From Bryoerythrophyllum caledonicum (lineage: Eukaryota; Streptophyta; Bryopsida; Pottiales; Pottiaceae), in the NCBI GenBank assembly GCA_963971425.1, contig OZ020516.1:19289332-19353331 (forward strand): a stretch of DNA of 64,000 bases, in the 5' to 3' direction. Shown here piece by piece: positions 1-64,000 of this stretch. How positions within the stretch are numbered: the first letter of the stretch is position 1; each line of letters begins with the position of its first letter. Made by a program: the position numbers and the translations under genes. The notes under the pieces were generated by a model that did no database searches, had not been told where the DNA came from, and saw only the letters and a list, made by a program, of their open reading frames with translations.

Positions 1-809
1 CTTGCCCTGCTACGAAACGGAACATGCTTTTTATGTTTGAAGCACCATAACTTTATCCCTATTAATCCAAAAAACAAAAGAGAAAATTCTTCGCAGAGAC
101 AACATGTATTCCTATTCTCACTCAAAATTTCAAGAAGTTATCTTCAAAAATGGATTTTTAGAAACCCGCCCATAATCATTTTGTACCCTACAAGTACAAA
201 TGGTTAAAGTAGATGCTCGGCAAAAACAAAGCATTTTGTAATTTCTTTATTTCACGAAGTAAAACAAATTCAAAAAAATTATCTGGCAGCTATTTTCAGA
301 ATTATTTTGGCCGTACCTGACCAATTGGATATGGTAAACATTAGGTAGGTGGAGGAATGGAGATGCTGCTGCCAAGGTACAGTACAAAGCATAAGGCAAA
401 AAAGTAGTCATATGATTTTATGTCTTCCTGACTAACATTCCCAATTACAGTACTGTAATTGGGAATAGTAGCAGTTTCTATGACTAGTTTGATTGCATCA
501 GGCATGGTTTTCCTGTAATGCCTCTGCTAGTCTACGGTATGGACGCTGATGAGCACCTGCCAACACCAGTGCTGCTGCTGCTGCTGCTGCTTCCTGATCA
601 TGCCCATCCAGATAAATGGTTGCCAGTGTTCAGTTAAGATTGAGAATCATCACCCATGCTATGAAGCATATACTTGCCACGATGCATGTTACTTACATAT
701 ACATGCATGTTACTTACAATAGACGTGTTAGCAAAGAAAGGCGTACTGGATTAAAGTTAACCCCCTTTTAAGTAATGTGCATGTGTGGGGAGGAGAAAGA
801 ATTAAAAAA
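1..809. other. AT-rich intergenic DNA, no gene seen
   Basis: No open frame here has recognisable protein features. The only clear local structure is a (GCT)n run near 571-592. Bases 460-475 repeat the words ATTCCCAATTACAG in both orientations, forming a short local palindrome. Nothing supports a gene. Confidence 0.6.
571..592. repeat. CTG trinucleotide microsatellite
   Basis: About seven uninterrupted GCT units are visible. It lies in non-coding DNA with no surrounding open frame, so it is best read as a simple sequence repeat. Confidence 0.9.
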
Positions 810-1110
810 TTATTTTATTTATTTTAATGATAGCCAATAGAATTACAATTCCAACCCAAGTGATTTTGTATTTTTCTGATGAAATGTGAATTAGTTGTGA
901 ATTTTCAAAGTGTGTTGTTATGTTTAGCTGGTGGCTGTCAATTGGTACCGGTGATAAGGGCCGACCAAAACTAAGGGGTCATGGTTGATAGTGATCGTCT
1001 ATTTGGATAGGTGAATGGGTGGTAATGGGATGGAAGTGGGTTGGATATACCCCAGTGTCGGTCATGGGTTTAGGATGGGTTCCTTTATATTTGTACGGAA
1101 CTAGCATCAC
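810..1110 (+). repeat. Dispersed repeat family E, copy 1
   Basis: The stretch shares ordered words with 6745-7035 and 44775-45050, and in reverse with 55005-55205: GAATTACAATTCCAACCCAA, ATGAAATGTGAATTAG, AAAGTGTGTTGTTATGTTTA and GGGATGGAAGTGGGTTGGAT. The copies are clearly diverged. No terminal repeats or coding capacity were found, so the class of element is unknown. Confidence 0.75.
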
Positions 1111-2455
1111 ATTAGGGTATTTCAAATATGAGCTAGAGTGGATTTTCAAAAAGGTGGTACACTCAGTTCCCTTTACAAGAGCATTTGTTACAACAACCAT
1201 TCCATTCAATAACACTTGGCTTGGTTCCATAACAAACATTTGCTTTCTACAAGAGTAGTTTGCTCAAAACAACAAAATCTATCAAGTTGAAAGTCACCAT
1301 AACGAGTAGTAGCCATGATCAACTTTGTCCACTATAACAGAGGCTCCAAATATGAATTGCTCTTCATAGCAAGCAAATTTCGGTAAAACAAACAAGGTTG
1401 TTGTAGAGGGACTAAACTATATTTCAAAACAAAAATTTCAGAAAAGCAATATCCATCACACTAAGGGATGATTGTTGACAAATGAGGAGGCACAAAGTTT
1501 GAAGTGCATTGGAATAGGCTAAGGTTTGCATGCTTGTATGTACATTATCCTCCCATAAGTTTACGTACTCTCACTCTTCCAGTGCCAAAGTTACGACGAA
1601 CTCATCTGCGTGAATTCAGCAGTTGCTGCACTCAATAAGATACAATAAGATTCAACGTCTAAATTCAGTAACTTCGACATTCAATAAGATTTTGCCTTCT
1701 AGATACACGAACATTCTACTTCTTGAAACAGTAAGTTTTGACTTCTAAATTCACATCGGAAGAGTGAGAGTATGTATACTAACTGGAAGGTACTGTACAA
1801 GATGATAGTTGAAAGTCTGAGCAGGTCACACAAGGCTTTGACTGCACAATCCTAATGCATAAACAAGTTTGTCCACTCGCTACAACCCTCATGATGTTGA
1901 GTGATGCAAATTGTGGAACGGCCACTTGGTTGCTGCAGGTCAACAAGCCCGTTGGAAGCCCTGTCCTTCAAATCTCGACAAGCAAAATGCCAGGGAAGTT
2001 GTGGAAGATGATAAGGTGATACAGAAATACAGACACATGTCAAGAACAGCTGACAAATACCTACCTCTTTAAATCCTTAAAAGGACATGCTCCAGTGAAC
2101 AGTCCAGAATCTTACTCGGTACGGAAACCTTGATTAAGGTTAGATTAATCAATGTCTAATCAATGCCTATATTAAAGACCTTGCGTTTAGTCCATAAAGT
2201 ATATCAAATTCGGAAGGTTAGGATGTAAACCGTGCAGAAATGGAAGCCCTGGATTAGAATTAGATGTGCATGTAGTAGACATAAGAGAAATTTGCAACTT
2301 ATTTATTAAGTCATCCCAAGTTTTGACAAGATATCCTGCCTTCTTTTTGTATTTATATTACTATTTATCTTCTCTTAATAGCTTACATATCAACGGAAGA
2401 GCTTAGTGGTGTTTAAACTCAAGTTAGAAGTAGTTATAGCCACCTTTAATCCTTT
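1111..2455. other. Intergenic DNA, no gene seen
   Basis: Short open frames only (up to about 80 codons), without recognisable motifs or plausible splice structure. A local theme of TTCAATAAGAT/TACAATAAGAT repeats three times near 1640-1690. I see nothing else to annotate. Confidence 0.55.
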
Positions 2456-2740
2456 AAGGCCTAATGTCCATTTCGGGGTTGTTTCGGCACAATAATCTCC
2501 ATAGCAAACACTACAGGTCACCTCCATGTAAAATTCAAACTATGACATAAAGCTGGAGGGAAGATGGGCATCTATTGGGATTGGTGCCATGAAATCCGTG
2601 CAAGCATCAACGAGCTACGGTCATTTGCTTGAAGTGGGGTCGCAATGAAATGTACCCTGTATGTAGGTGTTGTTCTGCATGATCTAGAACACTTGTAGAT
2701 TCTCAAAGGCTAAAAAAACTTATCGGCCTTAAAGTGTTAG
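2456..2740 (+). mobile_element. TTAA-flanked TIR element, family A
   Basis: The left end reads TTAA then TCCTTTAAGGCC; the right end reads GGCCTTAAAGTG then TTAG, giving an internal element of about 277 bp at 2460-2736. Its interior matches 25689-25967 in the same orientation, sharing words such as GTCCATTT, GTTTCGGCACAATAATCT and CATGATCTAGAACACT. There is no coding capacity, so it is a non-autonomous (MITE-like) element. Confidence 0.8.
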
Positions 2741-2933
2741 AATGAAGCAAGAGAGGTCATGTTGTACCATGAATCTTAGCCGCCTTACTTCTCTAGGAAT
2801 TGGTCATAGGAATTTAGAGCCATTTAGGGTTGTTTTGAATAAGAAAAAAGGTCAAAACACACAGTACATGTGCCACACTTAACAAATAACTCTAATGCCC
2901 CAAAAACAAATTATGAAACTGCATTAATCCCTA

Positions 2934-3660
2934 AAGCTCTTTGACATTTTAGCACCCAAATTCATTGAAAACTGCCAATTTCAATGTGTTCAACACAAAA
3001 TGCAAGTAAACATAGTTTTTATATATCTAATTGTAGGATCTTCTACTATGATTGTACAAGTGTGTGTGACAAAAGTCTTGCTCAGTTTGAGTGCATGGAT
3101 TGAAAGAAATTAGTCTGTGAAGTGAGACATAAACTCTTTTTTAGGACATACTAAACACCTTTAACAAACTTTGACCACCTTCCATGGCAAATTTTTGCAC
3201 TACGGGTCATAAATATCTAATTCTAACTTAGAAAGGATCATGTTAGGCACATGTGCACCAAATCCTAGAAGTAGAAGAGGGGTAATAGATGTCATTAAAA
3301 ATCCCGCAATGCAACTATGTGTTGAGAGTCAACAATATACTAACAAGTTCTGCATACATCATATCCTTCTCATACTTTCGAAATTAAAAAATCTGTACGG
3401 TAGATGCAAACATTTCCATTCCCTTCCCAAGAAGAATTTTTCTTTTTTTAAATGGACAAAAACTCGAATTTCTATCGAATTTACAATTGATTAAAATTTT
3501 GCTACATTGTATGTAATGTGTCACACTAAACCGTTGCACTATTTGTAAATGTTACTAAAAATGTTTGTAACTTTAAAACCATGAGTAGAACTTCTACAAA
3601 AGCTATCAAAAAGCTTCCCATTATATTAAAAATCTCAAGAATTCATGCAAAAATTTGAGA
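2934..3660 (+). mobile_element. TTAA-type element, family E2, truncated copy
   Basis: The left end is TTAA then TCCCTAAAG. The interior follows the full-length copy at 47053-47858, for example TTTTAGCACCCAAA, AAAGGATCATGTTAGGCACAT and the segment ending CAAAAACTCGAATTTCTATC. The match fades near 3660 and the right terminal repeat is not recognisable, so this is a decayed copy. An 84-codon open frame inside is accidental. Confidence 0.65.
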
Positions 3661-3749
3661 TGCTCTGGCTCTTAAAATATTTTACAATAAGATGAAGCTC
3701 TTTGGTTGATCGACCAGCACCACTGTCAATTAAAATATGATGCACAAGA

Positions 3750-3932
3750 TTAACGCCTAAATGACCAAGTGTCCGTTTGACTGCAATTATCTTTCAATCC
3801 GTACGGTCAAAACATTCACCACATCATTTCCTATAGGTTTAGGAGAAGATCCTACGGTTACATTATGAAAAAGTTTATCTTTCTCAATGGAGTAGAGATT
3901 CCTCTATGATGCCTTGGTCCTTGCGGGGTTAA
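3750..3932 (-). mobile_element. TTAA-flanked TIR element, family C
   Basis: Left end TTAA + CGCCTAAATGACC, right end GGTCCTTGCGGGG + TTAA, internal length 175 bp (3754-3928). The interior is the reverse complement of the copy at 45208-45424: CAATTATCTTTCAATCCGTA, GAAGATCCTACGGTTACATT and GTAGAGATTCCTCTA are shared. Both flanking TTAA copies are intact. Non-coding. Confidence 0.85.
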
Positions 3933-4821
3933 CCCGAAGATAGGGTTCTGAGTGGTGACCTATCGATGTTGCGCTGCTCCGTGTGTGTCAGAATTGGCAG
4001 CCGAATGGAGTAGCTTCAGAAAGTCTGCGTCCACCTGATCCCGTCCAAGAACTCAAGCACAATGCAACGGGAACTCAAGTTCATGTGAGAGCATGATTCA
4101 TGACGTTGAGGAGAGCCATGAGAGGTAACCAACCTAAGCTCTTGTCTTTTTGTTCCCAACTCTTGTGGCGCTGCCAGAGCCGGACATGATGAAAGGGAAA
4201 TTGGTAGAGCTCTCACATTTACTGGACAATTTGAAACAGATGCCATTGACTGGCCTGAACATTCTCTGCAGATTATAACGTTATTCCGACTCTTGTGTTT
4301 GTAACGTTTTAGTTCCATTTATTTTAACGCAGCCCAGATCACACTGCTTTAGTTCCATTTACGATGGCTGTCTGGCCTTTCTAGCTTCAAGACTAATGCA
4401 AATAAAATCCAAAAGAGCGTCACTAAGATACGCTGGGCCTTGTTAGTATTCCGGTACATCTTGGTTGACTTGACATATTAACGTTTTATTGCAGAGTCCT
4501 ATGCACACGGAATGGCCTGTACTGTCATCTGTGAGTGTTGGGAATTTCCGGCACACACTCTGAGTTGTAAATACATGGTGAATCTTGCACTAACAAGGGT
4601 TGAAACTAATATGTATATAAATTAGACACTAGTATATTGACCCGTTGTCCCCAACGGGTGGTGTAAGTTTAGGTTAGGTATCTAAAATTGTAAAGTTGAA
4701 AGTCAAATTCAATATAATAATAGTAAATGCCACATGTTGTAGCGCCCTATGGCATGATACCTAGGTGATACCCGTAGGCCTTTAATAATTGAGAGAGATA
4801 TCTCCAAAACAACTTAGAGTT
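3933..4821. other. Intergenic DNA, no gene seen
   Basis: A 100-codon open frame lies on the minus strand near 4016-4318, but its translation shows no domain and no splice context. TTTTAGTTCCATTTA occurs twice, at about 4306 and 4348, as a small direct repeat. No RNA gene seen. Confidence 0.5.
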
Positions 4822-5655
4822 TGGCAATAAGTTGCCCACAAGGACTCAAAATGGGACTCTGGAGGTGTTAAAATTCAATTTGCATGAAATCCATGAGGAA
4901 TTTGGGTTGTGAAATGTGAAGTTCAGATTTACGCACACATTATATGAACACTCTACAAAAATCAGATCATGATTTAGAGTTATGGAACTCATGGAAAAGC
5001 GAGGAGTACAAAACAAAATATATCAAGTACACTAAAACACAGTGAATACCATGCTGCATACTATGTTGTATTTCATACACATGCAGAATGATTTTGGTCT
5101 TAAATTTTGATTGAAGTTTGTCTTTGAGAGATTCTTCATTGTTTTGTGATTGTTGACCTCTCTCATTGCATACAAAACTTTTGTTTTAATTCGTATAAGT
5201 TTGGAACATTTTTGTATACAAATTAAGTAGACAGAAGTTAATAATCATCAATAATCATGTATACATTTTTTCTTCACATATGATATGTTAATGCAAAGCT
5301 ATTGACCTAGTGCACATTTGAACCTCTTGTATTCAAAGTTAAAAAATTCTTGCAAGAATCTATTGATGGATGAAGTGGTATACCCTCCAAAGTGCACAAT
5401 TTTCATTACCAGTATATGGTAACTTCAAACACTATAATCTATTTCCATCAACCATCGTTGGTCAAACATCAAACATCTATAACATCGTTGGATGTTGTGC
5501 AAATTTTCTCCAAAGTTTAGGTCATGGTTTGAGTTCTATTTTGTAAGGCTGGATACTAAAACTAGGCATGGTATTTGCATCAAAGTTAGTCCAAAGAATA
5601 AAATTAGCACATTTATTGGTTTTGGAGAAACATGACCTTGGCGCTAAGGGGTTAA
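4822..5655 (+). mobile_element. TTAA-type element, family D, copy 1
   Basis: The right end reads GCGCTAAGGGG then TTAA at 5652-5655. The left end is worn. The interior matches 36319-37122 over its length, with CAAAATGGGACTCTGGAGGT, TTTGCATGAAATCCATGAGG and ACACATGCA in the same order. The TTAA at the right is shared with the left end (CCCCTAAAGG) of another element starting at 5656. Non-coding. Confidence 0.7.
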
Positions 5656-6744
5656 CCCCTAAAGGACCACAAATATGTTTTTTGAAAAAGGATTTGAAAA
5701 CTACTTCATTTTCTAGTTGTAGGGTATCGTTGCATACTACTGGAAGAACATACCAAATTTTTTTAAGTAATTTTGGAAGATTGGAAGATTGGAAGATTAT
5801 AGCTTTTGAGAGAGATTGAGTGGTCTTTTGCACCGTGATTTTATATGGCCAACACTCTAAGTTTTATGATAAAATGAAACTCTTACACTATGCAAAGTTG
5901 CTATAAAATACGTATTCTCAGTACAATTTCAATTTTGAGTTTTTAAAATTGGATTTCTAAGAAACTGCCCAAATTCTCAATTGTCCCGGAACGGACATTT
6001 TGTCCTGTACAGAGTAATATAAACTCCCCACAACAGACTGAAGGTATTGGAATGATTCGTGTAGTCCACAAACATACTTGCAAAAACATTCACCTAAAGT
6101 GAAAAAGTGTCGTTGGCACAATTAGCGTGTATGGAACAAGAGAGGATAATTGGTGTAGTGAGTCATGAAAGGACAGAGAGTGGGATGACTCAAATTTTCC
6201 TTTATTTTGAATCCACATACATGAATAGATTCCATTTTATTCAATGCCTCAGCCGACAGGTTCTTTGATTGCTTCCTCCTGCCACTGTCACCAGGCCCGG
6301 ATAGTCAGCTTCGGAGGTTTCCTCACCACTGTCCACCACCATGGTCCATGGCTTCCGGAAAATGACATAAGGATGGCTTTGGGAAAATGACATAAGGTAA
6401 GGGTGACCGAGTCGAGAGGCCGACCATCCAAATTTCAGCCCAAACAATGGCGAGAGTCCAAATACTTGGGCTGGAAAAATACATTTAGAAAAGTACTTTA
6501 AAAAGCCTATGAAGATAACGGCCTTTTGAAGGAATTTTAGGTCGGTTAAAAATGGCGACCCAAGATTGGCTTAAGAGGTTGTTGCCTTGGCGCCAATTCT
6601 CTTCAAAAGTGTTGTCATGTGGGCACAACGGGGGATGACGGCCTTTGGACTTTGGCGTCTAGTGTGACGGTCAAGAGGCCAAACTTTGGCCATTCTCCCA
6701 ATCTCATTGACGGCCTCTCAACCTTCGGTCATAGTTTGAAGCAA
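5656..6744. other. Unclassified repeat start and spacer
   Basis: It begins with the element-like end CCCCTAAAGGACC directly after a TTAA, but no matching right end was found. A short tandem of GGAAGATT units is visible near 5774-5798. Overlapping open frames of about 80-100 codons on both strands at 5522-5833 arise from this low-complexity stretch and are not credible genes. Confidence 0.5.
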
Positions 6745-7035
6745 CTTTAAATGTTTATTTTTCACCGTAAGCCGATAGAATTACAAAATTTATTCAAGTG
6801 ATTTTATATTTGTCTGATGAATTGTAAACTAGTGAGGAATTTTTAAATTGTGCTGCTATGTTTAGCCAGTGGTGGCCAATAGGTACCTCCGTAGCGCCGA
6901 CCAATAGTAAAGAGTTCTCACTAATTGCAAACCTCCGTTTGGAGTTGAATGGGTGGTAATGGGATAGAAGTGGGTTGGATATACTCCCAATTTTATAAGT
7001 GTCGGTTATGGATTTTGGTTGATTACTAGGGGGTT
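6745..7035 (+). repeat. Dispersed repeat family E, copy 2
   Basis: Aligned by eye with 810-1110: GATAGAATTACAAA, TGCTATGTTTAGCCAGTGG, and GAATGGGTGGTAATGGGATA followed by GAAGTGGGTTGGATATAC. It is more diverged than the 44775 copy. No terminal repeats seen. Confidence 0.7.
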
Positions 7036-8493
7036 ACCTTAACTATCACTCTCTGGCTAAAGTTTTAAACTAATTGGGTATATTTGGTCATATATAGTTT
7101 TACAAATTAATGTCTATTATATATATATAATTTGTGTGGAGGAATCCTTCATAGTGCCCTTTTATTCAAATTTGGCTTATTGAGTTTTAAATTTGTATTA
7201 TGTATCAAAAATAGAAAATTAAAACGATGATTTCCAACATGTTGAAACTACACAATATACTACCTCGGGTACATAAAATAAATGATAGTTATCAAAGACA
7301 ATAACACATATGAAATAAGTAATGGATATTTAAAGTTAATAATAGATATACATAGTACATAATGCGTATATAATGGGTAAATTTGGTTTTTGCATTTATA
7401 TACGTTTATTTAATTTGGGATTGCCCCGGCCAGTTGATGACAACGGGGTATGTACTATATAGTACATCCATTTAGATGTACTATATAGTACTTTCTATTT
7501 ATATTCAATTTGAGCTTATAGGTTTTAAAATACAAAACATACAAACGTAAATTTGACACACCACCCTCCGCTCTCCCCGTCGGGACGACTGGTACCAACC
7601 CTAGTATTGTATATTTCAATATGTGCGTTCAATTTAATCATAGTAAATTTAGAACTATTAAAATGAATATATTGACTTTCTTATGTGTTTTAAATCTGAA
7701 AACAACACTGAACATTTTCTTTAGCCAATGACTAGTACTTTATTTATAACTATAGACTTATGATAAGAACATACTATCACATTGGATAAAGAAATGAGTC
7801 ACTATCTCGCACATCTCATGTATTTAAGTTGTGCATCCTTCATCCATCCACAAATTGCTAACTCCAATGATCTTCTGCTTACATATTAGCCACGTCCAAT
7901 CATGGTTATTGTATTCATCAATCAATAACTCATCAAAGTAGTGCTTATGGTACATCATAGTTCTTTTTCTCAAGTTTCTGTTCTACTTCTTTTAAATAAT
8001 AAACCTTTATTTTGACAGCTTGAAGTGGCATATTTTTAAGAATCACATTTACAAATAAAACCTTTCTTCATTGCACAATCATTTTGAAAATGCTTCATCC
8101 TTCCTACACTCTAAAATTGTGTGCAAGGAACTAATATGATATACTATAGCAGTGATAGACGTAAATTGTACACAATGCAAAAGAACAACACTAAGTGAAG
8201 TCAAAGTCTCTTGATCCTCCCAGCACAACAAAGAAAAAAAACAAACAAACACTTTTGTTTTGCTCTAGGCACCATGATCTTATAACATGTGGGATTACAT
8301 TTTATGAGATTATTTTTAGCATGTTCTTTTAGTAGGAAAGGTTAAATTCTTGAAATTGGAGATAAAAATGAAAGTGTTATTTTCCATTTTCACACTTTAT
8401 AGATAGTTTTGGAATATTTTTTTAATGAAAAATAGTGTTAAAAAACTAGATAAAAAATGAAAACAAGCCTACCTTCTACATAGGTGATACTTC
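7036..8493. other. AT-rich intergenic DNA, no gene seen
   Basis: Contains AT-dinucleotide-rich tracts and a local near-palindrome around 7452-7492 in which GTACTATATAGTAC occurs twice, separated by about 26 bp. The part near 8100-8250 weakly resembles reversed family B sequence. No gene is supported. Confidence 0.5.
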
Positions 8494-8623
8494 TTAATCT
8501 TTAAAAGCCAGGGTGGCTATGGCTGATAGTCAAATCTACGAAGGTAATAGATTCTACAGAATGTCATCTACTATTCTCGTAGATTTTCTATCAACCAAAG
8601 CCAGCCCGGCCTTAAAGGGTTAA
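8494..8623 (+). mobile_element. Minimal 130-bp TTAA-flanked TIR element, family G
   Basis: The left end reads TTAA then TCTTTAAAAGCCAGGGTGG; the right end is its imperfect inverse, CCAGCCCGGCCTTAAAGGG then TTAA. The terminal repeats are about 25 bp and leave roughly 75 bp between them. It is the shortest complete member of the TTAA set, with no coding capacity. Confidence 0.8.
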
Positions 8624-10373
8624 GTTCAATCATTCGGAATTGACATGTTGAGACACAAATCTTGTTGCCAAATGTGCAAATCACATTTGCTTTCAAATGA
8701 TTTTCTCTAGGCACCAATCATGATGATGTGCTTGCTACACAAGTTCAGTATGTCAAAAAAATTCAAACTCAATGAATTTGCCAAATGTAGGCTCGTCAAT
8801 TCACACAAATTTGTAGCATGTCATGGCTCATAGGTGGTGGTACGAAAAAAACTATCATATTTTCTCACATTGCCATGTACACCTACATAGCACTGATAGT
8901 TGTAGAGTCTCTACTCATAAAAAATAAAAATAAAAGATAATTCATTTGGAAAAAAATTACTACCCCTCTAAATGAATCTGGTTTTTTTTTTGTGGGTTTG
9001 CAAAAATTACTCAAAAAAAAAGACTTTTGCGATCACAAGTAGTTATTGAAGTCGAGCTATCCACAAGAATGTTTTCCTCTCTTTTTGCCCCTTTCAAATT
9101 ATTTATAGATGATCATGTTCTGGTACTCTTATTGAAAGGTTTGAAAGAGGTCCATGATGGACACTTTTTTTAATTTGATTTTTGGTGAAGAAAAATAAAT
9201 ATTTTACCAATTTTTTGAAAAAGAAATTTCAAATTTCGAACTGCAATTTCTTTTGCAGAAAATTGGCAGTTTGAATAAATAGCAAGATGTGTCCAAGTTT
9301 GTTTTTGAAAATCTCCATAATATGATCGTTTTCTCATTTACTTATTTTTCTTTTGGATAATTCTGTACTGGTACTACAAAAGGCACTTTGTAGAAGTTTG
9401 TTCGTACATTCCTCCATTTTCATGGTTTTTATGTTGGGATAACCTGCAATGGTAACCAGGTGGTCATTCCGTCAAATTTAGTCAGGATGTCTGCCCGAGC
9501 CCTGATTGCCCACCAACCAACGTGAAACTTAACTACAAACATGAAGCACATGCTATCTCATGGTTCCTGAATAATGAATAATGATTTTAAACATATATAA
9601 TTCCTCGAAATTAAGTCGATGCTTTGATACATTGAATGACAAGAGAGTACAACAACATGACATTAAGCACAAGCTTCCCCGAGCTTGGGATATGAGAATA
9701 ATGATACTGATAACAAAAAGAAAAGTTGCAAATATACTTTTCGGCATTTTAATCCATAACCCAAAGTTTCTTATCTAGAGCAATGCTTCCGCCATGGTCC
9801 CCGACAAGTAAGTGGCATCAGCCGTTACTATACATATAAACTCCTTCTACAACAGCCCCGTTTGTTTTACCATCATCTTATCAGTCCACCCCTCGTATCT
9901 ACCACAAGAATAGATAGCTCCCTTTACAACTTTGGGTTGTTTTAGCAGATGTTCTACATGGAGTTGATTGTCCCTCTCTCGTGCTAAAGGGAACACTACC
10001 CTTGTAATTGGGAGGATCAATTCACACCTAAAGAGATAAATTGAATATAAATACTTTAAAAGTACCTAATTTTTTTTCTATTTGTAAAATGATACCGTAC
10101 CTAGTAGTCACTTTCGGCACCTCTCTGTCCAAAGAATTATTTTTCTTTGACATAGTGATTTGGACACACTGTGCATCACCTAAGTATTGCATGGGTATCA
10201 CCTAGGCATTATACATGTAGCACCTTGACATGACATGGGTAATCACCTAGACAAAAAAAAAAATCCCAAAAAATTTGGACACTCTCCATTTTGAATCAAT
10301 TATGTACGAAAGTGACCACCGCGTAGGGTAATCACATTTTAAAAAATTCAGTGATCTCAAATTTTAACCCCTA
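8624..10373. other. AT-rich intergenic DNA, no gene seen
   Basis: Only short open frames without domain features, including opposed frames at 9553-9778 that overlap each other. Several poly(A) and poly(T) runs are present. Nothing convincing was seen. Confidence 0.5.
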
Positions 10374-11302
10374 AATGTCCTTGACGATTTCACACCAAAA
10401 CACTTCAAAGTTGTTAATTTTAGTGCAATGAGTAAGGAAGAAAACAAAAAATTCATTTCTAGTTATAGCCGTAGGGTCTCATTAAACACTTCATAAATGA
10501 CATACACACAAAATTTCATCAACTATGAATGCACGGATTGAAAGATGACAACGTTTGAAGTATGAAAAATGGTTCATTTTCATCCCTACGTTGAGTAGAT
10601 CATCAGACTTTGACTTCACTTGGTGTCAAAGTTTTGCACTACACAAGGTCTTAATTTTATATCACCTTGTTGATCATGATATTAACTCCTTGAACACCAA
10701 TTCATAGAGGTAGAGAAGGGGCGTAGCATATTCAAAAAAATTGTGCAACGAGTGGAGGTTCAAAAAGTGTCAATTCACGTTCTAATTTTTTGGGAACAAA
10801 ATATGTTTTAGAATGATAATCTAAGCCGTCAATAAGAAGGTTTACACCACGTCTTGTATTTAAAAGATCACAAAGTGGAAAATATGAAGATCTCAAAGTT
10901 TTATGTGGAAATGAAGACGTTTTTTGGGGCCTTGCCCAACAATGTGTGAAAATCTTTGACTTGGAATAAAATGTGTTTTTCCACTAAAGAGAAGAAATGT
11001 TTTTGACATCATGAAAGGAAATAACATCACTTGCTAGTTTTGTAAATCTCAAATTTACTAGAGTGTCCGAACAAAAGTTTTTGCAGTTGCCCAATGTGCC
11101 CGCACTCAACAATTTTTTCTTTCAGATGACATAACTTTTTAAAAATAAGTCCGATGACAATAAAAATTATACTCCCAAATAACTCTTCTCTTCTTGCATC
11201 TCTCTACAAAATTTCAAGAATTGCAAATATAAATTGCAACCATGAGAACATGCCCGAGATATACAGAAGACCACCTCCGGACTTTTTTCATTCAAGGGTT
11301 AA
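10374..11302 (+). mobile_element. TTAA-flanked TIR element, family B, copy 1
   Basis: Left end TTAA + CCCCTAAATGTCC, right end CAAGGG + TTAA, internal 10378-11298 (921 bp). The interior runs in parallel with 28682-29959 and 32740-33686: CACACCAAAACACTTCAAA, ACTTTGACTTCACTTGGTGT, GTGTGAAAATCTTTGACTTGG. No open frame exceeds chance, so it is non-autonomous. Confidence 0.8.
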
Positions 11303-11752
11303 GGAAAACCATAACTATCCATTGTAATTATTAGGATTTTACCAAAAATACTTTTCTCCTTAAAATAGTAATAATATTCCGCCCGGGCTTGGTCCACTGA
11401 GCGCTCGTATTCTTCTACTCATATGGTGTCAGATGGCATTGACACCAGGGTGCAGAAGGCACATTTGTGGTACTGGTGTATGTTTGTCAATGACATGTGA
11501 GGAAGTTCAGCACACATGCAGGAAGAGCATCATGTGCTTTCATCATTCCTTTCCCACTCACATCACTCTTGTCCTCACCTCGGATAAAGGAACCATCTCC
11601 AATACCGTAAGTTGTAGCGGGCCAAGTATACTGTACCAAGGGACGGGTTTGGAAAAAAGTTATTTCCAAAAGTAGATGTCAAAAAATTTGAAACGTTTTT
11701 TTTTCTAAATTTTCGTACTTGGGAAACAGTTTTGTTTTTTTTTTTGGTTGTT
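11303..11752. other. Spacer left of assembly gap
   Basis: Opposed 60-80 codon frames at 11433-11675 show no domain. The sequence ends in poly(T) immediately before the gap, a likely cause of the assembly break. Confidence 0.5.
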
Positions 11753-11952
11753 NNNNNNNNNNNNNNNNNNNNNNNNNNNNNNNNNNNNNNNNNNNNNNNN
11801 NNNNNNNNNNNNNNNNNNNNNNNNNNNNNNNNNNNNNNNNNNNNNNNNNNNNNNNNNNNNNNNNNNNNNNNNNNNNNNNNNNNNNNNNNNNNNNNNNNNN
11901 NNNNNNNNNNNNNNNNNNNNNNNNNNNNNNNNNNNNNNNNNNNNNNNNNNNN
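11753..11952. other. Assembly gap (200 N)
   Basis: Exactly 200 consecutive N characters, probably a fixed-size placeholder. Open frames spanning it are artefacts. The real missing length cannot be inferred. Confidence 0.99.
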
Positions 11953-14900
11953 GCCCGAATTTGACCCTTGGGTATGGTACAAACAAGTATTGCAATATTA
12001 TCCTAAGACTACGTTCCCCAATCTTGTGAGGTAAAGCAACGAAAATTCAGGCCAGTCCGATGACTTTGTTTTTTTTATTTATCTTTTTTAGTAATTTTGG
12101 CCCATGGTCATGTGGATTTTGGAATGATAAAGCATTTTTACTTTCTTGTTGAGAATTTGAAAAGTTACAACACCAAAAGTGCAAAAATCAACCCTGCCAG
12201 GGCCTCGTAGGCGTTAAAGGGTTCATATAACAACTTCTTGGTTTTTGCTTATAAATCAATCCTAAAAGCATTTCCAATCATGAAAAGGAAATTGAGAACT
12301 TGAGGAGTCCCACCCATGACTCCCTATAAAGTAGATTGGATCTCAAAAATTCATTTCTTTTTTGAGATAAAAGTGCTTCTTCTAGTGCCAAATTTCATAT
12401 CATATGGGGCTAAATAGGTGGCTCAAAGAAAACCTCATCTGATTGTAAGAATAGGGGTCCACTAATGGGGCACCTTTCTCTCCAAATGAAGATGAAATTC
12501 ATCTCTTGAAAGATAAGGGACTCAAAGCCAATCCAACCACCTTTGGCCGGGGATGCCCCTCTTTTCCCCACCCTGGAACTTGGTTGGAGGGTTTTCTTTG
12601 CATCGCTATCGGAAGCCAACGGGAGGCCGCTAATGGTTTAACCAGTTCCCACCCAAGTTCTACAGTTTGCGATAAGTTCTCTAGGCACCGGTCCCCCAGT
12701 TTTACAGAGAATGTTAGCGGTCACAGTCCATTCATAGTTATGCAAATGGACAACCACTCCCGCACTGCCATGTGGCGGCACGAGAGTAGTAAAAGTGCCC
12801 GCCAATATATGGCGCTCACCCATATTTTTTTGGGCTAGTGCCAACCTGGAGCTGCCACCTTGGCCAAGATGGCGGGCCTGGAGACATCGGTGGGGCGGCT
12901 CCACCCACTAATACCGGTCATTTTTCCCCAAGCCCAATGCCCCGGTGGAGATGCTCTCAGTACTGGAAATGCTCTAAGTATTTTTGAATGGGTCTAAAAT
13001 AGGGACAATGAACAAATGTTACTCAATGCTTTTCTTTTATCATCAAAAATCAAAGAAAGAGCAAAAAACTTCACTTTCCTAGGGAGAGCAATGTGAAGAG
13101 TTTTTTTTTGTTTGCTACACCATCCGACCTATGCCTAGATTTAGGAAATGGAACTACTTCTCCTTTTTGAGGATAGACACTGATAACAAATGAGCAATTG
13201 CTTGAAGTCAAAGATTAGAAGCACCAAAAACCGATTGTTTTATATAATATCCATTCTGTGGATTACTTATATGCAAAGCTATACATGAAATCCAATTTTT
13301 AGATGGAATTTGTGATCCAAGACAATATTACAAATCAATATCCTATGGTTTATTTTGATTTGTAATATTTTTCCAACTAAATATTTACATAATTTTGTGA
13401 GGAAGATTTGTCAAAATATTCATTTTGTTCTTTCTTAGTAAAAGAAATTTAATAATAAAAATCTTGCCCTATGTAGAATTGATTATGTTGGGCAAAGGCC
13501 ATGGTTTGGGTAATCAAAGGAGAAAGAAAAGGTTTCATGTGAGTACAACAAAAAGAGCTAGGAATAAGATGTATTAAACCTTTATAAGTCAATGCAAAGA
13601 AGTCACAATTTACTTTTTGTGTTCTTGAGCTCATTATGGTAATGGCTACGTGACGCATATGGTAGGATTCAAGAACTTACATAAATATTGAAAGTGGAAG
13701 CAAAAATGGATGACTTTTTATTCTTATCACAAGGACCAAACTCATTGAGGTTCAAATTCATTGAAGACCAAACTTTGCTAAAAGGGCCAACATTAGAATT
13801 ATGATAAAATTATGAATCGTGTGGAATTTGAATATTTATTTAAAAAGTCTTTTAAAATTTGGCAGTAGTTTGGATCTCTATTGTTATTCAATCCATGTTA
13901 TCTTTAAGATGCCAAAATTTCCAAGAAATGTTGCCATGTGGATATTTTGGAGGCCATTGGTCCCGAGTGAAAAGGCCCCTGGACCAATTTTTGAATTTAA
14001 AATGAAAGATCAGTCAAATTGCTAGAATTGCTCAACCTCTCAACCTCAGTCCTTGATATGGAGTAATGTGGAGTAACTTGGACATTGAGAGTGAGTGGAA
14101 GTGGAGTGACATGACATGGTTTGGTACAAAAGTGATTAATGAAATAGACATCCTGGATTGTATAATAGATATGTCATTATTTGAATTTAAACACTCTGGA
14201 TGTGATCAACATCCTGGATCATGTGATACATATGTTATAATTTTCAAAAAATATTAAAAAATCATCTATATTGAGCCAGGAGTAAGTCTTTTTTTAAACA
14301 TTGAGATTTTTTAAACCATGAGACACTTTAGCGCACATGAAGTATCTTCAATAAGCTCCTAGAAGCAGGGGGTGCAAGTTTCTCAAGATACTAATTTATA
14401 GAGAATAAGATAGCTAGTTTCAAAATATTATTTATTAATATAGAGACACAATGCTCAAATTGACCAATCTTTCTCTTAAGCAAAAATCCTCTAGTGGACA
14501 CTCATTAGTCACACCAATTGATTAAGTATACTCACTGGCACAAGTTATACTAGTTGATATAAAAATAAAAACATGAAGTAGAACTCCTTTTTGTTCATAA
14601 ATTAGGCACCTGTTTACTCATAAAATCTACAAGCAAATTTGGTTTCACAAGTCAAATGGGTCCATAATTTTATATTGGAAATCGACACAAAACCTGAGTG
14701 GGTGTTAGTGGGTGTTAGACGACAAAAAGAGTATTATATTACAAAATTTTCTCCTACCATACCACAACCTCAACAACATAACATTACAAAGACTACAAGT
14801 TCTAACCAAGCTATGATATTGAGATGAAGAAAAGGATTATAAACAACAATAATAATGATTTTAGTTCCCTTTACTTTGTTTGTGGAACACCTACCCACAA

Positions 14901-16776
14901 ATAAAATGGAGGGAACATATTAAATATCAATTACACTGTATTATTTCTTGTGCTTCATACACTCCCTACCTCTTCTCTTTACTTCTTCCAACTTAGCTAT
15001 TTAATAGCTACAATACCTCAATTAAAATATTGGATCCCAACCTGTCAATATTTGATAAACAAGATATGGACCTACACACCATATGATGGTCATGAACTCT
15101 TATGAAAAAGGAAACACCAACACTTTCGCATAAGAAAGTTCTCTTTTGGTTCTCATTACCTCATCCGAAAAGCTCCCTTTGACCAAGATAACGAACTCCC
15201 AAGTTGAGTGCTGCTCTTGTGTACTAATTACATTGCTCCTGGTCTCGTATCCGTGGATGTCCAAGTAACTTACCATCCACTACAACTCTTTCCTGAAGAG
15301 TCAAGGAGTCTCCTCCATGCCAGCCAGACGGTCTAAAAGCGGGTGGAAAATGGACTCCCCAGCCAGTTTTTGCACTCACACCCTGTACAGACCATGGTGG
15401 TAAAACTGCACCAGATTAAAGGGAAAAAAAAACACCTGCCAGGCCTACCCCTCCTACCCCTACTCCCCATTGGTCTTCCCATAATGAGCCCCCTCCCCAT
15501 TCACACCGCCATGACAGTCTGAGCCCTCCCTCACACTCCCCTCTTAAGTATCAGGAAGAATCAGTCCACATGACCCTGACCAACCTTGATGCCTTGGACG
15601 AACAATGTGCAGCTACAAGTTGAGTTCCTTCTCCATACTTTAGACTTTCCATATCCTGCCGTTGCTGGAATCCCTGTCGGCGCATCTGCATAGAACAAGT
15701 CTCCTCCTGCGGACATTTTCAACCAGTTTCCCGAGTGGCTCTCAACAGAAGCTGGTTACTGTTAGAGAACAGTTTGAAAGGAGTTTCAAGCCAGAGTACA
15801 GTGTGAGAATGGAGGAATATTGGAATTGAAGACGAGGGGCTGTAAAGGTGGTATGATCAGGGTGCTGCATTTCCAGCGTCACGTTCGAATGGATTGCGAA
15901 GCGCGTGTTCTGCATGAGCAACTTAGTGGAGAAAGTTGATCGAGGGAAGATGGTGTCTAGTTGGAGAAACATTGGGTGGAGTTCGTGAGTTCAAGTACCT
16001 TGGTGGAGTTTGATGAGGTGACGGAGTAGTAGTGCACTGCCCTCTCTCGTTGTCACTTCGACTCTCCTGAACATGGTCGAGTTGCGCCACTTCTTGGAGA
16101 GTTATGGTGTGGATTCACGATCTGTAACTGCAGGTGCGAAACTTCTTATTACCCTGCCTCCTCCCATCTTTTACCATGGCCTTGCTACCTGCGAAGCGAG
16201 CACAAGAAAAAGTCAGTTTTGAATGTGAAGAATCGGTTCAGCTGTCTAGAGTATAGTTCCCTTTGATCGCACTTGGGAGGGGGTCCTTGAAGGTGCCTCC
16301 TAAGATGGGAGTGACACCACTTGAACCCTCTGCTGCGCGGGGGCATTGTGTGGTGATGCCTAAACTCGGAGGTGATCTTTGTTTCTACTTGTCTGAAACG
16401 AGCATTCCAAATTTGGAGTTGACCGAGCTTCACTGTAGCCTGCATTGTCTGCATTGGTTTGAGTCGACAATGCGAACGTTGGGTAACTTGGAGTGTGAGA
16501 CGTTGGGCGCGCTCTCCGAAGCCGGCGTCGATGCCGTCGTACTAATTATTGATTGCCTTGGTTTCGCAGAGAACTGATTAACTATACTCAGCTAGACGTA
16601 GGAATTGGTCTCCAAGCTCTGCATTCAAATATAACGGAAAGGGTACAGCAATTTGGAGGGACTGTGAGTTTCACCTTTTTGTCTCGGTATCAGCAACACT
16701 CGAGAGGTTACTATTCCTCGCCTGCACGCGTTCGCAATGCCGGAGTCAATGCACTAAGCTCCTGGGGTTGGACTCA
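11953..16776. other. Long intergenic region and upstream region of the TRM-like gene
   Basis: No gene was found over about 4.8 kb. Bases 12213-12228 (AGGCGTTAAAGGGTTC) look like the right end of a TTAA-type element whose left part would lie in or beyond the gap. The stretch 12480-12960 is GC-richer and ends with GGAGATGCTCT, a PIF/Harbinger-like terminal word; its 60-110 codon frames have no domains. From about 15300 the DNA becomes pyrimidine-rich and then GC-richer, consistent with promoter and 5-prime leader for the gene starting at 16777; small upstream frames (for example 16263-16577) lie in that leader. Confidence 0.5.
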
Positions 16777-19700
16777 ATGGCGAGCATTTTTCAAGCTTTC
16801 GACTTGAACGAAGCGCTCGCAGGGGCGAAGCAGCCTCGGAGACACGTAGCTGGAGGTAGTATTTCGAGCCCAGACACACACGAGAAGATTCATAGACTGA
16901 GTTTGCGTGGTGTTTGTTACCTTGTGATCAACTCAGTTTCTGCTGCTTGGGCCGCACAGGTTTTGAGGCGCCTCGCAATAGTCTGGACGTGGGGAGCAAT
17001 TTCGAGGCGGCAGGCGCGAGCTCCTCCGATATTCCTGTGAGTAACATTGTCAGTGCTTTCGTTCGGAGGGTGCTGATCGAGAGGATTGACATGTGCAACT
17101 CGGTTTGTTGCAGTTTGGTTACGAGTACTACAACGGTCAGTGGAAGAGAGATCATGGGCGGCGTGAGCAGAAGAGACGAGTGCCGAATGTGGTCGCGCGG
17201 CTGATGGGATTGGATCCGTTGCCAGATGAGCTTCCTCGCAAGTCGTTGCAAGAGATGCCCACTTACGGGGCCCCGAATCCGGTGTTGATCCGGCAGCACT
17301 CGCAGGGCGCGCTGCCAGCGGCGTGGCAGCGTCCTCCATTGCCTCGGAGTAGCGGTGAGAGACCGTCGTCTTCGGTGGTGGTGCCGTTCCGAGACCACCC
17401 GCAGGAGGAGCAGCTGCAGAGGTTCAAGAAGGAATTCGAGGCGAAGCAGCAGGAGCGCTTGGTGGCTTCGCAGCTGGAGGAGATGAACCGCCAGCTTGAG
17501 GAGAAGAAGAACAAGGTGCGCGCCACGCTCGACAAGGCGAGGGTAGCGTTGTCGCAGGGCATCATCGCTGATCCCAAGCGGCAGGGGAAATTTGAGGAAT
17601 CCAAGGAGTTTCTGGACGCGATGGAGTTTCTGCAGTGCAATAAGGACTTCATCTTCCAGTTCCTCCAGCAGAAGCCGCACGTCGTGTTCAGCAACGAGAA
17701 CTCCGCTGCCACCACGCCGGTAGCGCATGCGAAGCCCCTGAAGAAAGGGAAAGGATCAAGCCCGAGAGATCACCTTCACGAGCGGAAGCGCGAGGGCTTC
17801 AGCCCTCGGGCCATCGCCCGCCTCTTCATGTCCTCCGAGTCTCGCAAGCGCTCCAGCGAGCAGCAGCCGACGACGTCGGCCTCCGCGCTCGAGAGATCCA
17901 ACAGCGCCGGCCACTCAAGCAGAATGAGCGCAGCCCACGACTCTTCAGACGATGTGAAGCTGAGGACTTCCATCTCTACGAACTCAAGGTACATGCTACC
18001 TCTCGCAGCAGTGAAGCCATCGAGCGATGAAACCAAGGATAAGAAGAACAACGCTCAGGCCGTTATCATGGAAATCAAGGAGAGGTTGCGGCGAAGAGAC
18101 GAGAACTCTCGACCGGGGGAGGAGGAGGTGAATCGAGTCTCCAAAGAGACTGTCATCAGAACGGAGCAGCATCGGCTGCGGGGCTCCAAAGAGATTGCGC
18201 AAGAGATTGCGAAGCAGGCTCGCGAAGCTGGCTCCCGGAAGTCCACTCACTCCACTCTGACGAAGAGCCTCTCCACCGGGAAGCGCATCTCCATGATGCG
18301 ACCGGACATGGACGAGATGACCTGCACGAGCGATGGCGAGGACGTGTCGACTCCCTCAGTAAAAATCGTCAGAGAGAATGTGACCAGATCATGCATCAGC
18401 CTCCCGAGCTCGCCTCACCTCTCAGCTCTATCACACGAAGCGGCAGCCGCTCCCAAGGTAATGCGAAAGCGAGACGCGAAACCACTAATTACCAAACCGA
18501 CGGACTCTCCCCGAGACATTGTGACGAAGAAGAGAACAGAGTCTCCGCGCTCGAGCACCGTCAGCGAGAAGCGCATGCGCAAGTCGGCGTCTGTGAACGA
18601 AAATGCAACCCGAAGCAACACCATGAAGCAGAAGATCAACAGCAAGAAGGTCCTCAACGAGCCTGTGTCAAACCTCACTCGGTCGCGCTCGGTGCCAAAT
18701 GTGGCGTTGCTGCGAGAGCGAGGACAGTGCACCACAGACACAACCAAGAACGCACCCGAGGCAGCAGCCAGGGGCCAGAAGAAACTAGGCTTCTTCTCCG
18801 TCGGCAGGAAGAAGAGCAAGGACGGCCATGCGCACTCGGCCACGACACCGTCAACACCTTCTCCGGTTATGTCACGAGTTGCAGCTCTCGCAGAAGCCTG
18901 CGTCTCGCACAGCCACACCCTCAGCGACGCAGACAGCGCCGTGAATGTCAGGACTCGCTCGAGTTCAAGAAAAGGAAAGAATTCGAAGCCTAGGCCGGTG
19001 TTGGAAGCAGCGCTTCGTGAGTCTCCCTCCGCGGTTGAGAGCGTTGTTCCTGAAAGCAGCGCGGATTCCGACGGTGCACCCTGCGAGGACGAGTTTCTCG
19101 AAGTGCTCTCACAATTGACGAAGAAACATCCCGCTCCCGAAACTCCAAGACCTCGCACCGTTTGTCCGCCCTCACCGGTGAGCCCCGAGCTAATTTCCTC
19201 AACACATTGCGGTTCTTGACAACGCCATCTGACCTATCTATGGTGCATCTTTCAGGTCCCGAGTGAGAAGAAGCCTCGGAAGGCCGCGCGAAACATTCTG
19301 GCGATTGAGGACGACGACAGCGACAAGAACGGGCAGCCGAGTCTTCCCGAACCGTCTGTCAAACAAAAATCCTCCCCGACTCCTCCTCCCGAGCTCAAAG
19401 AGATCACAAACGACCTTCAAGGTTCGTCGTCTCCGAAACTCGAACCCTAACCCTATCCTCTCTCATTCTCAAATTTCTAATCCACTCTTTCTCTTCTCCA
19501 TCAGAGCCGCGAGTCCGTCTCAAAGTGGACGGACGCGTCCCGGAGAAAAAACCTCACACAAATGCCCCGGCTCTACCTAGCAGTCCCGAAGCGGATTTCG
19601 CATTCGTGCGCGACATTCTCGTCACCTCCGGCTTCCACACGCACGGCGGCCGTAACATCACGCGGTGGCACTCGTCGACGCAGCCGATCAGCCACCACGT

Positions 19701-20055
19701 CTTGAAGAAGGTCGAGTCCACGGGAGGAGCCGCGCACCGGCGCATCTTCTTCGACGCGGTCAACGAGGTGCTCGTCGCGCACCTCGAGCAGCAGCCGTGG
19801 CTGCAAAAACCGAAGGCGCACGTCGCGACCGGGCGGAGGCTGGTCGAGCAGGTGTGGAGCGAGATTCAGCAGCAGCAGCATCAGATCAACTACGGCGATT
19901 ACCTCGTCGAGAGCCTGGTGGCGCACGACTTGCAGACGTCGTCGAGCTCGTGGTCGTCGCTCCACCGCGAAGCCGACCACATCTGCCTCGACGTGGAGAA
20001 GGCCATCTTGAACGACTTGCTGGAGGAGCTTGTATATCAGTGCCGACGCAGATAA
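16777..20055 (+). CDS. TRM/LONGIFOLIA-like protein (DUF4378), 978 aa, five exons
   Basis: I read five exons: 16777-16855, 16960-17036, 17114-19177, 19256-19421 and 19505-20055, all with GT-AG borders and matching phases. The N-terminus (IFQAFDLNEALAGAK) resembles the first TRM motif. VPNVVARLMGLDPLP at about residues 75-89 is the diagnostic DUF3741/TRM motif. A glutamate- and lysine-rich probable coiled coil follows at about 150-191, then KEFLDAMEFLQCNKDFIFQF at 216-235. A long Ser/Arg/Lys-rich disordered middle leads to a C-terminal DUF4378 region from about 820, with FVRDIL and DVEKAILNDLLEELV. In known plants TRM proteins bind TON1 and microtubules and steer division-plane and cell-elongation geometry; that role is inferred here. 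The first two exons are tiny (79 and 77 bp), so automatic prediction may start the gene at 17093 instead. Long antisense frames over exon 3 are codon-bias shadows. Confidence 0.9.
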
Positions 20056-20946
20056 ACTACAACTGGAAGGTGATCATCTTGTATGTACATCGACGCCGAA
20101 TTAGATCGAGCGCTCCTCCTCTCCATTCTTCATGTGTACAGATTTGTATTCTATCAATACCGCTCAATCTTCTCAATCTGCTCAATGTGTTGAATGCTTT
20201 CACCGCTCATCTTCAGCTCTTCCCACTTCACGACTGCTTCAGAAACCATGAGATATCAAATGTGTTTCATAGTAGGTGCATATTGTACAAACTTCCTCAT
20301 GGCTCGAATGTGGAGCTCAATCTGCCTAGCATGTGTTTGGTTCAATCTTCACCTCCGAATGTCATCACAATACTTCTGAAGCCATGAAACATCACACAAG
20401 TTCAATGTTATTTGGTCTATCTTTCCTAGACTCTAGGAAGGTGAGAACTACCCAGCTTAGTTTGAGCCTGGTTCCATGCAATGCCCGACCTGACCGGGCT
20501 GGGTCACTTCCATGTAGCTAGCTTCTCACCTTACTGGAAAAAGTAAGGTCAGGTGTTGTTGACAATCTCCAGGATGATGCAATTGCTTTTCAGGTCAGTT
20601 TTCCCATTCCTCCCAACATACTTATCAGAGCAAGATGGACTGTGAACTTCAAGGTGGCACCTATCAGATTCTCTTAATAAAGGTAATTGGGGTACAACTT
20701 GGGTTGATTATAATAGCTAACGGGTGTGACGCATGGAAGTGGCCCTACATATGGAAGTGGCATTACATGGGGTTTCGCTTCACAACGCAGCCGTAGCCGC
20801 GAGGCAAGGGGCGGTTGAGCGGCGTCTGAAACGGTTGAGCGGCATCGATATTCTTTCACACTTGTGCGAAGTGCGTCACTTTGCTAACTCACAAGGTTGT
20901 TTGGATCCCAGAAGAGTGAGTGCTTTCGGGCGAGGATTTGATTGAA
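20056..20946. other. 3-prime region of the TRM-like gene and upstream region of proteasome beta-4
   Basis: A 3-prime untranslated region is likely just after the stop. Tandem CTCAATCTTCTCAATCTGCTC words lie near 20162-20186. No additional gene is supported; the 20733-20945 frame runs into the 5-prime leader of the next gene without domain content. Confidence 0.5.
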
Positions 20947-22299
20947 ATGGAGTGTATGTTCGGGTTGGTGGGGAATGGGTTCGTGGTGGTGGTGGCGGAC
21001 ACCTGCTCCAACCAGAGCATCGTGGTGCAGAAGACCACTGAGGACAAGATCACCTGCCTCGACTCGCACAAGCTCCTGGGTTGCATCGGCGAGAGTGGTG
21101 ACAGGTGAGGCACATCGCGGTCAAGTTGTTGGCCCTCATTTGGTGAGATTACATAATAATATCCTCCCACAACACTGTCCATATCCACGAATAAAAAAAT
21201 ATGCAACTCACAGGCAACTCTTTGCTGGCCACCTCTTAAGCCCTCTAAGGTCCATTCTGGGGTTGTTAGCAAATGCTACAAATCACCTCCAAGGAACATT
21301 TAGAGGCGGAGGAAGATGAGCACCTACCGGGACCAACACCACCAAAATTGATTTATGTTAAGTGGGGTCACAATGAAATGTACCTGTTGAATAGATGATG
21401 TTATGTAGAATCTATTACACTTGTAGGCCTTAAAGGGTTCAAGATATCTCTGTTATGTTATTTGGTTTTTGTGTTTTGAGACCTATCAGTGCTACAGGGT
21501 ACAATTCTCCAACTTTATTCAGAAGAATATGAAGCTGTACCAGTTTCGCAATGGCATCCCACTCACAACACCGGCTGCCGCCAGCTTCACGCGTTGCGAG
21601 CTCGCCACAGCTTTGCGGAAGGTGTGATACACACTCTCTCTCAGGAAGTTATGATTCTGTAAAAACCCGGCTCAGATGGAGCAGAGGTTCCTCTAAAATT
21701 GGCTGTGGTTCTTTAGGGGGTTAAAGCAAGAATGGGTTGATTGACCATATTAAAAAAGATGGAAATACATGCAAGAAGCTGATTGGTTGGTGTGAATCTC
21801 CAAAAAAACCATCTTAGGTCACACACCGATGTGATAATGAGGGTTAATCAGGAAGTCTATTGTGGATACAGGCGCCATATCAGGTGAACATGATGATGGC
21901 TGGCTTCGATAAACGCACCGGGCCATCTCTGTTCTACTTGGATTACATTGCGACGCTGCAGAAGCTGGAGAAAGGTGCCTTGGGCTTCGGTGAGCAAAAT
22001 AAATGGTTACACAGCTTCTTCTTCCTCCACTCATCTGCGGATGAGTGATTTTCATTGCTGATGATCAATTCTTCTTCGCAGGTGCATACTTCATCCTCTC
22101 TATAATGGACAAGTACTACCAGAAGAACATGAGTGTAGAGCAAGCGCTTCAACTGGTGGACAAGTGTATATATGAAATAGGAACGAGAATGGTGGCATCT
22201 CCAGCCAGCTACCTGATCAAAATAGTGGACAAGGACGGTGCAAGGGTGTTAGAGCGACGAGGTAGGCCTGTTGAACAACACGGAGATCCTATGGAGTAG
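20947..22299 (+). CDS. PBD: 20S proteasome subunit beta-4 (beta type-2), 205 aa, four exons
   Basis: Exons 20947-21104, 21498-21621, 21872-21989 and 22082-22299 join in phase to 205 residues, the family's usual length. The start MECMFGLVGNGFVVVVADT closely follows plant PBD (beta-4), and LDSHKLLG, KLYQFRNGIPLTTPAAAS, LFYLDYIATLQKLEKGA and YLIKIVDKDGAR are family landmarks. Beta-4 is a structural, non-catalytic ring subunit made without a propeptide, and no N-terminal threonine site is present, as expected. The tail after KDGAR is about ten residues of unfamiliar sequence. Intron 1 contains a TTAA-type MITE (21236-21441). The gene is convergent with the dehydrogenase gene; their stop codons are 91 bp apart. 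Confidence 0.95.
21236..21441 (+). mobile_element. TTAA-type TIR element, family A, inside proteasome intron 1
   Basis: Left end TTAA + GCCCTCTAAGGTCC, right end GTAGGCCTTAAAGGG + TTCA, internal 198 bp. Shares CATTCTGGGGTTGTTAGCA-like and TCACCTCCAAGGAACATT-like words with the copies at 2456 and 25685. It occupies about half of the 393-bp intron and leaves both splice sites untouched. Confidence 0.8.
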
Positions 22300-22390
22300 C
22301 ATCAACTGAAAAAGCTGGAGCAAAGTGTTTCAACCCTGCCCATTGATTGCCTAGTGCTTTCGGTTTCATGGAGGTTACCTCAGATTGTAA

Positions 22391-25049
22391 TTACACTGGA
22401 ACACTGAGCTTGGGAGCTTTCTGGTCGTACTGGACAATGGCAGATGGAGGCAGAAGGTCACTAGCAATCTTGTGCACCGTAGCAAAAAGTGGGAACTTCT
22501 CCTCCCAGTTGCGAGCTTTCAGTACTTGAAACACTTCGCCTGCTGTTAATACCCCCTGTCAATGAAGAAACCAATCGAGTTATGGAGACTAAGGTAGAGA
22601 ACACAATAATTTAAGCCCGTGAGAATAATTTGTATAAAACAAAATTTTCAATAGTGAGAAGCAGAAAATCGTTTTAAAAACGACTTATTATGAATATTCT
22701 ACGGTGAATCCTTATTAACCCATATATTTGTTAATAGACAAGTCAATTCTTGTACAGATATCACCCACCTACCACTATTTTGGTGATGTTGTTGGACACA
22801 AGTGCATTTACAGGAGACGGCTTCAGGAATAGTATGCTCTACCTTGCCTACTTTTTCAGAAGCTCTCCTAAAAAACTTGAAACAGAAACTAGAATAAAGC
22901 TTACTTGAAGTTTTTGGCCTCCCAGCAATTCTGCCTCAAGCTCATCAAAAGACCTGCAACGACATCGCCATAATTGGTGCATCAGAAGAAAAAAGAAAAA
23001 AGAAGACAGCTCCAATTCCTCTGAAAATCGCAAATGATGGATTTTCATACAACCGTCTAAGAATCTTAGGCTCACCTCTTCCCACCGCTTCTTGCAAAGG
23101 CCTCAGCAACTTTCCGATTGCGACCCCCAACTGCAAATAATGAAAACATATTCAACACACTTCATAATGGCATGTAAACCAACAGCACAATACATTGTGA
23201 TAAGAATCAGGACCAGTGGATCTAGGTCCACTAATGTTATACTCTGGTGGTTGAGAAGATGTACAGCAAGTGGTGATAAGGTCTGCCACTCCACAGCTCT
23301 CGAAGAAGGTAGCATCACTAACAGTTGGAAACAGCAGCTTCGAAAAGCCAATCATCTCCTTCAGCCCTATCCGCATGATAGCAGCCTGCACATTGTTCAA
23401 GAAAAAAACACATCAAGGCTTTATGATCATGCTTTGGAGAGAAATGAAAAAGAGAATGTAAAAGGCTAGACCTTGCTGTTGTTGCCCATTCCCAAGCCAT
23501 CCACGAGTCCTGCAAGTATGATTCTTTTCCATGTTAGGAATTCACTACTATCCAAAGGACGTTTCTACAAATAAAATAAGTCACTGAGGAAGAAGTCAAA
23601 GCGATTGATCAGTCACCCGCGGCTATTGCCACCACATTCTTCAGTGTACCACAGAGCTCCACTCCTTCAACGTCTTGTACCTACCAAAGAAAATGAAGAT
23701 AGCTTGTTAAACCTCCAACTTCTAAAAAGGGTTGACTATGAAAGACCCTAGAACATGGGGTACACATATGAAGATTCGAAGTTTTCTACGTAGAAGCGTG
23801 AAGTGCCATTTCGGTTCTTGGCTTGGTCACTTCGAATACCATAGACTATCAAGGAAAAGAAAGATGCAACTTACAGCTGCAACATGGAAGTAGGGAGTGC
23901 CAAACGCTTGCACCCAAGACTTGGCTGAACTTGTATCTGATCGGTACCCAACTGTTGCTTCACTAAACTGTTCCATAGCCACCTGAACGTCCGCTGGAAT
24001 TCAATAAGTACCCAATTGGAAATCCAGTCACCACTAATGACTTGTAAGACACTGTACCTCATTTGCAATGTTTGCTCCCATGAGCACCGAGCAGTCAATT
24101 CCTAGATGCTCCCTTATTAGAGTTGACAGCATGACTGGGCCAGCTGGTTTCACCTTCAAGAACATAGAGCAAAAAAAAGAAAGGTCATTCAATGGCGGAA
24201 AAGAAAGGATCAACACTGATATCATGATATTCCAAAGACGAAGAGACACATATAGAAACGCTGTTATTGACAATAGATCTAACCTCCATTCCTTTGATAA
24301 GAGAGATAGCCTTGGCAGTCGGGTCGACTTTGCCCTTGAGCTGCTTGCAAATCGACTCGACGAATTGGTGCGGCGTGCAGAAAACTAACATGGTAGCATC
24401 CTTCACTGATCAACCAGGCCATGTCCTGTCAGCAATCGGTAAACCCTAAACCTAAACATGATCCAAAACATGATTATTACCAGTGCTCTCAAGGTTTGGA
24501 TCCGCAACAACGTTGGAGCCGAGGCTCACATTCGGCAGATACTTGACGTTTTCCTGTCCACCGCCCCACAGTCCATAAGTGGGATACAATTACATGAGTG
24601 GGCACTAGCCAAAAATAAGAAGGATTACCTTCTTGTGGTTGATGACGTCGGTCAGACTCTCCCCACTTGCCAAGGTCTCCTCGAACACCCACATGCGCAC
24701 TTCGTCTGGAAAAGAACAAACATCTGAAATAAAATCACACACACAATGAGATGGTGGAAATCCACAGACGAGAGACTCACGCACCGTGAAAGCATGGGCG
24801 CGAGCGGGCGTTGGACGCCACAAGCTTGGCAGCGACGCTACCCCAGTTCCCACTCCCGATCACCGCAATCCGCTCCCTCCTGCGCCCGGCGTCGCCGTTG
24901 GTGGACATGGATCGAAGTAGCCGGTCGCATGCAGCTGGGACTGCAAACAAACACAAATCCTTCTTCACTAGAGAGGTTTCGCACACGGGAATCATGAGCC
25001 TCCCGCGAGTGATGCCCCGCTTGAGAAGCTCCGCCAGCTGGGGCCTCAT
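22391..25049 (-). CDS. NAD-dependent glycerol-3-phosphate dehydrogenase, up to 410 aa, twelve exons
   Basis: Exons on the minus strand: 25049-24785, 24705-24629, 24553-24481, 24405-24284, 24153-24058, 23982-23875, 23680-23617, 23509-23472, 23385-23265, 23130-23076, 22953-22905 and 22555-22391; all phases close and the sum is 1233 bp. [10 protein letters not shown] gives the GxGxWG NAD site (65-70). [41 protein letters not shown] (catalytic Lys about 261) and MRIGLKEM are the GPDH core. The enzyme interconverts dihydroxyacetone phosphate and glycerol 3-phosphate. Two starts are possible: M1, giving a 47-residue basic leader (a possible targeting peptide), or M48 (MSTNGD), giving a 363-residue cytosolic form. 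At the exon 9/10 junction the usual TCLGG reads TCFGG. Confidence 0.93.
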
Positions 25050-25342
25050 GATGGACGGATCTGCGAGAAGAGAGGCTGCTCAAGGCGGAGATTCATCAAC
25101 GCTCGGAGACGGATTCTTCTCGCATCTCGACATGCAACGGCGTTTGGATTGCTTGGATTTGTTGCGATGAGGGTGAGGCGCTTGTTGACGAGGACGGCGG
25201 TGGATGGGAAGGATTCCATCGCCACTGCTGCAACTCTCCTTCATCGAATCCTCAGAGAGTTTCTCAGAAGAGGAAAGAGACGAGAAAGAAGAGGCTTTCT
25301 TTCCTTGAAGGAGAGTGAGAAAGGTAGGGTGAGGTTAATTCT
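25050..25342. promoter_or_regulatory. Upstream region of the dehydrogenase gene
   Basis: Leader and promoter DNA for the minus-strand gene. The purine-rich part 25229-25342 is duplicated in diverged form at 26036-26230, sharing CTCCTTCA, TCCTCA and repeated GAGAA/AAAGA motifs. No TATA box can be assigned with confidence. Confidence 0.4.
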
Positions 25343-25379
25343 TTAACCCTTTGAGGCCAATGAGAAAGGTAGGGTGAGA
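25343..25379 (+). mobile_element. Solo left end of a TTAA-type element
   Basis: TTAA followed by CCCTTTGAGGCCAATGAG repeats almost exactly 37 bp downstream at 25380, with AGAAAGGTAGGGTGAG between. It is a truncated or tandemly duplicated element end. Confidence 0.6.
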
Positions 25380-25688
25380 TTGACCCTTCAAGGCCAATGA
25401 GCTTTTTTGGCCTGGGAGGATCTATGAGTGTTCTAGATCATGCAGAAATAGCATCTACGTGACGGCTACATTTCAGAACAAAAATCTACGATTTTGTTTC
25501 ACGGAAATCATCGTAGCTTGTTGATGATTGCATTAATTGTGGTGGCAATGGTCTCAAAAGATGCCCATCTTCCTCCAGCTTTAAGCCATGGTCAATTTTT
25601 TTTTCCTTTGAGGTGGCTTGTAGCGCTTTCTATACACGTTTTTTTCTGGAGTCAGCCCACATATGGTCGATTGGCCTTAAAGGGTTAA
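25380..25688 (-). mobile_element. TTAA-flanked TIR element, family A-like
   Basis: Left TTGA + CCCTTCAAGGCCAATGAG, right GATTGGCCTTAAAGGG + TTAA, internal 25384-25684 (301 bp). The interior reads as the reverse of the neighbouring copy in its outer parts (GTTCTAGATCATGCAGAA, CATTTC, CCTCCAGCTTTA). The right TTAA is shared with the next element. Confidence 0.8.
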
Positions 25689-25971
25689 GGCCAAGCGGCC
25701 CATTTTGGGTCGTTTTGGCACGATGATCTGAATAGCAATTGCTACATGCCACCTCCATGAAAGACTTAAACTATGAAAAAGAGGTGGGAGAAGATGGGCA
25801 TATATTGAGACAATCACCATGAAAATTGGTGCAAGCATCGGCATGCCATAATGATTTTTGTGAATAGGGGTTGTGATGAAATGTACCTAGCACATAGATG
25901 TTATTCTGCGTGATCTAGAACACTCGTAGATTCTTGCAGGCTAAAAAAACTCATTGGCCATAAAGAGTTAA
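25685..25971 (+). mobile_element. TTAA-type TIR element, family A
   Basis: Starts at the shared TTAA (25685-25688), continues GGCCAAGCGGCCC, and ends GGCCATAAAGAG + TTAA (25968-25971). The interior is collinear with 2460-2736. The CCCTT of the left end is missing. It stands head to head with the previous copy. Confidence 0.75.
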
Positions 25972-26234
25972 GATATGGAAAGAAAGAGTGCATGAGAAAT
26001 TTCATGCTCATGCTTTCTACCGCCACTTTTGGTCAAATCTCCTTCACCAAATCCTCATAACATTCCTTAGAGTTTTCCAGAAGAAGAAGGAGAAGAGAAT
26101 GAAGAGTTTTCCTTTCTTAAAAGGCAAGAGAAGAGAAAGAAGAATTTTCTTTCTTTGAGAGAAAAGAGAAGAGAATGAAGTGTATTCCTTCCAAAAGAGG
26201 AAAGAAAGAGAGAAAGGTAGGATGAGATAAATCG
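25972..26234. repeat. Purine-rich duplicated segment
   Basis: The first part (GGAAAGAAAGAGTGCATGAG, AAATTTCATGCT) recurs near 27180, 30640 and 34870. Bases 26036-26230 are an expanded copy of 25229-25342 with many GAGAAGAGAA units. An 87-codon minus-strand frame here is low complexity and not credible. Confidence 0.55.
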
Positions 26235-26447
26235 TTCATCCTTTAAGGATGAGCAGGCCCAATTTGGGCAGCCATAGTTAATTTTTGGAGAGTAGCAGCA
26301 GATGCCTTGCCGTAGGGCCGTCCGAATCAATCCTACGATCCTCGCCTTTTCCGATTTGATTTTCTTCGGTTGAATTGAATTATGGTTGTGTACAATTTAG
26401 GAGTTTTCTTGGCCGGCCATAGCCGCATGTCTTCCTTAAAGAATTAA
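26235..26447 (+). mobile_element. TTAA-type TIR element, about 205 bp
   Basis: Left TTCA + TCCTTTAAGGATGAGCAGG, right CTTCCTTAAAGA + TTAA. The ends follow the group rule but the interior (CAATTTGGGCAGCCATAG, TTGGCCGGCCATAGCC) is not shared with the other families here. Confidence 0.6.
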
Positions 26448-26459
26448 AGGTTTGGGAAG

Positions 26460-26790
26460 CCACATCTGGGTTGCAACATGATGTTTTCTATGTATTTGAC
26501 ATAATATAAGTTGTCAAAATTGATGTATACAATAGTTACAAAAGTATGTAGTTGTGTTCAATCCAATCCAATGACACATGACATATAAGATTTAGATCAT
26601 TATTGCACCTAGTACATGTTTGAGAAGTTGCATAATGGTTATGTATTCTATATGTATGGCGTTGTATTTGAACTTAATAAGGTTAAGATATTGAAATGAC
26701 CACCAACTGAAAGATGTTAGTTGAAGAAATCTTTAACCCAAAGGAATATGTCATACTAAAATTTAACACATTTTTTGTATTTTGAAGATA
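26460..26790 (+). repeat. Dispersed repeat family F, uninterrupted copy
   Basis: Shares GGGTTGCAAC, GATGTATAC(A/C)ATAGTTAC, GTATTTGAAC and AAAGATGTTAGTTGAAGAA with 40433-40720, and the last part with the interrupted copy at 32650-33770. It contains the empty-site word GATGTTAGTTGAAG (from about 26733). Confidence 0.8.
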
Positions 26791-26833
26791 AAGTAGATGA
26801 TTGTATGTATGGTCCTCTAAAGTCCGTTAAAGG

Positions 26834-27175
26834 CTAATCCTTTACTGCCTCAGTGGACCATGAGGCACTAGGAGAATTAAGGAGGGTAATAAATCATGCA
26901 GCGTATCATTTACACAATGCCATGAGGCACTAGAAGAATCTAGGAGGGTAATAAATCATGCAATACATCATTTACACAACGGGTACATTTCATCGCCACC
27001 CTACTTCGCGGAAATCACTATAGTTTGTCAATGCATGCATTGATTGAAGATCGTAGAGATGCATTCAAAGTGCATTTTGAGTACAGCGACGACAACATGC
27101 AATTGTGGTGAAAATTACAACATCAAAAGCACAAAAATCGACCATGGCAAAGCCTCATAGGCGATAAAGGGCATA
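26834..27175 (+). mobile_element. TTAA-type TIR element, about 334 bp, decayed
   Basis: Left CTAA + TCCTTTACTGCCTCAGTGG and right GCCTCATAGGCGATAAAGGG show the inverted ends; the right flanking tetramer is lost. A short segment (CATGAGGCACTAG(G/A)AGAAT) is duplicated in tandem at about 26870 and 26921. The right end resembles 12180-12228. Confidence 0.6.
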
Positions 27176-27841
27176 GATACGGATAGAAAGAGCAGATGAG
27201 AAATTTCATGCTTGTTTTTTCCGGCACCATGAAATGCATGAGTAGTCATGACAATTAATGTTTTGGGCCTACCCAATGTAAGCTAGACCTCCCATATAGT
27301 ATTGAATGTTATCAAAGAATTGGGTGGTAGTTCCTTCACACCTTTCCCAAGCCAAGTCACCCTCTCCATGTAGTCTTGTATTGATTTCTTATAATAAATG
27401 GACCAAGCCTCTCCAGGTGAAGCAATGTGTGCAATTTTGGAAACCTCGGTGAAGCCACGTGGAGGAATCACGTGGACTTAGCTGAGAGATACTAGGCGGA
27501 ATTTATGAGGAGAAGTGTAACTTAACTTGGAATTGCCCATGCCCATTTGGAGACAACGGGCAAATCCACTATTCTTCTTATAATAAAAGTAGTAGTCTCG
27601 CCACGTGAAGCCATGTGCACAATTTTAGCACACCCCGTGCAACCACATGGAGGGACCGCATGGACTTAATTGGGGATTTAAATGGAGAATTAACTTAAAG
27701 ATATTGGACGGCGTTTCCAAAGAGGACAACATGAACTCACATGGAGAAGGAGACTTTACTAGGGAATTAACTAGGCACTTACCTGGAAATTACACATATC
27801 TCTTTAGGGGACAACATGGGAGTTGACTAGTTATTGACATA
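27176..27841. repeat. Repeat remnants
   Basis: Part 27180-27410 recurs near 30640-30760 and 34870-35060 (CACACCTTTCCCAAGCCAAG, GAAATTTCATGCT). Part 27400-27660 contains an internal diverged duplication (CCAAGCCTCTCC or AGTCTCGCCACGTGAAGC, then AATTTTAGCACACC). No gene seen. Confidence 0.5.
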
Positions 27842-28352
27842 AGAGCACCTCCACCCTTGACGGGAAAATCTCCATGGCAAGCCGGACGATGTGCGTCAGC
27901 GGCGGGGACGATTGGAAGGATGTAGAAAATGGACACACTGCCACATGAAAGCCTGGAAGCCAAGTAAGGTGAATCTGACATGCACCATCTGCCACGAAGT
28001 ACCAGCAAAAGCTGCCAACAAGCAGACACATTTACCACGAAGTACAACTACTACAAAGTGCTCACTAAATATTATTTTTCATGTGAGTATGGCAGTTAAC
28101 TCATGCAAAAGCAGAAACCCTCGGTCGCAGCCACTCTCCAAAGGACACGTGGCGGGTGGCAAATGGCGCAAGTAGACGGTTCATTTTGTTGTTGGCCCAA
28201 CATGGAGATGATTTCTACCAGATGTGGGCCAAAGAACCAACAGCCCGGCCGACCGACTTACCAGGATGCAATTTGCGGTGTGGAATCAGGACGCAACTTC
28301 ACGGAAAAATGGGGGAATCTGCCGGGGCTTTGTGCCCCAATGGAGATGCTCT
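27840..28352. mobile_element. PIF/Harbinger-like MITE, about 510 bp
   Basis: The left end TAA-GAGCACCTCCACCC and the right end (CCAATGGAGATGCTC-TAC) form imperfect terminal inverted repeats with a TAA/TAC trinucleotide flank. The GC-richer interior carries 68-99 codon overlapping frames with no recognisable domain, so it is treated as non-coding. Confidence 0.6.
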
Positions 28353-28677
28353 ACGCCGATAAAATAGGGGGTGACATGCAAGATCACTCTATTCTGTTTT
28401 AAGAGACTCTATGGAGGGATGAAATTCAACCTCTAAAGACCAAAAGTTCTAAGGTGAGCTTATGCAATCTTGGGCACATTCTTATGGTTGCAATTTACAT
28501 TTCTAACTTTTTAAATATTGTACAAAATTCAAGTAGGTAAGAGCTTTGTAGGAATACAATTTTTTAATCTTGTATGACATGTAGAGAAAACTATGTCATT
28601 ATTGACAATAAAAATTGTCAAAGGTGGGCACTTTTGACAAATTCAAAAACTTTTGTTCTGGTCTCTATTAATCCCTA
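28353..28677. other. Spacer, no gene seen
   Basis: AT-rich DNA with no open frame of interest. CTTATGCAATCTTGGGCACA-type words resemble a segment near 46205-46300, suggesting another diverged repeat. Confidence 0.45.
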
Positions 28678-29963
28678 AGGTACCGTGACAGTCTTACACC
28701 AAAAACACTTCATAATTGATGGATTCTAGTGCTGTGAACAAAGAAGGAAACAATAACTTTGATTTCTAGTTTTGACTGTAAGATCTCAATTAAGACTTAT
28801 TAAGTTATATACCGTAGGTGAACCTTTGGTCCAGCATAAATTCATTAAAAAGGCCCATGCCAAATTAAGTGGATTTTTTTTTTGAAAATGCAGAAATTGT
28901 AAAAAAATTATATTTACAGATTTTGGCACATGAAGAGACATCAAAGGAAATTAAGGCTTGGAAAGTCTTCATCCATGGCATTTCATGCATAGACACTTGG
29001 GTTTGGGATCCCAAGGTCTTGAGTTCAATCCCCATGGGTGCCAAAGCAAGCCAAATATAGTATTCTTTGATTTCTTGCCGAAAATAACATTATTGTTATG
29101 CCAAATGCTAAATGTCATTTTTTCACTTTAATTAATTATTCGGCATTAAGGTGCCAAACTAGAGGTTCAAGGTGCCAAACTAGAGGTTCACCTACGGTAT
29201 TTACAAAACTTCATAAACTTTGATTGCATTTTCTTCCCTGCATTCAGTGGATCAACAGACTTTGACTTCACTTGGTGTCAAATTTTTGCACTATAGAAGG
29301 TCTAAACCATTACCATCTTGTTAAGCAAGATGTTAGTTTCTTATACACCAATTCTTAGAGGTAGAGGACGAGTGTAGCATATTCAAAACAATTGTGCAAG
29401 GAGTGGAGGTTCAAAATTTGCCAATTCACACTTTAATTTTTTGTGAACTTAATATGTTTTTGATTGATAATACGAATGATCAATAGGAAGGCTTACACCA
29501 CATATTGTTGTGGAAAAAATAAAAAGTGAAAGACATAAAGATATCTAGGTTTTATGTGGAAAACAAGAAGTTTTTTTGGTACCTTGCGCGACAATGAGTG
29601 ACAAAGTGTGAAAATGTTTGACTTGGGTTGGTATGCTATTTTTCACTAAAGACAAGAGCTTTTCAATGACAATGTGAAGAGAAATAATATTACTTGGGGG
29701 TATTGAAGATCTCACATTCAATAGAGTGTCCTAGCAAAAGTTTTTGGAGGTGCCTGAGGTGCCCGCTCTCCTCATTTCAAATTCAAATCCCTGTAACTTT
29801 TTCATCAAATGTCCAATTGAGGAAAAAATTGTTTTCCCACTAAGGTCTTCATAATGCCTTTTTGTAATAAAAATTTCAATGAGGAATGTTGGAAATTCAC
29901 GCCATAGGAACCTGAACAAACTCTTAATAAGCCCATTTTGACACTTGGTCCTATAGGGGTTAA
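28678..29963 (+). mobile_element. TTAA-flanked TIR element, family B, copy 2, interrupted
   Basis: Left TTAA + TCCCTAAGGTACCGTGA, right GGTCCTATAGGGG + TTAA; internal 1278 bp, of which 389 or so belong to the nested insertion at 28809-29199. After removing it the length (about 890 bp) and order agree with 32740-33686. Non-coding. Confidence 0.85.
28809..29199. mobile_element. Nested TA-flanked TIR element, 387 bp
   Basis: TA then CCGTAGGTGAACC opens it and GGTTCACCTACGG then TA closes it: perfect 13-bp terminal inverted repeats. Removing it with one TA leaves AAGTTATATATTTACAAAAC, which aligns without gap to AAGTAATAAATGTACAAAAT in family B copy 3 (about 32872). At its right end GGTGCCAAACTAGAGGTTCA is repeated in tandem. 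Inside, GAGTTCAATCCCC near 29010-29030 resembles a tRNA B box, weak evidence for tRNA-derived content. Confidence 0.8.
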
Positions 29964-32649
29964 TAGGATATTTTTAACACAAATAAATAACGTTTTTTTA
30001 AATTGTCAAAACAAATAAAACTTTAATAATCTAAAACTTTCACTCTCATACAAGTCAATTTTTTCTCACCTTTTTCAGGCAAGGTGCACAAAAAGAATGA
30101 AATTTCTCATAAAAATCGGAAATCTTGGTTTTCCTCATTTGATTTGATTTTCTTCAGGAAGAAGCATGATTCAACCTTAGTTTCAACCGTTTGGTTTTCA
30201 AATTTACACATGAATCAATTAATTAATAATCAAAATGTGGTTTGGCCACTTTAATCTCTTTTCATTACTTAATTTTTTGAGTATGCTTCTCTTTACCAAA
30301 ATGTATAAAATTGGTGTGCAAGGAACTAACATCACATGCATTGTAATGGTATAAAATCTATAATAATGCAAAACTTTGACACCAAATAAAGTCAAAATCT
30401 AATGATTCTATATACGTAGGGAAGAAGAAAAACTTGACTTTCTTCGCTCTAAACTCTGTAATCTTTCAATCCATGCAATCAAAGATTATGAATTTTTGTG
30501 AGCATGTGGTTTTTGTAATATAGATTAGGATCTTACAATTGGAGATGGAAATAATGAAAAAAAAATCACTCTTTGCACTGTAATGAGCTTCTTTAGAAAT
30601 AATTTTAGAGAATTTTTTAGTGAAAATAGTCAAGTAAAGAAGCAGAATGTGAAGGATTTCATGCTCTCTTTTTCTGTACCAATGAAAATGCACAAGTCAT
30701 GATGGAAATCAATGTTCTTGGGCCTTGCCCACTGCAAGCTAAACCCCTTGTCTTTTGCTCCTCTACACATATTGCACGTTTGAACCTCGTCCATTTTCTT
30801 AATGAATATTCTTACAAGTTTTTATTGATCGGTAAAGTGGTACACCCTCCAAAATCCACAATTTACATTATTAATATGTTCGTTGACTTCAAATAAAATT
30901 ATACTATAATCTATCACATTGGCGGTTGAATGTTATGGAATTTTTGTCAAAGTCAAAATCATGGATTAAGTTCATTTTTTATAAGGGTAGTTACTAAAAA
31001 TTGGGCATTCTACTTCTAAAAATAATAATATGAATTGTCCGGCAAGCTCTTCTAACTTAACCCCTACAGGCCCAAGACGTTTTAGAGGAATCTCTACTCC
31101 ATTGATTATAATTTGCCAAGATGAACTTTTTGAGAATGTAACCGCAAGATCTTCTTATAAACTTGTATGAGATGACGTGGTTAAAATTTTGTGAATTTTG
31201 ACTGTACCAATTGAAAGATAACTACAGTCAGTGAATTTATTTGTACCCTGTATGTTCAAAAGTGAAAGTTCATGTAAGTTCATGAGCATGACCATTCCTG
31301 ACCACATTCAAATACCGAAGCGGACCAGATACATTGAACCAAAAAAAACAGCACCACTCAAATCATAGTCTCCTTGAGAAAGACAAACACGACATGATTA
31401 TTTGTCCAGTCATGCAAAGAAACCAAGAGTTTTGATCTCTTCTTATTTTTGAATAATTAAAATCAAATTTGAATAAATCGGGAAAACTTGGATTCTCCGT
31501 ACAACTTGTCCTCTCAACATGAGTTTAGGGACCACCAAGCTCTTCCATACTTAACCCCTAAAGCACGGAGACTATGTTTCACCAAAACCACCCCAAAATT
31601 GCCTCTCTAAGAGAAGACGTCGCAAGACTGAAGAAAAACTTTTCACTATTTTCAAATGTAGGATCTTCAAGTTGCATACTACAAGAAGACACTTAAAACA
31701 TTTTGAAAGCTTTGACCGCATGGATTGTTAAATACATGCATTTGAAGAGTGCAATGTGGTTTTTTTCTTTTCTACAAGGACAAAGTCAACATACTTTGAC
31801 TCAAGATAATGGTATATTTTTCTTCAACATTTTGCATAAATTTCATAAATCTTTGTTCTAACTTGTATTAGGTCATTGCATGCCAAATTTCACAAGTGAT
31901 GAAGGTGTTTAGAATAAGAAAAATGGACTTCCAATGATTATAGGTATAGAAAGTAGGCATTTATTTGGGATTATTTCTTAAATATGAATAATTTTTGGAC
32001 TTGAAATCCAAATGGCGGATATTGTTATGATGCCGTTCCTAGTAGTGGGAATTTTTTGAATTTTAAAGTAGCAAAATCCTTAGCTTTTCAAGTAAAAACA
32101 ATGAGGGTTGCCAAGAACTTTCCTTCACGGCTACCATCAAAAAAATTGCACTATTCAAGTTCTATAGTAGTACTACTCAACTCTATGGTACCGTGCCCAC
32201 ACTGCTTGCTCCCCGCTTGAAATTCAAAACCTTGTAATTTAAGTTTGGTGGAGAGAAGATTATTTTTTTGGCCACCTTGCTTAATTAAGGTGTGAAGGCT
32301 TTGACTTGTCTAAGAGTGATGTTTTACATGATGGAAGGTCATTTTTTGGACACTCAAACAAAATCATATTACTTACTCTTATTAAAAATCTCATATTCTA
32401 TGGGGGGTCGTAGCATAAGTTTTGAAGTGCCCACCCTCAACAACTTTATTTGAAGATGGCATAATTTTTTTCTATTCGTCCGATGTTTTTTTTTACATCT
32501 GTATGTCACTTTTACCTTCTTGCATCTTCATACAACATCCCAAAGATTTGAATTAAAATCTATATTCATAAAAACATGCCTATGATTTGCCAAAGCCCAC
32601 CCTAAGACTTTTGGTCATCATGGGGTACCCTTGAACATCAAAAGTGCCA
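29964..32649. repeat. Decayed mosaic of the same repeat families
   Basis: About 30340-30600 resembles reversed family B; 30640-30770 matches the repeat at 34870; 30770-31030 matches the right part of family D; TTAA+CCCCTACAGG at 31057 opens a reversed family C copy fading near 31250; TTAA+CCCCTAAAGC at 31551 opens a family B-like copy whose tail near 32400-32600 matches 11090-11270 but whose right end is lost. No gene was found. Confidence 0.55.
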
Positions 32650-32735
32650 TTGGCAGTCACAATATTCTACATGTATGGTGTCGTATCTGAACATGATAAG
32701 GTACAAATCTTGAAATGACCTCCAAATGAAAGATG
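32650..32735 (+). repeat. Repeat family F, left part of an interrupted copy
   Basis: Matches 40590-40633 and 26655-26735 (ATGTATGGTGTCGTAT, AAATGAAAGATG). It is cut at TTAA by the element at 32736 and resumes after 33690 with TTGAAGAGTCTTCAATTCAA to about 33770. Confidence 0.85.
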
Positions 32736-33690
32736 TTAACCCCTAAGGTACCGTGATAGACGTTTTACACCAAAAACACTTCAAAATTAATGGATTCTAG
32801 TGCAATGAATAAAGAAGGTAACAAAAACTTTCATTTTTAGTTCTAACCGTAGGATCTCCATAAAAGCTTATTAAGTAATAAATGTACAAAATTTCATAAA
32901 CTTTGACCGCACGGATTGAAAGATTATAGTGTTTGAAGTCTAGCAAATGGTTCATTTTCTTCCCAGCGTTTAGTGGATCAGCAGACTTTGACTTTAGTTG
33001 GTGTCAAAAATTTTCACTACACAAGGTCTAAATCAATTACCATCTTGTTAAGCATGATGTTAGCTCCTTACACACCAATTTTTAGAGGTAGAGACGGGGT
33101 GTAGCATATTCAAAACAAGTGTGCAAGGAGTGGAGGCTCAAAATTTGTTAATTCACACTTTAATTTTTTTTGAACTTAATATGATTTTGATTGATAATCC
33201 GAATGGTTAATAAGAAGGTTTACATTACATATTTTTGTGGAAAAAATAAAAAGTGAAAAATATGAAGATCTCTAGGTTTTATGTGGAAAAGAAGAAGTTT
33301 TTTGGTACCTTGCCCAACAAAGAGTGACAATGTGTGAAAATGTTTGACTTGGGTTGGTATGCTATTTTTCACTGAAGACAAGAACTTTTTTTGGACAATA
33401 TGAAGGGAAATATTATTACTTGCGAGTACTGAAAATCTCACTTTCAATAGAGTGTCCTATCAAAAGTTTTTGGAGGTGCCCGAGGTGCCCGCCCTCCCCA
33501 TTTAAAATTCAAAACCCTATAACTTTTTCATCAAATGTCCAATTTAGGAAAAAATAGTTTTCCCACTAAGATCTTGGTAATGTCTTTCTACAATAAAAAT
33601 TTCAAAGAAGAATGTTGGAAATTGACACCATAGGAACCTGACCGAACTTTCAAAAAGCCCATTTTTGACACTTGGTACCTTAGGGGTTAA
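32736..33690 (+). mobile_element. TTAA-flanked TIR element, family B, copy 3, intact ends
   Basis: TTAA + CCCCTAAGGTACCGTGA opens and TTGGTACCTTAGGGG + TTAA closes; internal 32740-33686 (947 bp). Both TTAA copies are perfect. It interrupts repeat family F exactly where the uninterrupted copies read GATG-TTAG-TTGAAG, so one target tetramer became two. It has no coding capacity and looks the least decayed of family B. Confidence 0.92.
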
Positions 33691-33781
33691 TTGAAGAGTC
33701 TTCAATTCAAAGGTGTAAGTCCTCCTCAACTTCAATAATATTTTCATATTTTACGAAGGAAAATATATGCTTGACTGATGT

Positions 33782-34003
33782 TTAATTGTTAGCCATAATC
33801 ATGCTGCTTATCAGAATAGCCAAGAAACAATAAAGGACAACAGTTGGAAGGGCCCCACCAAAAGCAACTAGGATCCACGATGCGTATGAAGGGAGCTGAT
33901 CCATTCCAACAAGCAAGGAACCTGTGAAACCTCGCAAATTCCACGAGTGCACATCTGCTTGGATGATGCCATTGACACGATACTTGTGACATTAACATTT
34001 GGA
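33782..34003 (-). pseudogene. Possible gene fragment encoding a membrane-protein C-terminus
   Basis: On the minus strand an open frame of about 70 codons ends at TAA (33784-33782). Its last part includes LPSYASWILVAFGGALPTVV followed by a second hydrophobic stretch (LYCFLAILISS), which looks like real transmembrane sequence, not repeat DNA. Upstream in frame is a stop near 34000, so at most one exon is present. I do not recognise the family. It lies between repeat F and a TTAA element, consistent with a captured or relic exon. Confidence 0.3.
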
Positions 34004-34085
34004 CAGCATGTGGCACTATGCCACACTGCCACACCCCACTGGTTAACATGGTTGCCCTCTGGCTCATCCATGAACCAATTACTTG

Positions 34086-34688
34086 TTAACCCCTAAAGTC
34101 GAAATCGACCAGAATGTGGTCGACCTGACTCTGGTCAGGCTCTCAGTTACTAAATTTAGATCGTATGTAGTTACAATTTTGGATGGTTGTAGAGTTTTCC
34201 CATACCTTTAAAATGACACCATTCATGCTTCAAAATTCCTCATACTTTAGGAGATATTCACGGTCAAAGTTTGAAAACACTGTTAGGGCATGCCTCCATG
34301 TGAAAAATTAAGCATTTCTTTAGGTTTTATAGGTCCTATGAGGGTAAAAATTATATGGACATATTCCTTACTCACATAGAAACAAGAATTTGAAGAGCCT
34401 CATGTCAAATTTCCTTTCAAAATTGGTTTTTTTGGCCCCCAAAACATTAGTTTTCCATTCTACAACAAGGAAACAATCTTTTTTTCAACTTTGAACATTA
34501 TGATCTCACAAATGGAGAGGAATTTGAATCTAAGATTCGGCATGCATGTACATGTACAAGTTAGGTACTAGATCTTACGGTTACATACTCGAAAATTTGT
34601 CAAAAGTTAAAAATTTTCACCTTGCATTGAAAGAGGGCAGTTTTGAGGGTTTTTGGCAGTTTTGAGGGCTTTCGACTTTAGGGGTTAA
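34086..34688 (+). mobile_element. TTAA-flanked TIR element, family F2, 595 bp
   Basis: TTAA + CCCCTAAAGTCGAAA and TTTCGACTTTAGGGG + TTAA are perfect 15-bp terminal inverted repeats with perfect TTAA flanks. Just inside the left end, GGTCGACCTGACTC and GGTCAGG words form a smaller palindrome. The right TTAA (34685-34688) is also the left TTAA of the next element. No coding capacity. Confidence 0.92.
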
Positions 34689-35735
34689 CCCTGTAGTGCC
34701 TACGAGATCCAAAATGGGACTTTGAAGGTGTTAAAAACTCAATTTGCATGAAATCCATGAGGAGGAATTAGGTTGTGAAATGTGAAGATCATATTTGCGC
34801 ACACATTAGAGTTTTCTTGAAAGTGCTTCCGAGGAGGCAAGCCGGGAGGAATATGGTGCCTGGCCGTATGTGATTTAGTAACGGAAAGAAAGAGAGCTTG
34901 AGGAATTTCACATCCCTTTTTACTGCTCCAATGAAATGCTTGGCAATCAATGCTCTTGGGCCATGTCCCATGCAAGCTAAAGCTCCTCTAAGTTCTCAAA
35001 GAGTTGACCAATAGTTCCCCCACACCTTTCCCAAGCCAAGTCACCATGAGCATGTGGTCCCACTTTCTAACATAAGGCCGTAAGATTCTGGGTGACTATA
35101 CAATATATTTCAATTGCTTTCTCGTTATATAGAGTACATAATGCGAGTTTAAATATAGTTGTTTGTTAATATTTTGCTTAAAACACAGTTGCTTGTTAAT
35201 ATTTTGCTTGTGAGTTTGATGCATTTGCCTTCTTTTTTAATTAATGAACAAACAACTTTAAGGGACGCAATGATAAGCCAATGCTATGCCCTTTTTTGGC
35301 TTTGCTGAGAGGGGGGGTTGAGGCTTGACGAAGCCTAACAAACAACGAATGGCTAAGGTTTCTTGACAATTTATTGCTATAATAGATGGTACTAATTGAG
35401 TAGTACCAGAAATTCTTACCTTTTTCACTTCACAAACAGGCTTTACATTTTCTATGGCATCAACCAAAAGTACTTTCAGGAAAACTCTATTACATGAACA
35501 CTCTACAAAAATCAGATCATGATTTGAAGTTACAGAATTCATGGAAAAGCCAGGAGTACAACACAAAATACATCAAGTACACTAAAATACAGTGAATACC
35601 ATGCCGCATACTAGGTTGTATTTCATACACATGCAAAGTAATCTTGGTCTTAAATTTTGATTGAAATTTGTCTCTAAGAGATTCTTTATTTTGTGATTGT
35701 TGATTACTCTATTGCATACAAACTTGTTGATTACA
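34685..35735 (+). mobile_element. TTAA-type element, family D, copy 2, interrupted
   Basis: Starts TTAA + CCCTGTAGTGCC, follows the family D order (CAAAATGGGACTTTGAAGGT, TTTGCATGAAATCCATGAGG, TTTGCGCACACATT), is broken by a 681-bp insertion, and resumes at 35489 (ACATGAACACTCTAC) to about 35735, where family C-like sequence follows. The right terminus is missing. Confidence 0.8.
34805..35491. mobile_element. Nested TIR element with ATT target duplication, 681 bp
   Basis: ATT + AGAGTTTTCTTGAAAGT opens and ACTTTCAGGAAAACTCT + ATT closes, inserted into a family D copy. The other family D copy at 4938-4960 reads GCACACATTATATGAACACT without interruption, matching the predicted empty site. The interior shares the 27180/30640 repeat (CACCTTTCCCAAGCCAAG). 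A 102-codon frame in it shows no domain. The superfamily is uncertain. Confidence 0.85.
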
Positions 35736-36314
35736 TTTTTAAAACTTTTCAAGAATGTAAATGTAGGATCTTCTTCTACCTTCAATATGAGATGACATGG
35801 TAAACATTTGTGAATTCCAACCATACAAGTTGGAAGATAATTGCACTCAATGTGAAAAAAAATATGTTCTCCAAATAGAAACCCTAAACAACCAAGTGTA
35901 CAAGTGGGGTACAAAAGTCTTCACTTTGAGTGCAATTACCTTTCAACCCATACGGTCGAAATTCACAAAATGTTCACTACATCATTTCATATTGAAGGGT
36001 AGAAGAAGATCCTCTGGTGCATTTTCAAAAGGGTAATCTTGGTAGTTTTAAATCAATGAGGTAGAGATTCCTCTAGAATTGGCCGTGGTTGTTTTGGGGT
36101 TGACGCCGAAACAACCAAATGTACCTATGGAGTACAAGTCTTTTCCACCTGACTGCAATCATCTTTCAATCCGTATGGTCAAATTTCACAAAACTTTTGC
36201 AACATCATCTCATGTAAGTTTAGAAGAAGATCCTACAGTTACATTCTTAAGAAGTTCTTCTTGGTAATTTTTAATCAATGAAGTTGAGATTCCTCTAAAA
36301 TCGGCCGTGGTCCT
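35736..36314 (-). mobile_element. Two tandem family C copies sharing one TTGA
   Basis: The first copy runs to about GTTTTGGGG-TTGA (36100s); the second begins at the same tetramer with CGCCGAAACAACC and ends in GGTCC near 36313. Both carry CAATTATC/CAATCATCTTTCAA, CATACGGTC/CGTATGGTC and GAAGAAGATCCT in the order of the copy at 3754. Non-coding. Confidence 0.65.
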
Positions 36315-37126
36315 TGAACCCTTTACCGCCCATGGAGACCGAAATGGGACTCTGGAGGTGCTAAAACTCGATTTGCATGAAATCCATGAGGTATTAGGCT
36401 TTAAGATACCATGTTCAGATTTGCGCACACATTAACACATAAACACTCTCCAACAATCAGACCATAATTTGGATTTATAGAACTCTTGGAAAAGCTAGGA
36501 ATACAACACAAAATACATCAAATACACTAAAATACAGTGAATACAGTGAATACCATGCCACATACTATGTTGTATTTCACACACATGCACATCAATTTTG
36601 GTTTTAAATTTTGATTGAACTTTGTCTTTAAGACATTCTTCATTGTTTTGTGATTGTTGACCTCTCTCCTCACATACGAAACTTCCATTTTGATTCGTAT
36701 AAGGTTGGAACATTTTTGTATACAATCAAGTAGGAAAAAGAAAAAAAATCATCAATAATTGTGTAAAAATATTTTCTTCACATATGATATGTCAATGCGA
36801 AGCTATCAACCTAGTGCACATGTGAACCGCTCAAATTCAAAGTAAGAGAATTCTTGCAAGAATCCATTGATGGTAAAAATAATACACCCTCCAAAATCCA
36901 CAGTTTTCACTACCAATATACGGTAACTTTAAACACTAGAATCTATTCCATCAACCGTTGGATGTTGTGCAAAATTTCCCCAAAGTTCAGGTCATGGGTG
37001 AAGTTCAATTTTGTAAGGTTAGATATTAATACTAGTCATTGAATCTCCATCATCTCCGGTTCAAAGAAAAAAAATCAGCAGAAATCTTAGTTTTTCCAGA
37101 AACATCCCTGGGCGGTAAAGGGTTAA
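36315..37126 (+). mobile_element. TTAA-type TIR element, family D, full-length copy
   Basis: Left TGAA + CCCTTTACCGCCCATGG, right CCCTGGGCGGTAAAGGG + TTAA (37123-37126), internal 804 bp. This copy defines both ends of family D. The left flank carries one change from TTAA. Non-coding. Confidence 0.85.
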
Positions 37127-37316
37127 GAAACACCCAAAAGTAAGGTTAGCACTAATTGCACAGAGGAGTGGCAGCCCCTGGCACTGGCATTGAGACTCTT
37201 TCCGAGCCCTTTTCCATTGGCTCCATGAGAGCCATCAGTTATCCATGCCGCCCCCCTTCAACAAAAAAAAAAAAAAAAAAAACTTCAACGTATCACTCAA
37301 CCACCCTATCAACAGA
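37127..37316. other. Spacer with poly(A) run
   Basis: A run of about 20 A lies at 37262-37282. The preceding GC-richer 37170-37258 has no open frame of note. Confidence 0.5.
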
Positions 37317-37535
37317 ACACTAAAGGTGATATTTAGTGTTAACCACACTAATTTGTTTAAAAGTGTTATAAGTTTTTACTCTTGATGAATATTTTTACCA
37401 ACTATGTTAACAATGATCACTCTCTTTAGATAGTATTGGTAGTAGGTGCCCTCGGTAGAAATCTACTTCGAAAGTAAAAAGTTATTGCATTACCAAAAAC
37501 ATTAGTGTGGTTACACTAAATATCATCTTTAGTGT
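37317..37535. mobile_element. Hairpin MITE upstream of the AVT3-like gene, 219 bp
   Basis: Terminal inverted repeats of about 36 bp begin ACACTAAAGGTGATATTTAG and end TAAATATCATCTTTAGTGT. The interior TTATAAGTTTTTACTCTTGA is shared with the element at 46327-46546, which has the same length. The CACTA-like first bases do not prove a CACTA origin; the target duplication is unclear. Confidence 0.8.
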
Positions 37536-38248
37536 AGGTACTCTATCAACGCTCCGCAAGTCAGCAACCGCAAGAGTGCATCCAACCTCGGCATTACAGT
37601 ACTAATCAGTTCCCACACTCAATCTGAAGGTGAGATGTAAGCTGAGCATTTCTTCTTCTTCCTCGTTCTCCTAGAAATTCTCCGTCTTGGGATGTCCGCT
37701 TGGTCGTAGTTGAGTCTGATTCTTTTGACGTTCTCTCTCCATAGTTTGGAGAAGAAGAGACTCTTTTGTTGTTACGGATTCGAAGCTGGCTGCAGATGGA
37801 TCGGTTCGAATGCTATGGAGGTGTGCGTGGAAAGGCATCATTCTCTTCGTGAATTCGATGTCTGCTTGGTAGTAGTTGAGCCTCCACTGTTGAAGTTCAA
37901 GTTGGGAAGAAGAGAGTGTTGTTACGGGTTAGAAGCTAAGCTGCAGATGGATATGATTTCTCAGTTTGAATGAATGCTGTGTTAGGTTTGTTTCTGTTGA
38001 TTGGGAGGGAGTTGGGGTTGAAGAAGAAGAAAGATCCTCTCTTTTTGGACTCATTTGTCCTACTTGGGATTCCTCATTGAGTGTTGGTTTTTTGAAGCAG
38101 CCTGCAGGATGGAGAGTGCGGAATCATAGAGAGGAGAGAGAGGGTCTTTTGTTTTGGAGAGCTGGGGGTCAGTTTATCGATGGGCGCCACTTCACAGCTG
38201 TGAGGCTCTTGCAGCTGTAAGGAGGCGGGGATTGATTGATTGACAGGT
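37536..38248 (+). promoter_or_regulatory. Promoter and 5-prime leader of the AVT3-like gene
   Basis: Upstream of the ATG at 38249 there is about 700 bp of intermediate GC DNA with pyrimidine-rich TCTTCTTCTTCCTCGTTCTC near 37650. Short frames (37710-37973, 37966-38220) have no domains and probably belong to the leader. No TATA box is assigned. Confidence 0.4.
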
Positions 38249-40006
38249 ATGGCGTTTGGGGCGGCGCCGCCGGACGAGGAGACGCCGCTGGTGCAGCACG
38301 GGGGTAGTGGGAGTGGGCAAGCGTCGGTGGCGCGGACGGCGGGCAACATCTTCGTCTCGATCGTGGGCGCGGGGGTGCTGGGGTTGCCTTACACGTTTCG
38401 GACGAGCGGATGGGCCGTGGCCGCCGCGTCCGTCACGGGCGCCGCCTGCCTCACGTACTATTGCATGCTCCTCCTGGTAAGAATTCAGAATTAGGGTTCC
38501 AGTCTTGTTTGTGGATCATGGTTTGTGGAGTCTGGTTTTGTGGATCATGGTCTGTGGAATCTTATGGTCCGTGGATTATAAATAGGTCGTGGAGGATTAT
38601 GGTAGTTGAAGAGGATTGTGGTTTGTAGAGGATTATGGTGGCATGCGGATTATGGTAGCTTGAGGAGGTTTATAGTTCGTGGACTGTGGTGACTTGTGGA
38701 TTATGGTCTGTGGATTATGGTTGCTTTGAGGTGGATTATAGTTTGTAAACCGGTGACATGTGGAATATGGTGTGTGGATTATGGTCTGTGGATTATGGTT
38801 GCTTGAGGTGGATTGTAGTTTGTGACTGTGGTGACTTGTGGATTATGGTCTGTGGATTATGGTTTGCGGATGAAAGAACATGTGGATTATGGTAGCTTGT
38901 GGCTTATGGCCTGGGGATTATGCTCTCCAGTAGCTGAACCTCGACGCTGATCACGGATCCCCTTGCAGGTCGGGTGCAAGGACGCTATGGCGAAATCCGG
39001 CGGTGGCCTCGCGCACACTTACGGCGACTTGGGCCAACAGGCGTACGGCGCCGCGGGCCGCCTCACCGTGGACGTGCTGATCTTCGTGTCGCAGGTCGGG
39101 TGCTGCGTCTCGTACCTCATCTTCCTGGGCCAGAACGTGTCCTCCGTGGTCACCGGCGCCACGACCCGCTCCTCAGACTTCATCTTCGTCATGATCGTCT
39201 TCCAGGTGTTCCTGGCGACGTTTCGGTCGCTGGCGTCCCTGGCGCCCTTCAGCATCTTCGCCGACGTGTGCAACATCGCCGCCATGGCGCTCGTCATCAA
39301 GGACGACCTCCAGTCTAGGTCCGGGTTGCGGTCGCTGAACCCGTACACCACTCTGGGCGCCGTCCCATACGCCATGGGTGTGGCCGTCTACTGCTTCGAG
39401 GGGTTCGGGACGACGCTCACACTGGAGGCGTCCATGCGCAACAAGAAGAAGTTCCCCTACATTCTAGCGCTGGACTTCGCCCTCATCACGTCGCTCTACG
39501 TCCTCTTCGGATTCATCGGCTACTGGGCCTTCGGCGACGCCACCCAGGACATCATCACGCTCAACCTGCCGCACGACCTCTCCACCGTGCTCGTCAAGAT
39601 CGGCCTCTGCGTCGGCCTCTTCTTCACGTATCCGGTGATGATGTACCCCGTGCACGAGATGTTCGAGGCGAAGCTGCTGCAGAGCGCGTGGTTCCAGACG
39701 AAGGTGGACTCCTCGTCTAGATTCTATCTGCTGCTTCCGAACGTGGTTCGCGGCCTGTCGGTGCTGGGCACCGCGGTGTTGGCCGTGTCGGTGCCCGGGT
39801 TCGGCATCTTCATCTCGCTCGTGGGCGGGACTGTGTGCGCTGTGCTTGCGTTCGTGCTTCCGTCCTTGTTCCACATGCAACTCTGCGGCGCGACCGCTTC
39901 GCGCAAGTCGCTCCTGGTGGACGTGGTGCTCATCCTCTGCGGCGTTGCGTTCGCTGCCTATTCTACCTGTACTGCCGTGGCGTCAGTCTTTTTGACCCCT
40001 GCTTGA
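38249..40006 (+). CDS. AVT3: AVT3-like vacuolar amino acid transporter, 421 aa, two exons
   Basis: Exons 38249-38476 and 38969-40006 join in phase after ...CMLLL. The acidic N-terminal tail (DEETPLVQ) resembles the DTPLL-type tail of AVT3 proteins. FVSIVGAGVLGLPYTFRTSG is the first-helix signature of the amino acid/auxin permease (Aa_trans) family. About eleven hydrophobic segments follow, including LIFVSQVGCCVSYLIFLGQN, APFSIFADVCNIAAMALVI, GAVPYAMGVAVYCFEGFG and a final ILCGVAFAAYSTCTAVASVF; 421 residues is typical. Known AVT3 proteins export neutral amino acids from the vacuole; the membrane and substrate here are inferred. The 492-bp intron is a degenerate minisatellite. Codon use is strongly GC-ending. 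Confidence 0.93.
38510..38935 (+). repeat. Degenerate minisatellite filling the transporter intron
   Basis: Variants of TGTGGATTATGGT(CTG) recur about twenty times, with a higher-order unit including GATTATGGTTGCTTGAGGTG and TAGTTTGTGACTGTGGTGAC seen two or three times. The array runs nearly from donor to acceptor, leaving the last about 35 bp before the acceptor free. Confidence 0.9.
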
Positions 40007-41229
40007 ACTGGTTTCGATGCAGGGTCATTCTGTGATGATCTTCGGTTTGCAATTCTTACCTCTTCTTTGTCGTTCCACCTGAAATCAGGGCGAATGATAT
40101 TGTTTTTTCGTGATCATAGATGACAGATTCACTGTAGATGGAGAGCTATCCAGCTTCTCTCACCAGCCTGAGATTGAAACTCATTGCATTTTAGGATAGT
40201 TTTACTTGTAATTTTGTAGGCATCCTGGAACAAATGCAGGATCAAGCTGATCTAGATTGTAATATTACAATTCTGTACATATAGAAACCGTATTCACCTG
40301 ATAGGGCAACCTAGAAAGAGATTTGAGTCGCATGATCAGCACCATATACTACGATTGTACCTCTTTCCAAGCATATATTGACAATGCAAAATATTTCTAT
40401 CCCCATCCAGTAGTATGCAGCCACATTTGGGTTGCAACCAATGATATTTGACATACAAGGTGTAAGAATTGATGTATACCATAGTTACAAAAGTAGCTCG
40501 ATCCAATGCCACCAATGGCATTTCAAACTCAGATCATTCAACTGCACCTAACTACACTGGTTTTAGTAGTTGCAAACAATGGTCATGTATGGTGTCGTAT
40601 TTGAACGTGATAAGATTCAGAACTCCAAATAAAAGATGTTAGTTGAAGAATCATCAATCCAAAGGTGTAAATCTTGCTAAACTTTATTACATTTTTTGTA
40701 TTCTAAGAGTAATCGTATACGTGGTTCCCCACAGACCTTCTGACTTCCGGCACTTGGGTATCTCCAGACAAAGAGAAGGTGCCGATTGTGAGATGACACC
40801 GTTCTTACATTCATTGCAACAAAGAGTGCACCTGAGTCGCAACAACAAAGCATGCGGTAACACCTCAAACCCCAACTTCCTCACATTGAGGCGCTGCTCC
40901 TAAACCCTAAACCTTGAAAGAGGTGGAATTGCTGGACCTAATGTTTACTTCCAAGTTAGTTGCTAATCTTGTCGGCCTCGTCGGTGGCGAATTTCTCTTT
41001 GAAAGCGTCCTGCCGTTGGACCCAGATTATGTGACCCTAAACCCATCACAAGTTCCCAAAGTTATGTCCAAGCTTCACACCTCAAACCCCAAATCCTAAA
41101 CCTGAAGTGAAGGAATGGATGTCTGACCTGAAGTGCCGCAGCCCAGGCGATGAGGATCGCACCCATGACCGCCTTCCTGTCCATCTCCTCAACAACAACG
41201 ATGGATTGCAAATGCTCCTGAATGCGCTC
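40007..41229. other. 3-prime region of the transporter gene, repeat F copy, then spacer
   Basis: A 3-prime untranslated region is likely to about 40320. Repeat family F lies at 40433-40720 and contains the empty site GATGTTAGTTGAAG near 40634-40648. Beyond 40720 are several CCTAAACCCT/ACCCTAAACC words (40900-41105), but no gene. Confidence 0.55.
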
Positions 41230-41691
41230 TAAGAGCATCCTCAATGCATACCCTGGACCTGACCCTGAACTGCAACTTCCAGGGAACACTCGGTAACCCT
41301 GCCTCAACCCACATGTGAAGAAACCCTCAACATTTCCAGGCTCGCAAAGTTTGGCCTCCCAAACGCCATATTTGCCACCCTTTCGGAGCCATCAATAGGC
41401 CTGTGCACATGAGGCAAACGAGGGAGCGTGCAACGTCCTATGAGAGTTTGCTCTAGCCAGCCCTCACGGCCCAGAGCAAATATTTGGTGCGACCTGAGCC
41501 CTCACGAATTGTTTACCTCACATTTTTTCCTTGTGGTGAATCAACCAAGCCCAAAATTAGACTTGCCAAGAAGTCACCACATAAGTCTACTTGTCTCTCT
41601 CCTTTTCTCTCTTTCTCTCCAAGGCATCGTCTCCCTCCTTTTGTCCCTCTCTATAGAGCTTGTTTCTAGCTTCCCTGAAGTGGGTTAGGGT

Positions 41692-42525
41692 TTGATTTTT
41701 TGGGTGATATTATGGAAGTTCCAAAGGAAAAGTTTGATAGCTTTAATGCTTGATGAAGGGGGTGATTGTTCTCAAAGGACTTGTGGTATTTCAAATTTGA
41801 AGAGGGAATGGACAGAGGGGACTGTGAGGTTTCTTGTGGACTTCTGTAAGGAAAAATATTGGGAGTACAATTGCAAGCCCTTCAAAAAAGCGAATTGGGA
41901 GTCATTTGCAAACCACCTGAATACACAGATTCTAGAGGAGCCTCAAAGAACTTGGCAACATACGCGTGACAAGTGGAACATGATGAAATCAACATACCAG
42001 GAGGTGAAGGTGAAGCAACAAGAGACTGGAGCTTGAGCGTCCACTTGGACACCATGGTATGAAATTTTTGATAACATTTTTGGTGGTACTGCAAAAATCA
42101 ATGGTGTGCCTCATGGTGTTGAGCAAAAAGTTCGTTTACGTCATTGTGAGGCGGTTGTTTTGAATGATGATGATGATGAGGGCACTTTGCCTACCCCTCC
42201 CCCTCATCCCTCTGCTCCAAATACTGCTTCTTCACAGTCCCCATGCACTGAGGCGGTTAACCAACCATGATGTGAAGGACAAGTGATTTGAAATGCAAGG
42301 AAAATGAAGAGGAAATTGGCTATTGGAAAGAAATCCATAGTCTGTGCCATTAATTATTTCTCCAAAGATATTTTGTTGGTGGAGAAGATGAAATTGCAAC
42401 TCACGGAGAAAATGATAGATAATGAGATAAAAGGTAGGGAGATGTTGATGAAAGGGCAACTACAAATGGTGGCTTTATTTGCTAAAGTGTTGAAGGCCAA
42501 CGACTCTTCCAAGAGTTCTAAATAG
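41692..42525 (+). pseudogene. Harbinger Myb/SANT-like protein, broken by in-frame stops
   Basis: One frame runs through with three stops (TGA at 42034, TGA near 42268 and TGA near 42292). The first part has the trihelix-like signature KREWTEGTVRFLVDFC ... FKKANWESFANHLN ... TWQHTRDKWNMMKSTYQEVK. The middle holds an acidic DDDDE tract and a proline run, and the end (KMKLQLTEKMIDNEIKGREM) is a likely coiled coil. In known Harbingers this protein brings the transposase to the ends. The true start may be near 41740. Confidence 0.8.
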
Positions 42526-42800
42526 GTTTTGCATCGTCAATGTTGTTTACTTTTTGGAATTGAGGGCATTGGAATGTTAATTCCAATCTTGTATAGAATT
42601 GTTTGGATTTGGTTTGGATTTGGTTGCAATTGTTTCAAATTCCGAAACATTGAATAATTTTTTTTTTCAATGATTACATGCATAAGTGTCTTTGAATTCA
42701 AAGCTTAGACAAAATGCAAGGAAAAATGTCATTGTAATCATTCATCATTAGGGTTTACTAGAACCCATTGCTTGAACAATTGTTGCCTAAGTATCTCTCC

Positions 42801-43997
42801 TTAGCATTTTGTATGTTCTCCCTCCCTATCCACATATAATTGTGCATTCCCAAATCCATCACGTGGATCTTTTCGGAAACCGACATTAATCACATGAGGC
42901 TTACGCTGGTTCAACATCTCACAATAGTTGTGTAACCAACAACAAGCTATAGTAATCCTAGCGGCTCTATCAACTCTAGAATTAAAGTTTTTTAGGATTA
43001 TCCGTTTGTTCTTCAATGTCTCAAATGTTTGCTCAATCACAACTCTTCCAGAATTCATGGAGATGTCAAATCTTTTCTTGTGCATATCATTGGAAGCCTT
43101 CCAAATTTTCATCATGTACGTGCAAATGGAGTAAGCAGCTTCTCCAATCAAATACGAAGTACACATGATACCTCCAACCAAAACCACAGGTTTTTGTAAA
43201 ATCTCTTGTTTCCTTAAACCCTTGTACAAGCTAGAGAATTTGAATTGTCCACATCATCCACTCCTCCAGGTTAGCTGGCACACACATTACAAAAGATCTT
43301 ATGTGTATTACAAGTCCGTTGTAGTTCAATGGAATGGAATTTTTTCTATTGAAAAAATCACTAGTCGACAATGTTACTCTTCAACTTGGATTTTCTGCTA
43401 ATGGTATGTGTGTACCATCAATTGCTCCACATATATTGGGCAATCCTGTCAACTCTTCGATATCCAAGATGATGCTTTGAAGACGGGCTTAACTTGGAAT
43501 GCTAATGCAATGGCTAAATGATTTTGTCTTATTAGTAAGTATATCACAAACAATATCAACATACTTTCTAATAGTTGAAGCTCCAATCTTATATTGATCT
43601 GCCATGTGTTTTGGACTATGACCATGTGCAAATCTATAAATTAAACATGGCACATTTTTTTAATTTCCATTTGTAGCCTCACTTGAATCAATATGCTCAA
43701 CAAATTTTCAAATGCACCAAAATCCATTCTATAAAACTTCTTGAATTTGTTGTGGTGCATTTCATTGTTGTTCTCCACACTATTCTTTCTACAAAGTTCC
43801 AATGTGTTGATTGCCTAGGTTCCACCCAAAACAATTTAGGAGGCTTGGGTTTCTTTCTCAAGCTAAGCAACAACAAGAACGCAAAAAAATGAAACCCCAT
43901 TGAAGTCCCACCACCAAAATTCAATACCTCCCGAGCGCTTGATTTGTAACTCAAGGAGTTGCTCACAACCATAGAGAGCATTATCCATGTGAGCACA
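42801..43997 (-). pseudogene. PIF/Harbinger DDE transposase, frameshifted
   Basis: The intact C-terminal block (43229-42801) has YLIGEAAYSICTYMMKIW, SGRVVIEQTFETLKNKRIIL and RAARITIACCWLHNYCEMLN, all landmarks of the DDE_Tnp_4 superfamily. Further upstream on the minus strand, near 43430-43390 in another frame, is GAIDGTHIPL, containing the first catalytic aspartate. The N-terminal part (to about 43997) has WRTTMKCTTTNSRSFIEWIL-like sequence. Stops and frame changes between these parts make it a pseudogene. Confidence 0.85.
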
Positions 43998-44774
43998 ACT
44001 TGAGCACAAAAAGAGGGCTCTATATTGACTATAGAACAAGAAATGTGCCACTTAAAACCTAAAACAAGGAAAAGCTAAAAAACCTTGAAAATAAATACAA
44101 AATGGAAGTCCAAAAAAATGATGAAACACTCCCCACAACGTGTACTACCATTTACAAAAAAAAATTCAATAAAAAAGTAAACATACCAAGAAAAAAGCCA
44201 CAAAGTTCAAGCTCTCCATAGCTGTCTTAAGCTTCCCGTAGCTCCTCCAAAAGTTGCTCCTAGTTATTGAATTCCGCACAATAGAGATAGAAAGAGAATT
44301 CTACCTTGGTGGACCCAAAACGAAGCTTGAAAAGTCAACATTGCTATAAAAATTGGGTGGTTCGTTGGACGAGGATATGGGCCTGCCTTGAAAAACAGGA
44401 CGTCCAATTCTACCCTCACAACCCGCATGTGCGCTGGCCTGATATCTCCCTCTACATACTGTCTGCTTTGACTACAATCTGGGTAGCGTGGTCTCGCTGC
44501 CACGTCGGATGTGAAATAGCAATTTAGAATCTGAAGCCACTACACGGAGCGTGCTAGGTTGTGGCACGATGCCCTCCATCCTTCTGAGGCTTGCTACACA
44601 TCATCGACTTTTGCAGTTTAGGATGCATATTGCGTGGATGCATTGAGGATGCCCTAATCCATCGTTCGTGCAACGCTATTGGACTAATTGCTTCCGGAAA
44701 ACAAACTAAGGTAAAACTTCCTATAACTGAGAACTTGAGAAATGTGTGTACATAGAGAGGAAATAGAATATACA

Positions 44775-45050
44775 TTATATTTAATAATCGTAGCCACTAG
44801 AATTACAAATTCAACCCAAGTGATTTCATATTTTCCAATGAAATGTGAATTAGTTATGAATTTTCAAAGTGTGCTACCATGTTTAGCCAATGGCGGCTAA
44901 GCACCGACGAGAAGTAAGGGGTCTTGACCAATTTACAAACCTCTATTTGGAATTGAATGGATGGTCATTGGTAATGGAATGGAAGTGGGTTGATTATACC
45001 CTAATTTCATTGCTATCGGATAGTGAATTTGGTTGATTATTGTGAACTTA
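44775..45050 (+). repeat. Dispersed repeat family E, copy 3
   Basis: Close to the 810-1110 copy: GAATTACAAATTCAACCCAA, TTTTCAAAGTGTGCTACCAT, GGGGTCTTGACCAATTTACA. It starts about 120 bp beyond the Harbinger element. Non-coding. Confidence 0.75.
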
Positions 45051-45203
45051 GTTTGGAAAAATCCCTAATGATTGCCAACCTCTATTATCAATGGATCGAA
45101 GGACCTAGTGACTACACTATCACACACCCTTGTCCAGAAGGTGTTTTGACATTTGAAAGATATGTTTTCAATATGGGATTTGGTGATATTATAGAAGGTG
45201 ACA

Positions 45204-45428
45204 TTAGCCCCTAAAGAACCACATTCAATTTTAGAGGAATCTCTACTCCATCGATTAACAATTGTCAAGGTGAACTTTATGAGAATTTAACCGTAAGATC
45301 TTCTTTAAACTTACATGAGACGATGTGGTAAATCTTTTGTGGATTTTGACCCTATGGATTGAAAGATAATTGTAGTCAAAGTGAAAAAATTTGTCCTCCA
45401 AACGGACACTTGGTCCTTTAGGGATTAA
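45204..45428 (+). mobile_element. TTAA-flanked TIR element, family C, full-length
   Basis: Left TTAG + CCCCTAAAGAACCACA, right CTTGGTCCTTTAGGGA + TTAA, internal 45208-45424 (217 bp). Contains TTTTAGAGGAATCTCTACTC, AACCGTAAGATCTTC and GAAAGATAATTGTAGTCAAA; opposite orientation to the copy at 3754. Non-coding. Confidence 0.88.
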
Positions 45429-46326
45429 AGGTATTAGATATTGTAGAGATTGATAAATGTGAAACACTGTGTGTTTGTTATTGAGTGCAGTGATGTAGCT
45501 CCAAAAACTTCCTTGTACTTTATCATTTTTTTTTATAAACATAGTTCTGAATTTAAAAGTAAACAAAATGACATCTAAAATGTCTTATAAATGTTATCTA
45601 AAATGACTTATAAATTATAAAAGGTTCCTAGAAAAGCCTCTCTATTTTATTTTTTATCCTACAAAGCTATTAATATTTTTTATTTATAGAATATAATTTG
45701 AATAACTTTGCTATTGAATTAGGGTACCACAAGAATGGAAGACAAATTCTACTCTCAAAAAGGAGACCTACGTGAATAAAGTCTCTATTCATCCCCATGT
45801 TGAGCATATGGCCACAAGAAGGTACTAACAACAACTAGTACCATGCATGGAGGTTAGTTTTGGCACAAAAATGTTGAAATAATCATTTTGCTTGACACAA
45901 ATTTGACACAATGGATATCACCTTGGCATTACATGGGTATCACCTGAACAAATCTCTAGAATTTTCCAAATTTTTTTGGACATTCTCCATTGTGAATTAA
46001 TTATGTACAAAAGTGATCCACAAGTAGGGGTACGAGTACTAAAGAATTTGCTTTCCTTGTGAAATAAAAATAGTTCTTTGTCAAAGGAAACCTATTCCTT
46101 TATTGACGGATAACCCAAAAATAGTACATGAAGTTGTAGTTGGTGGTTGAATTTGTAGAAATAATTTTGCAAGTGCATTAGTCTAAGGACCAAAAGTCCC
46201 AAGGTGAACTTTTGCAAATCTCCGGTATGTTTCCACAATTGCAATTTATATTTTGAATTCTTGAAATTTTGTATTAAGATAAGAGCTATGGTATGTGGAA
46301 TTTTTAGTGGTTAATGCAAATCTCAA
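45429..46326. other. Intergenic DNA, no gene seen
   Basis: AT-rich. Segment 45890-46030 (GACACAATGGATATCACC, CATTGTGAATTAATTATGTA) resembles 10150-10320, another diverged repeat pair. No open frame of interest. Confidence 0.5.
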
Positions 46327-46546
46327 TACACTAAAAAGGTAGATTAGTGTTAGATTTTAGTAAGATTTGAAAATGCTATAAGTTTTTACTCTTGACAAAA
46401 ATATTTACCAAGAGCATTGATTCCAATACTAATGAAAGATCCCCATCTTGACCAACATAGAGGGTAAAAATATTGGACAACACTAAAAGCTTGCAATGTG
46501 TTTATGTAAATTAGTGTATCTAACACTAATCTACCTATTCAGTGTA
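46327..46546. mobile_element. Hairpin MITE, 220 bp, second copy
   Basis: Terminal repeats TACACTAAAAAGGTAGATTA and TAATCTACCTATTCAGTGTA extend inward to GTGTTAGAT (about 29 bp). Same family and length as 37317-37535, sharing TATAAGTTTTTACTCTTGA and TTTACCAA. Confidence 0.8.
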
Positions 46547-47052
46547 GTGGTGTTTGTATCTTAAAGTTGTATATTTGAATTTTGTTGACAACAGTTTTTG
46601 ACTTTTGACTTTTGACTTCAAGTTTGACCTAATACATTTCAGAAAATCCTAGTATAATGAAAAAGGTTCAAGTTTGAGTGGCAATACCTAGAAGTTTAGC
46701 TATGAGAGATATCTACATTTTATTATTTAACAACTATCAATGCTATTGATTGTGCATAATGCCTTGACTATCATTTGTGTAATCTTACCATATGGGGACC
46801 ATTTAGCATCATTAATAGACAACAAAACACACAACCAGACTTGAGGCTACCATATTCTGGATACATCAAGATATAACGCACAAGTGCTAAGACTTCTATT
46901 GAGTGAAAAGCCACTCAAATTATGAAAAAAATAAATTCTGCTTTTGCAACCAATTTTCACAATAGGACCCTTTATTATAATTGTTTAAGACCCAAGAACT
47001 TCACTATCACATATCCCCATAGAGATGCTTCAAAAGAAAACCAATTTTGAAC
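46547..47052. other. Intergenic DNA, no gene seen
   Basis: AT-rich with a run of TTTTGACTTTTGACTTTTGACTT near 46596-46618 (a short tandem of TTTTGAC). No gene seen. Confidence 0.5.
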
Positions 47053-47858
47053 ATAACCCCTAAAGGCCAAGGCATTTTAGCACCCAAACTCACTGAAAAT
47101 TGCTAGTTTCAATGCATTCAATTGAGAGTGCAAATCAACACAATTTTTTACATATCTAACCATAGGATCTTGTACTAGGATTGTACAAGTATATGTGGTA
47201 AATTTTTGATCAATTTGACGACACGTATTGAAAGATATTAGCCTTTGAAGTGATACATAAACTCTACTTGAGGTCATACTAAACACCTTCATCAAACTTC
47301 AACCACCTTCTATTGAAACTTTTTGCACTATGATATGTGATTTTCTAATTTTAACTTAAAAAGGATCATGTTAGGCACATCTGCACCAAATTTTAGAAGT
47401 AGAAGAGGGGTAGAAGATGTCCCTAAAAATTCTGCAATGCAACTATGTGCTAAGAATCAACAACACACTTCAAGTTTTGCATATATCATATCCTCCTCAT
47501 ATTTTCAAAATTCAAAAATCCATACGATCGATGCAAAGATTCCATTTCCTTTTCAGGAGGAGTTTTATTTTTTTAGATGGACAAAAACTCGAATTTCTAT
47601 CGAATTTAGAGTTAATTAGAGTTTTGCTACACTATTTGTTATATGTCACTCTAAATCGCTGCACTATTTGTATATATTACAGAAAATAAATCGTAACTTT
47701 TGAACCGTAAGTCAAATTTCTACAAAAATTATGTCTCCTGGAAGCTAATAAAAAGTTGCCCATTCAATGAAAAAAAAATCATGCCTAAATTTGAGAACGT
47801 GGTACCCTATCCAAACTCAAAATGTCCCTCAAGGGGACATGGGGCCTTTAGGGGTTAA
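47053..47858 (+). mobile_element. TTAA-type TIR element, family E2, full-length
   Basis: Left ATAA + CCCCTAAAGGCC, right GGGGCCTTTAGGGG + TTAA, internal 798 bp. The interior is collinear with 2938-3660. Frames of 83 and 90 codons overlap each other in it and are not credible. Non-autonomous. Confidence 0.88.
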
Positions 47859-47936
47859 TATATATAGCATAGAAGATGCCACACTAGAGAACCAATTTTA
47901 TGCTAAATCACAATGATTTTGAACCCACCTTAATAT

Positions 47937-48361
47937 CACAATTGTAAGGATATGCTAAAAAAACGTGATTCAAGATGAACTAAAACTAAAACCAAAACCA
48001 CAAAAGGGTCCAAAGGCACCAAGCAAAACCGGCACACAACCCAAACTCCACAAGAGGACCTAGGCAGAAGCTAGAAACACCACTAGAAACCTTGTCGTTC
48101 CTCACTCAAAAAGTGTCGCCCATGACTTACGTAGAATGTGGAAAAGGGTGCTTTCTCTTGTCTTTTGTGACCCGACTGACTCACCAACTTCTAAAATGCT
48201 GGAAATAGTAAGTGAGGGGCAACAAAGGTTGCTAGTAGTAAAACTAGCGGAGAATCAACCACCAAGAAACCAAGCATAGAGCAAGGAATCAAAGCGGGAC
48301 ACGAGTCGCGGTGAAACGCCTTCAAAAGCGGCCACCGGGGCCACAATTGTAAGGATATGCT
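47937..48361. mobile_element. Retroposon-like insertion with 20-bp direct repeats
   Basis: CACAATTGTAAGGATATGCT occurs exactly at 47937-47956 and again at 48342-48361. The 385 bp between is GC-richer than its surroundings and has an A-run (AAAAAAA) next to the left repeat, a T-tail if read on the minus strand. Long perfect flanking repeats suggest target-primed insertion. It contains no convincing coding frame or polymerase III boxes, so the class is uncertain. Confidence 0.65.
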
Positions 48362-49933
48362 TTAGATATCTGTTATAATAGAAGACGACACAGCAGAGGT
48401 TCGAGCAAGCATCTCACAGTCTGCTTCTCAGCCAATTTTTTCTTCATGAATTGCAAATATTCCCTGAGCTTCTGCATAAAATCATTGCACAGTCATGATA
48501 GGATGTGAATGATTACACATTCACATGCAAAAACATCCATAATATATGTGCAAAGTTTACACACACGGTAACACTTTGTGCATGCACAGTGGCACTCGTC
48601 ACACCTCCAGCAAGTTCGAAATCAATCCGCAAGCCTATGGAAAATGTAATAAGTCTCAAGACATGATTCCCAAGAGCAATCACTCGCATCTGACTTAATC
48701 AATCAGGGTGATTAGCAAAAGAAGCCTCATAATAGTTTGCACATCAACATGGAAATCAGCATATAAACATGGCAATCAACACACGGCTCAGTATATGTTA
48801 ACATTAAAATCAGCTCACGTAATTAACATGACTTGGACGTGGCCGTTGAAGACTGGTCAGCAGCACAAGACAGTCTTCATTCCCTTGGGAAGAACAGGCT
48901 GATTCACAATTTGCATAAATAAAAACTTGCAGTTTTATATGTGCTAACAATGTTGTTACAAAATGATCTAGTACTGGTCCATTGAAGCGGTGGCAGAATT
49001 GGATTGTTCCCAGGATGAATTCTAGTTTTAGGATCTCTTTAGCTAGTGTTGAGCACAAGAAGAACTTTGAAGGAAGGGGTGATATGATGGAGCAGTAGTA
49101 CTAAACGCTGCTACCACACTTTCTGTGCCGAAAGAGGTAACTTAACACTACGGCAATGATGCGTCACGCCGTGAGTTGGTGAATCTCTTGCATTTCAACA
49201 ACGTGAACTCCACTCGACAATCAACAGAAAGGTGTGCACCACTTTAGGATAGAAAAGAGATGATCCATGGAATACACACATCCTTCGTGTGCACTAGAAA
49301 AAGTCACTCTCTGGAATATTCTCATCCTGCGCCAGCGTTCACACGACGACCAGCTACATGATTTTGCTTTGTCAGGTCGGGCCTGGCACCTTTGGAGTGA
49401 ATCAGGGGCAAAGTGGTGAGTTGCTGGAAAGCGAACTTGGTGGAATGATAAGCACGCTCTCGATCGAGAGAGAGAGCTGTGTAGTATGCTCAGAAGTATA
49501 TAACTTTGTCGTAGCTGCGGGTTGAGCACTGACCTCGGTACGTTGAATTCTTACTCTTCACCATTGAACGTGAGATGAATTCTAAACTTGAATCGCTAAC
49601 AGTTGATGGTGGCCGAGTCGGTAGTAATTTGTTGCCTGCAGTTACTAGAGTTTATGATGATCCATGATTCTTCACTGTTTATGATCTTATGTTGCGTGGT
49701 TTGTAAGCGTGTTAAGAATGTTGCTAGATTCATGGGGGTTTTGATGTTAGTTTCGGCTGCTGATGCAGAGTATTGGAGGAGATCTCACGGTGCTTGAGAG
49801 CCACTGAGGTGAGAGCACAACTGTCGGTATGTTTTACATGACATCTGGTTGAGAAACGGGTTGTCATGTCTAGATCACATTGACGAGGTGCTGAGATTCT
49901 TGGGAAGGGGTGTTGCGGCAGGTATATATAACC
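48362..49933. other. Intergenic DNA and upstream region of the M6 protease gene
   Basis: No gene found. The words ATGGAAATCAGCATATAAAC and ATGGCAATCAACACACGG form small near-repeats at 48748-48785. A GAGAGAGAGAG run lies near 49465-49475. The ATG at 49934 is preceded by a TATATATAACC word and by GCGGCAG, a possible splice acceptor of a leader intron. Confidence 0.5.
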
Positions 49934-51477
49934 ATGGAGTCGGAGTCTAGGACGGTGGTGGCGTCCTACAGCGAGCGGTGCCTGGTGGCGCCGTCGCCTG
50001 AGGTGCGCGCGCAGATGCTGGAGCGCTACAATGAGATCAAGGAGTCCCTGGCGCAGACGCAGGAGCAGTCGTTCCTGCGCCAGGTGCTGCGACCCGTGGA
50101 GCGGCGCCAGGTGGGCTTCAACGACGGCGTGGTGCGGCCGCCGGCGACCTTCCCGCCGGGCGTCTCCCTCGCTAGCCAGCTCCAGGAGCGCGCGCCGCTG
50201 CGCGGCACTGTGAACGTGGCGGTGGTGATGGTCGACTTCTCCGACAAGAAGTTCACGTCCACCCAGACGAAGGAGCACTTCTCCAAGCTCTGGTTCGAGG
50301 AGGGCACCAACAGCGTGCGGGACTACTACCGCGACGTCTCCAACGGCCTGGTGACCATCACGGGCGAGGTCGTGGGCCCCTTCCGCATGCCGCAGCCGAT
50401 CGCGTACTACGCCAATGGCCAGAACGGGCTGAGCGACGCCACGCCAAACGCGCAGGTGATGGCGCTGGACGCGGCCAAGCTCGCGGACCCCAAGATCAGC
50501 TTCAAGAGCTACGACAATGACGGTGACGGATATGTGGATGCGTTCGTGATCGTGCACGCGGGCGCGGGCGCGGAGCGTACCCAGAAGGGGAATGACATCT
50601 GGTCGCACAAGTGGGTGCTCGAGGGTGGGCCGTACCAGGCGGATGGGACTCAAATCTTCAGCTACCTGACGGTGCCCGGCGACTGCAAGCTGGGCGTGTG
50701 CGCGCACGAGCTGGGCCACCTCGCGTTCGGCTGGCCCGACCTCTACGACGCAGACTACACGTCCGAGGGGATTGGCGTGTGGTGCCTCATGGCGGCGGGC
50801 AGCTACAACGGCGACGAGAACAACCCGTCCACCCCCTGCGCGTGGTGCAAGGCGGACCAGGGCTGGGTGCAGGTCGTCACTCCCACTGCAACTCAACAGG
50901 TCTCCCTGCCCGACGTCAAGGACACGCACACCGTTCTCAAGCTCTGGAAGGACGGTGCCCCTCGTACCGAGTACTTCCTGGCGGAGAACCGTCAGAAGAA
51001 GGGCCGCGACGCGGATTTACCCGCGGGCGGACTGCTCCTGTGGCATATCGACGAGACCAAGGAGGACAATACGAACGAGCGCACGGCGTACAAGGTGGCG
51101 CTGGTACAGGGCGACGGGAAGCGCGAGCTGGAGAGTAACGTCGACCGCGGCGATGCCGGCGACCCGCTACCGGGGTCCGAGGGCGTGCGCCGCCTCGACT
51201 CCACCAGCAACCCGTCCACAAAGGCCAACAACGGCGCGCCCTCCGGCGTCGCTATCTCCGACATCTCCGACCCGAAGGTACGTATTATTGCCCATACGAG
51301 AAATTAACATGCAGCTAGATATCATGCCGTAAACTTTACCTTGTGTTCACAAAATTGTGTGTGATGCAGGATGTGATGACTTTCACTGTGAGCGTGAGCG
51401 AGAAGAAGGTCGCTGCAGCGCAGCTGCAACAGACGTCTGAGCCCGCGACCACTAAAGTTCATTTGAGCACGCATTGA
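49934..51477 (+). CDS. M6-family (immune inhibitor A-like) metalloprotease, 483 aa, two exons
   Basis: Exons 49934-51277 and 51370-51477 join in phase (...DISDPK/DVMTFTVSV). Residues 258-262 are HELGH, followed by LAFGWPDLYD, giving the zinc ligands H258, H262 and probably D269; E259 is the catalytic base. WCLMAAGSY (about 283-291) corresponds to a Met-turn. YDNDGDGYVDAFVIVHAG (193-210) is the calcium-type Asp-rich loop usual just before the M6 active site. VAVVMVDFSD starts the catalytic domain near 95. Bacterial relatives are secreted; no signal peptide is visible here (MESESRTVVASYSERC), so an intracellular location is possible. M6 peptidases are chiefly bacterial, but this gene has a normal plant intron and host-like GC-rich codons. 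A 399-codon antisense frame is a shadow. Confidence 0.9.
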
Positions 51478-51921
51478 TCACGTCCAATAATTACACCTCC
51501 ATGGTTATGAATTAAAGCATGTTGCAGAGAATCGATACGACCGAGCTCTGACTTTCTTATGCCAACCAGCTTGTGGCTTTGTCTACCCACAGTAGGAGTG
51601 GTTCCGCAGCATTAGGTTCGATCACTGGTCCTTTTCCATGTCCACAACTCTAAATATATGTCATAACTCTGCCACCTTCATCCTCACTATTTTTTCATTC
51701 CAACATATCAGACTGGTTTTAGTTACCATACGATGATTATACACCAAAAGCAAGCGTGTATAATTCCTTGGACTTGAATATAGACAAAGAGAAGCAAGAA
51801 AAAGTATCCAGATTCAAAACAGAAATGATCATCAACAGAGCGAAAATCGGACAATACAAACTCTGGAATCTAAGCGACTGCCGTGAAATGGTTCGCATAA
51901 AATTTCATAAAACGGTTACAC
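51478..51921. other. Tail-to-tail interval between M6 protease and eL34
   Basis: The 444 bp between the two stop codons hold both 3-prime untranslated regions. The frame 51756-51971 overlaps the end of eL34 in antisense and is not a gene. Confidence 0.6.
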
Positions 51922-53210
51922 TTAAGCTTGAGTCTTGGCAGCCATTTTCTCCTTCGACTTCTGGATCTTGAGGACCTTCTTCACAATTTTCTGCTCCTCG
52001 ACAAGGAAAGCCCGGATGATGCTGCACAACAGAAAAAAGTTCCGTAACCTTAGCGAACATCACATCTTGCAAAGAGATTGGAGATCGACGCTATCTCATC
52101 AGAACACAAATTGATATCGTCGTCGTACGAATACTAGATGGATTTTTCGCATGCTCGACATGTCTCACCACACAAAAACACTAACAAGTACGAGTAAGAT
52201 TTCAAATTCCTCTTGAGGTGCCCGCCAGCCAATTAAACTGATGACAAATATGCAACATGTCCTTCAGAAGGAAAATTGATTGAGAGGAAATTCACGTCAA
52301 ACAATAAAAGCTTGTTTTCATCACAAACGCTAGAGTGGGTTAAATCTCGTACCGCTCACGCACTGCAGAGCCAGCCAAGTTGCCTCCATAAGCGCGGCTC
52401 ACAGTCTTCCTGTGCCTATGCAGGCGAGAGGTCTTGTACTCCGTGGGCCTCAAATGAGGAACCTGCCAAAAGATAAAGCTCTCGCCTCAGAAAATGATAA
52501 GGGGAGCTCAGAAAGAGAGATACGACTCGAAGTTTGGATGCTATGATATCAAAACACCGTATGCACCTTCACATATTCCCGTCTCCACTTGCCAAAAAGT
52601 CACATGCCAGCATGGAAAACCTGAAACAGTCACAGCATAATATTTCCGACACTATCACGACGCTCTACCCTTCAGCTATGATCTAAACCCTAAACCCCAG
52701 CCAAATCAAGGTGAACTTACCCCAGCAATGCGCTTCCCAGTCACGGGGCACTTAGGACCATTCGCCCTCTTCGTAGCGGTCTGGAAAACAAGCTTGCCTC
52801 CTGCATACAACCCCCGAATGAAAAAAATTAGCCAACAGAAAGAAGGTCATGACCACAAAAGAATGACCATGGAGCAACCTTTGCTATTCTCCCACACGAG
52901 AAGAGAGCTACAATGCCAATCCCAGAGCCCACCAAAAGAAAATACCAACAGATCTCAACACCCACTCAAACCCTAAAACAAAAAAAACAAAACCCGGCAT
53001 ACCAAAACCACAAGAACCACATGATGCGACGTAGGTTCTCTCCCCACACGAGAGAAAGGCCACAATGGTATGGAGATAAAATATTTGTATGAGGAAACCC
53101 CTAAACCCTAGCAGGGAGGTTAACCACATACCAGGGGTCTTGACCACGCGGGTCTGGTTGGACTTGGTGGCATAGCAGTGACGCCGCCTGTATGTCAACC
53201 GCTGAACCAT
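51922..53210 (-). CDS. RPL34: 60S ribosomal protein eL34, 122 aa, four exons
   Basis: Exons on the minus strand 53210-53132, 52800-52721, 52462-52353 and 52021-51922. The protein starts [20 protein letters not shown], continues [13 protein letters not shown] and [14 protein letters not shown], and ends [20 protein letters not shown] plus a short lysine-rich tail; 122 residues matches plant eL34. It is a structural protein of the large cytosolic subunit. Introns carry telo-box words (AAACCCTAAACCCC near 52685). It is divergent from eS17, the start codons being 361 bp apart. Confidence 0.96.
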
Positions 53211-53571
53211 AGTGACAGACCTGGAGTAGCGCGCGCAGGCTGAGAAACGACTGCGAGGCGATGGCGCAACCCAAGCAACAAGCAAGAGAGAGCGCGAAAG
53301 AGAGCCTCGCCGTCTCGCGGTTCCCTTCTCTAGCCGGGCCCCTGCCCTAACTTCATTCATATTGGATGAAATACGAATGTAGTATTCATCCATATTCCAT
53401 ATACTCTGGACAAATGTGATACGGTCACCCGTCACCGCGCGTCTCGCACCTAAAACCCTCCGAAACCGAAATGCAGACTCTTTCGCTGCAGCGCAATTGT
53501 GTGATCGCTCTCGCGCTCAAGGCCCGCGTCGCTACCAGAGTTGGTTGCAGAACGTCTCTCTCGCTTCCATC
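53211..53571. promoter_or_regulatory. Shared divergent promoter of eL34 and eS17
   Basis: 361 bp separate the two start codons. It contains an AAAACCCTCCGAAA word near 53451 and an inverted repeat, GGATGAAATAC at 53364-53374 and GTATTCATCC at 53382-53391, with a 7-base loop. Co-regulation of two ribosomal protein genes from one interval is inferred from the arrangement. Confidence 0.65.
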
Positions 53572-54270
53572 ATGGTCAGTTGGTTGGTTTCGGGAAGTTT
53601 TTGGAGTTTTGGCCGTTTCTTTTTGGTTAGGGTTTTGGTGGATTCGAAATTCTTGCTTGCTTGGTCGTGTTTTTGGTTAGGGTTTAGGATTTCTTGCTCG
53701 CGGGATTGTGTTCTGGTTTTAGTTTAGGGTTTCTTTGCTTGCGGGAGTGTTCTGGTTAGGTTTAGGGTTTCTTGCTCGCGGGATAGTGTTCTGGTTAGGG
53801 TTTGGGGTCTTTTCTGAGAAGAGGTGGGGTGGTTGCAGGGTCGTGTGAGGACGAAGACCGTGAAGAAGGCCTCCCGGGTGATGATCGAGAGGTACTACTC
53901 TCGCATGACCCTGGACTTCCAGACCAACAAGAAGATCGCGGAGGAGGTGGCGATCATTCCGTCCAAGCGGCTGCGGAACAAGATTGCGGGGTTTGCCACG
54001 CATTTAATGAAGCGCATCCAGCGGGGGCCGGTGCGCGGGATCTCCCTGAAGCTGCAGGAGGAGGAGCGCGAGCGCCGCATGGACTTCGTGCCGGAGGAGT
54101 CCGCCATTAAGACCGACGTCATCGAGGTGGACCGCGAGACCATTGAGCTGTTGGCGCACCTCAACATGCCCCAGCTCCCGGGCGTGGTGCTGCAGCCGCC
54201 TCCCGCGGCGGGCGGCTTCTTCAAGCCGCAAGTCGGTGGGTTCCAGGGCAACAACAGGAACAGGAACTAG
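53572..54270 (+). CDS. RPS17: 40S ribosomal protein eS17, 144 aa, two exons
   Basis: Exon 1 contributes only the ATG (53572-53574), then a 264-bp intron, then 53839-54270. The protein [59 protein letters not shown] and [18 protein letters not shown] is eS17 throughout. It binds in the small subunit head/beak area. The initiator-codon-only exon means a frame-based caller would start at 53824 instead. The intron holds tandem telo-box repeats. The C-terminus ([10 protein letters not shown]) is a short basic tail. Confidence 0.96.
53673..53812 (+). repeat. Tandem repeat with telo-box motifs in the eS17 intron
   Basis: Three diverged units of about 40-45 bp each contain TTAGGGTTT or TTTAGGGTTT followed by CTTGCTCGCGGGA and GTGTTCTGG; a fourth is partial (TTAGGGTTTGGGG). 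AAACCCTA-type motifs are known plant ribosomal-gene regulatory elements; here they have been multiplied inside the first intron. Confidence 0.85.
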
Positions 54271-55004
54271 ACAGATTTGGCAGGCATCCATGTTCGGTGC
54301 ATCAGCGAAGATGTACTATCCGGGTAAATGAAATATGACAATGACAAGCGCGTCTTTCTTTCAGTATCCTCATGCGTGATGGACCTGTTGGGATGTTCAA
54401 ACTTTTCAGTGAGCTAAGCCTATTTTTCCTTCCGTAAGCAATTTACGGAATATGGAATTGCTACCTCTTGATTTCCAAAATTTAGGTCGGAATCTTTTCT
54501 AAGTGTGCCTGTTATTATGTGGTTGGCCTTCATCAGATATTCCGTTTGCACTGGCTGTGAATGTGTGAGGTTCTTTGATTTTCGCTTTTGTTGTCGTTGT
54601 TACTTGGACTTTTGCTGCATCTGTTGTCCGTTGCAATGTCAGGAACTGCAAAAGCAAAGGATTCATGTCAATGCACAGGATTATTTGACTGGCAAGCGTG
54701 AAATGAAGGAAAGGGAAAGACATGAATAGGTTGTGGAACAGGTAACCTACAGTACTGCAAGAAGTGGATGTTGTCTTTAGACACAGGACATACACTGATC
54801 CTTTAGACAGCTTACATCTAAGTGCAGTCCTGGTGGATGGGTCTAATAAATACCTAGTAGAAGTTGAAACTTAGTCAAATCTTCGCAAAGGGCTTGGGAA
54901 CTTCAATCTGGCCATTACCTCTATCCATTCATGTTAGCAGAGGTTTAAGGTAGCAAAGTTTAGTGGAAATTATAACTTAGTTAGCAAATGTTAGTGGAAA
55001 TTAT
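54271..55004. other. 3-prime region of eS17 and spacer
   Basis: A 3-prime untranslated region is likely in the first 150 bp. The opposed frames at 54499-54795 lack domains. TTAGTGGAAATTATAACTTAG/GACCTAG is tandemly repeated near 54960-55010. Confidence 0.5.
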
Positions 55005-55205
55005 GACCTAGTCAGGACCCCTTAATTTTGGTTGACTCATGTGGGGGGTTACCTAATGGTGGCCACCCACTAAACATGGCAGCACACTTTGAAAATTCAC
55101 AACTGATTCACATTTCATTGGAAAAATATGAAATTACTTGGGTTGAAATTGTAATTTTATTGGCTATTACTGAAAAATAAATGTATTTTTATTTGCTCTC
55201 CCCAT
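55005..55205 (-). repeat. Dispersed repeat family E, copy 4, reversed
   Basis: Read on the minus strand it gives CAATAAAATTACAATTTCAA, AATGTGAATCAGTTGTGAAT and AACCAAAATTAAGGGGTCCT, matching 810-970. Confidence 0.75.
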
Positions 55206-55397
55206 ATATGCACATTGCTTAACCTGTTGGGTATGGAGGGCTTACCTCAATTTACAACTTATCTAAGGAATGAGTCTAGGTAAGTGGTATGAAACTACCC
55301 TACCTCCCCCTCTTGAAGGTACATCCTTCCTTTTCCTTCTATTACTACTATTTGTCCACTCCTCATAGCTGTAGGTATGGGAGATTTTGATCATGTT

Positions 55398-56330
55398 TTA
55401 ACCCCTAAAGGACTGAACATCCCCCCGGGGTCATTTTGGATTTCGGGCGTGTACCTACAATTCGAAAAAAAATCCTTTTTAATTGAATTTTTTTTTCAAG
55501 ATAGGATCTGATAAGAGCTTCCCGGAGATATTTTTTTATTTTTTTTTGGATTTGTGGTTTGAAAGTTAGTACCACTTAAAGCCAAAAGTGGGACTTCGGG
55601 CACCTCCAAAATTTTTGACAAAAGTTTCTATTGACATTGAGATTTTTGACACACATAAATAATATTTCCTTATTTAGAAAATTTCAAAAAAAAATCTTGT
55701 CTTTAGTGTAAAAAGGCATTTTATTCCAAGTCAAACATTTTCACACATTGTCCGGCAACGGGGGAAAAAAACTTCATCTTTTCTACATAAAACCTAGAGA
55801 TCTTCATATTTTTCACTTTTTTTTTTTTCAACAACAATATATGGTGAAAACCTTCTTATTGACCGTTTGGATTATCATTTGAATACAAACGTAGTTCACA
55901 AAAAAATAAAACGTGAAATGGCAATTTTTGAACCTCCACTCCTTGCACACTTGTTTTGAATATGCTACACCCCTTTTTTACCTCTAAAAATTGGTGTGTT
56001 GGGAAATAGCATCATGCTTAAGACAATGGTAAAAGATTTAGACCTTGTACAATGCAAAAATTTGATACAAAATGAAGTCAAAGTCAGCTGATCTACTCAA
56101 CGCAGGGATGAAAATGAACCATTGTTTTGACTTTAAACACTAAAATCTATCAATCCGTGTGGTGGATTGCAACCAAAATTTGATGGCATGTTTATATGGA
56201 AGTCTATTTTAAGATCTAACGGTTGAAACTCCAAAATTCACTTTAAAATGTGATTTTCATGTCTCTTTTTGACAGTGGCAGTTTTGGACTGGTTTTAGAG
56301 CGAATTAGGTCGTCGTCCTTTAGGGATTAA
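55398..56330 (-). mobile_element. TTAA-flanked TIR element, family B, copy 4, reversed
   Basis: Left TTAA + CCCCTAAAGGACTGAAC, right CGTCCTTTAGGGA + TTAA, internal 55402-56326 (925 bp). On the minus strand it is collinear with 10378-11298 (for example ACTTTGACTTCATTTTGTAT, AAAAATTGCCATTTCACGTT). Non-coding. Confidence 0.87.
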
Positions 56331-57482
56331 CTACCATCCTACTATGAAATAGTTTGATGGTCTCTAAACTCAAGTTAGAAGTATTTGTAGCTATCTTTGA
56401 GAATGAAAAAAGAGAGGTCATTATATACCATAAGCTTTGCCACATTTTCCCACTTTTCACAAAAAACTCCAAGAACCTAAATAGTACAAAAATCAAAATT
56501 GGACGCGGTGAAAAAACATGCAACACAATATTCATGAAAATGTCACATGGTATATAAAAATTTCATAAATGATGTTTTCACAAACTTGATAAGCGCGACC
56601 ATTTCACAGAATGGTAGCCAAAAATACCAATTAGAAGACAACTATTCACACAATCCACATGGGTTGATGACATCCAACAAGGCTGATTATTCACTACCAT
56701 AATTTTAAAATTGTCACATGCATATGTAACATTTTCACAATCACAATCTAACGGTCCATCCTGGCATTTCCAAAGTGATTGCAAAAACCTGCCAAAGGTC
56801 ATAGACTTTCCCCAGAGCCTGACCTTCAATGAGTGCACAATTATAGCAACAGAGAGACGCAGAGGATCATCAACTGGGTGAAGCAAAGTGCACTACACTT
56901 CCAAGAAGTCATTTTCCTTCGGTGAGACTCTCTTTTCGAATTGGTGCGACGTGTGATGAGGACTAGAAATCGAATGATTGTGCTTGCAGTTATATTTCTA
57001 GTCCAGTTCAGATGCAGGATTTGGCAAGTATAGGCCAAGAATATGTTGGCCGAGTAACACATGCAAGTGATACTTTACCTGATTCCGGATTGGAGCTGGT
57101 TTGAGATTCTACCTGCAAAGAAAGTGCGTGAAGCTGAGCTTTTCAGTAGTCAGGTGAAAGATTCTCTTGTGTGTCATTTGTGCGTGTCTAGAGGGGTTGG
57201 GGCATTGTATGGTGTTGATGCAGAACCGATTTGTGGAAAAGTGTGGACACATGACTAGAGTCAGAGAGTCCAGAATAAGTATAGAAACTCCCAGTTCTCG
57301 CTATTTCATCCCTTAGTATCTGCCACAAGTATAAATTATTGCTATCAGCCAGGTGAGAGCTACAACTGTGAAGATATTAACTGGGAGGTTTTTTCTTCTT
57401 TCAGATTACATCGACGAGAAACTGAAGTGATGATCTCAACAGCGTGAGTCCAGGATCATTCAGAGGTGAGCAGCTAGTTTTC
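56331..57482. other. Intergenic DNA and possible leader of the next gene
   Basis: No domain-bearing frame. 57061-57258 encodes 65 codons of unremarkable sequence and may be transcribed leader. AT content falls toward 57400, as at the other gene starts in this window. Confidence 0.45.
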
Positions 57483-57772
57483 ATGGCCGAGACACACTTG
57501 TGCTCCTCGTACGTGGTTTGTACCTTGTTCGGCGCCGTCCACGGCAACTTCACCACGCCAGCGCACCTGACGCGCTCCGATATCCACTGCATGGACGAGT
57601 GCCAGTTCGTGGAGGAGAATCAGACGCTCACCATCTTCGACATAACGAAGGCGAAGACGGCGGTGAAAGGCGTGGCCGACTACACGACGCCCATCCGGAT
57701 GAAGGACCCAGCGACGCGCGCAGTGGCATCCTGCGACGCGCATCCTTCGCGTTCACGCTTCGGGAGGAGCCG
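57483..57772 (+). pseudogene. 5-prime coding fragment of an unrecognised gene, broken downstream
   Basis: From ATG 57483 a GC-rich frame with host-like codon use reads MAETHLCSSYVVCTLFGAVH, then NFTTPAHLTRSDIHCMDECQ, FVEENQTLTIFDITKAK and TPIRMKDPATRAVASCDAHP, running to the hairpin at 57773. It is cysteine-containing, without a signal peptide. I do not recognise the family. A GC-rich exon of similar style (62843-62979) lies beyond the retrotransposon, so the two may once have been one gene. An in-frame ATG also exists at 57444. Confidence 0.45.
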
Positions 57773-57881
57773 ATATTCGTTAAATTGAGACATTTCACAA
57801 AGTTTGAGACTTCCATCCCTACTACTGTCGAGTTCAAAGTCACTCATTTGAGACTCTGAAATGTCTCAATTTAATGAATAT
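57773..57881. repeat. Hairpin element with 25-bp arms
   Basis: Arms 57773-57797 (ATATTCGTTAAATTGAGACA...) and 57857-57881 are inverted copies with one mismatch around a 59-base loop. It directly abuts the coding fragment and interrupts its frame, so it behaves as a tiny fold-back insertion. A precursor RNA hairpin is possible but not shown. Confidence 0.75.
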
Positions 57882-57923
57882 GGGGTCAGAAGAATTACAC
57901 ACAAGAGGCCCAAGAGCCATTCA

Positions 57924-58084
57924 TATTCTAAATACACATGATGTGCAAAATAATAATTGGAATTGATAAAGTGAAGGATACATCTTGGTTATATATGAGA
58001 GGCTTATGCCTCTTGGTATATCAAGAGACATACCTCTTGATAAACTAATGTACTAATTTAGATAATGTAGGTTATAAGTTAACA
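57924..58084 (-). repeat. 3-prime LTR of the copia element
   Basis: 161 bp, about 97% identical to the other LTR by eye. Bounded by the TSD ATTCA on the left and by the polypurine tract on the right. Confidence 0.95.
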
Positions 58085-58115
58085 CCCTCCCTTAACTTAT
58101 ATCTAGATTAAAAAT

Positions 58116-58895
58116 CTACTTAATACTCATTAAATCTAAACATTTTTTATATTTGGGTCTTGGTAAAGATTTCGTCAAAACATCGGCAATCATTTCTTCT
58201 GTTGGACAATAAACTAATTCAATATCACATTGTTCGGCTTTTTCTCGTAGATAAAGATGTGTTATTTCAATATGTTTAGAATTTTGATGATGTCTAGGGT
58301 TTTTAGTCAACCCAATACAAGATTGATTGTCGCAGTAGATAGGTAAAGGTCCCATTTGCTCAAATCCAATTTCTTTCATAAGTTGTTTCATCCACATCCC
58401 TTCTTTTGCCGCCGATGCACATGCGATATATTCGGCTTCCGCAGATGATAAAGTAATTGTTGCTTGTTGACGACTTTGCCAGGAAACTGGCCCACCGCCT
58501 AAAGTAAAAAGATAATCGGATGTAGATTTTCTAGAATCGATGTCACTAGCCCAATCCGAGCCGGACCAACCTTGGGTTTGATGCGGATATGTGGTATTTC
58601 CACTTCCATATTTATAGGTTATCTTAAGATCTAAAGTTCCTTTTATATATCTCATGATTCTCTTAATAGCAGACCAATGCAATGAATCGGGATTTACCAT
58701 AAATTTACTTACTTGGCTATTTGGATATGCCAAATTGATTCTTGTAGTAGTCATTGCATGTATTAGGCTACCAACAGCATCAGCATAGGGAATTGTCTTC
58801 ATTGCTTCTATGTCTAGAGCCTCTGTGGGACTCATTGTTGTTGTCAATCTAATGCCTATTTCAAGTGGTGTAGATAGTGATTTACAGTTAATCAT
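58116..58895 (-). pseudogene. Copia RNase H domain segment
   Basis: Open for 259 codons. YADAVGSLIHAMTTTRINLA, WSAIKRIMRYIKGTLDL, SGSDWASDIDSRKSTSDYLF, LSSAEAEYIACASAAKEGMW and ADVLTKSLPRPKY are the standard copia RNase H landmarks. It ends near the 3-prime LTR. It is separated from the RT part by stops and frame changes at about 58896-59002. Confidence 0.92.
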
Positions 58896-59002
58896 ATTAA
58901 ATTTCGTAAGGATACCTTTAAAATATCAATGTTGAGAGATAGAAAGAGATTTTTCTTTTCTATTTCTTTCAATAACCATACCTAAGCATCCATCTCCATT
59001 TT

Positions 59003-60079
59003 CTATAGGGCTCCATTAGTCATTTCTAAACCTGTAGCAAGAATTTGTTTGATATGATTGAGAAAATTTAATTCATTACTTACAAGTATACAATTGTCCA
59101 CATATAAAGCCAAATTTATAACAAAGATCAATGGATCAAATTTCCTCTTTATGTATATATTAGGATCTAGAATTCCCCTAACAAATCCATTTTGGATAAG
59201 ATATTCATCTATACGTTTATACCACATTTGTGCAGATTGTTTCAAACCATAAATTGATTTTAAAAGTTTACAAACTTTGTTTTCAAGATTGGGAGTAATT
59301 TGTCCTTCAGGTTGGGCCATATATATTTCTTCATTGATTTTACCGTAAAGAAATGCGCTTTTGACATCCATTTGATGAACATGTAAATCAAAAATTGCCG
59401 CTAATGCAAATATTATTTGTAGTGAAGTAATTTTCACCACATGTGAAAAAATTTCGTTATAGTCAATTCCTTTTTCTTGGGAAAAACCACGAGCAACTAA
59501 TCTAGCTTTGTATCTGGTGATTATACTATGAGCATTATATTTCTTCTTTAAAATCCATTTACAACTATCGGTGGATCGTCCAAGAGGCAAGTCGGTTAAA
59601 ATCCATGTATCATTTTCCATCAAAGAATTGTATTCATCATCCATTGCTACTTTCTATTTGCAAGCATCAGTGCTATGTAGAGCATCTTGTATAGTAGTAG
59701 GAGTATCAGGGTTGAATAATAATGATGGATAATTCTCCAAGTAATTTACATATAAGGCATAATCATTAAATTTGGCGGGCAATTTACCTTTTGTTGTACG
59801 AACAAGACGTGTATTGTTTGTATTTGATGTCACATCTTCAAAATCATCATCCTCAGACCGTGAACTTGGGGATAATTCTAAAGATATGTCTCTACGTGGT
59901 AAGTCACTAATGGGTATATTAGAGACTGAATTTTGAAGAGCATGTACCGATATTGATTGAATTTCTTGTTCAAATGGATTGGGTGGTAAATTAAGTTGAG
60001 GTACTTGATGTATAGGATGTGGAATATGAGCAAGTGTCTCATTAGGTTGTTGATATGTATTATCAAAAATTATTTTCAC
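59003..60079 (-). pseudogene. Copia linker and reverse transcriptase segment
   Basis: One in-frame stop (near 59654-59656) divides the linker frame from the RT frame. RT landmarks: YKARLVARGFSQEKGIDYNE, QMDVKSAFLYGKINEEIYM, SIYGLKQSAQMWYKRID. The catalytic YVDD box reads YVDN (LYVDNCILVSNE), and the expected FSPVVK reads FSHVVK. Loss of an active-site aspartate and the stop make it inactive. Confidence 0.92.
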
Positions 60080-60106
60080 ATAATTATTATTATTATTATC
60101 ATCGGT

Positions 60107-60725
60107 TTAAGTGGGTTGCTTAGAAGCTTTACATGGTGAGGCATCATAATTTGTTATATTTTGGGGAATAAGAAGAATACTTTCTTCATTAAATATAACA
60201 TTTTGACTTGTAAAATACTTGCGTTTAGTTTTATCATATAATATATAGCCTTTGATGCCTTCTTGAGCACCATATCCAACAAGGATGCCTTTACGGCTTT
60301 TTGGATCTAATTTTTTACGGAGTTCATCTGGAATATGTGCGTATCCAGGTGAACCAAAAATTCTTAGATAACTAAGATCAGGGACAATCCCACACCACAT
60401 GGTTAAAGAAGTATATCTCCCAAGTGTAGATGTAATAGAACGGTTTTGGATGTGGCAGGCTGTTGAGACAGCATCCATCCAAAAAGAATTAGGAAGTTTA
60501 GCAGTTTGTAACATTGATCTAGTTGATTCTACAAGAGTACGGTTTTTCCGTTTGGATACACCATTTTGTTCCGGAGTATAAGAATTTGTAAATTGGCGGA
60601 CTATCTATGTTCTGCACAGAAATTCATAAAGGAAGCAGACATGTATTCTTCCCCGTTATTAGTCCATCATATTTTGATAGTCTGATTGGTTTGATTTTCG
60701 CCTAAGGTCTTGTAGATATTGAATT
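60107..60725 (-). pseudogene. Copia integrase C-terminal segment
   Basis: Contains KLPNSFWMDAVSTACHIQNR, YLRIFGSPGYAHIP, DPKSRKGILVGYG and GYILYDKTKRKYF, the usual copia integrase tail. Frame breaks near 60515-60725 separate it from the upstream catalytic core. Confidence 0.88.
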
Positions 60726-61502
60726 TTAAAAAAAACCAGATTTATGTTTGAGGAAATAAATTGCTGTGAAACGGGAATAGTCGTCAATAAAAATGGCAAA
60801 ATAATAATAGCTACCAATAGATTGGGTTTGCATAGGTCCACAAAGGTCCAAATGTATAAGGTCTAAAATATTATAAGTATGAGTAAATTTACTTTTTGGA
60901 AAAGGCAATTTATGTTGCTTTCCAAGCACGCAACCTGCATAAAAAGATAATGTAGAAATATTTTTGTACAAACGGATAACTATATTTCTTTTTTTCATTT
61001 CTTGTAAAGAGAAATCATTCAAATGACAAAGACAATGATGCCATTTCATGGAATCATAACATGAAGGTTTTATTATTGTCATGGAGGCAAAATGTTTAAC
61101 AGAACCATCATTAGCAAGAGGATATAAGTTATCCACTTGATTGAAGCGCATCTCAATTAATTTGTCATGATTGTTTTTATGCTTTAGAATAGCATAATTG
61201 TGAAATAATTCAATACTTTGGCATTCAATAGTTGCTTTACAAACAAAAATGATACTCTTGGCAAGTGCGGGAATGTGCAAAACATCATGCACTATAGTTG
61301 TTTGTCCATTATTAAGATGAATTTGAACTATTCCTTTGCCTATAGCATGATGAATTTTATCATCACAAGAATATACTTTCAAAGGAGGATTTAAATTTGA
61401 ATATGTTATAAAATATTCTTTAATAGGAGTCATATGTTGTGTAGCGCCGGAGTCTAGATACCACATGTGTGAATCTAGTGAGTGGTCTTTAAACGAAGCC
61501 AT
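60726..61502 (-). pseudogene. Copia protease, pre-integrase and integrase start
   Basis: WYLDSGATQHMT is the aspartic protease active site; WHHCLCHLN plus a downstream CVLGKQHKLPFPKS form the zinc-binding pre-integrase motif; LDLIHLDLCGPMQTQSIGSY and FAIFIDDYSRFTAIYFLKHK begin the integrase core. A frame break follows at about 60726. Confidence 0.9.
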
Positions 61503-61619
61503 AAATCACTGTATTATATCTTGTTTTGTCGGATTTGTAAAAGGCGCTTCACTTGTGGTAAAATTTGCTTGAGTAGATGTAGGCTTAAAATTTTCATGTG
61601 TTTTATCTCGGGCTAGTTT

Positions 61620-62462
61620 TTAACAATTGGGTTGAATATGCCCCGGTTTACCACAATAGTGACAAACTAATGGTTTTGAGGAATTGTTTTGATTGTATAT
61701 ATAGTGTGGAAATTTTGAAGGAGTTCCATTTTTATATCTTGAATTATTTTGATAACTATTTGAATTATTTGGATAATTCTTTGGCTTCCAATTAGTTTGT
61801 ATATTTTGACCATATCTTACCAAAAAAGCTCCGGGTTTAGAATTCGGAGTTGAAGTATGTTTAGAATCTTCATAGTTCCGCATGGCCGCTTCTTCTAAGA
61901 TTCAAGAAATTAAATTTGAGATTGTTTTATTGGTAACATTACCTTGAGAGGATATAAATGGTCTCCATGAAGAAGGAAGAGCTCCCAGTAGATAAATATA
62001 TTGTTGTTCTTCAGGGATAACCAATCCGGAAACAGATATTTCATCAATCACACCTTGGAATTCTTCAATAAATTCGCTAATAGGAGTGTCTTCAGACATA
62101 ATTAATTGTGACAATTCCTTTTGTGCTATGACTTGAGTAGCAACGTCTGTTTGCTGATATGCTTTTTTTAATTTGTTCCAAATAGCTTTAGAAGATTTTG
62201 GGTGCTTAACAATACTAAATTGCTTATCGCCACAATGTAGCATGATAGTGGCACAGGAATCTTTACGTTTCCAAAGAATTTGGGAAGCTTGAGCTTCAGC
62301 AGTGGAAGTTCCAGGATTGGCTGCACTACCATCCACAATTAAAAATAATCATTCAAAATTAAAACTAATTCCATTTTTACACTCCAAGAATTGTAATATG
62401 TTGTAGTCAACTTCTCTACCAAATATGGTTTAGAAGAGCGTGTTTGTTGATGTTGAAGCCAT
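61620..62462 (-). pseudogene. Copia gag segment with zinc knuckle
   Basis: ATG at 62462 (MASTSTNTLF) meets a stop at once; the continuing frames give YYNSWSVKMELVL, then KAIWNKLKKAYQQTDVATQV and FIEEFQGVIDEI typical of UBN2-type gag, and finally CHYCGKPGHIQPNC, a CX2CX4HX4C zinc knuckle. At least three frame or stop breaks are present. Confidence 0.9.
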
Positions 62463-62561
62463 AGTTGAAGACTTTGTTGTTGGACAAATAAATATAACTA
62501 TACTATGGACGTTGGCCCATAAAAAAAAATTAAATTTAAGCTTCAAGCTTTTGAGCTTCTC

Positions 62562-62573
62562 GCTCTGATACCA
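62562..62573 (-). other. Primer-binding site of the copia element
   Basis: TGGTATCAGAGC on the minus strand, immediately downstream of the 5-prime LTR; the usual plant copia site complementary to initiator tRNA-Met. Confidence 0.92.
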
Positions 62574-62734
62574 TATTCTAAATACACATGATGTGCAAAA
62601 TAATAATTGAAATTGATAAAGTGAAGGATACATGTGGGTAATATATGAGAGGCTTATGCCTCTTGGTATATCAAGAGACATACCTCTTGATAAACTAATG
62701 TACTAATCTAGATAATGTAGGTTATAAGTTAACA
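62574..62734 (-). repeat. 5-prime LTR of the copia element
   Basis: 161 bp, flanked on the right by the TSD ATTCA and on the left by the primer-binding site. Confidence 0.95.
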
Positions 62735-62842
62735 ATTCACATACGCAAAAGTTGCGACTTTCGCATACGTAACTAATGTTCACATATGTGAAACAACCAA
62801 CTTTTCACATATGCAAAAGTTGCAACTTTTGCACATGTGAAT
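62735..62842. mobile_element. Fold-back element split from its left flank by the copia insertion
   Basis: It runs from ATTCACAT to ATGTGAAT and contains two nested palindromes: 62736-62773 (CATACGCAAAAGTTGCGACT...) and 62804-62841 (a 38-bp near-perfect palindrome centred on GTTGCAAC). GCC stands just outside both ends if the copia element is removed. The copia TSD ATTCA is its first five bases. Confidence 0.65.
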
Positions 62843-62979
62843 GCCTCCTGGGCCCCTTGTGTTGCGCCACCACAATGTGGTGGAGCTCACCAGGCTCTGC
62901 CGTGACTACAACAAGTTTGTGCTCGTGTACAAGCCTGAGGCCGATGTATGGGGTGAATCGCCTTTCAGGACACTCTACA
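62843..62979 (+). pseudogene. GC-rich exon-like fragment with splice donor
   Basis: Open frame encoding VELTRLCRDYNKFVLVYKPE and then ADVWGESPFRTLYM, with host-like GC-rich codons. It ends CTCTACAT-GTAAGT, a consensus splice donor. No family is recognised. It may be the remaining part of the gene begun at 57483, or an independent relic. Confidence 0.4.
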
Positions 62980-63088
62980 TGTAAGTAATGGTTCTCTTTC
63001 ATTTGATTAATATAATATATAATATTTCTCACATGGTATGAGAGCGAAATGTGTTCTTCTATGGCTCTTCTTTCTGAAAATTCAAGGA

Positions 63089-63117
63089 AGGATGTTTTTT
63101 ATTTATTAATATTTGAA

Positions 63118-63162
<45 letters not shown>

Positions 63163-63413
63163 TTTTATTTTTTTTGCCTACGTAAGTTCAATTCCTATCC
63201 AAAAGTTCCTATTGGAAGAGGGATTTGAACCCCCGTGTGCGAATTACGGTCCCGATGTTTTAATCGGCTAATCTATTCCGACATGCAAATTTTTAATCCG
63301 TTGTTATACTAATCTGCCGCTTCCTGGTTGTTGGATGATAATTCCCCTCATGCGCCTTTTAACTTGGCCCCGATTTTCAAAGCGGATGTTTTGGATTTAT
63401 TAATATTTGAATT
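63089..63413 (-). mobile_element. SINE-like insertion with tRNA-like promoter boxes and long target duplication
   Basis: GGATGTTTT..ATTTATTAATATTTGAAT occurs at 63089-63116 and again at 63383-63410, flanking about 270 bp. On the minus strand the insert contains TAGCCGATTAAAA (A-box-like) and, about 40 bases on, GGGGGTTCAAATCCC (B box), and it ends in A-rich sequence running into an AT microsatellite. This is the layout of a tRNA-derived SINE. It lies in the leader of the second copia element. Confidence 0.7.
63121..63159. repeat. AT dinucleotide microsatellite
   Basis: About nineteen TA units in a row, at the 3-prime tail of the SINE-like insertion. Confidence 0.95.
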
Positions 63414-64000
63414 TGAAAGAGGTGAAGTGAAAATAACACTTTAAATTACAAATACAACCTTCAATAATGCATTTATACGAAATGAAGCAACAACAAATCT
63501 CAATGAAGAAAATCTAGACTTTATTGAAGAAATTGAGAATCTTCAAGCTATTTTAAGAAGAGAATACAAAATTCAACAACATAAAGAAATTCAAATTTCA
63601 AACATAAATCATGTCACAAAAGGTTGACATTAGTCATGTTCTTAAATTCAATGGAACATGCTTTAATATATGGAAACATAGATTAACATTGATTTTCAAA
63701 ACAAAAAAATTATGGTTGATAGTAAGTGGTGTTGAATCTTTGCCGGTTGCACCTATAGCAACAAAAATTGCTGCAGGTCCCTACCTGCAACAGGTGTAGG
63801 TATTATTAGTCATTGGGAAGAAATGAATTCATTATCTCTTACAATCATTAATAAATGTTTAGAAAACAATGTTGTTTTGCATATTTAGTCTTGTACAAAT
63901 GCAAATCAAGCATGGCAATAGTTAACAAAAAGTTTGAATCTCAAGATGCAGTAATTAAGACGCATCTTAAAGATAAGTTGCACACGTTTAAGATGAAAGA

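What the first reader, a model, noticed from the sequence alone, without database searches (positions are those of the whole stretch)
2456..56330. A multi-family set of TTAA-flanked MITEs with piggyBac-type ends in a plant genome
At least eight sequence families (A, B, C, D, E2, F2, G and one at 26834) share only their ends: TTAA-CCC(C/T)... and ...GGG-TTAA. Of about fifteen left ends I could read, the outermost T is kept in nearly all, and of about fourteen right ends the outermost A is kept in nearly all. A plain TA duplication would not require those outer bases. TTAA target plus CCY-starting termini is the piggyBac hallmark. I know this superfamily as mainly animal, fungal and protist, so an abundant non-autonomous population in a plant would be noteworthy.
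Basis: partly seen in the sequence, partly recalled or inferred. Interest (0 to 1): 0.85.

Follow-up and report, generated by a model that had tools for sequence, protein, structure and literature searches.

The report
Native piggyBac transposons in a moss
This moss genome carries real piggyBac jumping genes, with their own cutting enzyme, together with a large population of short enzyme-less copies flanked by TTAA; piggyBac is best known from animals, so a native plant set is unusual and useful.

Summary
The window has 30 TTAA-CCCYTWAR-like ends against 3.1 expected. Its own 437-Mb genome has 11,278 exact copies of TTAACCCCTAAAG against 10 for the reversed control. In the scored genome copies of families B and D nearly all alignments stop at the outer T and outer A of TTAA, in the older family C most do. 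One nested copy gives a clean empty/filled pair, TTAA versus TTAA-element-TTAA; four further insertions have unfilled relatives. The genome yields at least 120 matches to the piggyBac transposase family PF13843. All 20 fetched keep the three catalytic aspartates; 11 of the 20 could be placed between TTAA-CCC ends, and in 10 of these 11 the tip sequence follows the transposase clade. Several window families share subterminal sequence with autonomous elements, so they are best read as non-autonomous derivatives. The host is a land plant, most probably a moss. This is a new occurrence of a known kind: piggyBac in plants has been mentioned in print, but my searches listed no moss report.

The parts
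32736..33690 (+). Family B non-autonomous element, 955 bp, TTAA-CCCCTAAGGTACC...GGTACCTTAGGGG-TTAA
   Evidence: inserted in a repeat whose unfilled relatives lie at 26644-26803 and 40584-40708
28668..29963 (+). Second family B copy, 1296 bp; 28810-29226 (417 bp) stands in place of 72 bp of the 32736 copy; left end TTAA-TCCC
34086..34688 (+). Family D element, 603 bp, both TTAA intact; a related copy of about 890 bp gives the empty/filled pair
47053..47858 (+). Family C element, 806 bp; left flank ATAA, right TTAA
55398..56330 (-). Family B-related element, 933 bp, in the orientation opposite to 32736; end at 56330 is TTAA-TCCCTAAAGG
   Evidence: end at 55398 matches the L027 left end under the tip
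36315..37126 (+). Family A element, 812 bp, TIR CCCTTTACCGCCCA on both sides; left flank TGAA
4849..5655 (+). Older family A copy; left end worn, right end CCCCTTAGCGCC-TTAA
   Evidence: right end matches the L011 left end under the tip (48 against null maximum 38)
25343..25688 (+). Short element, 346 bp, CCCTTTRAGGCCAAT TIR, both TTAA intact; relative begins at 2446
10364..11107 (+). Family B-related copy, left end TTAA-CCCCTAAAT intact, right end not defined
2924..3732 (+). Older family C copy; left TTAA-TCCCTAAAG; right end inferred from the alignment with 47053-47858
31057..31068 (+). Left end TTAA-CCCCTACAG (family related to 3778-3932, 36149-36300, 45229-45394)
31551..31562 (+). Left end TTAA-CCCCTAAAG; matches the autonomous L011 left end under the tip
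5644..5663 (.). Two elements abutting on one shared TTAA (CGCTAAGGGG-TTAA-CCCCTAAAGG)
34682..34696 (.). Family D right end and family A-related left end abutting on one shared TTAA

Best explanation
The window lies in a moss genome with a diverse piggyBac population. Autonomous elements of about 4-7.5 kb encode a DDD transposase with a C-terminal cysteine-rich domain. They carry TTAA-flanked terminal repeats mainly of two types, CCCCTAAA... and CCCTTAAACG..., each belonging to its own transposase clade. The window families are non-autonomous derivatives that keep the ends and, in several families, part of the subterminal sequence, and are moved in trans: the transposase cuts at the TTAA junction and pastes into a new TTAA, which is duplicated. 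Shown: ends, TTAA duplication, autonomous elements, clade-matched ends, subterminal kinship for several families. Inferred: trans-mobilisation, cut-and-paste chemistry, seamless excision.
For: Genome-wide excess of the end motif; TTAA boundaries in three families; empty versus filled site; four further insertions with unfilled relatives, for the L011 carrier 17 of 23 unfilled places reading TTAA, several of them one nested copy shared by related carriers; 120 PF13843 matches from 116 scored of 305 candidates, best E 6.2e-81 (0 of 14 named control genomes, which carry little weight because the one named elsewhere is a cyanobacterium); three Asp in 20 of 20; profile match to T. ni piggyBac 6x67 (E 3.2e-58) and piggyBat 9c0f (8.7e-54), single-sequence alignment over the three catalytic motifs; seven invariant C-terminal Cys/His columns in 7 of 7 aligned; two autonomous copies 97.2% identical from TTAA to TTAA with different flanks; tips following the clade in 10 of 11; subterminal homology of MITE and autonomous ends with TTAA and nine tip bases removed.
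Against: For most CCCTTT-type ends (36315, 37126, 25343, 25688, 8623, 34685) comparison with 16 autonomous ends found nothing above the null maximum, so their link rests on TTAA and the tip; only the older family A copy at 5655 rises above it. Matches to the right end of L027 (used by 32736 left and 34688 right) are less secure because that end of L027 is itself uncertain (one search gives a second candidate, one search shows a complex locus). In the 20 fetched loci, 9 have no secure pair of ends; L012 and L014 are cut by contig ends. The ends of L015, L020, L026, L027 and L028 rest on matching tips alone. L023 breaks the clade rule for tips (CCCGTGAG and CCCCTAAG). For L021, 12 of 16 unfilled relatives read TTGA and 1 reads TTAA. 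No excision or expression was observed.
Confidence: 0.95

Rival explanations
1. Part of the set, above all the CCCTTT families, belongs to another TTAA-duplicating superfamily such as Kolobok or Sola3 and only resembles piggyBac at the tips.
For: Six of the CCCTTT-type ends tested show no subterminal homology to the 16 autonomous ends. That Kolobok and Sola3 duplicate TTAA is recalled.
Against: Clade II piggyBac elements have similar tips, CCCTTAAACGCCCAGG in L016 and CCCTTTATTGACA in L028, against CCCTTTACCGCCCAGG at 37126, and the older family A end at 5655 matches the L011 end above the null. Other TTAA superfamilies were not searched for in this genome.
Confidence: 0.05
2. Tc1/mariner (TA) or PIF/Harbinger (TWA/TTA) MITEs whose flanks look like TTAA by chance.
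For: A Harbinger-type DDE_Tnp_4 fragment lies in the window at 42801-43253.
Against: The outer T and A are conserved and all four bases are duplicated; the transposase between such ends is PF13843. The end-like sites nearest to the Harbinger fragment are about 1.95 kb and 5.7 kb away.
Confidence: 0.01
3. The piggyBac-bearing sequence is an animal or protist contaminant in a plant assembly.
For: The assembly holds two plastid contigs with PsaB 702 of 720 identical, so the sample may not be pure.
Against: piggyBac matches are spread over 13 of the contigs numbered 1 to 15, one of them about 192 kb from the window on the same 38-Mb contig; the window itself holds a plant-type gene.
Confidence: 0.02

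Closest known systems
piggyBac (Trichoplusia ni, PDB 6x67) and piggyBat (PDB 9c0f)
   Same: DDD transposase core, C-terminal cysteine-rich region, TTAA duplicated, CCY-starting ends (the properties of the animal elements are recalled or from passages)
   Different: Plant host; distant in sequence (phmmer E 1.4e-28 and 1.5e-24); transposase frames with long N-terminal extensions, up to 1059 aa; elements of about 4-7.5 kb
piggyBac-derived MITEs of other eukaryotes
   Same: Short non-autonomous copies with TTAA and shared tips; that piggyBac elements produce MITEs is stated in PMC9942856 (passage)
   Different: Window copies are long for MITEs (346-1296 bp); genome-wide 11,278 exact ends of one tip sequence
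Plant MITEs of the Tourist (PIF/Harbinger) and Stowaway (Tc1/mariner) types
   Same: Abundant small TIR elements (recalled)
   Different: TTAA instead of TA or TWA, piggyBac transposase
'PiggyBac' MITEs and repeats listed for plants (PMC10004981 passage; C-fern table)
   Same: Same superfamily label in plants
   Different: The passages I saw give a label or a count only; I did not read the works they cite

Membership tests
piggyBac superfamily | Exact TTAA target-site duplication | tested here: met
   Empty versus filled site; unfilled relatives of four of 18 insertions tested; alignment ends
piggyBac superfamily | Short terminal inverted repeats starting CCY | tested here: met
   10 of 20 loci have a pair with both TTAA exact and at least 11 of 14 tip matches around the transposase; I accept 8 (L015, L016, L020, L021, L023, L026, L027, L028) and set aside L017 (left end looks like a nested MITE) and that pair of L009 (its right end is that of a nested family B copy). 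L009, L011, L013 were defined by comparison with each other. 0 of 51 TTAACCC...GGGTTAA pairs in 400 shuffled loci reached 11 of 14
piggyBac superfamily | PF13843 transposase with three catalytic Asp | tested here: met
   At least 120 matches; the three Asp in 20 of 20 fetched, 4 of 20 with stops inside the domain
piggyBac superfamily | C-terminal cysteine-rich domain | tested here: met
   Seven invariant Cys/His columns at the C-terminus in 7 of 7 aligned proteins; among the 20, L025 is cut short there and L017 has a changed pattern
piggyBac superfamily | Seamless excision restoring TTAA | not testable with these tools
   An empty site cannot be told from a restored one by sequence alone
MITE (non-autonomous derivative of these elements) | No transposase, TIRs and TSD shared with an autonomous element, high copy | tested here: met
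   First-look candidates 8025 (B), 2631 (C), 663 (D), 40 scored in each; subterminal kinship above the null maximum for 9 of 19 window ends tested
MITE (non-autonomous derivative of these elements) | Subterminal kinship for the CCCTTT families | tested here: inconclusive
   36315, 37126, 25343, 25688, 8623, 34685 under the null maximum; the older family A end 5655 above it (48 against 38)
Tc1/mariner | TA duplication only | tested here: not met
PIF/Harbinger | 3-bp TWA/TTA duplication and DDE_Tnp_4 transposase | tested here: not met
Kolobok / Sola3 | Own transposase between TTAA-flanked ends | not tested
   These families were not searched for in the genome

The most novel reading that the evidence does not exclude
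A land plant holds a native, recently and perhaps still active piggyBac system: at least two deep transposase clades, each with its own end code and its own swarm of derivatives, including a carrier that has kept transposing after another derivative landed inside it.
Probability: 0.55. Interest if true: 0.72.

Novelty: new member of a known kind. Interest (0 to 1): 0.6.

Why it matters
It shows a piggyBac population, autonomous and non-autonomous, in a plant. It offers plant transposases with matched ends for transposition tests, and it adds a TTAA-targeting class to the usual plant TIR superfamilies, which annotation tuned to other duplications may mislabel (inference). It also raises a testable question: old resident of land plants, or horizontal arrival in mosses.

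Tried and rejected
Preference for inserting next to one another was considered because three shared TTAA sites occur in the window (3926, 5649, 34682; the left end at 3929 is weak). The exact palindrome CTTTAGGGGTTAACCCCTAAAG occurs at 21 sites in the genome. With about 5,640 elements having exact ends (half) and about 2.4 million TTAA sites (346 per 64 kb, extrapolated), random landing would give about 13.5 by my own arithmetic, so there is no strong preference.

A viral source was looked for: 25 stretches in viral contigs matched a peptide pattern, none was a relative. The large insertion in L009 relative to L011:5644-5651 has no TTAA and was set aside as not of this kind. Ends of L010, L012, L014, L017, L018, L019, L022, L024, L025 were left undefined, L017 among them although its best pair scores 11 of 14.

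A further family (36305-37136) and the count of TTAACCCTTAAACGCC could not be run: the genome service did not answer. The central survey of piggyBac-like elements (recalled as Genome Biol Evol 2017) was asked for by a recalled DOI and is not held. NCBIfam gave no relevant match.
Full report
Where it is. The window is part of contig C3 (19,289,332-19,353,331) of a 437-Mb assembly with 894 contigs. Two contigs with plastid PsaA/PsaB genes are in the assembly. PsaB from C894 scores best against chains 7ksq, 6l35 and 8htu (1666 bits; next 1633), and so does PsaB from C821 (1659; next 1627). The paper on photosystem I of the moss Physcomitrium patens (PMC7884438) mentions 6L35 four times; the passages that I saw name the moss. 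The other two chains are recalled as the same species. The window contains a gene with VARLMGL and DUF3741 motifs and an amino-acid transporter. The host is a land plant and most probably a moss; no species name was obtained.

The ends. Thirty TTAACCCYTWAR-like sites stand in the window against 3.12 expected. The exact 13-mer TTAACCCCTAAAG is found 11,278 times in the genome, against 10 for the same letters reversed. Elements with both ends read in the window are 25343-25688, 28668-29963, 32736-33690, 34086-34688, 36315-37126, 47053-47858 and 55398-56330.

The target. I aligned window elements plus 6-10 flanking bases to the genome and looked where the alignments end. For family B, 37 of 39 copies reach the outer left T (28 end exactly there) and 39 of 39 the outer right A (26 exactly). 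Of the two left misses one starts at base 33 of the query; the other at 63, with a separate piece that stops one base short of the outer T. Seven fragment rows, that piece among them, were dropped before the count. For family D it is 37 of 39 (28 exactly) and 39 of 39 (22 exactly). For family C, 34 of 40 reach the second left base, the window copy having ATAA, and 31 of 40 the outer right A. The search scored 40 places of 8025, 663 and 2631 first-look candidates for B, D and C, so these are the best-matching copies and not a random sample, and the candidate numbers are not verified copy numbers.

Duplication on insertion. In L009 a piggyBac carrier reads CCCAATATAG-TTAA-CAAGAAATC. In L011 and L013 the same place reads CCCAATATAG-TTAA-CCCCTAAAG...CTTTAGGGG-TTAA-CAAGAAATC, filled by a family D copy. 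Joining the flanks of other insertions found unfilled relatives for four of 18 elements tested. For the L011 carrier 17 of 23 unfilled places read TTAA; some of these are one nested copy shared by related carriers. For L023 the closest copy (87 of 100 aligned columns identical) reads TTAA and two others TGAA and TGTA. For the window's B element one copy reads TTAA and two TTAG. For L021 one of 16 reads TTAA and 12 read TTGA, which suggests that the element landed in a variant copy.

The enzyme. PF13843 gives 120 matches in this genome, best E 6.2e-81, from 116 scored of 305 candidates; a few genes are split into two matches. None of 14 control genomes has a match, which says little, since the one of them that is named is a cyanobacterium. 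Twenty loci were fetched. All 20 keep the three aspartates; 4 of 20 have stops inside the domain. The alignments with T. ni piggyBac and piggyBat cover the same three motifs; a profile of seven of the proteins reaches residues 25-582 of 6x67 with E 3.2e-58. Seven invariant Cys/His columns lie at the C-terminus.

Autonomous elements. L016 and L021 are 97.2% identical over 4,944 aligned columns, exactly from TTAA to TTAA, with different flanks; their tips are CCCTTAAACGCC (left, both), CCCTTAAACGCC (L016 right) and CCCTTAAATGCC (L021 right). Ten of 20 loci have a pair with exact TTAA on both sides and at least 11 of 14 matching tip bases around the transposase; among 51 such TTAACCC...GGGTTAA pairs in 400 shuffled loci none did. 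I accept eight and set two aside: L017, whose left end looks like a nested MITE, and that pair of L009, which ends on a nested family B copy. L009, L011 and L013 were instead defined by mutual comparison: their tips agree less (9 of 14), but homology stops at TTAA with unlike flanks. The ends of L015, L020, L026, L027 and L028 rest on tips alone, and L027 has a second candidate right end. L011 and L013 are 99.4% identical over 5,761 bp including the nested family D copy, so the carrier moved after that insertion.

Tips and clades. A tree of the 20 splits into 14 and 6 rows (100/99 support). Of the rows with defined ends, all 5 in the larger group have CCCCTAAA tips, and 5 of 6 in the smaller have CCCTT tips; L023, a long branch, has CCCGTGAG on the left and CCCCTAAG on the right. 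The tree was rooted at the midpoint and holds no outside sequences.

From enzyme to window. With TTAA and the next nine bases removed, window ends still match autonomous ends above the best of 100 shuffles: 33690 right (111 against 45), 55398 left (78/36), 31551 left (69/36), 47858 right (64/38), 32736 left (64/51), 34688 right (57/42), 5655 right (48/38), and more narrowly 10364 left (44/40) and 31057 left (44/41). That is 9 of 19 ends tested. Level with the null maximum: 47053 left (38/38) and 3932 right (36/36). Under it: 34086 left, 36315 left, 37126 right, 5652 left, 25343 left, 25688 right, 8623 right, 34685 left. The shuffles keep only single-base content. So several CCCCTAAA-type families are tied to the larger clade; most CCCTTT-type ends are tied by tip and target only.

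What is known. Passages seen in PMC10140906, PMC8086355, PMC10794571 and PMC10004981 state that piggyBac elements or MITEs occur in plants; a table passage of the C-fern paper lists 1,230 PiggyBac-labelled repeats; a passage of a 2008 grapevine paper says that only five other superfamilies were known in plants. Searches for piggyBac with moss (20 of 26 listed), bryophyte (3 of 3), Physcomitr- (35 of 37), mosses (5 of 6) and Viridiplantae (5 of 5), and for DDE_Tnp_1_7 with plant (13 of 13), listed no title or abstract reporting piggyBac transposons in a moss. I judged these from the listings, except the Niphotrichum moss paper, where the word was 'piggybacking', and the C-fern and MITE papers named above. 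The library holds only open-licence papers.

Verdict. A genuine piggyBac population in a plant that is most probably a moss, with its derivatives in the window: a new occurrence of a known kind, well documented here by sequence, with movement in trans and seamless excision still inferred.

Noticed in passing
window 58116-62348 (-): Copia-type retroelement frames (my reading of the translations) between 163-bp direct repeats, 97% identical (57922-58084 and 62572-62734), which may be short LTRs.
   Followed up: no
window 49895-51304 (+): Single open frame of 470 aa with a Peptidase_M6 domain (PF05547, E 1.1e-23), a family I recall mainly from bacteria.
   Followed up: no
window 42801-43253 (-): Fragment of a Harbinger-type DDE_Tnp_4 transposase.
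   Followed up: no
G000 contigs C894 and C821: Two plastid contigs whose PsaB proteins are 702 of 720 identical, both closest to moss chains; perhaps a second moss in the sample or a deviating copy.
   Followed up: partly
L011, L013, L014 transposase N-termini: A GEVGGEGG-type repeat differs in number between otherwise near-identical transposase frames (813, 805, 821 aa).
   Followed up: no
window 38497-38925: Degenerate array of GTGGATTATGGT-like units.
   Followed up: no
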